Assembly: GCF_965363235.1 (NCBI RefSeq)
Contig: NC_134843.1
Location: 48,727,535 to 48,791,534 of the forward strand
Source: Mytilus galloprovincialis
Lineage: Eukaryota; Mollusca; Bivalvia; Mytilida; Mytilidae
Direction: 5' to 3'
DNA length: 64,000 nucleotides
The notes beneath the pieces are model-generated. The model saw only the letters and a program-made list of their open reading frames with translations, was not told where the DNA came from and did no database searches. Below, one piece after another: positions 1 through 64,000 of this stretch (positions within the stretch are counted from its first letter, which is position 1; each line of letters starts with the position of its first letter). The position numbers and the translations under genes were made by a program.

Positions 1-645
1 ATTTAGTAAAACAAATTATCATATACTTAGACTTAATAACATATGATTTTTACTGTATGATAATAGCATTAAATTAACGTTAATTCCATATCTTTCGAAT
101 TGGTGCTTAGCGGGCTGATATGAAAAGTTTATCACATGCTTCGATTGTTATCACATTCCTTTCCGTAACGTTATCGCATGTCATTCCGGTGATACTCGGC
201 AAATTCCGGAAAATACACCTCAGTGCTACGTTTTCAGTGAAAAACATTACAAAGTAGTGTACAAAACAATTATGTGGATACTGGAAAGTATATTGTGTAA
301 AAAAAATTAAAAAAAATAATTTAAAAATTATAAATTATAAAATAAATGCATTTTTTAAAAGTTTCAAACATAATTTAGAAAGTTACTTTAAAAAAGTTGA
401 ATTTTCCAAACTGTTCATTATGTATATTGTTGAATTACTTTTTTGTCGATTCGTGCATGTTAAAATGTGTTACTTCTCTGTTGATTCATATGATAGAAAG
501 GTTTCATATCGAATGAACTAAATTTATGGTCCGATGTCCGTGAACTTTTCGCTCTTTGAGCTCCTATTTGGGAACCACGTAAAAGGATCTATATATGAAT
601 CTTTTATTTTTCTCCATTGTTGAAGCATATGATAAAAAGATCATA
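1..645. other. AT-rich intergenic stretch
   Basis: I see no coding exon, RNA gene or clear repeat. All six frames are closed by frequent stops, and there are runs of A and T around 300-360. Confidence 0.5.
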
Positions 646-771
646 ACATGTCAATTTTTCATATCGCATGTATTATCAGCCCTCGGTCAAAATCAGCCCT
701 CGAGCCATTCGGCTCTTGGGCTGATATTGAACCTAGGGCTGATAATACATGCGATATGAAAAATGACATGT
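646..771. repeat. Long inverted repeat (hairpin)
   Basis: The arm starting ACATGTCA at 646 returns as its reverse complement ending TGACATGT at 771. The arms are about 60 nt each around a short centre at CATTCGG. Arm identity is high, with a few mismatches. The block is shaped like a foldback MITE; no flanking target duplication was established. Confidence 0.75.
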
Positions 772-1293
772 AATAATCTGATATTATTGAATGAGCACTT
801 GAAATGTAAACGAATGATACAGATTCAGTTTACACCAACATGTATTACTGCATCTCACCAGCAGTTCAAATAAAACTATATCAATTTCAATGCCATCTTT
901 TAATTGCTTGAGGGAGTTGTAACCTTACTGTCGGTACATCATTCAATAAACTGAAATTGGCATATTACTAGTTCTGAGGGACTGACTGCTGGGTTCTCAA
1001 TACTCTGCGGTACTGATTGTCAATCAACAGTAGAATTTCGATTTCAATGTGAACATCTTAAAGGTGAAATTACAATAATTTTATATTCCTAACCATAAAA
1101 TTTGTATTCTCGCATTATCCTTTTCATATAAAAGTACCCTTATGTTTGGTTGAGGATAGAGAAACCGTGTCTGCAATTCATAACTGACATCGAAGTAGAT
1201 AACTTACAATCGCATTGATATTCAAATTTCAGTACATCAGAAGGGCGATTTTCATCCTCCCACACACTTTTCTGGTATCCGCACCGTTTAGAA
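772..1293. other. Intergenic, nothing recognised
   Basis: No exon-like block, repeat unit or RNA gene was recognised here. Confidence 0.45.
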
Positions 1294-1833
1294 CTACATA
1301 CATACATACAAACCTACATACATACATACCTACATACAAACCTACATACATACATACATACATACATACATACAAACATACAAACGTACATACATACATA
1401 CGTACGTACATACATACATACATACATACATACATACATACATACATACATACATACGTACGTACGTAAGTACGTACGTACATACATACATACATACATA
1501 CATACATACATACATACATACATACATACATACATACATACATACATACATACATACAATACCTACGTACAAACCTACATACGTACATACATACAAACCT
1601 ACGTACGTACATACATACATACCTACGTACCTACCTACCTACCTACCTACCTACCTACACACACACACACACACGTACGTACGTACGTACGTACGTACAT
1701 ACATACATACATACATACATACATACATACATACATACATACATACATACATACATACATACATACATACATACATACATACGTACGTACGTACCTACCT
1801 ACATACTTACATACATACGAACATACGTACAAA
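1294..1833. repeat. CATA-type tetranucleotide microsatellite
   Basis: About 540 bp of tandem tetranucleotides, mostly CATA, with patches of CGTA, CCTA and a short CA run near 1658-1674. Because 4 nt repeats give a 12-nt (4 codon) cycle, every frame is open and yields artificial Tyr-Ile-His-Thr or Met-Tyr-Val-Cys strings. These are not genes. Confidence 0.97.
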
Positions 1834-2904
1834 CTGCATAAGTTTCTTTTGAAAATTAACAGAAAATGAATTAATGTTGAATTAAGGAGCAGACGTAAAG
1901 TACAATATGATATTACAGTATGTGAACATTTAGGCGAAGAGCAAACCAACAGAGTTGGATATACGTTATGAGATTATTTAGAATGAAGACTGTTTAATCT
2001 GTGTTCAAATTTGTGTAAAATATAAATGATATTACAGTACAAAAAGATGAGAAAAAAATGATCAAATTACATTACACTATCAAAACCTGGGAACTGAAGT
2101 CTGTAGTATACAATTTCTAATAATAAAAAGTTATTTCATGTTCAGTTAAAAAATTAAGACATAATTCAAGCGTGAAAATTTCATTTATTCACATTCTTTT
2201 AAGTGTAAAGACGTCTCCTTTTGCATTTTGTTCAAAAGAAGCATAATTTAATCCTATCGCATAAAAATCTACTCAAAAGGAAGTTTTAAGAAGGTCAAAA
2301 GCTGATAGATTTTTACAAGAACATCATCATTTTGTTTTGAAAGAAGTGGGTTATTTTTTCAAGTCTAACACTCTGTTCCAAATGATATACATGGAGAATC
2401 TTCAGTTTACATATTGAACTGAAATACGCATGATTTATGCATAGTTTTAAATAATTTCTCACATCAAACTAAAAACTTCAAAGATACCTTACTTTTGACT
2501 TTCATGTTATGCTTCTTTCAGTATTTTATCCTCAACGTGTATTTATCATCCGTCAGCTGTCTTCACTTTTGAACGTTGGTTGTAAATAGCAATTTAGAAA
2601 TTTGATTCAAAATACAACCAGTAGTAAGTAGTTTACCAAAGATATGATTTCATAAATCCATTTAGAAGAAATCCAATAAATGCAGTTAACACCATAACGA
2701 ATCGTTTTCTTAGAATTAAGACGTATATATGTTGATACTACTTTTGTTTGACTGTAATATCATCAACCCAGTTGCCTTATCTATGGTATATAGCTTATTT
2801 GTCAAATTCCCAGACAGATTAAACATTTTGTACATTTGACCAAAAAAGTGAGGTTGCATTTCCGTTGAGAAAAGCTGACTTATTTTGTTTTCTTTTCTTT
2901 TCAG
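1834..2904. other. Intergenic, nothing recognised
   Basis: AT-rich sequence without a long reading frame or a recognised repeat. Confidence 0.45.
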
Positions 2905-2983
2905 ACCAAGTGTTCTTATACAGCTCCCAATGAATCTATGTCTTCAAATATTAAAACTGTTTTTGTTTCTGTGATGGAAAAAG
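2905..2983 (+). other. Candidate isolated exon (79 nt)
   Basis: A long pyrimidine tract ending in CAG (to 2904) precedes 79 nt that are open in the frame starting at 2905. A strong donor GTGAGT follows at 2984. The open frame would encode about 26 residues (begins TKCSYTAPNE, ends SVMEK) and leave in phase 1. No partner exon was found on either side. It could be an exon of an upstream gene, a 5' UTR exon or chance. I recognise no domain. Confidence 0.25.
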
Positions 2984-5365
2984 GTGAGTATCCTACAAAA
3001 CATAGGCAGTGCATTATACTTCATTTTTAAGTTTTTTAGTGATTCAATTAAATTGTGTGTATTTTGTTAATAATTTATAAGTAAATATTTTTGCACTAAA
3101 AATATTATAAGGTAACAATTTTTTTAAGTTACACTGGTTTTCGCCGGTTTCTGAAAAACTTCCAAACGTAAAAGTAACCACTCCTTTTTTGATTTTTACA
3201 CTTTGGCGTATTTATTAATATGCATCCTGAAGAGCACGTACTTTTTATTACGTCAGTTTTTATAAATTTTGATAGATTTCTAATTGACTTTATATTTTTA
3301 ATATTTTATTACTTATATGATTGCAATTCGAAGCTTTAATGTAGAATGTAATAACGCTAGAAAATCTTATTTAGGGTCCGGGAAAGCAGTTATCGCAAAT
3401 AAAGTCCCTGGTTAAGACAGTGAATTACTTGCAATTTCATGTTCTTACCCCTTTCAAATTTATTTCTTCATATGTTATGCCTCTAATAGCAAGAAGGGGA
3501 TATGATTATCCATACTTTAAGTTAGAGCTGGTGAAGTTTTCTATGATTTTGATATAATGTGTCCCAAAAGTAGTTTATCACATTGTAAAAATATAATTGA
3601 GAAAGTGCCGTAGCGATTTTTGAGTTTTCGTTCATTGTCTAAAAGAAATGCACTACAAGTATAATAGCTGTGTTCTGGTAGTGTGAAAAGCGATCGCTTA
3701 TCCTGTCCACGCACCTGGTCTCATTTTTGTAGGAGTTCATGCGATTCATATTATTTAAATCCCATTTGTCTGTCACGTACCTGAATCTACGAACTATTAA
3801 CTGAACATTAAACTAGCTTGATTTTTTGATGACATTGCGTATAAAGTTTCTTTATTTTTGGTTCATTCAACCTTATAGAACATAAAAACTTAATAAAAAA
3901 ATCGTCACAAAAACCACACAGTAAAATAGACCACGTCAACCACCCACAACTTACTCCTCTGAAAACTGGACATTAACTTGAAAAGTAATTTCAAACGTTT
4001 TCGCTACATCAGAAATCTACAACTAAGGGAACAGCATTTGTTAGACAATCAGGATACTGGAAAAAGAAACAAGATGTCTCATTAAAACATTTGATTGAAA
4101 TCTGTAGTATTTGTTAGAGGCCATTTCATTTTTATAATCTTCAAACCATTCAAATGAAGGAACCCTGATTGCTGAATAAGTGATTCCATCACACTTGCAG
4201 TAATTCTAACGCTGTTTTACTTACAACATAGAAAAGGAAAACCGCCGATTTTAATGTTTTCTGAAAGAATTAATGTTAGAACATATCAAACCAACTGCTT
4301 CGACTCCAGAGTACACTAAAAACATACACAAATCAAGAAGACAACTGAGGCAAAGACAAAGAAAATTACAGTTTTGGGCAATCTGTATCACCAGAATCCG
4401 AAGTCATCATTTGTCTTAAACGTCTTAATTGGACAATTGAACCACTCTAAAAAGTACCTTCCTGTTATCCTAATAATCGAATAAATCTTTAAAAAAAAAT
4501 AATCAAGTCTGAAAAAGAGCACAGAAAAAAAACCAGTTAAGAGACAAGAATAAGTTTGATACAGTTTAGATTAGTCAAGGTCAATCTAATGTGTGCATGC
4601 ACTTATTAAGATGATTGAAGTTTCACCGAAATATTAGAAGATTCAATGAAGTGTGGGCATTTTTTAAAAGCCATTATCATCATTGCAGAACTAATTACAT
4701 ATACTTGAAAAATATCTTTAGACTAATCTCTATATGATGTGTTTATGCAACAAAGATGACGACAATAAATCACGGTGCATAGCGATGAATGTAACCTGGT
4801 TCAAATGCATAGCTGTACTATAAATGTTTAAACTACGCAATTCAATTCTTTGGTATGACTAAGTGTCAAATAATAGTACAAGAAAGCGTTAATATTTTAA
4901 TTTCAAATTTATTTCTGGTTGTTCTCAATCTACAACAAAGACAACTTTAAAAGATGATTTTTAAAAATAATTTAAATCACTTTAACTAGAACAGTCTGTG
5001 AAACGTAAGTTATATCATTGTTTATGTTTTCGTCATTTGTTTTGTGCATTGGATTTCAAAACATACATTGTAATTTTATCATTCATGCATTTATAGCTGT
5101 AAACGTTTGTGAACTTGCGTCGGATTACTGTTCTTTTTTACACAAATGAATAAATTAGATGAAATGTTTTGAAGCCAAGGGACTACTACAGCGGAACATT
5201 AAAAATCAGGAAGAAAACAAGTTAGTATGAATTGTCCCGATAGAATGCTCTATCAAGTCTTTATTATTCTGATAAAAAAAATTCTTGATTGAAATGAGAG
5301 GCGGAAAATACAAAAGGAATAATTAAACTGAGAAGTCGAAGTAAAGCTTCAAAGTGCCATTACAT
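2984..5365. other. Intergenic, nothing recognised
   Basis: No exon, RNA gene or convincing repeat seen. Low-complexity A and T runs are scattered through it. Confidence 0.4.
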
Positions 5366-5500
5366 TGGCCAAAACGGAAAAAAACGACCAAAAAATATTC
5401 AACAGTCAGCAAAGCACAACATAGAAAACTACAGACTAAGCAACATAAACCCTACCAAAAATAACCGGGGTGATGTCATGTGCTTCGGAAGGGTAAGCGG
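5366..5500. repeat. Dispersed repeat R6 copy
   Basis: Contains CAAAGCACAACATAGAAAAC and the ACTAAGCAACATAAACCCTA type end also present at 53945-54185 and in shorter form inside 33958-34070 and 26085-26280. Degenerate copy, boundaries approximate. Confidence 0.6.
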
Positions 5501-5899
5501 ATTCAAAATGTGACATCCGTAGTGTTGCGCATGCTAATACAAATCAGGTGAAATTTTAATTCGGTACTTTCTCTTTCGAGGAATAGAGAACGAGTTTGAT
5601 GATTTTTGTTTACATAATTGTTAAGGTGGGTATCCAATCATCTGAACCATCGTCCTCAAACCCCTCCAATAAAGGGATTCAAAGAAAGATATTTCAAGAT
5701 ATGAAAGCATAAATTAACTGTGATTACCATTATGTATCATTACAAAATAATAACCAATGCTAAAAGTTCTCAACGGATTTAATATTGAAACAGGACACCC
5801 TTTGATTACGTGAAGGGGGTATCTTCAACTTATGACCAACACTTGAAAAATATGTACTCAACCTTTGCCAACAAACGATAAGAGTTGTTTTAAAAAACA

Positions 5900-6850
5900 G
5901 GTAAATATTTAGTTATAAAATTAAATACAACTTCAGTGTTTGTAAGCCGTAATAATTAATCTTCAGTAAAATAGTGGGAGATATTATGGACATAATTGTG
6001 CAAATCGTGATACAAGCATGAAATTTGGTATAAAGGTTAACTAAATGATACTTATAAAAAATCCGCTGCTGGCCAGAAAAAAAAATCATTTTTTCAAGAT
6101 GGCCACCACACATTTTGAAAATGGCGTCATAACAAATTAGCCATTATTTATTAATCCTTTGAAAGGTGTGTTTTATGTAAAATCCATTATTAGATTTGAT
6201 AAAAAGCAAATGACAGTTCATAAATAACCACTAGACAATACATTAATGAAACTTTAGGTGACTTCCGGTTTCAAAATGTCGGCAAAAGAGTAAAAAATAT
6301 CGATTTTTTTTACTTTCAAGCAATTTTACAAGGGATTTTAATCCTTGAAAGATGTGTAATGTATAATCTAATGTAAGGTATGATAAAACGTTAAAAACAG
6401 CTCCTTAGTACGACAAAACAACACTTAAATGAAGAAAAATAGTGGTTTCCGGTTCCTAATTAGAGGCAAATACGTAGAAAATATTTTAATAATTTTCATC
6501 AACTTAACAAATAATAACACAAGCATGAAATACAAGCATGAAATTTGGAATAAAGGTGGACTAAATGATAAATAAAAGAAATCAGGTGCTGGCCATCAAA
6601 TATTTCCATTTTTTCAAGATGGCCACCGATCATTTTGCAAATGGCGTCATATCCAGTTGAAATCCTTGAAAGTTGTGTTATAGGTATAATCCAATGTAAG
6701 TTTTTATTAAGCGTTAATAACAGTTCCTAAAGTACGAAAAAACAACACATAAATGACAAAAAAGAGTGATTTCCGGTTTCAAAATGGCGGCAAAATTTTT
6801 GAAAATGTATTTTTTTTTATAATTTTCATCAACTTAATAAGTGATATCAC
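5900..6850. repeat. Diverged direct-repeat array (~520 bp period)
   Basis: A segment containing ACAAGCATGAAATTTGG, a GGCCAGA/GGCCATC stretch, TTTTTCAAGATGGCCACC and AAATGGCGTCAT occurs at about 6010-6140 and again at about 6531-6660. CCGGTTTCAAAATG follows each. A third, inverted copy lies at 9597-9780. Short open frames in this block are by-products. Confidence 0.75.
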
Positions 6851-7049
6851 ATTCTTTGTTAAGATTAAATACCTAATTTTGATAGAAAGACAGGTTCGTT
6901 ATCTTATAATTATCTGACAGTAGCCAATAACAAAACTCGTACAAGGAAGGACAGAACGGTAGCATTTACAGTCACCAACACAACTGGACTTTTCGCCTCC
7001 TCATTTCAAAAGTTCCCGACAGGAGGATGCAACTTTAACGGCAGCCGAA

Positions 7050-8400
7050 GAAGTCCTTTTTGGTTCCCAACTGTCATCGATTTTTTTTCTTTCATCCAAC
7101 CCCAGTGTTCATGAATTGGTACATAAATCAGGCTGAGCCCAAACTTATCCTCCTTGATACACTGCTCTTTAGATGTGCTCCGGAAAAAAGCTCTTGTAGG
7201 CGGAACTACATCACAATGCCGCTGCTACCTGGGTAAACATTTACATCGTGCCTCGTTAACAGCAAGTAGTGATGTTGTTCTGTCAGATATGATGCAAACA
7301 AATGCTTTATTTATGTCCATATATGTGTCCTTATACTTCAGCAAAGAAATAAGTACGTCCCTTACATGTTGAAATACTTCCCATGTCATCCAAACTGACT
7401 TATTCCTTTAGTGTCACATCCACTGAATGAATGAAAGGAAGATTAGCTATACGAGGACCAAACGCATTTGATATATCACGTACAGGAAGCCATCAAAAGT
7501 CTTCATTCCTGCCAAAACCTTTTCACAGTTTGTTCCACCACATTTTTGGAGTGCTGCAATTCTTAATACTACTACATCTGTGTCGGTGCTACCTTAAATA
7601 ACCGTCTTACAACAATTTTCATAATCAGGGACAAACATTCGTATATCTGCTTCTCTATGCTTACAAGGGGTAGCTGGAAAGTATCCTTATTAGTCTATAT
7701 AGAAGCATTTCTGTCGGCAAAAATTTCGTTTCGTTGTCATCTTCATAGAGAAAACTACTCCAGAACCCAACTTTTGTCTTTTTAGTAAATCTAACACAAT
7801 GTCTACTCTTGAATACTTATCGATGAAAGATTTTATTTAAGATCGTATGACACAAGTGCAAAATCATCCAATATTGTTGCCCTACAAGGTGGCCTGGAAT
7901 TAACCATTGCTGCCCCATCAACGGTAAATGCGTCAGAATTTGGATCTGCAAATTGCAAAATGTTTCAAGTGTATCCATTTGCACCGATTTCATACCACTG
8001 TTTAAAATGACATCCGAAGACAAAAACGGAGGAGCAGTTTGTCTTTATGGATTAAGAAATATTCCAAATCAGTTTGTCCACTGCGACAAGAAATAAAAGT
8101 CTAGAAAAGATATCTACAAAACGTTTACAGTTTTATTTTACCGACATAATAGGAAGTTGTTCTTTTTGATCTGGTAATAAGAAACCGGTTCTCCTTCGTT
8201 TTGTATTTGCTTTAAACGATCTTCAAATTATTTGCCTTTGATCTTTTTAGAGAAATCCTTTGTGTTCATTAAGTCGTTCATCTATTATAGAATGCCTCAA
8301 ACCACTAGATCTTGCAAATTCATCTGATAGTCTACTGACTTCTGGTCCAGCTACCATCAATACGTCTAAACGGGGTCTTCGGTTAAACCTATGACAACAC
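7050..8400 (-). pseudogene. Decayed repetitive-element protein remnant
   Basis: Reading the minus strand from 8400 down to 7050, short conserved-looking peptide blocks appear in order but in different frames with stops between. They are VAGPEVSRL (about 8330), VDGAAMVNS (about 7920), HREADIRMF (about 7665), STDTDVVVL (about 7600), FHSFSGCDTKGIS (about 7410) and SDRTTSLLAVNEARC (about 7265). From memory this block order belongs to a protein found many times in mollusc and cnidarian genomes and usually listed as uncharacterised. I cannot give a firm family name. The TDTDVVVL block recalls PIN/XPG-type nucleases, which is inference only. Frameshifts and stops mean it is dead. Confidence 0.6.
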
Positions 8401-9290
8401 ATCGCCCTTTACAATTGTATGATTTTGAGTTTTTTGTCTGATCAATTGTGTTATAAGAAAAATATTTGCTGGTCTTACGTACATTTAAATTATCATTTTC
8501 AAAATCAATTGCCACCTGTGGGTGACGTAAGAGAAGGGAAGCCATATCTTGAAAAAGGTCGGTAGCGATCGAGAATATGTTACACGATCAAGACCTAAAT
8601 GAATACGGTATCATGCTTTATATGGACTGTTTGTACAAAATCTGACTCATGAAATGAGCATACTACCAAATTCACAAGAAGTTTTTATTTTATAATTGAA
8701 CGCCAGGAATTGAACTGTGGTAGAGATGACTATATTTTCTTACACCAGTCTATCAAATCATTGAACGTCACAGAGTCATGACATGATTATAATTTCTGTG
8801 TTTAGCTTTCTTAAGCCGATATATACAATTCAAGCTAAAACACATAGAGTTATCTGATGCACGTGTCTAGTCCTAGGTACATTTGAACATACATACAAGA
8901 ATATGCCGTTCTAGGTGTTGCAATAATGGTTTTCGTGAGGACATATGTCTATCTACTTTCACGTAATATATCACCCAGAATTTTATAACAAGTCATTTCA
9001 ATGTGAAATCCACCTCAAATGACGATAAACTTATCTTCTTTGTACAAATCAGGCGATTCCCACTGATTATCCATTACCAAAGTGGCTGATCTGCCGTTAC
9101 TATTGATGTTTTTCTCGTATTAACCACATTTTCCGTGTTATCCATCAAATGCCTTATCATTGCAACTGAATGGGCTTGTTTTTAAACAGTGGCATCATAG
9201 ATTTTACACTAACTTGCTTTTTAAAGTAATGAGATGAACTACGGTTTGCCCTGGTAGTGCAAACAAATGACTCATTATGTCTATAAATAG
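8401..9290. other. Intergenic, nothing recognised
   Basis: No supported gene. It may include the upstream edge of the decayed element, but no further peptide block was recognised. Confidence 0.4.
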
Positions 9291-9306
9291 TTTGCGCATG
9301 CGCAAA
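9291..9306. promoter_or_regulatory. Perfect palindrome with TGCGCATGCGCA core
   Basis: TTTGCGCATGCGCAAA is its own reverse complement. The core equals the known NRF-1 consensus (YGCGCATGCGCR). A second GCGCATGCGC lies at 9435-9444. No gene start is visible nearby, so function is unproven. Confidence 0.35.
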
Positions 9307-9434
9307 ATGATTAAATCGTGTCATAAACTTGGAGAATGTTATTAAACCAAATCAGAATATCATTGAAAATCCCAAATCACTTATTTTATAGTAAATAGTT
9401 AAAATATTATTTAATGAATTGTGTTACATTTTTC

Positions 9435-9444
9435 GCGCATGCGC
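9435..9444. promoter_or_regulatory. Second GCGCATGCGC palindrome
   Basis: Same 10-bp core as at 9294-9303, about 140 bp away, in otherwise AT-rich DNA. Confidence 0.3.
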
Positions 9445-9596
9445 AAACCCTGTATATGTTAAATACTCATGTCTAGTGAATTATTTACATGTAAGGAAGG
9501 TAGCTACCAAACCTGACAGCTGTTTTTCACTAAAAGAAGGTAAACGAAATGTTTTCCAGAAAAAATCAGTATTTTCAAACTGAAAAAAACAGTCAT

Positions 9597-9780
9597 TTTA
9601 GAAAACGGCGGTGGCCATCTTGAAAAAATGATTTTTTTTAATGGCCAGCAGTTGTTTCTTTAAAAGTACATAATAATGATGCTTTGTGGTAATTTTCATG
9701 CTTGTATCATCATTTGCACAATTCCCTCGATTTTGCCTGCTAATATCTTCCACTAAAAGAAAGAACAATAGAATACTCGT
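9597..9780. repeat. Inverted copy of the 5.9-6.85 kb repeat
   Basis: GGTGGCCATCTTGAAAAAATG, GGCCAGCAG and TTTTCATGCTTGTATCA are reverse complements of parts of the units near 6010-6140. Confidence 0.65.
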
Positions 9781-10551
9781 CAACTTATGGTAGTAAATAT
9801 GAAATTTGCAAAACTAGCAAACATAGTACAATGGAATCCTTAATACTTGCCAAATTGTGTGTTTCTAAGTGTGAAATTACAAAAATAGCCTACATAAAAA
9901 ATTAGAAATTTAAAAAAAAATATTTATGAATTTGCACGATTGGTTCACGTATGTGTAATGTGCTGATGATTCAAGACAAGAAGTGCAAGAACTCTAAGTC
10001 ACCTTTTACATTAAGATTTAAATTCTATTTTTTAAAGTTGCTTTTTTCATATTTTGTTAAATTTCTATATAACACATAGTTAATATACTAGTTGTGAAAG
10101 GTTTAAAATCTATGTTTGATATAGAATAAATAAATATAACTAGCTTGGTACAGGCATTTTCTCAAGTAGAAAATTGTGAATTAAACATATTATTCCACTG
10201 CATGTTGATTTTGATAGCAAAATCAACATTTGATTGGTTGAAACTATCACACGTGACGTCGAACAAAACTTCATATTCCCCTCTGAGTCTCATATTGCCC
10301 TCTGAAAGTCGGGCTTGCCTTGTGCGACGTTATCCGTTGTTGATATTTAAATAAAACATTTTGATACAGTTTATTTTAAAAATTATTTCATATCTTAAAA
10401 ACAATTAGAAAAGAAAAAATAAATAATCAACTTTAGATCGGTACCTATTATCATTGTGTATGTTGTGTTTAGTTTTAAAACAAAACGGATAAGAAATCAA
10501 TTATGTAAATTTTATATTCAGAAGTAAAAAAAATATAGGCAGTGGAATAAA
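9781..10551. other. Intergenic with weak repeat character
   Basis: No gene seen. Around 10190-10340 a self-complementary TTGATTTTGATAGCAAAATC stretch precedes a GC-richer block containing GACGTCG. This resembles a dispersed element but I could not set its borders. Confidence 0.4.
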
Positions 10552-10696
10552 ACATTCATTTCCCATAGCTTCGTGAGATATGAAGATTTGTTCGCCCTCG
10601 AAAAGTCATATTTCCCTCGGGCAATGCCCTCGTGAAATATGATTTTTCTTGGGTGAACAAATCTTCATATTTCCCTCAGCCACGGGAAATAAATGT
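10552..10696. repeat. Long inverted repeat with ~66 nt arms
   Basis: CATTTCCC...ATATGAAGATTTGTTC in the left arm is mirrored by GAACAAATCTTCATAT...GGGAAATAAATG in the right arm. CCCTCG motifs occur in both arms. It would fold into one long imperfect hairpin, as expected of a foldback MITE. Confidence 0.7.
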
Positions 10697-10898
10697 ATAA
10701 TATTTCATACTTAAAACATAGTTCTCTGCTGAATATGACAATGAATTTTGAAAATAGTACACACATATGTTTGTTAAAAGTGCTACAGAGGTCAAATTCA
10801 ATACATAAAGAATTACAACTTGCTAAGAATGCATGAGTCGTGGTGTTTTATTATTATGTTATACTCGGTCAATTCTGCTATTCGATTAGTTGTCTAAG

Positions 10899-11106
10899 CA
10901 TGAGATATGAGCCCATGTCCCTTTTGAAGGAAAACAAAGATAATTTGATAATTAGTGTTGAAATTAGAACACTTCAGTATAATACAACTGTTATTTGGAC
11001 TCCACAAGGGATATGGGTTCTTATATTCTCTATCAGTGCCCTATATCCCTTCCGAATCGGGAGATGTATAACGCTGACAGGGAATATGAGCCCGTATCTC
11101 ATGTAA
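10899..11106. repeat. Inverted-repeat element with nested hairpin
   Basis: CATGAGATATGAGCCCAT near 10899 is an imperfect inverse of the end near 11106. Inside, GGGTTCTTATATTC near 11017 pairs with GGGAATATGAGCCCG near 11080-11094. Confidence 0.5.
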
Positions 11107-11289
11107 AGATCCCGAATGACATATGATATTAATGTATCATGTAACATGTTTGCACTTTGTATGCCATACCGCTTCTGAAACTTTCAGATCTGGAAAGGGC
11201 CGATAATTAATAACCAGAACGTGATATTCGCAACTAGTAACATTAGTTACAATTGCTCTACAACTTCGTGCTGTATTTGGTTTTTTAAC

Positions 11290-11375
11290 ATTTTTGCATT
11301 CATGCGTCTATTGAAGACGAAACGCGTGTCTGGCACAAATACATAATTTTAATCCTGGAATATATGATGGGTGTA
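11290..11375. repeat. Degenerate R2 fragment
   Basis: Contains GAAGACGAAACGCGTGTCTGG followed by AATTTTAATCCTGGAATATATGATG, matching the 3' part of the R2 family. Confidence 0.6.
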
Positions 11376-11689
11376 TTTATTACAACATTTAAGCTACATA
11401 TATACATGTATCCAGTACTTGCTATAATAATAAATCAAATCGCAAAGTAAATTCAAATAAAGAAGCAACTTCATTTACATTTGTTCAATTATATATTTTA
11501 CGAAAATGAAATCGGCCATTAGCCCATTTATAATTGGAATTTGGATTAGATCCGACGTAAGAGTGAAAGGTTTCACGGACCGAAAACAGGCCTTCTTCAA
11601 TCGACAACTTTAATTTGCCAAAACATACTGGAATTAAGTGAAGTAGGGATTAAGGTTCAATCCTAAAATGTTCCGATGATATCTATTTT

Positions 11690-11830
11690 GGGGCCCTTTA
11701 TAGCTTTTTGTTCGGTGTGAGCCAAGGCTCCGTGTTGAAGGCCGTACACTGACATATAATGGTTTACTTTTATAAATTGATGGAGAGTTGTCTCATTGGC
11801 ACTCACACTACATCTTCCTATATCTATTTG
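11690..11830. repeat. Dispersed repeat R3 copy
   Basis: Contains CCAAGGCTCCGTGTTGAAGG, a CGTACACTGAC segment and AGTTGTCTCATTGGCACTCA. An inverted copy is at 47985-48125 and partial ones at 17785-17850, 19660-19765 and 54525-54565. Confidence 0.75.
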
Positions 11831-14800
11831 CAAAGATTTTGCCCAAAATTCACTTGAATATATATGAACATCGATTTTTTAAAAGATATATCTTAAAGTT
11901 AATACATCGACTAATCCCTATTATGTATGCTAACGCCAAAGCAACAGATGTCCGTTGCATTGCGTTGAATCATCAAATTTTATTCAAATACATTTTTACA
12001 CTATTAATCTCTTTTTTTTTTTTTGCTTCTCAAAAATCCTAGCACTTTTTGGTCAATTCTTTGTTTTCACAATGTAAACCGACGCTGTTAGAATTGTCCC
12101 GTGGCAAAATAGCGCATTAGCCTATGTATGACATAAAATTCTTCAAGTGTTATTTTAATTGACTGAGATTTATATCTGAAATGTTTGTTTTGTAATTACA
12201 TGTATATCCCAGTTCATCAAGAAAGTTTATGAAGAATATTCCTGTATACATGTATATTGTGCATCGGTTAATAGTCGCTTTTTTCTAATTAAGAAGCTGA
12301 AACAACTTTCTGTATGCAAATTTAATTTGACAGTCACACATTTAAGAAACATTGAACATTGGGCTGAAATTGAGGAAGACGACTAAAGAATCTATATGGT
12401 TTTAATAGATGGTATAGATGTCCTTGTTTTACTGATATAGTTAAGGTCAATAGTTGCTGAATATATGTGATGAGCTTATGTGAACGGAGAACTTCGCTGC
12501 ATCGGTGTCCACATTTACAGATTCCGGTTCAGGTTCAATTTGTTTTACGGAGGTGCGAATTTGCAAGCGAAGATTTCCAATAACATATAGTAAGAGACAA
12601 TTAAAATTAATATACCGACTATATAGAATAATAACAGAATAACTAATTTAAATTGTCTTTGAGAAAAAATTAACCAAGAGGTATTTTTTATAACGTACAA
12701 AATAGCCCATGCATATCTATCATAGATGTTTATGCAATGTGTTTTGCAAAAGCCATTGCCAAATATCTTACATAAATAAATCATGTAATAGTGACTTCAT
12801 TCAATATGGTTGGTTTTTAATTTTTTTCAGTGCATATAGTTTGGTTTAAATGTTTCAGTACAAAAGGACCGGCTACAAAAGGTCGTGTCCAATTACGGTG
12901 ACAGTCGGGTGTATAGTTGAGACTAGCCGCTACGGATCACTAAAGCACCTCTACATTGTTATACATTGTTATACATGAAAAACCGCTGTGGATCAGGATT
13001 AAACTTGTTTGTACACAAGGAAATGATATAGTTATTTTTTTTTATTGGATTTGTTCTTTTTATTACATATGGAGTATAATAATGTTTAAAAAAATGAAGA
13101 TCAGGTAAGATCTTTACCATATAAATTAAGATAAATTGATAAAGATGAATAATTAAACTAGAAGGAAAGAAATGAAATGAATGAAAGAAAGAAAGAAAAA
13201 AAGAAAAATGAAATGAGAAAAGGGGGGGGGGGCGAAAAAAATGTGTGCCAATGGTTTCAAACTTTAAAAAATCAACGTTGCTGTAATTTAACAATAATGG
13301 TTTTGTATAGTACCCTATACCGCATTTTTGTTACGATGCATGTTAATAAAAAAAAATATGAATTAGTTGAAAGATTTTGAGAAGAAACAAAAAGATAAAT
13401 GACCACTGATCTTTAATATTTACGAGGTTAATATGACAAGTTAACATTATTTAATTGACAGCTGATGCACTTTTCCTACCAAATGATTTAATTAACTAAT
13501 CTTATATTAATGTTAAAAAATATGTTTCCTAATAATTAAATTATGATTTATCAAGTCCAAGGCGTCATTCAATTAACTTTAAAGAAATTAAAACCTATGA
13601 CGTAACAGTTGACACCTCCAGAGCAAACAATGACAATTTCTAGCATGCTATATAAAAGTTTAAATCGTTATTTTAGTTTAATTATGTGGACATAGTCTAA
13701 AAATTTTGACCTATTTTAAAAACACGCCAATCAGACAAAATCCAGACAAAGGTTAGTCTTAGAATTATACATCTTAAAATATTTTTTCATCATTTTCTAA
13801 TAACAAAATTCAAATTCTTGGGATATTTTACGATATATTTTTTGATAAATTGTTTTTCACTTCTGAAAAAAAAAAATTAGATTGGAAATGTTATCAAGTT
13901 GCAGCGTAGACATTTTTGTGTCCACCAATGAAAACGGAGAAACAAGTTATTATTTGAGGAAATCAAAGGTTTGGAAACATGATTATTTAGAAAGGTTAAT
14001 CTTTTAAAATATATGTTTTACAATGTTTTTTAAAAATCAGGTTCAATGTTGTCTTTAGAAATGGTATATTTATCAGAATATTAATCAAGACGAAAGAAAA
14101 CTTCTTATGTCTTTATCTGCATACACCATGCAAGAGAAGAATGCCAAAAAGAGCTGCTTAAGTTGACGGTTAGGAATAATGCGGCAAAATATTATCAAAA
14201 CGAAAGAATCACCTATAGTTTAATGTAAACTTGTTTTAATTGTTAAAGTAAAAACCAAAAAATCATGATTAGAAATTTTTCATATTTTGTTCAATCGTAG
14301 TAAATATGCCGCCCGAGAAAATAATTTGTGAGAAAAAAGTAACGCTTTCACATATTCTCCGTTTATGTATTGAAAAAATATTAAAAAAAAGTAAGGTTTT
14401 AAAACCCCCTGAAAAGGTTGACATTAGAGGGTTCTAATTGGTAGTTTTAGGTCATAACGATCTTCAAAACTTAATATTCAATTATTTATACTTTCTTTGC
14501 TCTAAAATATGTGTTGCTTTTGAAAAAACGTTCCTGATGAAGTCAAATTCATGAATCATTTTGAACTTACACAATTAATTAAGTGTATTTTCACTTTCCC
14601 GTATGTTCTCATTAGATTTTTTTTCACAAAAAGTTTGTCGTAATCCCCCCTTTTTTTCTCATACGCATATTGTTTACCCTTCCTTTTTTTCTCATACGTA
14701 TATCGTTGATGTTGAGTTACCAATGGTTAATTTTTTTTTTATTTAAGTTTTTTTTTTTCAAAAATGCATAATAACAACATCTTGCACATGGTATGGCTTT

Positions 14801-15054
14801 TGTAATAACAAGGGGATTACAGTAACAACAAAGAAATATATCAAATATCGAGTAAATGGCGAAATAAACACATCCCAGACCATTTGAATAAGTAGTCATT
14901 TACTTTAAAGGGCTTTCAACTTTTATAACAATAATATATTTAGCAATAACGTTGTTTACATTACATAACCGTTTCAGACATGTTATGTGGCCGACGGACT
15001 AGAAAATCCTTTCCTAATTGCTTTATAAACTATAAAGTAGCGATGATATTATTA
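11831..15054. other. Intergenic with low-complexity tracts
   Basis: No exon or RNA gene supported. There is a GAAA-rich tract and a run of G at about 13175-13235, and long T runs near 12010, 14640 and 14730. Small open frames here have no coding signal I trust. Confidence 0.4.
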
Positions 15055-15192
15055 GTTACACAGTGTGCAATTGTCCTAATACGAGAATTTATCGGGTCAA
15101 TAAAATTCATATCGGGTGAGGCGAAGCCAAACCCGATATGAATTTTATTGACCCGATAAATTCCGTATTAGGACAATTGAACACTGTGTAAC
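15055..15192. repeat. Near-perfect inverted repeat, ~63 nt arms
   Basis: The left arm starts GTTACACAGTGTGCAATTG and the right arm ends CAATTGAACACTGTGTAAC. ATATCGGGT and ACCCGATAT flank a loop of roughly 12 nt (GAGGCGAAGCCA). Only a couple of mismatches are seen, so the hairpin is young or maintained. Confidence 0.8.
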
Positions 15193-15363
15193 GAATTTAT
15201 CCTAATTTTGTTATATTACATATTATTATATTCAAATTCAATGTTAGGGCAATATCAATAAATATATTTTAGATATTAAATAAAAAAAATGTGAAAAATA
15301 AAAAATATTATGACTACAAAGCAACTCAATTGTTTTTTGTTTTTTTTTTATTAGGTCAATGGT

Positions 15364-15423
15364 ATAAGGGAGATAATTCCAATTGACGTAATAAATAAGG
15401 GAGATAATTCCAATTGACGTGAT
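15364..15423. repeat. Two-copy direct repeat with TGACGT
   Basis: ATAAGGGAGATAATTCC followed by AATTGACGT occurs twice back to back, about 34 bp apart. TGACGT is half of a CRE-like site. Confidence 0.6.
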
Positions 15424-17784
15424 AAAAAATTGTACTGAAATTTATTAGGACAATATCAGCCAATCAAATTGCGAGAAATTACTCTAAATCAGGATAATTC
15501 GATTAATCTTGTATTGCTCCGTGCATTTATTTCAATTTTATCATCAATATTTTTTTTAATTTTTTTTTATCATGCTTCAAATCTAAATTCGTTAGTTCAA
15601 CATGTTGTTTTACTGATTGGGACTGATATCTTTGAACACATCAATTTGACCTTTGTGAAGTTGGAGGCCACCATGTTCTACGTGCAATGGTCAGTGTGAT
15701 TTGACGCTGTTTGGTTTTAACGACCTTGTGAATACAAACGACACAAAAGAGATATTGATCTTGTAGACTATTCAAAGTGTTATTTAAGTATGTAAATACA
15801 TAAGTTAAATCTTTCGAAGGTCATTTGACAAATAAGCATTGTATTAATTTTAAAAACGTATTTACAACTGTATCATCTACTTCATCATCCGAAAAAATGT
15901 TCAAAAATAATCCCCAATTGAGTTTAAATGTCAATATTACCATTTATAAAAGAAATGATCTACAATCGAATAAAATAGATATGAATAAAACCTATAAATG
16001 GATCAATTTATAGATGTAATACCCATATAAAGACGTATAACAAAGTAACAGAAAGACACAGTGAACTTGCGATTATCCCTTTTAAGTAAACTCATGTAAG
16101 CATACGAGTTAATGCATATATACGTTTTCATTTTTTCTTCTCGCACATGAGAAAGAAAAAAAAAAAAAAACAATTATCAAGTTGAATAGAAAAAATATTT
16201 ACCACCTTCAAAGAATATATTGATATCATTTGTATCTAAAGTGATAAAAGAAATAAGGAAAAGTCCTGACACAATCTGTTTGCAGCTGTTTATTTATCGA
16301 AATTGATAAACTAATTTGATAGAAATTATCAGTTGTTTATCAAAGGATTTTAGATGTGTAGACCTCTAGACCTCTTTTTTGTTTTTTTTGTGTTGTTTGG
16401 TTGGTTGATGCTTTATTGAACCATATTCCACATCTTTCTTTTATTCATACTCAGATGTCCCAAAGAGTTGAAAGTTGATCTTACAATGGTCACAAATAAA
16501 TGTGATTGTCGTATAGCAGTGCTCACATGTGTTTTTGGAAGAAAAAAATATCTTTTTTTTAAACGTGGCTCGTTTTTTTCTCAATAAAGTTACGAGCTTC
16601 CAAGGAAGTGATGCTTTTTAACTTGTCATTTGAACTTAAACTGAAATAGAAACTAAATCCAATACGTAGATCTATATAGTTAAATTAGTTTAAGTTTCCA
16701 AAGAAAAGGTGGTATTACGGTTTAATCACTATATTCAATAGCTTAACTCGTAATCAACTGCATCAGTAATAACCAAATGAGACAGAAACCCCAATTTTCC
16801 AGTTTTTACTTGTTTTGTAATTCATTCTATCATATCATTATGTCGTATTTACACTTTGTCATTCAATGTTTTTTAATTATAAACTTGTTCAACTTTTCTA
16901 TTCAAATGCATTAGGTTTATTTTTCATTTTGCGCTTGGCAAACTCCTGTATATTAAAACATTTACCAGTTATTTTTAGGTTAGGTTGTTACATAAATTAT
17001 GCATTTTTTTTTAACATAATACCTTATCGCCTACACTCTTGGTTGTTATCCTTCTATCTACAAAAAGAAAAATTTATACGAAAAGAAAAAAAAAACTGGT
17101 TCTTGATGATCATAAGTATTACATTTTATTTCTCATTCATATCTAAATTACAACTTGTAATCCTTGGTAAATGGTTTAAAATTAGTTTCAAAACACATTT
17201 AAAATTGCATGAAAGTTTTTGATCAAATGTCTTTAATATTTAGCTGCACTTTTTCATGCGGAAACCCACTGATTTATTAGGTTTTCTCAGCAGGATTATC
17301 ATCACTAGATGCATGCATATCACGTAGAGAATAAATAAAAGATGATCGAATGAAATTGACAACCACTTGAATTTTGAAAAAGTAACCCAACACTTCAAAG
17401 AAAAGTATCAAAATATCATATTAACCCCCTCTTAAATTTGAAACCACTTCTATAAGACCTTTCAAGTTTGATTTTCAAAACATTAGACATTCTAATTTCT
17501 TTTTCAACAACAAAATGTTTGCAGAAAATATGTCATTTCAGAGGTAATTATATGTGAGCTTTTTTACATGTATCAACTTAAAAGATTCTCATTCACAGTT
17601 ATGATAGATATTCAGTAAAAAAGAATTTGCAGCAAAACATTTTGCACCGCTTGCTGTTTTCTGCTGTAAGTCTACAATTGATGAAGAGGGTTTGTCGGTG
17701 TACAGTAAAGGATTTGTTATGTATAAAACTTACAATGTACATTAAAATTGCAAGTGCCAGAAAGGACAGAGAAATACCCCATAT
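15424..17784. other. Intergenic, nothing recognised
   Basis: AT-rich with poly-A/T tracts. An open frame of 118 codons at 16866-17222 is hydrophobic and compositionally biased and has no splice or domain support. Confidence 0.4.
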
Positions 17785-17850
17785 AAAAATAAAAAGAGGT
17801 ATGATTTCCAATGAGACAACTGTCCACCAGACACCAAGTGTCGTAGAAGC
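17785..17850. repeat. R3 fragment, inverted
   Basis: CCAATGAGACAACTGTCCACC is the reverse complement of the R3 core TTGTCTCATTGG. Confidence 0.55.
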
Positions 17851-17957
17851 TCATGTTTTTGCGGCTTTAAATTAACGACATGAAGTTTATGCTCATATTT
17901 TGAATACATCCGAAAACACGTGCTTGTTCAAATTTCATCGCAGACAACTTCATTAAC

Positions 17958-18120
17958 ATAAACAGTACAAATTTTAATGCACCAGATGGGCATTTCGACA
18001 ATTAATGTCTCCTTAGTGATGCTCGAGGCAAAACAATTAAATATCCAAAATTTAATACAAATGTATCGAAGAGCGGATCAAACCAAAAAGGACATAAATT
18101 ATAGCAAAATCCATGACGTA
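17958..18120. repeat. Dispersed repeat R5 copy
   Basis: Contains GCACCAGATGGGCATTTCG, AATGTCTCCTTAGTGATGCTC and a tail with CCAAAATTTAATAC. Related copies lie at 29960-30065, 39935-40075 and, inverted, 50480-50595. Confidence 0.65.
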
Positions 18121-18959
18121 AATATGTCCCTTAATTTGAAATAATATAAAAAAAATATCACGGCAAATTTTAATCAAACAATATCCGTATTTTCAACTTG
18201 TGTCACATGCATCGTGGTTATAATAAGTTACACCATAATTGCCACCTATTTATACAGTGGTAACAAATGTCATTTTGATATACAAGAACCGAATGAGTTG
18301 TAAGATTAGAATTTTTTTTTTTTTTGGTCATATAGTTCTTTAACTGTTATGCTTCTTTCACGGCTATCAAATGTTCTGCTTTGAACGTACCTGTTGAAGG
18401 TGAAACAAGAAAAGCGCTTATGAGGCATTTAATTTATAATGTGTTTTTTTTAATTTTTTTAACGATTTTTTTTCTAAATGACAGACTATGTTTATATGTA
18501 AGGTAAACCCATTGTATGATTTCACATTTTTAATAAAAGGCTTTTGTATCCACAATCATAGCATACTTGGTTTCATATTTCAGATGAAGTCACGAATATA
18601 TAGCTAATTCATGCTTCATTGGATGAAATAAACTAGACTGATAACACAAAGAACGTGTTAAAGGCCGTACGTACAATGACCTATAGATGAGCTGTAAAAA
18701 AATTGTCAGTTGAGAATTTTATTCACTGTCATATTTTTCCCTTTTGGTGGAGATTTTTCAATCACAACCAGGGATAGAATATGTACACTCTCGAAGAGAC
18801 ATTTTCTGCTTCTTAGAGGTGTATATATTTCTCTGCTTGTGAACGGCCGATATCAGAGAGTCTCAAATGGCGATTTCTAAATTGATGAGGAATTATCTAT
18901 ACGCAACATATGGATATATAAATTATAAAAAAATCTTCAGAATATTCAAAAATAAAAAG
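18121..18959. other. Intergenic, little recognised
   Basis: Only a short R3-like scrap (AAGGCCGTACGTACAATGAC near 18661) is recognisable. Confidence 0.4.
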
Positions 18960-19215
18960 TGCACAATTTAATATATATGCAATCTTCCTGTGAAGTTATA
19001 GGGACCTGTGGGAGGAGTTGATTAATTAAAACTTGTACCCTATTTCATAAATGTTGCGGAAATGACTTAGTTTTCAAGTTTGTAAAACTAATGAAAATTC
19101 CCCAAGCAATTTCTAAATACTAGTTGCACATCTTTAATATGTGCAATATTCCTGTGCAGTTTCAAGGATCTGGGAATCAAACAGTAGGAGTTGAAGAATC
19201 AAAAAAGGTACCCAT
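18960..19215. repeat. Two diverged direct-repeat units
   Basis: GCAATCTTCCTGTGAAGTT...GGAGGAGTTGATTAAT (about 18978) recurs as GCAATATTCCTGTGCAGTT...AGGAGTTGAAGAATC (about 19142). Each is followed by a GTACCC motif. Confidence 0.5.
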
Positions 19216-19659
19216 TTTCCAGCCCGTCCGATCGTCCGCCAACCTAACATTACCACGGCTTCGTCTAATACCAAGATTTGCTAATTAACAATGCCAAACA
19301 AAAATATCTAAAAATATATACTACTGCTAAGAAATCAAAGACAATCTCCCCTTTGTGCATGTTGTACCATTACTACACCATATCTACCAAAATAGGTTCA
19401 TAGGCAAAATTGTAAACTTGAGCTCCTAATTCAAGGGTTATGCTGCCACTTCAAACATAACATAATAATAATAAATATCGCAAAATTAAAATGCCCCAAA
19501 AAATTCCACATCGGCTATAGATCCCAAGACGTCTCAAATATTGTGAGTTTTGTGTTTAATGAAATATAAGTTTAATGTTATGTTATCTTGTAGAGGTCAA
19601 TTCTGTGTTGTTGTTTAATGCTTTCATTTTTGTAAATAGTACTACGGTATTGTTTTTTT

Positions 19660-19765
19660 TCTCATTGTTGAAGGCCGTACGTTTGCCTCTAATTGCTTAC
19701 ATCGACTTCATTTGAACTGTGGTGGATACTTGTCTCATTGGCAATCATACTACACCTTATGTTTA
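19660..19765. repeat. R3 copy
   Basis: TGTTGAAGGCCGTACGTTTG followed by TTGTCTCATTGGCAATCATA and ACTACACCTTATGT, the R3 pattern in plus orientation. Confidence 0.65.
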
Positions 19766-19971
19766 TATACATAACTAACAAAAGTGGCGAACCTTAAACG
19801 CTTACTTACTGTTTGTAACGGTACACGAGTTGAAGTTTCATTTTTAGACTTAGCTACATCCAATAAAAAAAGGATCTCACAATTCACACAAAAAAGCCAA
19901 ACAAACGGAAAACCATGAACTTTTTAAAAATATCTTTCAAATTCAAATGCAATCTACGATTTTCTTTTCAG

Positions 19972-20037
19972 GGCGATTTAATATTTTAATGAGTTGGTAG
20001 CCAAACCAAAAGACTGGACAATTAAAAAGACTAGACA
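19972..20037 (+). other. Gene A: 5' UTR part of ATG exon
   Basis: A CAG acceptor after TTTTCTTTTC ends at 19971, 66 nt before the ATG. Gene B has a similar acceptor 48 nt before its ATG, and both copies continue with TTTAATATTTT. This suggests an intron in the 5' UTR and an upstream non-coding first exon that I could not locate. Confidence 0.5.
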
Positions 20038-20990
20038 ATGGCCAAATTTCAATTATACACGATTGTTGCGCCTTGCTTTATTATCCTAGTGTGTTTAAGT
20101 GGAATAGAAGCTGGAGGAAAGTTTACCTGGCTTCAGAGGGATAGATTTGATGAAATTGTTGGAAAATACATCAATGCTATAAAGGGACACAACTGTGCAC
20201 CAAGATCGAAAGCTGATATGATGATGAGGGATGATATTGTTACACAAATTCCGAAAGCAAACGAGCTTCTCAGTAAAGTTTTCTATTCAAATAGATCTGT
20301 GCTAGTACATATGCATAATATGGCGCTTAATAGGGCATTCTTTATGAGTTATATATTACAACGAATGAATAGTACTGAAGACTACTCTATACAACCTAAT
20401 CTTCATTATCTCTACATGTCAGTAACAGCAGATATTAATGCTAATCCATATGCCATTAACGGATCATCCATCATTTTTGACAAAGATGTCTATTATCCGA
20501 ACTGGTTGACAAATTTGGATTTTAATAAAACTATTCCATTGTTCGGTGTCAAAGGTTGGCGGAAAGACAATACTTTTGCGCAAGGAAATTTTATTCGAGA
20601 ACCTAATAGACGAGTTGTTCAATGCCAAGATATAGGAGCAGGGAACAATAAAAATTATACCCATGACGGATATAAGATGAACCCTTGGTATGACTTTTGG
20701 CTACCGGATCTAGATGGACAGGAAGACAAATCTAATAAATTTACATATAGCGTAGGAATTCGATATTCAAACGTAACGGGAAAATTCATCAAAGAAGATT
20801 TCGATGTTTTCAATTTTTTTGGTCCAAATCTACCTAGTCAGAGCGAAAAAGACATTGGAAAAATGCCAGTCAGATTTACAGTACCATATTTTGATTGTGG
20901 AAAATCTAACACATGGAAAGTAAGCGCCGTAGCTCCAATCGTTGATTTCTTTCCAAGATATTCAAATTATACACACATGAGACGACAGAG
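20038..20990 (+). CDS. Gene A exon 1: signal peptide and Cache-like 1
   Basis: ATG at 20038 follows GACA and opens with a good signal peptide. The exon ends at donor GTAAGT (20991) in phase 2. Its first part is much closer to gene B than its second part. Confidence 0.9.
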
Positions 20991-23900
20991 GTAAGTACAC
21001 GTCATCCATCAAAATACTCAGCGTTTAAAAATACCATTTAAACTTCAATATGTATTATAACTGAAAGTGCGTACGGGTTATATATGTGATGGCTATTGTT
21101 CTTCTGCTAAATTTTGATTGACACATGATGGAGCCCAGCTCAATTTATTACTTGATTCTAAAGTTAGAAATGTCAATTTTTAAACATACTTTAAATGATA
21201 TTTTTAAACGCATCTTAGCGAAGGTCAAATACATTTTGTTTGTAGTTAAGGTTATCAATATTTGAATATCATAATGATTTCTGATTAACATTCACAATAT
21301 ACATGCTGTCCAATGATTAAAAGAAGAAAGATAGGAATCGTTTTGATTTTGTACCACCGATATAAGCGCTAGTAATACCCCCCTAAAAAAAAAAATAGTA
21401 AAAAAAATTTCGGCGAAAATTTGACTGAGCTATGTTTATTCAAGATTCAATTAAACATTCAGAGTTAATTTTTCATATTCATATCAAGGGCTCATGAATA
21501 TTTTGACATTTTTCTTTCACTGAATATTACAATTGACACAATTACTTTATCCGTTCTAAGAAAGTATTTGCTTTTTTTTCTAGATTTGTTGGAGTGATAA
21601 CGATGGATACGGATTTTATGAAAATTGACTTTAATCCATGTGGAGTCAGCGCTGGAAATCCGGGACCAAGCTACCTTGCAGGAGTAGCAAGGTGTAAAGA
21701 TCACACTGGAGTAAGTTATTTCACAAGTGGGCCGTTTAGAAAAAAAGAAAAAAATATGACAGCGTATCTTTCGTACATTGAAATACAAAATACAAAAGTG
21801 TCAATGACCAACGTCATGTGACTTAGGACCATAACGCCCCTTTTAGAAACGTCATTCGATTTTCGTTTCATTGTCAATCTCCTATTAGTTGTTAATATGA
21901 ATGAATGCTTGAAACGTATTGAGAATAGTCAAGAAAAATATGGTGTAAGATGCGTATGTAATGTAGCAAATAAATTGATTTCCAATCAGAACATATTATT
22001 GATCGTCAAACATGTTTCATATCAATTTCCTATATACGAAATTCGACTTAGACAGAACTGAGGATGGAACAAATAAATACTAACGATTGTAGCCGTTTTT
22101 TAGAACCACACCAAATGTACATGTACAAACGAAAGACTGTGCATTTCTAGACCGTCACACGAGTAAAACATACCATAAAAACCTGCACAGTTAAACGATT
22201 TTATTCTCACATGGAGATTCCTGTTTAACAATAATGATGGACTATACCGATCTTTTATTGTTCGATATTTACTTATTTCTTCTAATTTTTTTTTAGTGCA
22301 AAGCTAAAAGCGGTAAAGGATATGGGCGTGGAGGATATATCTGTCACTGTAAGGGTAAATACGTATATCCTATGGATATCCAAGGACCATACGATGGAAA
22401 ACTGATAGAAATGTCAACCAATGAGGAACGGGCAAACAGTTTTAATTGCATACGTGGCGACCGTAAGTTTAAAATTGTGTTTTTATTGGAAATGCGTTGA
22501 TTGAATACTTAGATTTTACCATGTTCTATCAGAACGGATTGCTCTGTGTTTTACGTTCAAATGAGTATACGTGCTTCTATAGAAATAAAGTAAAAATTAT
22601 AATTAAAAAGGAACCATTCCAGTCACAGTAAACGAAAACGATAGATGTTTACTCCCAAATGAATACACGACGCTATATATATACTCCCTGTACGTGAATT
22701 ATTTTTCTATTTAATAATGATATTCAATTCACATGAATACATTATTACTATATTTTTACAGTAGGTCTCTGTCAAAACAATGAATTCTAAAATTAACAGA
22801 ACTACAATTAATAATATAGTGTGTTTAACACTCGAGCCAATGAATTATATTTTTTATTTTTTTTAGATTACCGCGTTCTTCCCATTGTTGACCAAAATGC
22901 CGACGTCACAGTTGAGTTTGGAGTGGCTAATATCAATACTCGTAAGAAGAGGTCACTTCTGTCAATAAATGAAACGGATTCCGTACACTTTGGAAGTGAA
23001 AAACAGGGGAAAGTTGAAATCCGAGAAAGAGAAACTGTAAAAGAAACTACCAAGGTTGAGTTTGAACAAAATCACAAGAAAAAGGAGAAGAAAAGGCGAA
23101 GAAAGAGAACCACGGATTACGGAGATAGATCCGAATTTGATCAAATGCGCTTTGATAGAATGATCAGGATTTTCAGACAGAAAGTCAGTATAAACAAAGA
23201 CAATTGCAAGAGTGTCCCTGCAAGTTCTCTCAATCTGCCAGGAGACGCTGCTTATGACGTTGAAAATCAATTTAAATACCAAGGAGCAACGGCCCTGAGA
23301 CTATCGCATTTTCTATCAATTTTCCTAGAAACTGTTCAGATAACTGATAACTTTGGTAATCTAAGAGGAGGAGGTAGACTTCATCAGGATCACTTATTTG
23401 GAGAAGTCTTAGCCAACGTAATGGGAGATCATAGAATTTTATCAAGTGGAATTTTCTTCGAACCATACATCTTTGAAAACCAGGATGGAACTGCTAAAGA
23501 ACTTTTCGGTCCGTATGCCTTTAAAGATCGAGGCGTTGCTAAGGCTATAGATATGGCAGGTTTACCAAGAAAATATATATTTGAAGACTGGTACCAGAAC
23601 ATTAAACAGAGCTGGGAAACTAATACAGCTAAACTCAAGAAACATAAAATGAATCAACTGGTACGCTCAGACGCAAAAGGGACCAGCTCAATAAAATTTG
23701 AATATTACCCAATAGGATACTACGCTCCTAAATATGAAGATGGTCTTTGGTCTCATCCTAAATTCAAATGCGATGGAATGACAGATAACTGGGTTATGAC
23801 ATACAGTATTCCTTTCTTCAGAAGAGACTATGTTGCAAAGAAAAACAAATTCGCGTAAGTATAAAAAACAATGACACTGTGTTTTTTTTTTTTTTTTTTA

Positions 23901-26390
23901 TCAAGTTCTTAATATTGTCATCTTTAAATTAACGATGAAATGTATGAAAAAACATATCTTAACAATTTGATATCATCATTATTTTACCACGATAACCATT
24001 TTATTTTAAATAGCTTGTATTTTTTTGTAATTTCATATTTTTAAAAGTTCTCAAATAGTTATGAACACAGTAATAATCATATGTCTTCCTTTATATTTTT
24101 AGGGGAGTTGTAACTGTCGATGTGCCTCTTGATAATTTGGAAATAAACCAATGTCCAATGGCATTTAGTGTCGCTAATGCCTTCAAAAATACAGCAAGAT
24201 GTCATAAGTCTACTAAGGTAAGTTTTGTATATCATTTACAGTGTGTCTTTTTGGGGTCTAAACGTGAAGCGGGATTGCCGATTTTTTGTAAGCGTGACAC
24301 GTGAAAGTCAAATTATTGTGTCGTGAAAACGGGAAATGAGGTCTAGCGGGACCCGGGAAATGACCAAAAAAAAAAATAGAATTGCTTTCGTAGATAGTGT
24401 AAGCGGGATGCGGGAATCTGACTAAACAGTAAGCGGGATCCGGGATGGGAACCTCCCAATGAGACCCCCTTTACACACTATTCGATCCCGTGCATCACTA
24501 ATAAAGATTATTCAAGAAGCAATAAATAATTAGAAATGTCACTAGACAGAAAAGGGTAAATAAACAAGTAGTTTCATATACAAATTGGGAATACACATTC
24601 ATTAATCGATCAGTGGATATACAGAAAAAAAGATTAAGGCACCAACCCTTCATCTTTTGTGGCAACACAATTTTTTCATACTTTAATGTTTTTTTTTTCA
24701 AATTTATTTAAATAACACAGGTGAAATAACATCCATGGACATGATAATTATTTTTTAAAACTCAATGCTGAATCAAATTGTTTTCCAAATTTTCAATGGG
24801 CTCAAAAGTATTGTTCACTTCCCTCTGAAACACATTATCGTATTCCAGAAATGTAGAATCAGATAAATCATATTTAAACACATGCCCATTACTCTGAATT
24901 ACCCAAATTATTGACAGAACATGAATCCACCCTATCTTTTTTTAGCACACTCCACTATTCTGTAACTTTTCGGCTGGTGTCACTACCGTTATTATTTTCT
25001 AAACTTTATGTCGTTGTCCTTTTTCCTTCGACTTATAAATTGTGATTTCCACTTTGGTATGACAAATTGTATCTTTTTCTTTTTTGTTAATCATCTATCC
25101 ATCAAATTTCATCTCGTATACGATATGCAGCGTTTCTCTCCTCAAATAGCAACAATTTTTAACTTCCAATGTAGTATCTTCATGAATGTATATTTTACTT
25201 CCAGTGATTTCCACTTTGGTATGACAAATTGTATCTTTTTCTTTTTTGTTAATCGTCTATCCATCAAATTTCATCTCGTATACGATATGCAGCGTTTCTC
25301 TCCTCAAGTAGCAACAATTTTTAACTTCCAATGTAGTGTCTTCATGAATGTATATTTTACTTCCAGTGTAAAATGATTCCTGGGTATAAATACTCACGAG
25401 GAGCATACCGATGTGATTGTAAACAAGGATACGAGTACCAGTTTGCTGATGGAAAGAACTTTATAGAAGGAAGTTTAGTAGAGCTGGAATATGAAAAGAA
25501 AGTCAAGGGACTATTCAGTCGGTAAGTCATTTTAAAATAAATTGAATAAATGAAAGCATATACTTTTTATACAATTTTGTCATTTTTATTATGTTTTTCA
25601 TTTCTTTTCATTTGTAAAAGCTTATTCGATGACTTTATTAGATTTTCTTTGTCAGATATAGTAACATTTGTTTACTTTAATAGGCATCTATGTTGGAATT
25701 TTTTTTTTTTGTCTCGCATCTTGTAACAAATATTCAATCAAGTTTGCATTAAAAAGAATATTAAACAAAACTAAACTGTTATTGAGCCGTATATGTATTA
25801 AATGAAAATGACATTTCTTTTAAAAGTTTATGAAGGGAAAAATACTTTACATACCATTTTTATCCATTTGTTTGATGTGTTTGAGCTTTTGATTTTGCAA
25901 TTTAATTAGGGACTTTCCGTTTTGAATTTCCTCGGAGTTCTGTATATTTGTTATTTTACGTTTTACTGGACTGAAGAATTTCGATTTATTTGTTACCAGT
26001 GGACTTTGTTTGCAGAATGGTCAACTTGAATCAGACACATCACAATAAGCTACAAATACCATGAATCCTGTCTATGATTAAAAGACGTAAAATCGAAAAC
26101 TTAAAAACTTTACAATAAATAAAAACAGTTGAAAAGAGTCGAAAGATAACCGGAGATTCACAAACTCATAAGTCAGAAAAATTTGAACAATTCCATGGCA
26201 AAAACGAAAAACGATCAATAAACAAACAGTTCACAGAAGCAAAGCATAGACAATTTAATTCTTATCTTCTCTTACTTTTTGTAGGTTTGATTCTCTAGTT
26301 TGTCGAGTACAAGGAGGCGCCACTGCAGTCGCTGTGAATTACTTTTCAGTTTTGATAGGGATGATTGTGTCATTAATGATGTCAAGATAA
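20038..26390 (+). CDS. Gene A: secreted two-module Cache/EGF-like protein
   Basis: Seven coding exons (20038-20990, 21584-21710, 22297-22462, 22867-23854, 24103-24217, 25367-25521, 26285-26390) join in phase to 869 aa. A signal peptide is visible (hydrophobic core IILVCL, likely cut after GIEA). Module 1 (about 27-440) is a Cache-like fold with a PWY motif at 216-218 and YFDCG at 284-288, then a cysteine-rich EGF-like part. A linker (441-496) starts with RKKR and ends with KRRRKR. Module 2 (about 497-840) repeats the plan. The C-terminus is hydrophobic (FSVLIGMIVSLMM), as in a GPI signal or short membrane segment. Exon 1 alone has seven N-glycosylation sequons. The modules recall GPR158/GPR179 ectodomains, but no seven-helix part follows. 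Ligand and function are unknown. Gene B is a close tandem paralog. Confidence 0.88.
21584..21710 (+). CDS. Gene A exon 2: end of Cache-like 1, start of Cys-rich part
   Basis: 127 nt, entered in phase 2 and left in phase 0, between TTTTTTTCTAG and GTAAGT. It encodes FVGVITMDTDF...FNPCG...ARCK, the counterpart of exon 5 in module 2. Confidence 0.9.
22297..22462 (+). CDS. Gene A exon 3: EGF-like 1
   Basis: 166 nt starting with a Cys codon straight after TTTTTTTAG. It encodes GGYICHCKGKY and ends in phase 1 at GTAAGT, and is the counterpart of exon 6. The final cysteine (FNCIRGD) matches the LVCRVQG of exon 7. Confidence 0.9.
22867..23854 (+). CDS. Gene A exon 4: linker with furin sites and Cache-like 2
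   Basis: 988 nt, phase 1 in, phase 2 out. Residues 441-444 are RKKR and 491-496 are KRRRKR, bracketing a charged Lys/Glu-rich linker that is 31 residues longer than in gene B. The rest is the second Cache-like region, with DNWVMTYSIPFF near its end. An ATG at 22821 lies in the intron and is not the start. Confidence 0.9.
24103..24217 (+). CDS. Gene A exon 5: end of Cache-like 2
   Basis: 115 nt, phase 2 to 0. It encodes GVVTVDVPLDNLEINQCP...TARCHKSTK. The VDVPLD ending is typical of the last strand of Cache domains. Confidence 0.88.
24270..24495. repeat. GC-richer insert in intron 5
   Basis: AGCGGGA-type motifs recur at least four times (AAGCGGGATTG, TAGCGGGACCC, AAGCGGGATGC, AAGCGGGATCC), each followed by more GGGA/GGAA. 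Composition stands out against the AT-rich intron, so it is probably an inserted element. It ends near CGTGCATCACTAAT. Confidence 0.45.
25043..25366 (+). repeat. 162-bp tandem duplication ending at the exon 6 splice acceptor
   Basis: Units 25043-25204 and 25205-25366 differ at only about three positions. Each ends in the same TATATTTTACTTCCAG. The second is the true acceptor of exon 6. The first is a decoy, followed at once by TGA in the reading phase. Confidence 0.93.
25367..25521 (+). CDS. Gene A exon 6: EGF-like 2
   Basis: 155 nt starting with a Cys codon, phase 0 to 2. It encodes YSRGAYRCDCKQGYEY and IEGSLVELEYEKK. Donor is GTAAGT at 25522. Very similar to gene B 44404-44558 and to broken copies at 48.8-49.7 kb. 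Confidence 0.9.
25857..25990. repeat. R1 copy in intron 6 of gene A
   Basis: ATCCATTTGTTTGATGTGTTT, GAGCTTTTGATTTTGC and GGGACTTTCCGTTTTGAATT, then CTCGGAGTTCTGTAT. This is the R1 core in plus orientation. Confidence 0.75.
26085..26280. repeat. R6-like copy in intron 6 of gene A
   Basis: GAGATTCACAAACTCATAAG and AAAAACGAAAAACGATCAAT match the pattern of the R6 copy at 53945-54185; degenerate. Confidence 0.5.
26285..26390 (+). CDS. Gene A exon 7: last Cys and hydrophobic tail
   Basis: 106 nt after TTTTTGTAG. It encodes FDSLVCRVQGG, then a hydrophobic stretch ending SLMMSR and TAA at 26388-26390. A small-residue patch (GGATA) before the hydrophobic run could hold a GPI omega site. Confidence 0.85.
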
Positions 26391-27330
26391 ACAGAGTAAA
26401 ACTCATCTAGAAAACATGATATGTATCATCAGTTACAAAAGATGTACACGAGAACATTTTTCATTTACAATGTATAAGAAGAGAAGAGACAAACAATTGT
26501 AACTATTAATGTGCATTTATCATATGATTCAAAATCATTCTTAACTTCTGCAATTGATATTGGATTGTGTACGTTATAGAAGTATAATCACTTGTTTATC
26601 TACTTAGTAGAACAAAAAACGTTTTTAGTCATAGCGAATATAAAATTGATGTATTCATGCCTTTTTGGTTGATGAATTCACGAACATATGCCTCACATTG
26701 AGACTGATAGGGTCTTGTAAAGACAACTCTGAATAACTTATGTTATCATAAAACATTGAATATATGAAATCCATTCCAAGTATTATTATTACAGCAAATT
26801 GTATTAATCAAGAAAGAACGTGACTCATGGTACCAGTGCTATTTTGTATTATTGAATTACTTATTTTTAATTTTTATATTTATATTTTTTACATTGACTT
26901 GAAATCCATTTTTATGAATCTCATTTTTTGTAAATTTATTTTATTGGAATGAGAAAAAATTGGGTGTTTTTGTTATCGTTTCCAGTTTTGACCAAACTGT
27001 TCCTAATGGCAACTGCACTATTCAAATGTCAATTTATCGCATGTCAAATTCGTTTTAATTTAATTGTTATAGAATATCATTCCAGGGTTTATTCCCGAAG
27101 GTCCCATTTTTTCGGATTTCTGATTGTCTCACATTATTTTATTATCTTTAAAATAAATCATTGCATGAGCATATTAGCAGTTGATATCAATTATAAATGG
27201 ATATCAATTGATGAATTAATCATGAGAATGCACTTTTGGTTAAATAATATAACATACATTGATAATCGAGGTCTATACTATAAACAAATATCGGGATGAG
27301 AGGAGAATTCCAATATTTTGAGAATAAATA
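26391..27330 (+). other. Gene A 3' UTR and flank
   Basis: No coding signal. The first clear AATAAA is at 27323-27328, about 930 nt after the stop. It is a possible polyadenylation signal; nearer variant signals cannot be excluded. Confidence 0.35.
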
Positions 27331-27829
27331 TATATATTTTCTATTATCTTCAAGGTTTTATTTCATGAATAAACACATACACCCAATTTTGTTTCTTCTT
27401 ATTTCATTTCTATGATATGCAGATTAGGGTTTGGAGATTGATTTGAAGAAAAATATATATATTTCAAATCACAACGTCACATAAGCATTAATTTCATTAC
27501 CTTTTACCTGTAATTAAAAAAATCTGATATTTGGAAAGACATCAATTGGACTAGTGACTTAGATTTTTTTTTAGAAAATTGAATTCCATACCAGATTCAT
27601 TATCATTTATTCAAATTTTCATTCTTTGTTAAAATACAGCTTAATAAAAACAAGAGTTCACACACTGACTTGTCTCAACTTCTTTCCTAATCATTGATGT
27701 TATGTGGATAGTCCTAAATATAAAGCTTTACTACAACTATCACATGATACAAGAAAATGAGATCAAGGTCAAGGTCATATAAACCGACCAAGAAATAAAA
27801 CCAAAACGAGAATCACCTCAGATCAAAAT
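27331..27829. other. Intergenic, nothing recognised
   Basis: AT-rich; no exon or repeat recognised. Confidence 0.4.
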
Positions 27830-28060
27830 ACCAAAATAGTTATAAAGCCAAGCATCCTTAGTTTTTTGAAAAATGCATACTTTTGTAAACAGGAAATTTA
27901 TAAAAATGACCATATAATTGATAATCATGTCAACACCAAAGTGCTGACTTCTTGGCTGGTGATAACATCAGGGACGAAACGTCCACCAGCAGTGGCATCG
28001 ACCCAGTGGTGTAAAGTAAACTTAGTACCAAAGCATAATGTACATGTTAATATTACAGAA
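27830..28060. repeat. R2-related repeat
   Basis: GTAAACAGGAAATTTATAAA, AAAGTGCTGACTTCTTGGC, GGTGATAACATCAGGGACG and AAACGTCCACCAGC match, in inverse, the block at 62055-62190. Confidence 0.65.
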
Positions 28061-29959
28061 TCCCAAAGCGGAAAATTCTTCAAAATGTGTCTCCATACAA
28101 GCGCATAGATGAAATTGAAGCGTTAGTACATCGACTTGTTCAGTATCAAGTATTCAGTAGTTCAACATAATTTATAATGTGAAAATAATATCTGATACCT
28201 TTAACGACAATGCTATCTATATATGACTTTTAAATTTTCATAAATATTGTTCTATTTTGTTTTGTATCGTACATTGAAAATCTGTCAAAATTAATTAAAA
28301 CATTTCCATAACCCTAGTTTATCTACCCAGTCAGGCTTCTACTTCGTCAAAATTATCTCCCCATTACGCCAGTTCATTTTCACAATCGTAGAAATGGAAG
28401 CCATTGTAGGGATGACGCGCTGCCAATTTTGCTCTCGGAAACCGATAAATTTATACACATTTCACCATTCCGATCCTTATATGGCAGTTGTATTTTAAAA
28501 GACAAATGTATCAACTAGCTAATTAGCATCAGTTAATGATCTTGTCTGCATTGATTCAACTTAAAACTATTGTCTGATCGGTTGTCAGGTGGAATTTTTG
28601 AAAATTCATTAACATTTAAAAAAAATCTAGTGAAATATTTCGTGGAAGGGTAGACTAGATTTTTTTAGTGGTTGAAGACTATAAACCCTAGTTTTCACAC
28701 ACAAAAAATTATAATTTTTCGAAGATATGCTTTTTCATTATCCAACTTGAAAGACTGTCGTAAAGTACTTTCAGTAAAAAAATAGCTATTCGAACACACC
28801 TACTCTGTTTTTGTGATTCATTAGATAGGTATTTCACTTGACCCATATATTTCATCTTTTAGTACTGTGATCTTTTTATGTTATAAAGTCAACCTGTAGC
28901 TTTTATATATAAAAATGATAGAATCTGAAGCGAGACGATGTATGAAATATTCTTGCTTTGTACGATATCAAGACAAAATATTCAACTCAAACACGCCCTA
29001 ACATAAAAAGGTGCACTCGATTTTCTCTTTTCGATACAATTGTTACCCATTTTTTTTGAATTTTTTCTTGAGTCACATAATGGAAGGGCAGACACGAAAA
29101 TTACTGAACTAATAGATTGATATGTTTTCCGTCCGTGGTAATTTTTTTAAAAAAAAATCGGATTTATGCATTTTCTACATCCAACTTGAAAGATACCCAT
29201 GTCGTCGACTTGATATCTAATTGTTCTGTTTCACTATGTACTAAATAAATTAAACTTATGCAAATGGTGTTTTTAAAATAAAACACGTCGTAATTGAGAA
29301 GAAAATTGTAATTTTGTTTGTTTCTATTAACTTTTAAAATTTTTGTCACTATAGTAATCATTACAGTAAGCATTTATCGCCTTCTCCAACAAAGAGCTTC
29401 GATTCTTTTGTTCTATTTCAACCGGGTTTCCGACTGTACCAATAACCATCGGACAAAGTTAAAGAATAGATTTCGATAAACATAGTTAGACAACAATGAT
29501 TCCGTTGCAGGATTTTCTGGTGTGTTTCTTGTTTTAGTTTGTTTGAAAATTAATGTTTTTTTTACCGTTTACTTATATCATCTGTTAGATTGATCAACAT
29601 TCATTTATATTTTATAGAAGAACAGATAACTACGTATAATGTTTGTACAAATAATAAATTATCATCAAAAGTTTGGTTAAACTTACGGAATAACGTATTT
29701 GACGCTGTGACCCTTATCGGTATATCATTTATCAAAGACCTCTGGATTCCCTACAACTCACTAGTAGATTGGCAAAGATTAGTTTGATTGCATTCCTTAT
29801 GACATTAAGCAATAGAGATAGCATTACAATTGACATACTCTGTACGCTAGATGCAACCATTAAGATATTGCGAGAATAAACAAGCGAATATTGAGTTAAC
29901 AGCATACGAGTGAAAATGAACTCTGAACAAATCTCAATAATAACATTAACGGTACCAAT
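28061..29959. other. Intergenic, nothing recognised
   Basis: No supported gene or repeat; short open frames are AT-rich and lack splice context. Confidence 0.4.
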
Positions 29960-30065
29960 TTTCCTGCACCAGGTGCACATTTCAACAATACATGTCTCTT
30001 CAGTGATGCCTGGGCCAAAATATTTGAAAGTAAGGTTCCTTATACTGTACTTACATAGCATTTTC
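29960..30065. repeat. R5 copy
   Basis: GCACCAGGTGCACATTTCAAC, TGTCTCTTCAGTGATGCC and GGGCCAAAATATTTGAAAG; same pattern as 17958-18120. Confidence 0.65.
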
Positions 30066-31498
30066 AATACATATTAAAGTCTAAACGGTTATAAGAATCG
30101 TTAGGATAATGTCCCATTCACGTATGCCTTTTCACTCTGTTATTCTAATTAAACGTGTATGATACCTATTTTCGTCATTAGTGGCAATTGATCAACGAAA
30201 CTGACACTGTGAGGAACACTTAGTGAAGGACATCAGGGCAAAGGTCTGTGTAAATCTTTATGAGAGTGCTCAAAAGAAAATGATGAACAAAGAGTACTTT
30301 GATATATTTACTAATATCCCAAGGGTTTGTTTTCTTATGTGCAATATACGATTCCGATTCAGTGCATAAGAAACATGCACCTTGAACAGGTACCTGTCCA
30401 CTTTAATAAAACTCTAATGTTGGGAAGCATATATATTGAAAATTCTTAAAACAGTATCAAAACAAAAGAAAATCTGAACAGAACAGTCAAAATTACATCA
30501 TATTCTTTTTTGACACGGTCAAAATTTGCTGTCTCCTATTTATAAGCAAACCTGTTAAAAAGTGGGACTCGAGAAAGCGAAGTAACACAGGCACTATACA
30601 TTATGTTTCGCAAGTCGACAATAGTTTTGTTAGGTCAAACGACTTCAGTAACAGAGAGACCATCGACGCACCTGTTTGCAAGAAAGAGGTCCTGAACTAC
30701 TGAAAACATTATATTTTTATGGAAAATACGATTATTGCTACATCTTGGAATTTACACAAAGTAATAAGGTGCGTCTGCATGGAAATCACGCTAAAACACT
30801 AACTTTGGTACTGATGAAAATTTCAACCATATGTTTATTATTTTCATCGTTTATGGTTTATTCAAAATAGAACATATGTGTATTAAACTGAACTCTTCAA
30901 GTTGAGTTTTAGTTAGAAATTTTTGTCACCCAATTTATAATATTTTATTGATATCTGTACATTTGTTAGTTGGTACCTTATCCCGCCTCGGTTAAATACG
31001 AATAGAACATACTCATTCAGCTGTTAGTTTTGTTAGCATTATACATACAATTTTACATACTTAAATTATAAACCATTTCAGTAGTTACAAGTATGATTCT
31101 TATATCATTTGCATACCTATAAATACTTGAATTGGATTGGTCAATTCGAATTTTTCTCTTGGTTTACACTTCGATAAACCATGTTTCCGAAACTACTTTC
31201 GTAATCTATTCATGCCCGATACACATTCTTGCAGGGATACTGGGATTTTCAGCAAATTGCGATTATAAAACAATTGCATAACAGTTGTTTCTATTCTAAT
31301 GCATTTATAACCAAAATTTTCAAGGGAAAGATTATTTCGTTTTAGATTCTGATGCATTTATCGGACATTTATATTTTTTAGAAAGTAAGATGGCGGCGTA
31401 CTCCTTAGTTACGACATGCCATTGTGCTTTTGATGGCAAATATAGCAGCCATCAAACAAATAATGTAAATTAATAATCGCGTATGTTTGGCTGAAGAA
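30066..31498. other. Intergenic, nothing recognised
   Basis: No supported gene or clear repeat. Confidence 0.4.
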
Positions 31499-31596
31499 TT
31501 ATAAGGATTAATCACCTTTTTTTCTAGAGGTTTTTGATGTGTAAACCGGGTCTCTTACCTCCGGTCCTCTAGAAAAAAGGTGTTTAATCCTTATAA
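31499..31596. repeat. Inverted repeat, ~32 nt arms
   Basis: TTATAAGGATTAATCACC plus TTTTTTTCTAGAGG is mirrored by CCTCTAGAAAAAAGG plus TGTTTAATCCTTATAA, around a spacer of about 35 nt. MITE-like. Confidence 0.75.
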
Positions 31597-32879
31597 TGAA
31601 TAGATTCAAAGCTGTCGTCATAGCTGTTGAAATTAAGAAATAATGATTTCAAAGTTGAGAGGATTAAAAAAAATGTAATCATATTTGATGATATTTCATA
31701 TGATCACAAGTAAAAGACACTTATATATGGATTCTGAAACCTACACATGAACATGTCTTCACATCAAATGGAATTTTCGCTAATATTCACATAATCACAA
31801 AATACGTTAAAATTATCTCGACTGAATAATTTCTGCCACTGATTTTGATATAATCTAATCTAATTATTTTTGAGGCATGTTAAACATTCTATACTCAGAG
31901 CGGATAAGAAATACAACTGTATAATAACCATTTACAAACGAGGAAACTACTCTATCGGTTTCCAAATGCTACCAGCTATAATAATAAGTAGTAACAATTA
32001 CATTGTTTGAAATATATTACATGAAAAACATTGAGAACAAGATAATTCCGAGGGCAGTTAAGTAGAAACTGATTGTTATAACTGCATTATTGTCGTGCAT
32101 TTGGCGAAAGAGTATTGAATGTTACGTAACATGCAGCAACTGTCTGACCTCCTTCCAAACTTATTGTTAGATGCATTCACGCTATTCTATAGGTGCATAT
32201 AATGACAAGGGTTTAGATTTTATATCTTTGTCGAAATTCAGACGTTTTAGGTAAGTACACAATTAAGAATTGAAAGCTTCTTTTTATAATAGTTTATTGG
32301 GGTGTAAACGACTTGACCGAAGCACATTTTGTATGAAACGCGGAAGCAATTGGTATTCAAAATAAGCGCACGATCAATGCTTTTAAAACTAACAAAATTA
32401 TAAAAAGTGCCAGTCAATTCTTAATATCACATATAGATGCTACAACAAGCTTTTCTATACATTGTAACGGATAGCACGTACAGTCATAGCTATTGTGTTT
32501 TATTTGGATACACAATTTGATATTGAAGTGCCTCGCGATTATTTAATCGTCATTACGGATTTAAATGAAACATAAGAATAACCAAAGTACTTAAGATAAA
32601 GTTTTATATATTTCACTGAGTTTTTTTTCAAGTCCTTGCTGAGATAATATCTATCAGGTTCAAAAAGCGTTAGATTTTCAATCATTTTGCGGTTCCCTTG
32701 ACAAAGTAAATATTCACGGTTTACTCACTGACCTAAAAGTAAACATAAATAGAGAAGATGTCATTTTACCTCTATTTATCTATTTTGGAGGTGAAATAAT
32801 ACGACGTAATAAATAGTTGCAATCATTTCAATCTATGATCGAGTTATAACAAGGGAGTTATTTCTAATATTGATATAAA
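31597..32879. other. Intergenic, nothing recognised
   Basis: No supported gene. ATAAATAGAG / CTCTATTTAT near 32745-32780 is a small inverted repeat only. Confidence 0.4.
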
Positions 32880-33030
32880 AGTAGACCTTAAGAAATACCG
32901 AACTCAAAAGAAAATTCAAAACGTAAAGTTCTTCATCAAATGGCAAAATCTCAAACACATTCAATTAATTGAAAACAACTGTCATATTTCTGATTTTGGT
33001 ACATGCGTTTCCATATGTAGGAAATGGTTG
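32880..33030. repeat. R1 copy, inverted
   Basis: AAAATTCAAAACGTAAAGTTC, AAATGGCAAAATCTCAAACAC and GAAAACAACTGTCATATTTC are reverse complements of the R1 core. Confidence 0.7.
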
Positions 33031-33367
33031 AAAATATCTTTGGGTGATGTTCTCATATTTATCTTTGAACCAAGACGTGTCCTAAGACCATCATATGACA
33101 CGTCTTTGTCATAAGTCTTGTTCTTTATGCTCTCTGAACTAAGGATATATCGCATTTTTCGTCCGAACTTAAGGCAGGATATCTTCATCCTAACTTTCAA
33201 CATCTCAGACAATTATTTTTAAACACCATCGGATATTAACTCGAATACAAAAAAATTGTAAAAATAATTTTAAACTTTGAAATTCGTGTGTCATGAGACG
33301 ATTACACTACATATATTATTCTTATTTCATGAATAGCAATCCTTTTTTGATATTATTTTATATTTAC

Positions 33368-34478
33368 TAGGGATGGCAACGAGTACTCGAGTACTCGGGT
33401 ACTCACTCGGAAGGCCGAGAACTCGAGTACAGTTTTAGTACTCGGATACTCGTTTGCCTGTTATACATCTAGAGATATTTCTCTTCACATTTCAACTCAC
33501 TTTAATTCCGTTGAAATATCCCCTTCGTAATATTAAAAAAAAAAAAAATTAACAACATAAATATGTTTATCCTGAGGATACCTTTTGTTATATTAATACC
33601 AGCAATGTCCTTTTCATGTGCACAACTGGTAACTAAAAATATAAATTTCAAAAAGTATTGCGTCTGAAATTGTAGACTAGATCATATTCTAAACAAGAAC
33701 AAAATCAAAGTGACCGGCGGTGAACCCTACGCAACTGATTCGAGACCTTTTAACGGTGCTTGTACACGGATGAACACTTTGGATCAATAATAAACTAATC
33801 ACAAACCGTAATTTTTTTTACCTTTGTTTGTTAATCAAGATTTCTATGTAAACGTGATTAGTATGAGATTAATTTAATGACTCTGTATTTGAAACTTATC
33901 TATAATTGTTTAATTTACAATTTCAAGATAGGCGAGAGCTACATTCAATCCCATAAATGGAAAATAAACTGACAACGTCATGGCTAAAAAACAGAAGAAA
34001 ATCAGACAAACGATAGTGCAAAAAAAAAAAAACAAAAAAAAACCATCAAAAGTAAGACTGAGCAGCACGAAAGAGCGCAAATAATTTGAAGTCCAACATT
34101 GCTGTGGATAAATTAATGGACAAGTCGTATTATAAAAAATATCAACTCCCCAGGAACAGATGATACATATATTGTCTACTTTGTCGGACTTTATATGCAA
34201 AACATTTAGACTTATATTTGAATTTGGTTCTTTAACACATGCACACACATGATAGGTTATTTGTAAAAAAAAACCCAACGGCGATCAGTAATTCATTGTT
34301 TATTTGACACAAAAAAAAACAGAGGATCAAACAATGTTTGTAGTAAGTTTGTCTACTGCATCCCTACTTAAATCGAAACTTTTCAATAGACGTTTCAGAT
34401 TCATCCGAGTAATTGAGAGTACTCGAGTATCATGACCGAGTATCCGAGTATTAAATTTTAGATCTTTTGACATCACTA
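33368..34478. mobile_element. hAT-like non-autonomous DNA transposon
   Basis: The left end TAGGGATGGCAA and right end TTGACATCACTA form 12-bp terminal inverted repeats with 10 of 12 matches. The flanks ATATTTAC (33360-33367) and ATAATTAC (34479-34486) look like an 8-bp target duplication with one change. Both features are typical of hAT elements. Subterminal GAGTACTC/ACTCGAGTA motifs repeat at both ends. At about 1.1 kb with no transposase frame, it would need a helper. An R6-like block (33958-34070) is nested inside. Confidence 0.65.
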
Positions 34479-34486
34479 ATAATTAC

Positions 34487-36084
34487 ATTTGAAATTAGGC
34501 ATTTAATTCTATACATGCTATGATAAAATTCGAAAAAAATGTTGTTGATTTAGAAAAAAAATATTCTTTTACAATTTAAAATTTCGCACATGGCATATGT
34601 TTAGGACGTCCTTACAGAAGATGCGTATGCGATGGTTTCGAGACGCAACTTAAAGAGTGTCATAAGATGATACTAAGTCCATCCTAAAATTGGTCTTATG
34701 AAGTGTCTTAGGAAGAATCTTAGGATACTTCCGAGAACACATCTCCTGGTTTCATAGCTAGCTTTATCTCTCACGTGTATGAAAGTCTCATAGAATTCCA
34801 TTATATTGACAATAATATGCAAACAAGACAAACAGATATAATATGAATATTTTTGAATTGATTGACTATAAAGGGGCATGTAAAGTATTGGAATTATTGG
34901 TCCCACCATTGGACTATTTAAAATGAGTTAGTTATTTACACTTTTGATGAATGTGAGCTAAATTAAATATTGGTATGCGTCTTTGGGACAAACATCTATA
35001 ATGTTGAACTATACGGACGGCATCATGATTTGGTTGATCGTCATAAAATATCTGTGTCACGAATGACAATGGATATGCAACGTGTCCATTTCCTCCTTTG
35101 TCTCGATTGTAATCCCCGAATAAGGCAGGTCAACTAAACTTTCTTTGATTGACTATCATGACGGGTGTCACAAGTGGACAGGAACTGCGTATTTGATGAT
35201 AGTGATTATGCATTATTTTTCGCTATTGTATCACGTTCTGTTTGATTGTCTAATGTAATTGTAGTTTGAAACAATTTGACAAACCCTTCGCCCTGAACAT
35301 TTCTTGTCAAACTTTTACATCCAGTAAATTTTTAACGCTAGATAAAGTATTTGCACCGATGATTTATAAATTCATTGATGTTGCAAAGAAATAAAAAAAA
35401 GCTCCCCTATCGTTTGATTCTTAATTATCATATATTATTTATCAACGTACCGAAACATATCGTTCATTTGAGATTCAGCATTTTGACAAAATTTATCAAA
35501 TTTATAGCATCCCATACTATCAAACTAATGGCTTATATGTTTCAATATATCTATTTATATCCATGAAGAAGCCTTGGTCTAGTTCTCATTTCATGAATTA
35601 CTACTGTAACTTTATATCACGCACGATATTTTTTTTTCATTGTTGAATGAATGGTGTATCATTACAGAAGGTGTCTAAACGATTTACTGATAAAGATGTA
35701 TTGAAATTCAATGCTCTGTTTTGCCAGTATATTGACTATTTAAATGAAATTACCATAAAATGAAAGCTTTTGAATGAACAAGAAATAAAGTTAATGCATT
35801 CAAGGCAACACATAATAAATTACAACACATAAAATGCATAGCCTTCAAAAATACTTTTTTAAGCTATTTGTCAAAATATAATCTTTTATACATAATGATC
35901 ATTTGTGGGTCAGAAATTATATTCGGATTGCAAAATAGTTGATAGGATTATTACAAGTGTTCTCATAAACAAGTATACTTTTCTTATTTATAAATGAGAA
36001 AAAAACTCTTCGGGCGGTAATGTAACAGTGTAACAGTGGTATCAATCGAAAATTAATGAATTAACAGCAGTTCAAAGCCAATAA
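34487..36084. other. Intergenic, nothing recognised
   Basis: No supported gene. A short CTTAGGA-rich patch lies near 34665-34735. Confidence 0.4.
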
Positions 36085-36245
36085 CAACGAATAATTTTGG
36101 GTCCTCAATGCTCTTTAGCTTTTTGATTGTTTGGCATTTTATCTATTTTGATCTGAGCATCACTGATGAGTCTTGTGTAGACGGAACATCTGTCTGGCGT
36201 ATATAATTATAAGCACCTTTGATAACTATTTGGTATGTTGAAATT
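36085..36245. repeat. R2 copy, plus orientation
   Basis: TTTTGGGTCCTCAATGCTCTT, GAGCATCACTGATGAGTCTTG and TGTCTGGCGTATATAATTAT, then CACCTTTGATAACTATTTGG. Confidence 0.75.
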
Positions 36246-36617
36246 GAGAATCTGTCAACGTTATTTCAGATTTACTCATCTAACATAAAGTAAATTTTTG
36301 AAATAAAAAAATCAAAACAACACAAACAAACGTATATGTTGACGTCTGTTTTGTATTTGTTTTATTACGTAGTTGGGTTTTTAAAAAATCAACGTTCATC
36401 GTTCATCTTTCATATAAAAAGGAGATTTACGATATACTAGTATATATATTTAACTATTTATGTGACTGCATCTTACGATCCTTTACGATCAATAACTTAG
36501 CTAATCAGCAATCAACTCCGTCTTCATGCTTAATATAGCATGTACTGTGTTCCAACTCTAGATTCTTCTGACGAGGAAAGGTAATACTAGGCCAGCGGCA
36601 GCTTTATTTTTAGTTCA

Positions 36618-36770
36618 TTCTTGGTGACCGAGAGGTCTAGAGCGCATAGGTCAGGCAGTGTTGCCTTGATATCCCATATAGCATGAGTTCGAATCCTACC
36701 GAGGGGAGAACAAAAATTTGCTTCCGCAAATTTGCAGATTTACCATTCTTATGCTGATAATTAGAGGAAT
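36618..36770 (+). repeat. tRNA-derived SINE-like head
   Basis: GTGACCGAGAGGTCTAGAGCG has the D-arm/A-box pattern of leucine or serine type tRNAs. GAGTTCGAATCCT at about 36684-36696 is a good B box. The spacing allows a long variable arm, but the acceptor stem does not close well. This suggests a tRNA-derived SINE or tRNA pseudogene, not a working tRNA. Confidence 0.5.
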
Positions 36771-37250
36771 TATAGATTGAGGAGAAGATATCAATCCTGT
36801 CCATCATTCCCTGAATATTTAAAAATCAGTTTGGGAAGAGTAAAAGCTAGTTTAATAAAACACGGTATTTAGATATGTAGTTTTTAAATGACATTTCTAA
36901 TGGGTTAAGTATTGAAACTAAGACAGTGGTAAGTGTTCAATAATTGCTCACTTCTACTCTATTATACTTTGGAGGATAGGTGTCCTGATGGCAATCATAC
37001 CACAACTCCTCATTTTATATTTTTTGTACTGAAATTAGTATATCCCAATTGAAATTACTGGAAAAGTACGGATAGTCCTCAATACACTTCATAGTAAAGT
37101 TCTTTTGATAAATCAAGCTGCACTGCACTGAAATTGTTTTAATTTTTATTATTTTGGTGAAAAAAGAAAGGTATTTGATAATGATGATGAAACAGAACCA
37201 CGGTCACTGTTCTATCTGGTACCTGGTGATGCATCTATTTTGTTTTGCAG
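36771..37250. other. Region just upstream of gene B
   Basis: Holds an R3-type scrap (GTGTCCTGATGGCAATCATA near 36979) and otherwise AT-rich DNA. It ends in the pyrimidine tract and GCAG acceptor at 37250 that precedes the ATG exon of gene B. Confidence 0.4.
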
Positions 37251-37298
37251 ATTTGTTTAATATTTTGATATACCAGTCAATCCACTCATAATTTGGAA
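37251..37298 (+). other. Gene B: 5' UTR part of ATG exon
   Basis: Starts after TTTTGTTTTGCAG and contains TTTAATATTTTGATA, matching the same place in gene A. This supports a spliced 5' UTR in both genes. Confidence 0.5.
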
Positions 37299-38254
37299 AT
37301 GAAAAAGATTAAGACAACAACTGTTCTGTTCAACCTCTTCTATTGTATGCTATTAAAAGAAGAATTAGTTGTGGCAGACGGGGTCTTTACGTGGCTTCAG
37401 AGGGATAGATATGATGAAATTGTTGAAAAATATATCAATGCCATAAAGGGACACAACTGTGCAAGTAGATCAAAAGCTGATATGATGATGAGGGATGATA
37501 TTGTTACACAAATTCCGAAGGCAAATGAGCTTCTTAGTAAAGTTTTCTATTCAAATAGATCTGCGTTAGTTCATATGCATAATATGGCCCTTAATAGGGC
37601 ATTCTTCATGAGTTATATATTACAACGAATGAATAGTACTGAAGACTACTCTATACAACCGAATGTTCATTATCTCTACATGTCAGTAACAGCAGATATT
37701 AATGCTAATCCATATGTCATTAACGGATCATCCATAATTTTTGACAAAGATGTCTATTATCCGAACTGGTTGACAAACTTAGACTTTAATAAAACTATTC
37801 CGTTATTCGGCGTAAAAGGTTGGCGAAAAGACAATACCTTTGCTCAAGGAAACTTCATACGGGAACCAAATCGACGAGTTGTCCAAGTTAAAGATATTGG
37901 AGCAGGAAACAACAAAAATTATACTAATGAAAGGCATAAGATGAATCCTTGGTACCAGTTTTGGTTACCAGACTTAGACAAGCATGAAGATAAATCAAAC
38001 AAATTTACTTACAGCATAGGAATTCGTTATTCTAACGTTACTGGAAAATTCATTAAAGAAGAGTTTGATGTCTTCAATTTTTTTGGTCCAAACTTGCCAA
38101 GTCAGAACGAAAAAGACAATGGCAAAATGCCAGTTAGATTCACTGTTCCATATTTTGATTGCGGAAAATCAAACAAATGGGTAGTCAGTGCAGTATCACC
38201 TATTGTTGATTTCTTCCCACGATATTCCAACTATACTCATATGAGACGGCAGAG
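37299..38254 (+). CDS. Gene B exon 1: signal peptide and Cache-like 1
   Basis: Ends AGACGGCAGAG before GTAAGT in phase 2, as in gene A. Near-identical to A over roughly 37460-37780, then clearly more diverged at silent sites. Confidence 0.9.
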
Positions 38255-41200
38255 GTAAGTACTCTATGAACACTTGAGGCTTTCATAATTTAATTATGCA
38301 TATACATGTATTGTGCATTGATTCAGATTAAAACTTAAAGTGTTGTGATTCTAAACAGATAATAAGGAAAACATAACAATAACAGAAATCTATTGATGAT
38401 ATTTAAGACTATTAGGATTTCTGACACTTCTCCGTTACTAAAGATATTATGTTGCCAATAAGATGTCCTCGGGTTGCTATTTCATTGTAGTTAGTACTTG
38501 TGTGATGGATATATAGATACGCAGCCTCGTCTGATCCTAGTATGGACTTACTTCATATTGGAAGAGTGTCACGCTCTTAATAATCGTCTTTGTGATGTAT
38601 TAACAGCAACAGAAAAAAAGACAATGAACGTGTTGCCCGCCGTGTCATTTCGGTGAAAACTACAAAAGCCAATATATTGCATAGGGGTCGTTGGTGTCTC
38701 ATGAAGACAGAATTAAAATTTTAAATACTGATACCTGACAGATAAATGTCTTGTTGGTGTCTCATGAAGACAGAATTCAAATTTTAAATACTGATATCTA
38801 ACCGATAAATGTCTTGTTGGGGTCTCATGAAGACAGAATTCAAATTTTAAATACTGATACCTGACAGATAAATGTCTTGTTGGTGTCTCATGAAGACAGA
38901 ATTCAAATTTTAAATACTGATATCTAACCGACAAATGTCTTGTTGGTGTCTCATGAAGACAGAATTCAAATTTTAAATACTGATACCTGACAGGTAAATG
39001 TCCTGTTGTTGTCTCATGAAGACAGAATTCAAATTTTAAATACTGATATCTGACAGATACATGTCTTGTTGGTGTCTCATGAAGACAGAATTCAAATTTT
39101 AAATACTGATATCTGACAGATAAATGTCTTGTTGGTGTCTCATGAAGACAGAATTCAAATTTTGAATACTGATATCTGACAGATACATGTCTTGTTGGTG
39201 TCTCATGAAGACAGAATTCAAATTTTTAAATACTGATATCTGACAAATAAATGTCTTGTTGGTGTCTCATGGAGACAGTTTTCAAATTGTAAATACTGAT
39301 ACCTGACAGATAAATGTCTTGTTGGTGTCTCATGAAGACAGAATTCAAATTTTGAATACTGATATCTGACAGATACATGTCTTGTTGGTGTCTCATGAAG
39401 ACAGAATTCAAATTTTTAAATACTGATATCTGACAAATAAATGTCTTGTTGGTGTCTCATGGAGACAGTTTTCAAATTTTAAATACTGATACCTGACAGA
39501 TAAATGTCTTGTTGGTGTCTCATGAAGACAGAATTCAAATTCTATGGTCATCTGAAAGTTGTTACATTGTAGATTTATGATGCATGTTGTTAGTTTTGAT
39601 TTTCATGAGCCGTACCTTCTCCTTTGTGTTAAAAGCAGATCATCATCAGAACATTATAATCCTAGAAAAAAAACCACAAGCTAATTAACAGCGCTGATAT
39701 GAATAAGTATTATTTCTTTGTATAGATTTGTTGGCGTTGCGGTTATGGATATTCATTTTGCAAAAATTGATTTCAATGCATGTGGAATCAGCCCTGGTAA
39801 TCCTGGACCAAGCTACCTTGCCGGGATAGCAAGGTGTAAGTCAAATACAGGGGTAAGAAAATATCTTTATTCTGCAAATTATGAGAACAACACTATAAAT
39901 TGAATGTGTCCCAAACGATTTTCTAGATTTACCTTTATCAGGCACACCCAAAGCCAAATATTTGAAAGCCAATGATGTACAAGAACTGAAACACTGAAAG
40001 AGCTGTACAACTAAAAAAAGAACCTACATATTATAGCCAAATCCATCCAGTCAACTTAGCCTTTTTTGTTGTGGTCGAACAATTTTATTCAAAGTACTGT
40101 TGACGTCATAGTTTTAATTGGGATCCTCATCGTAGTCTTCGATTAAGTAATGTTCATTTTATTTGTTCGGCTAGTTCGACAATCCTGACTTTTCTCTGTT
40201 TCGAAAACTCGTAAATATGAATTGAAAATTTTCCATCAATCGACGAACATTGTATATTTAACTGCATATACACGTGCAAATTATGTGACATGAACATCTA
40301 TAAACTGCTATCCGCACCAGTTCCCATTACCTATGATAGTAACGTCAAAATTTTTCACGAACTTCAATAATGAACAGTAATGACACAAACAACGACAAGG
40401 TACATTAGGTATTATTCATTATCATTTTCAACCGAAAAAAATCAAGTCAAAAGTAAAATCACCAAAATACTGGACTCCGAAGAAAATTCAAAACGGAAAG
40501 TCTCTAATCAAATGTCAAAATCAAAAGCTTAAACACATCAAACGGATAATAGTTGATACAGGCAAAGTAGTCCTCTTAAATGTCTTGCAATATAACAGTT
40601 TAAAAAAAAACAACAGTTTTTGTTTAGAAACTCTTGCACATTAATTGAACTGTATACATATATATTTGTATACAGTGTAAGCATTTGAGTGGTAAAGGAT
40701 ACAAGCGTGGAGGATATATATGTCACTGTAAGAATAAATACGTATATCCTATGGATATTCAAGGACCATACAATGGAAAACTGATAGAACAGGCAACCAA
40801 TGCGGAGTATGCAAACAGTTTTGGTTGTATACGTGGTGATCGTAAGTTGTAATGTACATGACAAAAATAATGTTATTTATTATTCATGCATGTGTTCTAA
40901 TTTTAAATATTGTGTATTTGGTCAAATATGTTATAAAATATGTTCAAATTTGACCTAACGTGGAGTTTAATACAGAAACGCACATTAAATCATTTTCTTA
41001 TATACTAGTCAACAAAAGAAACGATACAAGCCAATGTATTTACCATATATAATTAAATTGTAAACACTGTGCCGAGTTAAATAATTGCCCAACATGTCTA
41101 ATGTTTACAGACTGTTATTTTCTTATCAAATCTATTGATTTAAGACAAAAAGCGATATTCTGCTTAAAAGTTTGAATGCCTTTGAAGATTTTTGAATAAT

Positions 41201-44200
41201 CAATTCTCATCTTCGAAATTTGGTGCCGACTTTTGTCAACATTTTCTACAAAATGAGTTGACCCGTCTGTTTAATAACACGATATTCTATCACTTTCCAA
41301 AGTATGATTAGCATTTTTTTAGCCATTGCGTTGTCAGTTTACTTTCAATCTTTGAGTTTGACTATCCCTCTAGTATCTTTCGCCCCTCTTTTTACATCTG
41401 TTTACTCACGCTGTATTGATAAATTGTGTTTCACTTCTATTTGTGTGAATTTTAAATTTACTAGAGAGATAAAGGAAAAGAAAAATAATTGCTGGAGGAA
41501 TTTTAGTCCCAGAGGGTTTCATCACCTTAGTTGTCTTCCTCACCATTATAATGATTTAGAACGATGTTTTTAGAATTCCGCTTTGACAAACTAAGACATT
41601 TTTAAGAAACTCTTTAAAAGAAAGTTGACATAAGATGAATATTGCTGTTCTTTCCCTGTGTCTCTTTTGATCATATAGCTTCTAAAGTTTCTAGAATATG
41701 ATGAATAATGAAAGAAGACAACAGGAAACGAAATGAATTAAATACCAAAAAGACAGAGGCTACAATGTGGAAAATATAAACAATGTAAATGGTCTCTGTA
41801 TGAAAAATATATCAAGGCATTGGCAAATTTTCAGCGATTCTGCAATTTCTCCGAGTAGCTATATGCATGTATATTGCGAACTGATTTTCTCACACTTTGA
41901 TAAGAGACACATTCATGTTACGTAGAAACAATAATTCATTTTGTTTTAATAGATTACCGTGTTCTTCCTATTGTTGACCAGAAAGCTCATGTCACTGTTG
42001 AATTTGGAGTAGCCAACATAAATGTTCGGAAAAAGAGATCATTCGAGTCAATGAATGAAACAACTTCATTTATATATGGCAACAGAACACGGAAGAAAAG
42101 AACCACTGATTTTACCAATAGATCTAAATTTGATCAAATGCGTTTTAATCGAATGATAAGAATTTTTCGACAGAAGGTGAGTATAAATAAAAACAATTGC
42201 AATTCCGTACCTGCAAGTTCTCTTCATTTACCTGGTGATGCCGCTTATGACGTGGAAAATCAATTCAAATCTCAAGGATCAACAGCACTAAGACTATCAC
42301 ATTTTCTCAGCTTGTTCCTAGAAAATATTCAGGCCACAGACAATTTTGGTAATTTAAGAGGTGGTGGCAGATTGCATCAAGATCATTTGTTTGGAGAAGT
42401 CTTAGCTAATGTAATGGCAGACTATAGAATTATATCTAGTGGAATTTTCTTTGAACCATACATTTTCAAAAACCAGGATGGAACCTTTAAAGAACTCTTT
42501 GGTCCGTATGCATTCAAAAGTGAAGGTGTTGCTAAAGCTATAGACATGGCAGGTTTACCAAGAAAATATATTTTTGAAAACTGGTATCAGAATATCAAAG
42601 AGAGATGGAAAACAAATACGGAAAAACTCGAAAAATATAAAATGAATCAGCTTGTACGTTCAGACGTCAAAGGAACAAGTGCAGTCAAATTTGAATATTA
42701 TCCGATCGCTTACTTTGCTCCAAAATATGACGATGGTATGTGGTCCAATCCAAAGTTTAAATGTGATAGAATGGTAGATAATTGGGTCATGACTTATAGC
42801 ATTCCATTCTTTCAAAGAGACTATGTAGCAAAGAAAAATATATTTGCGTAAGTACAGTCCTATAAACAGCTATAAAATATCTTTATATATTGATTAAGTT
42901 CAATAGCAAGTTGAACATCAAACAAAATACAAGATGTATGCGTTATAATGAATAAAAAAAGATACATAAATAATACGCTAATTACAGGCACCAGACTATC
43001 CTATAAGTTAATAATATATTAACAATTCTTAACTAGATTTTATAAGATTTAAGATTCATAAATGAAAATTGACTGTTTTCGAAATTTTAAGTTGTTAAAA
43101 TTCATCTTAAACAAAGAAGAGAACCCCATATGTACAAAAAATACCGTATTACAGTTTTCAAATGTTTATATACCGAATGCAGCGAATCGCCAACCAGGTG
43201 AATATTCCCCGTTAACGCTGGGAAATTCAAAGAAAAAAAAGGTACCAGAGTAGCAGAGAGAGATGGAATACAACACAACGGTGTTATATGAGATGTTCTA
43301 AATAATTAGACGTTACTTAGTACATTTGATAAACATGTAGGAGATACATAGCGGGTAATCAAAAAAACAACTCGTCTAGCACTACAATATCATCGGCAAT
43401 TGGACTTTCAATTATTCAATGATTTTTTCCAGAAGGATTTTCAAGCCAAATATTTATATTTTGTTTGCTTTTTCAGTGAAAACGATATTAAATTAGTTTA
43501 AGTTCTTGTCCAATTTCGACAAGCGACAACATATTTCCACCTTTTAAGTATCGTTATTCATGGTATAACACTTTTACGTGAAGAATTGAAAACATACCAC
43601 TGAAATTTTAGACACTAGCAAAAAATACATCTTTCGAATAATATGATTAAGCTACATTTTAAAACAAGCAGCTTCGTAAGCAACAAAAAATGCAGTTTGA
43701 TTTTTTTCTCCAGAAAATGATTCAATTAAAATATTCCGCTATAGATTATGTTACAGTCATATTATTATCGGTTCGAGGATTTGAACAATATTGTTATAGA
43801 AAAATTTAGAAATGCAAAAAAAAAACTAAACGTTAAGAAAGACATAGAACACAGAAATAATATATATGTACGATTGTCTACACTTTTTACAGAGGAGTTG
43901 TTACGGTTGATGTTCCTCTTGACAACCTGGAAATAAACCAATGTCCTCAGTCGTTTAATGTTGCCAATGCCTTCAAAAACACAGCGAGATGTCATATATC
44001 TACCGAGGTAAATGTTGTTTTAGACGAAAATTGTGTCTATTCGTTTGTCGTTAGCCTTCACTCAGTTAGCATGATATTACTCTATTATTACACTCAGTGT
44101 ATTTTATAAATTTTGAAATTTTACTACATACTTTATTTCGTACAGGTTTGCATTTCTAATATTTTATTCATAACATCCAAGAAAAAACATTGTAAGAGAA

Positions 44201-45720
44201 TAGGTTTGAGGGAACAACCATTCAACTCTGAATTTATATTTTCCTTCTCTGGTTAAAATGTTTATTTCCTCAAAGTTTAGTAATTCTAAAACCTTCAGTG
44301 TAAAATGGTTATTATCTAATAAATAATTGATAAAGCATATTTTACGCTTATGGTGTGTTTAGTTGAAAATTAAAGACCCATGCAGCCAACATTTTTTTTT
44401 CAGTGTCAGAAGATACCCGGGTATAAATACTCACGAGGAGCATACCGATGTGATTGTAAACAAGGATACGAGTACCAGTTTGCTGATGGAAAGACTTTTA
44501 TAGAAGGAAGTTTAGTCGAGCTAGAGTATGAAAAGAAAGTTAGAGGACTGTTTAGTCGGCAAGTTATATGTTTTTGAGCTCCGACTTTAAGTTGCAGCAT
44601 GTTAAAGAACTAATTGATGGTTTAACATAAATTGAGTATGATATTCAATAAATAACTGCATCAGAGGCCATCATACGATCATCTACAAATCAGTGAAAGT
44701 GTACACTGTACTCGTTTGTAACTAGAAGTGTACATGCATCATCGTTAGACAAATAACAATTATTTAAAAAGAAGGGGGAAGGAATTAATTTAACCTATGA
44801 AATTGAATCAAAAGCAATCATAGTTTTTATTATTGAACCAAACTAACATCTAGACTACTCAAATAGCGTGATCTAAACTACTGTTGGGATAAATATTGCA
44901 TTATAAAACAGAAAATGAAAACGTCCTAACAATGAGTTCATTTCATTTTGCACTTAAGATGGTACCAAACACCTCGACTTAAATTAATTTGGCTCTTTAC
45001 ATTTCATAAAATAAAACATAATTATTTACTTTGACCATTTGACAAACATATAAACATTTCAAAAATCTTGAACTACACTTTATCGGAAAATTTCAATGGA
45101 TACATAGCAGTTTGACAAACACACATTTTGTTCATTGAGAGTCTTAAAATTACCGTTACAAACGAACGTGATTGACGCGTTCAGCTGATTTTTACAAATT
45201 TTCTCCCTGTCGTGTTATGTACCACCATGCTAAATCTTTGCCAAAACTTAACTAACACTGGACTTTAAACATTGCATAAAAGATAAATTTGATTCTTTAT
45301 TGCTAAATTCGTATCAAAAAAAAAAAATAAAAATACAGTAACAGATATACATTTTAGTGTCATTGAAAACTAGTGAAAATCAGTTGCCGAAATAACTTTG
45401 TAGATTATTCGCAGTTACATCATTTGTTCCTATTTTTAACAAAGAAATAAATGTTCGGCAACTTTAAATGCGATCCCTTTCATTTTGGTATTTGTCTTTG
45501 CATATCTACAAAATATGCATGTAGTGAAATTTGGTCATTAAGAGATATCAAATACAGATACTTTATAGAAAAGTAACAGTTAATTATCAACTTCTTGATT
45601 TGCAGGTTTGATTCACTAGTATGCCGCGTTCAAGGTGGAGCCACTACAATCAATTCTAACTGCATATCAATATTGAAAGTGGTAATTGTGGCATTTATGA
45701 TTCAAAGATTTACAGAGTAG
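37299..45720 (+). CDS. Gene B: secreted two-module Cache/EGF-like protein, paralog of A
   Basis: Seven coding exons (37299-38254, 39726-39852, 40676-40841, 41953-42847, 43893-44007, 44404-44558, 45606-45720) join in phase to 842 aa. The intron phases are identical to gene A. The first ATG is at 37299; the frame is open two codons earlier but only from a TTG. Signal peptide MKKIKTTTVLFNLFYCMLL is followed by module 1 with the same Cache-like and EGF-like parts. RKKR occurs at 442-445 and again at 463-466, bracketing a linker of only 17 residues. Module 2 follows. The tail differs from A: the hydrophobic run ISILKVVIVAFMI contains Lys and is followed by QRFTE, so GPI anchoring is less certain. 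Intron 6 has a GC donor. Exons are conserved but introns are unrelated to A, so the duplication is not very recent. Confidence 0.88.
38686..39541. repeat. 63-bp minisatellite in intron 1 of gene B
   Basis: About 13.5 copies of a 63-bp unit containing TTGTTGGTGTCTCATGAAG, ACAGAATTCAAATTTTAAAT and ACTGATACCTGACAGATAAA. Variants with GGAGACAGTTTTC at about 39272 and 39462 lie 190 bp apart, showing a three-unit higher-order repeat. Because 63 is divisible by 3, long false frames appear on the minus strand. Confidence 0.95.
39726..39852 (+). CDS. Gene B exon 2
   Basis: 127 nt between TTGTATAG and GTAAGA, phase 2 to 0. It encodes FVGVAVMDIHFAKIDFNACG and ends with ARCKSNTG. Counterpart of gene A 21584-21710. 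Confidence 0.9.
39935..40075. repeat. R5-type fragment in intron 2 of gene B
   Basis: AGCCAAATATTTGAAAGCC and ATTATAGCCAAATCCATCCA belong to the tail part of the R5 family. Confidence 0.55.
40430..40560. repeat. R1 copy, inverted, intron 2 of gene B
   Basis: GAAAATTCAAAACGGAAAGTC, ATCAAATGTCAAAATCAAAAG and CTTAAACACATCAAACGGAT are the reverse complement of the R1 core. Confidence 0.75.
40676..40841 (+). CDS. Gene B exon 3: EGF-like 1
   Basis: 166 nt after TTTGTATACAG, Cys first, phase 0 to 1. GGYICHCKNKY matches GGYICHCKGKY of A. Confidence 0.9.
41953..42847 (+). CDS. Gene B exon 4: linker with furin sites and Cache-like 2
   Basis: 895 nt, phase 1 to 2, between TTGTTTTAATAG and GTAAGT. It opens HYRVLPIVDQ as in A. 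The exon is 93 nt shorter than in A, all in the linker between the two RKKR sites. Confidence 0.9.
42848..43892. other. Intron 4 of gene B
   Basis: 1045 nt, AT-rich, no repeat family recognised. The open frame over 43748-43936 runs through the exon in the wrong frame and is not a gene. Confidence 0.6.
43893..44007 (+). CDS. Gene B exon 5: end of Cache-like 2
   Basis: 115 nt, TTTTTACAG to GTAAAT, phase 2 to 0. It encodes GVVTVDVPLDNLEINQCPQ and ends ARCHISTE. Confidence 0.88.
44404..44558 (+). CDS. Gene B exon 6: EGF-like 2, GC donor
   Basis: 155 nt after TTTTTTTTCAG, the same length as in A. The donor is GCAAGT at 44559 where A has GTAAGT. Using it keeps the length and phase; reading through meets a stop soon after VICF. 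Confidence 0.85.
45606..45720 (+). CDS. Gene B exon 7: last Cys and tail
   Basis: 115 nt after ATTTGCAG. It encodes FDSLVCRVQGGATT, an extra Cys (SNCIS), a hydrophobic run and a polar QRFTE end, with TAG at 45718-45720. A possible ATTAAA signal is at 45806-45811. Confidence 0.82.
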
Positions 45721-47271
45721 CACTCAACTAGAATATTGGTTTCCTATGTAATGTATGTCATTATAAAAAAGATACCGTTTTTCATTAGTACTGTAGATGA
45801 ACAGAATTAAATAATTGTATCTTTAAAAATACACTTGGAGGAACTACGAATAACCTAAATGATGTGTAGTACAACAACCAATACCCGACACCTCCACGAA
45901 TTTGAAGCATGAACAACGAACAACAAATGGTACCGATAGCCACACTTCTTACAGACATAAGAGGTGGTGAGGTTAACTAATATCATGTCACAATAAGCAT
46001 CACCTTTGCATATCTGAAACATATGTCGTAAAAGTGAAATTAAGTAAAAGAAAGAAAAACCTGCAATTTGAAGCAACAAACAGGATCTACGAATTTAAGA
46101 ACGACACATAAGATGGAAAGAAGGTTCAAAATGAGATTGATACAACAGAACGATAGTAAGATTGGCGAAAAACTGCCCTCGTCTTTCATCAAGATCTGCA
46201 TTTGTTTGATATGTTTAAGATTTTGATTTTGCCATTTCATAACAGCCGTTCAAAATCTTTTTCATTGATGTTCGGTATTTTTGTCCTTTTATTTTTTGTA
46301 ATTTCTTATTTTTTTAGTAAATTGTATATGCTTTTTCGTTTGATAAAACAGAACAGACAAAAAGGTATCATATCTTAGATGGTAGTTGTCTAAATATAGT
46401 AAGTTATAATGTTTAATCATATAGACATGCAACTAGTTTACATATAAAACATCTTTTGCGAATTATGCTTATGAGCAAGGCCTGGCTATATATGATTTGT
46501 AATATTAATAGGCGATGACACTTGTCAAATGCTTAACGCTAATCAATGAATACAAATTGTGGTTTAAAGAATTATATATGTGAAATAACAAAGGTTCACT
46601 TGCATACAAACGTCTTTTATTTTTATAAACTACTTACAATACAGTGGGTGTTTCAGGTTTTGTATTTCAAATGCATGTACATTGATTTGTTGCCATGTAA
46701 TTTTCAATTAAATTCATAGAACAAACAGCATTATGTTATTGTTTCCTCCCAGAAATTATTGGGGGATAGATTATGTTGCATCCTGTTCCACACATACCAT
46801 ATTGTATGCTTTTAAAACCAATATGACATGGAGTTTCAGCGAACCTTTGATAAAAAAAAATCATAGAACCATTGTAAAAGTATTAATTCTTTCACAATAA
46901 TAAAAAATAAAGATCGACAAATTGATTGCTTGTTTACTGTGAAACGAGACCCCAATAACAAATATTAGAAGTATGCTCAATTTTTGGATATAAGAGACAT
47001 CATCGTGTAAAAGGGATGAAATGACAGATCCTCCATTGACATATATATTAACATGTACCCAACTAAAACATCCAGAAGGAAAACCAGTTTCTCCTTTAAA
47101 TACACTATGCAAGTTTGCTGGAAAAGGAAAATAAACTGCGAATAAGTTCTGCTTTAATCATATGTTTTGGTATGTACGGCCTATTGTTTTTATTTCTAAA
47201 ATAATGAAATAATTGGATAAAGATGTTTAATAGTAATGACTCTTCGTTTATATGAGAAGAGAGGCGACACA
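45721..47271. other. Gene B 3' flank
   Basis: No coding signal. A degenerate R1-like piece lies at about 46185-46345 (TTGTTTGATATGTTTAAGATT, TTGATTTTGCCATTT). Otherwise nothing recognised. Confidence 0.4.
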
Positions 47272-47645
47272 TAGCAAATAAACTCATCATAGATGCCAGG
47301 ATTGGAATTTTGTATTTGTACCAAACGCGCGTTTCGTCTACAACAGACTCATCATTGACGCTCGAATAAAAAAGTGTTAAAAAAGCAAAATACAGTTCGA
47401 ATATGAAGAGCATTGAGGACCAAAACTTCATATAAGTTTCGCCAAATACAGTTAAGGTTATCTTTTCCTGGGGTAGAAAAGCCTTAGTATTTAAAGAAAA
47501 AATCAAAGTTTTGTAAACATTTAATTTATAAGTATGACCACATCAATGATAATTCATGTAATCACAGAAGTGCTGAATACTGGGCTGGTGATACCCTAGG
47601 GAAGTTAAAAAGGCCATTCATTTTAAAACACGAAATAATGTTATG
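47272..47645. repeat. R2 copy, inverted, near full length
   Basis: AACTCATCATAGATGCCAGG, AAACGCGCGTTTCGTCTACAA, GAAGAGCATTGAGGACC and GCCAAATACAGTTAAGG, then GAAGTGCTGAATACTGGGC and GGTGATACCC. At about 370 bp this is one of the longest R2 copies here and links the two halves seen separately elsewhere. Confidence 0.8.
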
Positions 47646-47984
47646 TGGCGACCCTCAGACCTTTTATAGTTAAGGGAACTCTGTAATTTTAAATTTCAGT
47701 TAAGGCCGGTTAGGTCCGGATAACTTGCTTCTGAATCCCATATTATACTGCTATATATAATTGTATAAATCCATTTTATTGTCTCTGCTTCAATGATAAA
47801 TAATAAAATGTGTTAAAACCGAATTAAGAATAAGGTTTTAAGACAAATGTAGTAAAACTCCATATGGTTCGTGTCACAAATAGAAAATGGAATCCCAATC
47901 CCCAATTTTCCTAAAAAAAAAGAAGAGTTTTGACATATGAAATATCAAGGCTAGACACATAAAAGATATAGAAACTATCTAGAT

Positions 47985-48125
47985 GTAAAAAGATGCGGTA
48001 TGAGTGCTAATGAGACAACTCTCTAACCAAAAAGTTTATAAAAGTAAACCATTATAGGTCAAGGTACGGTCTTCAACACGGAGCCTTGGCACGCACCGTA
48101 AAGGGCAAAAAAAAAAAACAAGGTT
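47985..48125. repeat. R3 copy, inverted
   Basis: GGTATGAGTGCTAATGAGACA, AAAGTAAACCATTATAGGTC and CTTCAACACGGAGCCTTGGC are the reverse complement of 11690-11830. Confidence 0.78.
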
Positions 48126-48419
48126 CACAATCGTTTGGGTTTAACTTCTATAGGGTGCAGGCTTATAGATGAATTAAGATATAGCCTTTCTTTTTTTAAA
48201 ACAAGTCAAAAGCTTTAGGTAAATGAATTTAGTTCAACGATTAACCAATTAAAGGGTTTATAGTTCCCTTAGATTACACTGCAACATAGCGTTTAATATA
48301 CTTGTATGCTGAGTTCCCCTAATCCTCCCACACGTTCTGTGGTATTACGTTTGGACATGTACAGTATACCACATCACTAAAAAGTATGTGTGAACAGATA
48401 TAGTGACATCTGAAGTTTA

Positions 48420-48560
48420 GCTAGGTATAAAACCAGGTTTAATCCACCGTTTTCTCTAGTAAATGTCACTACAAAGTCAGGAATATCCCCCGTTTTCTCT
48501 GGAAACGTTAGAACAATAGACTGACGTCAGAGAAATGGGTTAAGGTTATATAATACCAGC
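48420..48560. repeat. R1-type 5' part
   Basis: AAACCAGGTTTAATCCACCG followed by CAAAGTCAGGAATAT is, from memory, the upstream end of R1 in mussels. A second CCGTTTTCTCTGG follows. Confidence 0.5.
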
Positions 48561-48780
48561 TTGATCACCCGTAACCGACATGGTATATTAATCCAAAGGA
48601 TGCTAAGTGAAAAGCATTAAACTTAGTAAATTGTAACAGCAAAGATGCAATACATAACTTGTTATGGAAAAAAAACAGAAAGATCGAAATATATTGATTG
48701 CCTGATTGTTTCACTTTTAGATTAGTTCGAGATTGCAATTAAAAGCACTAACGGTTTTTATTATCTGTTTCCGCCTCAAA

Positions 48781-48833
48781 TATATTCCTAGATGCAAGTT
48801 CTTACGAAGAGTATATCGATGCGATTGTAAAGT
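48781..48833 (+). pseudogene. Broken copy of EGF-like exon 6 (5' part)
   Basis: ATTCCTAGATGCAAGTTCTTA then CGAAGAGTATATCGATGCGA and TTGTAAA align with the start of exon 6 of A and B (around the RGAYRCDCK codons), with substitutions. R1 sequence (GACAGTTATTATCCATTCG) begins directly after. Confidence 0.7.
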
Positions 48834-48837
48834 GGAA

Positions 48838-48906
48838 TATGACAGTTATTATCCATTCGATTGATGTGTTTGAGCTTTTGATTTTGCCATTTGATTAGGG
48901 ACTTTT
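48838..48906. repeat. R1 piece between two exon 6 fragments
   Basis: TATGACAGTTATTATCCATTC, GATGTGTTTGAGCTTTTGAT and TTTGATTAGGGACTTTT: the R1 core, plus orientation. Confidence 0.75.
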
Positions 48907-49062
48907 CGACTGTAAAGTCCTGTTGACTTTCTCTTTATATACCAGCTGGACAAAACTTCATGACATAAATTTCTTTTAATCGGAAAACTGGTGCTCGTAT
49001 CCAGGTTCACAATTACATCGGTATGCTCCTCGTGAGTATTTATATACAGGAATCCTTTTGAG
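48907..49062 (-). pseudogene. Inverted broken copy of EGF-like exon 6
   Basis: The minus strand matches nearly all 155 nt of exon 6: IPVYKYSRGAYRCNCEPGYE reads in one frame, then a stop. The 3' end of the match (CAGTCG) stops exactly where the exon ends in A and B, and R1 sequence follows. A further scrap resembling the exon's last third lies at about 49075-49115. Confidence 0.85.
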
Positions 49063-49224
49063 CTAAGAGCTTTTTAGCTCTCTTTTCATAAGAATTTACC
49101 TAAAACTTCCGGGAAAAAAATTTGGTATGATATAGCCTTATTCACTATGCTAGTATTTGAAATATTACAATATTTATGATTTGATTACTCAAGTTTACTT
49201 TATAAACGATTGTGAAAAAACATA

Positions 49225-49697
49225 AACATCGTGTTAAATTATTTTGATGTATTTAATTTCCGGAATCGAACCGTGTTCGATTTGTTCGATTTGATCCGTG
49301 TTCTATTTAAATTTGGGCACAACGTTTCATATGCCATATGGATAATTTTAATTGATATGTGTGATCTGAAATTCATTTCATTCGAAATAGATAAAGCCTA
49401 TTTTCTATATACGGAAATGCCTGTACTAAGCCAAGACAATTGTTTTCAATTCGTTTTAATTGGCTTTCTTTTCGTTTTGAATTTTGCTCGGAGTTTAGTA
49501 TTTTTGTGATTATATTTAATTCGATACAAGTACCCGTTTTCCGATTGAATGAATGTTATAAAAGAATGTTTCATTTAATTTATTTGAACTTTTAATTTAA
49601 TCCTGGTATCTATGATGAGTTTATTCTTTCCCATTTGATAAGGGGCTGTCCGTTTTAAATTTACCACGAAGTTCAGTATTTTTGTGATTTACATTTT
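49225..49697. repeat. R1 tails in tandem
   Basis: CGTTTTGAATTTTGCTCGGAG plus TTTAGTATTTTTGTGATT (about 49473) and, again, CCGTTTTAAATTTACCACG plus AAGTTCAGTATTTTTGTGAT (about 49651) are two R1 3' ends. A 92-codon frame over 49231-49509 is carried by this repeat. Confidence 0.65.
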
Positions 49698-49744
49698 ATG
49701 CCGAGCTAGAATATGAAAAAAAAGTCAAAAGACTTTTTGAGTTG
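49698..49744 (+). pseudogene. Broken copy of EGF-like exon 6 (3' part)
   Basis: GAGCTAGAATATGAAAAAAAA then GTCAAAAGACTTTTTGAGTTG matches the VELEYEKKVKGLFSR end of exon 6. It follows an R1 tail directly. Confidence 0.75.
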
Positions 49745-50479
49745 ATAAATCATACATTTTTTCGACTCATATTTTAGTGACAGCATAAAATCACACGCAT
49801 AAAGAAAAGGTAAAACATAATGAGATAAAAAAGAATTAATGTGTATTAAATTAATTTAATACAGAACATAGAATATTGAGAAAAGCAACACTCATTTTAC
49901 GTATTCAAATCGGACAATATGTGTTTAAATGTAGCACTAATACAATAGTTTGGTCTGCACTGTTCATTAAACAAAAAGCTATGAAACTAGACACAACAAC
50001 ACCTGATGCAGTTTCTATGTAGACTTTCGTTTGTATTTCCGTCGTTGTTTATCCTTTTCCCCCTAGGCGTTTTCAGTTTGTTTTTCGACTTACAGTTTTA
50101 AATAACTTGTTTTTCGCTTTTAAATAACTCTTTTATATCTTTTTTATTTATACCTTATCACGATCATACTGTCCTGTTTCATAAACCTTCTACGTATCGG
50201 AAGAAACAGCAATATTTAAACATTTGATTAGAGAGACTTAGAATATATTGAAATAGACACAGTTTAAACAGAGTCTCGGTCATCTCCCTTTAAACAGTAA
50301 AAATAAGAGTAGTAATAAAGGTATTTTAAACTACTAACAGTTGATATATATGACATCTGACAATTCGGTTGTATATTAAAAATAAGACTATGTTATGAAT
50401 TATTTCAGTTTTATTGTTTTATAACCACGGTAATTATTTTAAAATAATATGGAACCTGCTGCATATAGTACGAGGACTA
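49745..50479. other. Intergenic between B remnants and gene C
   Basis: No gene. TTTATT at 50410-50415 (AATAAA on the minus strand) is a possible gene C polyadenylation signal, as is 50553-50558. Confidence 0.35.
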
Positions 50480-50595
50480 TTGTACATTTTAGGAATCATT
50501 CCCTTATGCATATCTCTGATCCCTTTGGCCTCGAACACAACTTTAAGATATATTTATTGTCGAAATGCACGTCTGGTGCAATAAATTGGTACCAT
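50480..50595. repeat. R5 copy, inverted
   Basis: TTTGGCCTCGAACACAACTTT, ATTTATTGTCGAAATGCACG and TCTGGTGCAATAAATTGGTAC are the reverse complement of the R5 start. Confidence 0.65.
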
Positions 50596-50796
50596 TAATG
50601 TGATAATATGCCTAATAATTAAAACTTGGTGTATATCTGGGCTTATCATTTTCTGTACGCATGTTACAATTATTCTAAGATCTTCTAATGTTTTTTCAGA
50701 ACAATTCATTTTATATCAACTATACAAAAACTGCGGATTAAAAATTGAAATGTAATCAGAATAAATAGGCAATTTAATATTCGAAAAAAAGAGTTA

Positions 50797-50846
50797 TTAC
50801 TTTCCAATCGCGATCCAAGTAGGAGTTGTATTTTTCACTGATTCAG
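50797..50846 (-). CDS. Gene C last exon: tail
   Basis: 50 nt after CTTTTTCAG, phase 1. It encodes ESVKNTTPTWIAIGK and TAA. The frame is fixed by ShK5. Confidence 0.7.
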
Positions 50847-53800
50847 CTGAAAAAGAAAATCAAAATGCTTTCGTTCATATGTAAACAAAAAATTGAAATC
50901 ATAAATCACAAGCATTCGCCTTTCAAAAAGGGCTAGTCGACTCTTAGCTGATGAAAATGGAAAGTGCTCTCGCTTTGTAGATTAATTCATTTACTAGAAT
51001 AGCCACGTGCATCAATCAACAAATTTTACCACACACGTGAGGTCACAGGTTATGAAGTAGTATATCTCGTTTAACGTTGTTGTTTACGAAACTCCAGAAG
51101 ATTCGACTATTTATAGATAAAAGTTACCTGTGTACCAATATCATGAATATGCATGATTAATGACCAGGCAAAATCTAATTGCAAAAATAGAGAGGACAAA
51201 TCCGATACTCTACGGGATTGAAGGACATTTATTAGGTTTGGATTGTCCTAACCAATCAATAAACTTTGATTATTCACGTCTCGTAATATCTTCCAATCAG
51301 GTAGCAAGAAAAATTCACGCACTGACTGTCCATCGTTCAATTCTTAATATCGACTCCTAGGAGTCGATAACAAGAAAAAAAAAAAACACCAACTGATAAT
51401 ATTGAGGAAAGAATCAGAATCTATCAGAAATAGGTCAAACATTTGGTGAAAAAACGATCATAAGGGTATTTTCTTCTTTTGTAATGTTATGTAGAAAAGT
51501 TGAATGTGGCACCCTCTAATGTTTTTTTTAATGCAATTAACTTTTTACTGTGTTCGTGTATATTTATCTTTTGAACAACTAAAAGGAAAAAGGAAAATCA
51601 TAAGAAACTAGTTTTCTCTTATCTATGAAACTGTTGCTGCCATATTTCAAATAAACAGTAAATGAATCTAGACGCAAAGATACAAATTATATTTTAAAAA
51701 GTACAAAAAATGTTGAATAATATACTTACCACATATGCCGCATGTAACTGGACATTTTTGTCGAAGATATGCATCGCCACAAACATGTCCGTCAGCACAG
51801 TCGATGTATGTAACATCAACACATGGCGGAGTTGTTGTTCGAACTAAAAATAACGTTCAATAAAAAAACTTACATCTTTCATGAGTTTTCATTGTGTATT
51901 GTTTTAAGCAGTATAGGACAACACAAAGTAGTTCCAGACGATAAAATTGGCTGACTAATTGATGTATCAGACAAGGTCATTTTGATGCTGAAATTGAGCT
52001 CGGTTAAAATTCACTACACAAAATTTATCATGGTTCTGCCTATGATTTTTGTGTCCCTCTTGCTTCCAAAGAATCTAAAATATTAACGCAACTTAGATTG
52101 TAAAATGTAATTTCAACTAAGGTCATCTTAATTGAAACCTTAGTTTCGAGATAGTTTTTAAAATTTATAAACAAAAAAAGAAAGAATTGTTAAATCATCA
52201 GTACCGCAGTAGTAGCTCCTGAGTCGTAAATTTTAACTGCTTAGGTTACACGTTCGTTTGAAAATAGTTTCGATCTCAGCGTATTTGGAATCTAAAGTGC
52301 GATTCACCAAAGATATATAGGATAATTAATGCGAAAGATTGTCTTGTAAAACAGTTATCAAAATTTGGAACGTTATAAATGTTGTCAAACCCCCAAAATA
52401 TATATCTTATCACATTTTGATAGAACTTTTGTCTGTATGTAAATAAAGTAAAAACTTTCATAATGAAAGAACTTACCACATAGTTTACATGTTACTGGAC
52501 ATAATCTTCTCAAGTAAGTATCCCTACAGATATGACTGTCAATACATTTAATAAATGTAGAATCAATACACTGTGTCAACGAATTGGGTTGTGTCGAGGT
52601 TTTCACTATTAGAAACATAAGTTTGACTTTTAATTTTAGTTCTGATTTACTTGAATACTAAATTTGATTAAAAAGAATATCCAGTAAATATATTAAAAAA
52701 ATGCCTGTATATGACAGTTGTTATCATTTCGTTTAATGTGATTAATCTTTTGATTTTATCATTTGATAAGGAACATTTCATTTAGAATTTTTATAGCTAG
52801 ATGCAACATTTTTCCCCTTGAAAAAGGTATATTTGAACAATTGATAAAATTGAACATGTTTGCATTCCAGGCATAGATTACCTTAGCCGTATTTGGCACA
52901 ACTTTTAGGAATTTTGGATCCTCAATGCTCTTCAACTTTGTACTAGTTTGGCTTTATAAATATTTTGATATGAGCGTCACTGATGAGTCTTATGAAGACG
53001 AAACGCGCGTCTGGCGTACTAAATTATAATCCTGGTACCTTTGATAACTATTGCATTTAACTTTTGAAATATTTACATTTAATTACTGTAGAAACATGTA
53101 ATTTCCTGCATCCTTTTGTATAATCGTAGAATCAGTTTGTTAAAAGAATGAGACACACATCTGTGTTGACTATTTTGGGTTCTTATTATTTATTTAATGA
53201 TGGCATTGTACACTTATTTTTTAAATCATTAACCACGAATTTTGAGAGCTAAAAACTTAATAATAAACACAAGATAATGCACATGTTCATAGCTATTCTT
53301 CATAAAAAAAAAAGACATATATATATTGTTTTGAATAAGATGTCGCATATGTAATACTTAATGTCACCTGTTTCTATTTCCATTCATGCACTATAATATT
53401 TGTACCATATTTTACAAACCCGGAATAGTTGTTAGTTTGGTATATAAGTTTGTAACATTTTTCACTGAAGCTATACTTCCGCCAATCAAAGCTGAATTAA
53501 CTGATGACGTCTGCAGGTATCCAGTTTTGCAAACAATTGTTGGACAGCAGTCTCCCGATTTCTTTATTTCACTACATCCAGATGGCAAATTTGAATAGGT
53601 AGGGCATCTAATAAGATAAACATCATAATTAGTTATCAAAGGTACCAGGATTATGATTTAATACGCCAGACGTCGACCTAGAGAGACAATGTAAATTAAA
53701 TTCCTTCCCTCTGTAGGCAGATGAATTTGAGTTCAGGAAGGTCTAGGATAAACGCCAATTGGATATCAGAACAACAAACAAATAAACCAAAAAAGAAACC

Positions 53801-56800
53801 TTAATATACACGAATGTCCATATTATATGAATTGTAAGCTCTAAATGCCAAATTTTCTAGAGAGTTTAGAATGAGTAAAACTAAGAACAAAATAATCTTC
53901 TTTTTTCAATAATAAAGAAACACACCAAGAAACAACTACAACTACGTTATTTGACAATGCCAGAGGAGAGTAGGCTCTCTATGTAGAAGAGAAGCAACTG
54001 ATACCAAAGGGACATGCAAACTCACAAATCGAAAACACATTGACAAATTCATATCCAAAAACGATAAAATCGATCGAAAGACAAACAAAATCATAAAAAA
54101 GCAAGATCGAAAACTAAAGACTAAGCAACACGAACCTTACCAAAAAATCGGTAATGATCTCAATTGCTCTTGATGGAAAGCTAACTCAAAAACTGTGTGT
54201 CAACGTGAATGTAATCAATGTATACTTGATGGTACGAGTATCAGGATTTATAAATTTAAATTAAAACACTCTATATTATTTTCGGAGACAACTAGAGAAA
54301 ACAATAAATCGTCGGTTTCAGACATATTCAATTCTACGTACGAGATCAAGACGTTTATTTTTTATTTTTCAATCTGAAGTTGTACAAACGCCATAGTATA
54401 TACCGTGTATCTGATTATCAAAAGTCAAACTTCGACAGGAATCTTCACAGTCAAGTCTTATAATACCAAAGGACAAACTTCAATTCATCTATTATAAAAA
54501 TGTAACTGCATGACATGGATGGAAGGTAGTCACATTGACACTCATACCACATCTTCGTATATCTATGTGTAGGGTATTATTGATAAGGCCTTCAACTACC
54601 GGTCAACCGGTTAATCGGTCGAACGATTATACGAGTAACCGTAGGCAAAAGTGTACTATTTGACAATACTACTACAAAAGTATTGCATGTTAAAACGCTT
54701 GTTGAAACGTTCAAATCCGCTGCATTTGTGTGCACCTGTCTAAAGTCAGCAACCTGTTGTTCAGTGATTGTCGTTTGCTGATGTGGTTCATGGGTGTTTC
54801 TCGTTTTTCATATAGATTAGACCGTTTGTTTTTCTGTTTGAATGGTTTTACACTAGTTATTTTAAGTCACACTTGTGAATAGCTAATGACCAAAAAAGGT
54901 AATCTATAATCTTTTATGCAATGTTGCATAATCTTTTTATGCAATGTTGCATAATCCTTCTATGCAATGTTGCATAATTTTGAAAAGAAAATTTCAAATG
55001 GCTTCAAAAGTGCCAAAACAAATTTAAAATGATTCAGAAATACAAATAATGGTATAATATTTCTCAAAAATACAAAACAAGTTAAACAACTGCCATCCCC
55101 TAATGTTAAATGGATGGTACATTTTGTACATTTAAATAGTACTTTGTTCTAATAATTTGGTATTGGTTCCCTGTGAATGTAGTAATTAGATATGAAACAA
55201 CTGTCACAACTGACAACTTACATATTATAACATCTATAGTATCCATATAAACCATCATCACAAACACATTCAGTATCACAACCAACCTGCCATTTATCAT
55301 CTTGACTGTAAACTTCCCTATTGAACACGCACTTATCTGTAAATAATAATTATCTAACTTATTACTGCTGAATTAAAATTCTTGTGCGAAGTTTGGATAT
55401 ATCAACTGACAACCTAAAAACAGAGTGTCTGCAACAACTAATTTTTATTAACAGCTTTCTTCGCACCAGATGATAAATATGCAAGTTAAACAGTTGCAAT
55501 CAACATTTGACTATTCACTGAAAGTCATATTTTGTGTGAGCTTGTAAACGTTTATGAAATTATAAATCCTGAATATTATTCGAGAGACGACATCATAGTA
55601 AGAACACAAATTAAACTAAAACATGCAGTGTAGGTAGAACGCTATTTCAGTCTTAAAACCGTGGAAAATGAACCCGTTTAAAAACCGTTTTGAACTCTAT
55701 CAATTAAAACAACAAAGAACTTATAATTAAAATAGCTATAAAAGGAAAATTCTAAATAGAAATTATTATTTGGCAAAACTTTTAGGAATTTATGGTCCTC
55801 AATGCTCAACTTCGTACTTAATTAGGCCTTTTAAAAAATTTTTGAATCGAGCGTCACTGATGAATCCTTTGTAGACGAAACGCACGTCTGGCGTAAATAT
55901 AAAATTTAAATCCTGGTTTCTATGATGAGTTTATTAAGGAAAAGTAATTCCTGCTCAAATAGTGACGCATGCCATATTGGTCTTCGAAAATCGTCTATAA
56001 ACATAACAGGAAGATAACAGGAAGTGGTTAACAATCCTCGGGTAGATATTCAAGAAACTTACAAATTTGCTTAAATCTGTATCCTTAGCTTTGAATTAAC
56101 AAAAACTACAGTATGCTAACTAACGTGCTCCAGAAGAACAAATGGAAACTGCGGCGACAACATGTATATCTTATTTATTTCCGGGAGTCTAACAATATTT
56201 CAGTGTTTATTTAAGTTACATACCTTCCTTACCAGGAGTCGAGGTTATATCTACAAATAGATAGTAATTTGTCTTTAAATATTTTGAATTTCTTAACCTG
56301 AACATGTAATGGAAACTTCACATAATAAATTGGTGTTGTCAAACTATTCCAACATCTATATGATCACACAAAGTACAGAAAGTGGTATTACAACAATTAA
56401 CATCAAATTAGTTTGGGTTGTATTCTCTAAAGGCATTCATAAGCAACTCTAGTCATTTTACAAAACTAGATATAACGCACCATTTGGTATGGTTTGATAC
56501 ATTTTACAACCTGGCTGGCTCTATTACATTACCAACCCATCAACCAAAATTATCAACAATTAATTAGAAATTGGCAGGAACAGTAAAAAAATAAAGAGTT
56601 TAAATGATTTGAAACAAAATTTGCATAGCTCTACACTTACTACAAAGGTTACAGTACTGCCTGCAATTATCTTTTGCCCAGGGAGCATATGTTGCACAAG
56701 TATTGGGGCCATACTGATGACAATTTCTTAGTTTGTCAGCACATGGTGGAGGAGTTATCTCTCCTGGTCGGCCTGAAACACACACAAAATACAATATTTC

Positions 56801-59800
56801 CAATTTAATCATTTAAATATAAATTATTTACCAATTGATATTGCTTATGTTTTTCCTTTGTAGAAAGCTGATAAAAACATTTAAGTGGAGACTGTTTTAA
56901 GTTTTCCAAAGCTGCAGAGTTTGTCCCCAGTTTTAAGAAGTTCTTGTTGCTCAATCTTTATATTTTTGTGTTATTTCCTGCTAAACATTGCATTTCTGTT
57001 ATCTTTTTTTAAGGTGTTGTCTTTCAACTGATGGTTTCTAGTTATAACCAATTAAGCTTTAAAACTACAAGACAAGAACCACGAATGGCATATCATATGA
57101 GTTGTTTCCATGAGGCTGAATTCAAAATATATTCATGGAATATACATAAGCAGGACTGGTTTAAGTGAAAGTAGGAAACGCGAAAAAAATATATACATTT
57201 AACAATAGATCTACAAAACTATCAGAAAAAAGAGTGAAACAAAAATTCATGTGTGATCTTCCCTTATCATTTTGTTATTTCTAAGGGAACCGGAATATAA
57301 TTCATACTTGCTCCTTTTCCACTTATTGATCCCGTTCCTTCAAACGAGCTTGCTATTGTTTGAGTATGTTGGTTTGTGCTGCATCGTGGCTGTTTGCAGC
57401 ATTGCTGTGATTCTTGAACCAATGAACAATTATGTGGTAAATTAAAATATATTGGGCACCTGAAATAGATAAATATTTATGATGTGATAGATTCATATCT
57501 AAAATAAAGGAATTAAATAATTCTATTTCATAAAAGAAACTTTAAATAAAGTTTATCATAAATATGCAACAGAAACCAAACTCCACGTTGCGAACAGCCG
57601 GTCAAAATACTGGATTTGATGTGAATAAACTCATAATAGATACCAGGATTAAATTTTGTATTTACGCCAGACGCGCGTTTCGTCTACAAATGACTCATCA
57701 GTGATGTTCGAATCCAAAAAGTTAAAAAGGCCAAATAAAATACAAAGTTGAAGAGCATTGAGGACAAAAAATCCTATAAGTTTTGCCAAATACAGCTAAA
57801 GTAATCTATTTCTTCGGTAGAAAAGCTTTAGTATTTCAAATATTCAAAAGTTTTGTAAACAGTTAATTGATAAATATGACCATATCAATAAGAGTGTTTT
57901 ATGACTGGAATCTCATTTAATACAAAACATACGTTTTTTTATTCTTAGCTGTGTTCATAAGGATACTGAAAAAGTGTAAATATCCATAAAACTGTATATC
58001 CATAAAATTCCGACCTATCAGTTTAACCTTAAAGTATGACTTTTGTAGATACTGACCATTTAAAAATATCTATACTTTTTCCAAAAGTTTATTTATTTTA
58101 CAATGAACATGGAAAATAAAAAGAGTTTACAAACTAGAGGCTCTCAAGAGCCTGTGTCGCTCACCTTGGTCTATGTGCATACATGAATTAAACAAAGGAC
58201 AAAGATGGATTCATGACAAAATTGTGTGTTGATGATGGTGATGTGTTTGTAGATCTTACTTTACTGAACATTCTTGCTACTTACAATTTTCTCTATCTAT
58301 AATAAACTTGACCCTTTAGTTACAGAAATTTACAAAAATTTACCAAATTAATCAAAATTGTTGAAAATTAGCTATAAAGGGCAATAACTCCTTAAGGGGT
58401 CAATTGACCATTTTGATCATGTTGACTTATTTGTAGATCTTACTTTACTGAACATTATTGCTGTTCACAGTTTACCTCTATTTATAATAATATTCAAGAT
58501 AATAACAAAAATTGGCAAAATTTCCTTAAACTTACCAATTATGGGGCAGCAACCCAACAACAGGTTCTCCGATTCATCGGAAAATTGCAGAGCAGATAGA
58601 TCTTGACCTGATAAACAATTTTACTCCATATCAGATTTGATCTAAATGCTTTGGTTTCAGAGATATAAGCCAAAATCTACATTTTACCCCTATGTTCATT
58701 TTTAGCCATGGCAGCCATCTTGGTTGGTTGGCTGGGTCACCGGACACATTTTTCAAACTAGATACCCCAATGATGATTGTGGCAAAGTTTGGTTTAATTT
58801 TGCCCAGTAGTTTCAGAGGAGAAGATTTTTGTAAAAGTTAACGACGACGACGGACGCCGACGGACGCCGGACGCAAAGTGATGAGAAAAGCTCACTTGGC
58901 CCTTCGGGGCAGGTGAGCTAAAAAGTACAGTATAAACATAGTTGTGTTCCTCTTGGCTTTCATTGAATGCATTTGTTTTCATCTATCGATAATTTATGAT
59001 GGCAAATTCTCATTCGTGTAATATCACTCTTTTCAAGAAAGAGTTCGAATTTGAAAAAGTTTTATTTTTATTTCTATATTTTATTTTAAATGTATGTTTT
59101 CTGACCTTAAAGACAGAATCAAGTCACAGGAACAAAACTTGAATGTTGTGCGAGTAAAATTCGTATAATATAAGGAGATTTGTCAATATAGTATTAGTAA
59201 TATAGTACTTATTGCTACATGTGTATCTTCCAGTCTGTCCATCTATACATTCACATTCATAATCACATCCATCAGTCCATGTTTCTCCTTCCTGGTACGT
59301 TGCTCCTTTATAGTGGCATTTTTTAACTGAGAAAAACAAATATTAAAAAAATACTTTCTTATATCACAAAAGTTCATCCCTCCCCCTGGTTTGAATCGTC
59401 GTCTGTTTGGCGACTTTGATTTTTATCTCTGAACTTCTGTTAAATAAACATGCAAGGTATTATACACGATCGTTTTCTTAATAATTTAATATTTTTTCAT
59501 TTTTAAACGATTTTTGTTGAAATACATGATGATTAACATGTCCTATGCAAAGGCTAACGGTTGTTTGAAACTTAGCTTTGCAGCACTGCACCCCTACACT
59601 TTTTTCGATTAACTTTTGACAGTCTGACTCTAAAAGACGGTTGTATTTATACATCTTACACCAGCTATCCTATTCGGACCACATTTGACTCTAATAAACA
59701 ATGAAATTTAAATATACGTCTCGCACGGTCTCGTGGATTTGTAATTGCTATATTACGTGCATAGAGAAAAATCATGTTTAATGTCTCAATAGATTGAAAT

Positions 59801-62800
59801 ATTACTTGATAGCTTCGATGTTTCCAGAGATTGACCTTCACCAGGAACGCCCTAGGTTAATAATTATGTGAAGTGCGTATTTATACATATCCCTACAAGC
59901 CTTTTTGAAAGCCGCTTTTCATTTTGTTTCAAAGATTTTAACCCACACTAGATGCGAATGTTTATATATATTGTACTCTTCCTTTCATAACTTTTAGATA
60001 ACTTCCTATCGTTTTCTTCCTATTCAGTAGTGGTGATAGATTCAAACTCAGGCTGCTATGCGATAATATTTTTTGAAGATTCGATTTCAATTTGTTTTTT
60101 ACTGTTTCTTATATTATCCGGTCACTTTGATTTCTTGTATTCTTATACACCTTGGAATCTCTAGAATTGTCAAAATAGATGACAAAATTCTTTGCACAAT
60201 AACTTAGCATTAGTTGGATATGTCATTCATCCAAAGAAAAAGAACTTTTTTATGTTTACTTACAGAATCCGACATCGCCTGCAAAAAATAATAAATAAGA
60301 TTTTAATATATTTTATCAAAATTACATTAAACAGTATTTTACAGTAGCCAGCAATACTTTTCGTAATTTTCATTAACAGGTACTAGTACATAAATGTATC
60401 CTAATACCAGTAGCCAAACGAGTGCCACCCATAGAGCAAACATGGTTACTCTTTCGATACACAAAAGTTGCTCACTTTCAAAAACGTTTCCTATCTTTGC
60501 TTATTATATTCTTAATTGAACAAATTAAATGAGCTATGTTAATGACTTTTAATAATAAAATTCGATAATCTTCTTTTTTTTTTTTTACTTTTTACTAAGA
60601 ATTTAGCCGTTTGAATGTCCTGACTGTGGGAAATCTGTTTACAATGGTACCATCATGATTTTATATAACAACACTGCAAAACCTCTGCAAGGCACTTTAT
60701 TTTATTTTATTTTAATTTTTTCATTCGTTTGTCTTTATTTAATTCAATTTTTTCACCATAACTTTGAAAACTTCACTTCTTATTTTCAAAACAATATAAT
60801 CTTTTTGCATACCTCAATAAGAAAAGTTTTTGTTCAATGTTGCAATACAAAACATTCGCACCAGTATGATATACGCGTTTCATGATTGCTATTTTCAAAC
60901 TCACAGCACGGAGCAAATGCTCCCACTTCACTGCAAGTTAAAGCGGCTAGCATGTTCCTATTTCACTCGCCAGTTTGAATATTAATTAAAGTAAGTTTTT
61001 ATATTTTTTTTATAGAAATAAAAGAAAATTCTGGAAGAAATACATGGCAAAAATTTTAAAATATGACCACCAAGTACATGTATGTACAAAGCTTTAAATT
61101 ATACACACAAAAAAAAAAAAACAATCGCCGAAGTATAAACACCATGAATACGGTTTTGAAAACCTTTTCAAAAGCAATGATACATTAATATTGGATTTAA
61201 GAATTTGAATTCATTAAGATAAATATACTTTATGATGGTTTCGTCATTTTAACGGTACGAGTATTATCAAATCAATAAAGATAGCTTTAATGTATTTTAA
61301 CTGTAATATAGCATACACTTTTTTTTAAAGGCAGCTACCATGCAAAATAGGTATTATCCTATAAGTTAAATGGCAAAAATTGTATTATCTATAAGTTAAA
61401 TGGCCAAAATTGTATTATCTACAAGAGCATGTACATTCTTGTTATTAAATATGATATCGTTTTAATCACAATGCTGTACAGTATTTTGCCGCGAAACTTA
61501 GCTTTTTATTTACCACACAATCCACAGTGCAGTCTACAGTTTACTTCTGACCACGCATAGTAACGTGGATCATGGCAAACATCTATGCTGTAGTCAGAGC
61601 AGGTACTCAGTTTGTTTGTACATGGCGGTGGTGCTGTCGTGTACAGAGCTAAAATGGAAATAAAAGATTGTCTTCCTAGCAAGGGAACTAAAAAATAAAC
61701 GATCCAAAATTTACAAAATGAAGTTTGCTGATTGGACATATTTCAGAAAATTATATTTTTTCCAATTTCGTTTGTTTAAACAATGATTATTCGGTGAGAA
61801 AGTCTGACACGCTCTGTGTGGGAGTTATCGACTTAAACTTCACCATGACAACTAGACTACGTAGTTACACATCATACACAGCCAAAACGGACGCACTTCG
61901 CAAGGAAGTCGTGCTTTTCAGAAGGAGAACATATCATAAGCATTGGATTTGAATGATAAATGTATACTCAAGTCCCGGGTACACTTAATGTGCAGAAAAA
62001 TGTTCAGTAGCTTACTGGCGTATTAAATTATCATCCTGGTACCTTTGGTAACTATTTACACCACTGGTCGATCCTAAAGCTGGTGGACGTTTCATCCCCG
62101 AGGGTATCACCAGCCCAGTAGTCAGCACTTCGGTGCTGACATGAATATCAATTATATGGTAATTTTTATAAATTTGCTGTTTACAATAAACAGATAAACA
62201 CTCGTGGAAAATAGTATGTCATAAATCAATTACAGTGGTCAGTGACCGGAAATTTAATTACACGTGTATTGTCAGATAAAGTATTCAATCCATTTAAATC
62301 CCAGAGGTCATACTTTGATATATTTGTATTAGTTCGAGATAAAAAATGAATTTTGAATGCTTTTGTTAACCTTGGGATCGTAAATTTAATTCGACTCAAC
62401 CGAAATTTCGACTCATCCAATTTCGACTAATCAGGAGTCGAAATACATACATTTATAGGGAACAAAGTTCGGGACCACGTGAAAACTTCGACTCAACCGA
62501 AATTTCGAGTCAACCGAGTTCGAGACAACGAGAGTTAACTGTGTACTTTGAATTTTTCGAAAACTAAGGATTTTCTTATTCCAGACATGATTAACTTAGC
62601 CGTATTTAGCACAACTTTTTAGAATTTTGGGTCCTCAATGCTCTTCAACTTTGTACTTGTTTGGCTTTAAAACTATTTTGAACTGAGCGTCACTGGTGAG
62701 TCTTATGTAGACGAAACGCGCGTCTGGAGTATTAAATTATAATCCTGGTACCTTTAATAACTATTTACTGTACTGTTGTAGAAAATATGGATCGTTGTTT

Positions 62801-63256
62801 GTTCCTTATATTAGTCACTCGTTTTTCGGTTATGACTATATTACAGCTGATATTTTGTAATGTATTTTTGTAAATTTTTCAAAATTTTTTTATAAAGCGA
62901 CAAAATTTGATATTCAAATTCTGTATAACGCTTGAGGGAAATGCGCATTAATGAGAGAGACATGACTTTCCTAAAAGTTCCTATGAAATCTTCCTAAAAT
63001 CTGTATCTGCAGCTCGCCAAATCACGTGCAATTACAGCCGTTGTCTACATATTCTATTTCAAACATTTGTATGAACTATTTACGTTTATCTTATATATAT
63101 ATTTAAAAAAAAAACATTCATTCTACTTACGTGCACAAAATTGACAGAACCTCTGACAATTTTCCGTTGCCCATGGAACATAGGTAGTACACACGTTTTT
63201 ATCATATGCATTACAGCGGTCAATTTTGTCTTTGCATGGATCGACTGGTCTTGTGA
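50797..63256 (-). CDS. Gene C: multi-domain ShK/VWC secreted protein (5' end outside window)
   Basis: Twelve minus-strand exons join in phase (63256-63131, 61648-61514, 60278-60264, 59326-59209, 57459-57308, 56772-56641, 56250-56233, 55336-55222, 53607-53477, 52605-52477, 51843-51730, 50846-50797), giving 410 aa before TAA. Domain order is ShK1, ShK2, VWC1, ShK3, VWC2, ShK4, ShK5, then a short tail ending WIAIGK. Each ShK has six cysteines. Each VWC has ten, with CxxxCxC and CCxxxC motifs, and is split over two exons. Every ShK exon is phase 1-1. [ShK, micro-exon, VWC-a, VWC-b] occurs twice, a segmental duplication. Linkers are Thr/Pro-rich. Such proteins act outside the cell (matrix, mucus or byssus are possibilities, unproven). 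The acceptor at 63257-63258 shows that upstream exons exist. No enzyme domain is seen. ShK here is a domain name, not evidence of a toxin. Confidence 0.85.
51348..51369. repeat. 22-bp perfect palindrome
   Basis: Symmetric around CCTAGG with arms TATCGACTC/GAGTCGATA. It lies in the last intron of gene C, followed by an A run. Confidence 0.7.
51730..51843 (-). CDS. Gene C exon: ShK5
   Basis: 114 nt, phase 1-1, TTTTTAG to GTAAGT. RTTTPPCVD...CGDAYLRQKCPVTCGIC: six Cys, of the CPVTC subtype. Confidence 0.88.
52477..52605 (-). CDS. Gene C exon: ShK4
   Basis: 129 nt, phase 1-1, CTAATAG to GTAAGT. CIDSTFIKCIDSHIC...LCPVTCKLC: six Cys, same subtype as ShK5, so these two likely arose by a local duplication. 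Confidence 0.88.
52715..53070. repeat. R1 fragment followed by R2 copy in an intron of gene C
   Basis: R1: TTGATTTTATCATTTGATAAG (about 52749). R2: AGCCGTATTTGGCACAAC, CCTCAATGCTCTTCAAC, GAAGACGAAACGCGCGTCTGG and AATCCTGGTACCTTTGATAAC (about 52882-53065), plus orientation. Confidence 0.75.
53477..53607 (-). CDS. Gene C exon: VWC2 second half
   Basis: 131 nt, phase 2 to 1. CPTYSNLPSGCSEIKK, then GDCCPTIVCKTG. The donor is placed at GTATAG because it alone gives phase 1 and matches the VWC1 exon (donor GTATGA). Confidence 0.8.
53632..53675. repeat. Short R2 end fragment, inverted
   Basis: TTATCAAAGGTACCAGGATTA then ATACGCCAGACG is the reverse complement of the R2 3' end. Confidence 0.65.
53945..54185. 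repeat. R6 copy in an intron of gene C
   Basis: ACCAAAGGGACATGCAAACTC, ACAAATCGAAAACACATTGAC and AAAACTAAAGACTAAGCAAC, then ACGAACCTTACC. The longest R6 copy in the window. Confidence 0.75.
54525..54565. repeat. R3 end fragment
   Basis: AGTCACATTGACACTCATAC then CACATCTTCGTATATCTA matches the R3 3' end. Confidence 0.55.
54913..54982. repeat. Three tandem palindromic units
   Basis: TATGCAATGTTGCATAATC occurs three times at about 24-25 bp spacing. Each unit is a small inverted repeat (TATGCAA/TTGCATA). Confidence 0.8.
55222..55336 (-). CDS. Gene C exon: VWC2 first half
   Basis: 115 nt, phase 1 to 2. KCVFNREVYSQDDKW, GCDTECVCDDG and YYRCYN, with donor GTAAGT. Confidence 0.87.
55760..55945. 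repeat. R2 copy, plus orientation
   Basis: TTTGGCAAAACTTTTAGGAAT, GAGCGTCACTGATGAATCC and GACGAAACGCACGTCTGGCG, then TCCTGGTTTCTATGATGAG. Confidence 0.75.
56233..56250 (-). CDS. Gene C micro-exon 2 (18 nt)
   Basis: ATATAACCTCGACTCCTG between TTTGTAG and GTAAGG, phase 1-1, joining ShK3 to VWC2 as C-N-I-T-S-T-P-D-K-C. Supported by the equivalent 15-nt exon in the first unit. Confidence 0.6.
56641..56772 (-). CDS. Gene C exon: ShK3
   Basis: 132 nt, phase 1-1, TGTTTCAG to GTAAGT. PPPCADKLRNC, PNTCATYAPW and DNCRQYCNLC: six Cys, of the W...NC subtype. Confidence 0.9.
57308..57459 (-). CDS. Gene C exon: VWC1 second half
   Basis: 152 nt, phase 2 to 1. CPIYFNLPHNC, QQCCKQPRC, then a Ser/Gly/Thr-rich spacer; donor GTATGA. 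Confidence 0.82.
57620..57900. repeat. R2 copy, inverted
   Basis: ATAGATACCAGGATTAAATT, CCAGACGCGCGTTTCGTCTAC, GAAGAGCATTGAGGAC and TTTTGCCAAATACAGCTAAAG. Confidence 0.78.
58132..58922. mobile_element. R4 dispersed element, ~790 bp
   Basis: Starts near GAGGCTCTCAAGAGCCTGTG then TCGCTCACC and ends CACTTGGCCC, CGGGGCAGGTGAGCTA. The end is partly an inverse of the start (GCTCACC/GGTGAGC). It has internal direct repeats of TTTGTAGATCTTACTTTACTG (about 58247 and 58430) and a GACGACGACGGACGCC cluster. It resembles a repeat I recall from many bivalve sequences. No transposase frame; probably non-autonomous. Confidence 0.7.
59209..59326 (-). CDS. Gene C exon: VWC1 first half
   Basis: 118 nt, phase 1 to 2. 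KCHYKGATYQEGETW, GCDYECECIDG and RYTCSN. The donor GTACTA is weak but is the only GT that gives the right phase and the same Cys-x-x-Cys spacing as VWC2. Confidence 0.8.
60264..60278 (-). CDS. Gene C micro-exon 1 (15 nt)
   Basis: GCGATGTCGGATTCT between TTTTTTGCAG and GTAAGT, phase 1-1, adding D-V-G-F between ShK2 and VWC1. Strong splice sites and the matching micro-exon in the second unit support it. Confidence 0.65.
61514..61648 (-). CDS. Gene C exon: ShK2
   Basis: 135 nt, phase 1-1, TTTTAG to GTAAAT. TTAPPPCTNKLSTC, DVCHDPRYYAW and VNCRLHCGLC: six Cys. Confidence 0.9.
61985..62195. repeat. R2-related tail block
   Basis: AATTATCATCCTGGTACC joins CACCACTGGTCGATCCTAAAG, GGTGGACGTTTCATCCCCGAG and GTCAGCACTTCGGTGCTGAC, the last a near-palindrome. 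Related inverse copy at 27830-28060. Confidence 0.68.
62385..62540. repeat. TTCGACTCAACCGA-type internal repeats
   Basis: Variants of TTCGACTCAACCGAAATTTC occur near 62390, 62408, 62488 and 62505, with an inverse GGAGTCGAAAT at about 62433. The block looks like an inserted element with no coding content. Confidence 0.55.
62583..62775. repeat. R2 copy, plus orientation
   Basis: TTAGCCGTATTTAGCACAAC, GTCCTCAATGCTCTTCAAC and GTAGACGAAACGCGCGTCTGG, then AATCCTGGTACCTTTAATAAC. Confidence 0.8.
63131..63256 (-). CDS. Gene C exon: ShK1 (first exon in window)
   Basis: 126 nt, phase 1-1, CACTACAG to GTAAGT. RPVDPCKDKIDRC, NVCTTYVPW and NCQRFCQFC: six Cys. It starts mid-codon, so an upstream exon lies beyond it. 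Confidence 0.9.
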
Positions 63257-64000
63257 CTGTAGTGAATATGTTTTAAACAATCAAGCTTCGTTAAACTATG
63301 CATGATTTGTATTTGTTGAGATAATGGAATATTTCAATGATTTATAGATATAAAGAATTCGAATTATAGAAAAACTGAAATATTTCAAGAGCATCTTAAA
63401 TACTAATTTTGACTACATAGAGTTGACCATAAAAACTTAGCATACAATGAGGCCAAAGTATTATGAAGACTAACCGACAGACATGAAAATTTTGCAAGAA
63501 TCTAACTATATATTTAGTTATCCTATTACTCATTATGAATCAAAATTTCATATGATAAACAAAAATGTATTATTTTAAAAGGAGAAACTGGACCTGAAAA
63601 TGAGACCAAGGATAATGGACAGGTGAGATCTTCGTAACGTTTGACTTTGAATTCAATATATGAAGGCACGAATCATCTAGACATATAAAGCTTGGTACAA
63701 ATATGACAATGAACAATATTCATTTGACCACACACATTTACATTAAATGGTCATGACAAACAAAAAAGCAATAAAATAGACAAGTATATATAATGTTTAG
63801 GGAGTGGCTGTGGCTTTCATATAAGAATTAAGCAAAATGGTTACAAATTCATGTATAATTGTTTACCACAAAAAGTAAAATGTTAGATATTGATGTTATT
63901 GGTACTAACATTGATTTTGATTTTGAATTAAATAAAACATAACTGTATATAGATTGCTACAGATATGAGAACTCATTATTCTACATTTTGTCGATACTGT
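63257..64000. other. Upstream intron of gene C, partial
   Basis: AT-rich. No further ShK, VWC or signal-peptide exon was found before the window ends. Confidence 0.5.

Follow-up and report, generated by a model that had tools for sequence, protein, structure and literature searches.

The question raised by this locus is whether two neighbouring mussel genes encode secreted proteins built from a doubled GPR158-type receptor ectodomain with no receptor attached and, if so, what such proteins would do. Splicing of the raw sequence of the window (the whole 64 kb stretch of DNA analysed) placed gene 1 at 20038-26390 and gene 2 at 37299-45720, both on the plus strand, and reproduced the seven exons, the ends and the product lengths (869 and 842 aa) of the original prediction. 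Intron phases are 2,0,1,2,0,2 in both genes and splice sites are GT-AG throughout, except for a GC donor after gene 2 exon 6. The proteins are identical at 696 of 838 aligned residues. Exon 1 (20038-20990 in gene 1; 37299-38254 in gene 2) encodes the putative signal peptide and Cache 1, and exon 4 (22867-23854; 41953-42847) encodes a linker and Cache 2; these exons were assigned from open frames, splicing and Pfam matches, and exon 1 of both genes also from a module-1 search. The remaining exons were placed by splicing. In gene 1, exon 2 (21584-21710) carries the last Cache 1 strand and the start of EGF 1, and exon 5 (24103-24217) the last Cache 2 strand and the start of EGF 2; exons 2 and 5 of gene 2 lie at 39726-39852 and 43893-44007. 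EGF 1 is encoded in exon 3 (22297-22462; 40676-40841) and EGF 2 in exon 6 (25367-25521; 44404-44558). Exon 7 (26285-26390; 45606-45720) supplies a hydrophobic tail, recognized by hydropathy, and the stop codon. A signal peptide and a short hydrophobic end had been predicted for both proteins. Hydropathy shows both segments, although the N-terminal segment is weak in gene 2.

The window contains several repeats. The 3′ end of gene 1 intron 5 carries a 162-bp direct duplication (25042-25368, 98% matches) that reaches the acceptor of exon 6 and thereby places a second acceptor-like CTTCCAG ∼ 160 bp upstream. Gene 2 intron 1 contains a 63-bp minisatellite of 13.5 copies (38690-39541, 92% matches), and a TACA tetranucleotide array of ∼ 134 copies occupies 1295-1831. 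On the minus strand, 52385-53657 holds two open frames rich in cysteine that resemble, by eye, small secreted cysteine-rich domains; a Pfam search up to E 0.1 matched them to no family. Eight neighbouring ORFs were checked in Pfam and gave no family above its cut-off.

Both genes are intact and evolve under purifying selection. The open frames of exon 1 span 319 and 329 codons and those of exon 4 span 347 and 315 codons (genes 1 and 2 respectively); the longest chance open frame in 100 first-order Markov resamples of positions 18001-48000 was 178 codons. Comparison of the pair gave dN 0.110 and dS 0.840 (dN/dS 0.13), with ratios by part of 0.067 for Cache 1, 0.30 for EGF 1, 0.080 for Cache 2, 0.079 for EGF 2 and 0.59 for the tail. 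Closely similar tandem copies can arise from assembly, but it is extremely unlikely that the pair consists of unmerged haplotypes or includes a decayed copy: exon DNA is 81 to 90% identical, both genes have intact frames and splice sites, and the same form recurs in two older paralogs, and we reject a haplotype duplicate because of the dS value and the intact frames.

The original prediction of two Cache-like plus EGF-like modules per protein was borne out. PF22572 (GPR158_179_EC) matched two stretches of each protein, with E values of 1.3e-37 (gene 1) and 3.1e-39 (gene 2) and scores of 128.8 and 133.9 bits against a curated cut-off of 28.1; two further double-module genes, described below, scored 142.7 and 145.7 bits. 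The PDC/Cache family PF22673 also matched (E 1.6e-15 and 8.4e-13; 57.9 and 49.2 bits against a cut-off of 27). When the PDB was searched by sequence, GPR158 and GPR179 were the only chains with E < 0.01 (7.3e-07 to 0.001), and a four-row profile brought these matches to 4.8e-10 to 1.2e-05. The next chains had E values of 0.02 or worse, and in these searches no other fold matched better than Cache/GPR158. Modules 1 and 2 of one protein are ∼ 25% identical, and their profiles align over 307 columns (hhalign probability 98.9, E 1.1e-17). Profile–profile comparison with the ectodomain of a GPR158-type receptor on contig C14 aligned 123 C-terminal columns of module 1 (probability 98.9) and 193 columns of module 2 (probability 99.3). 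An AlphaFold model of exon 4, built with four window rows, reached a mean pLDDT of 32.4; the fold assignment therefore rests on the profiles and not on the model.

We searched the 1.385 Gb assembly (331 contigs, of which those concerned here are labelled C2, C3, C6, C8, C10 and C14) for further members and for the receptor part. The module-1 exon was found at four places in the whole genome: both genes of the window (100 and 92% identical to the query), C6:94.79-94.81M (67%) and C10:40.24M (47%). The latter two loci encode proteins of 884 and 879 aa, and their seven exons and intron phases match those of gene 1 and gene 2. The double-module genes thus form a family of at least four in this genome, and the confirmed tandem pair has to be extended accordingly. 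Genome scans gave, among the best candidates, 42 exon matches to PF22572 at E up to 10, the weakest of them at chance level, and 45 to PF00003, the class C seven-helix domain. PF00003 adjoins PF22572 on the same strand within ∼ 45 kb at all seven loci that we recognize as receptor-type: C14:27.88-27.92M, C3:50.34-50.36M, four at C3:76.06-76.18M, and C6:94.13-94.16M. The GPR158-type genes of this mussel are expanded: C3 carries five of the receptor type, and C8 and C2 hold several copies with a single module. The single-module copies that had no nearby PF00003 match among the best candidates lie at C8:23.84-23.95M, C8:43.62-43.71M and C2:57.198M.

The predicted lack of a seven-helix part holds for all four double-module genes, near which the genome scan placed no PF00003 match among its best candidates. 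In the GPR158-type receptors of this genome several kb separate the EGF exon from the seven-helix exons downstream, and gene 1 and gene 2 might likewise be the 5′ parts of receptors, their seven-helix exons having been missed or being joined by alternative splicing. We regard this as very improbable. Among the best candidates of the whole-genome scan PF00003 has no match in the 64 kb window, the nearest matches to the C6:94.8M and C10 genes are ∼ 0.64 Mb and 19 Mb away, and an in-frame stop follows the conserved exon 7 in all four genes. The cysteines of the D loop, the second cysteine loop of the receptor, which lies between EGF and the first helix, are present in the C14 receptor and in the five C3 receptors; they are also absent from all four double-module genes. 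As judged by homology, each protein consists of two GPR158/GPR179-like Cache plus EGF units with no recognizable class C seven-helix part and no D loop.

How the module came to be doubled was addressed with a tree of 19 rows and 108 of 125 columns, which included one C8 copy, without its EGF exon, and left out the other C8 copies. The four module-1 segments form one clade and the four module-2 segments another, each with support of 100/99, which indicates that doubling of the module preceded duplication of the genes. The tree does not fix the attachment of either module to a particular receptor, and long branches meet at that point. In the C14 receptor, as in each module, one large Cache exon precedes two introns, of phases 2 and 0. 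This layout fits descent of the three-exon block from a GPR158-type gene.

The cysteines are largely conserved across the family. Eight per module (two in Cache, six in EGF) are shared by the four double-module genes, and in all four the sixth EGF 2 cysteine is encoded in exon 7. Extra cysteines occur in gene 1 Cache 1 (one), in the gene 2 tail (one) and in the C6:94.8M gene (two). Sites of the convertase type R-X-K/R-R number two, two, three and three in the four proteins, two of them overlapping, and all ten fall in the linker between the modules. The gene 1 motifs are RKKR at residues 441-444 (22941-22952) and RRKR at residues 493-496 (23097-23108); those of gene 2 are both RKKR, at residues 442-445 (42027-42038) and 463-466 (42090-42101). 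Shuffled proteins contained 0.37 to 0.54 such sites each, and the observed counts were reached in 113, 103, 47 and 21 of 2000 shuffles of the four proteins; the count by itself is therefore modest evidence, and the shared position in the linker is the better argument. A few residues past the last cysteine the proteins carry small residues (GGA, GGA, SAA and GAS), followed by a hydrophobic end that is evident in all four from hydropathy and by eye. By the same criteria the exon 7 tail looks like a GPI signal, weakest in gene 2, whose tail contains a lysine and has charged residues at its end.

The putative ligand pocket was compared with GPR158 at E271 and D307, which we take to be its glycine contacts (positions counted along the PDB alignment, with chain numbers taken as residue numbers). 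In module 1 both of the aligned positions are Asp in all four genes; in module 2 the first is Lys/Arg and the second Asp, again in all four. In the seven receptor-type genes the first position is always Asp, and the second is Asp in six and Glu in the C14 receptor. On this numbering, the difference at the first pocket position makes it probable that the two modules differ in specificity.

From these features we propose, with confidence evenly balanced between acceptance and doubt, that gene 1 and gene 2, tandem paralogs from a family with at least four members, encode GPI-anchored, convertase-cleaved, receptor-less binding proteins with a double GPR158-type ectodomain, which would work somewhat like alpha2delta, a calcium-channel subunit. 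Secretion, cleavage, anchoring and the binding of a small ligand are what we infer. The protein would be secreted, a proprotein convertase would cut between module 1 and module 2, and a GPI anchor would replace the exon 7 tail and hold the product at the cell surface. There it could bind a small, perhaps amino-acid-like ligand, as alpha2delta does via its Cache domains, and might present or withhold that ligand or pair with GPR158-type receptors of the same animal.

Two main alternatives compete with this proposal. The first, which appears quite unlikely, is a role in structure or adhesion within matrix, mucus or cuticle, the Cache folds having lost the binding of small ligands. EGF modules and N-glycosylation sequons, of which there are 8 to 10 per protein, are common in matrix proteins, and the change of the module 2 pocket position to Lys/Arg would agree with such a role; against it, the Cache domains rank with the parts under strongest constraint (dN/dS 0.07-0.08) and module 1 retains the receptor-like Asp at both pocket positions. 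In the second, the same architecture would be freely secreted, the tail being unused as an anchor or module 1 being cut free, to give a soluble decoy or carrier. Cleavage at the convertase-type sites would release module 1, no disulfide clearly links the halves, each module having its own eight shared cysteines, and the gene 2 tail is, by eye, a poor GPI signal. The hydrophobic end is nevertheless kept in all four genes despite diverging sequence (tail dN/dS 0.59 for the pair), and we consider a soluble protein rather unlikely. The membrane-tethered form is the likelier of the two because the C-terminal end looks like a GPI signal.

The proposed tethered binding protein can be carried further, into a more speculative form that we think unlikely to hold in full. 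In this lineage the GPR158 ectodomain may have become a membrane-tethered, convertase-processed two-site sensor, in which the two Cache units of a single chain mimic the ectodomain dimer of the receptor, module 1 offers an acidic pocket of the amino-acid type and module 2 a pocket of changed specificity. Such a sensor might tune the seven GPR158-type receptors by sharing or withholding their ligand or by hetero-pairing with them. If true, it would represent a second, independent alpha2delta-like class of animal Cache proteins.

A 2023 review places animal Cache domains only in alpha2delta and CACHD1 (PMC9901441). GPR158 and GPR179 are now also counted as Cache proteins in a study of GPCRs in relatives of animals, which gives Cache plus EGF as an architecture of mGlyR/GPR179 receptors (PMC12716839). 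Among the open-licence papers listed by our literature search we recognized none on a receptor-less GPR158-type protein. At least four constrained genes that keep the GPR158 sensor without the receptor indicate that the module can be selected on its own. The double-module proteins would also be natural membrane-free constructs for the study of ligand binding by Cache domains, and a January 2026 paper states that no glycine-bound structure of mGlyR exists (PMC12834959). Furthermore, mussel proteins labelled ‘GPR158’ in data sets need not be receptors; a study of California mussel gill lists ‘G-protein coupled receptor 158’ among the genes stable in both transcript and protein (PMC10690110).

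Among known systems, the class C GPCRs GPR158 (mGlyR) and GPR179 are the closest in sequence, with a Cache domain followed by a six-cysteine EGF-like unit, the PF22572 match and the best PDB matches. Where Cache meets EGF, the C14 receptor has introns of phase 2 and 0, as do the double-module genes. GPR158 and GPR179 have one ectodomain unit and seven helices, whereas the double-module proteins have two units and no seven-helix domain. The linker of GPR158 comprises an EGF-like region held by three disulfides and a D loop that has two and contacts extracellular loop 2 (PMC8611064). The double-module proteins differ in lacking the D-loop cysteines, in having a hydrophobic end after EGF 2 and in carrying convertase-type sites between the units. 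The single-module C2 and C8 loci are alike in their GPR158-type Cache-end and EGF exons and in having no PF00003 match nearby among the best candidates; only one module is seen in them, and their two tree rows group with the C3 receptors (88/93). Alpha2delta (CACNA2D) combines two dCache_1 domains with a VWA domain, and the gene 1 and gene 2 proteins gave no Pfam match to VWA or dCache_1 at E up to 1; unlike that of alpha2delta, their Cache is of the GPR158 type and comes with an EGF unit. The likeness to alpha2delta and CACHD1 is one of analogy, in that several Cache units lie in one extracellular chain that is, or in the mussel proteins would be, cleaved by proteolysis. For alpha2delta, the nearest working analogue, the likeness extends to the predicted anchor: according to the 2023 review this glycosylated, Cache-bearing protein is cleaved into two parts and receives its GPI anchor once a C-terminal hydrophobic segment has been removed (PMC9901441).
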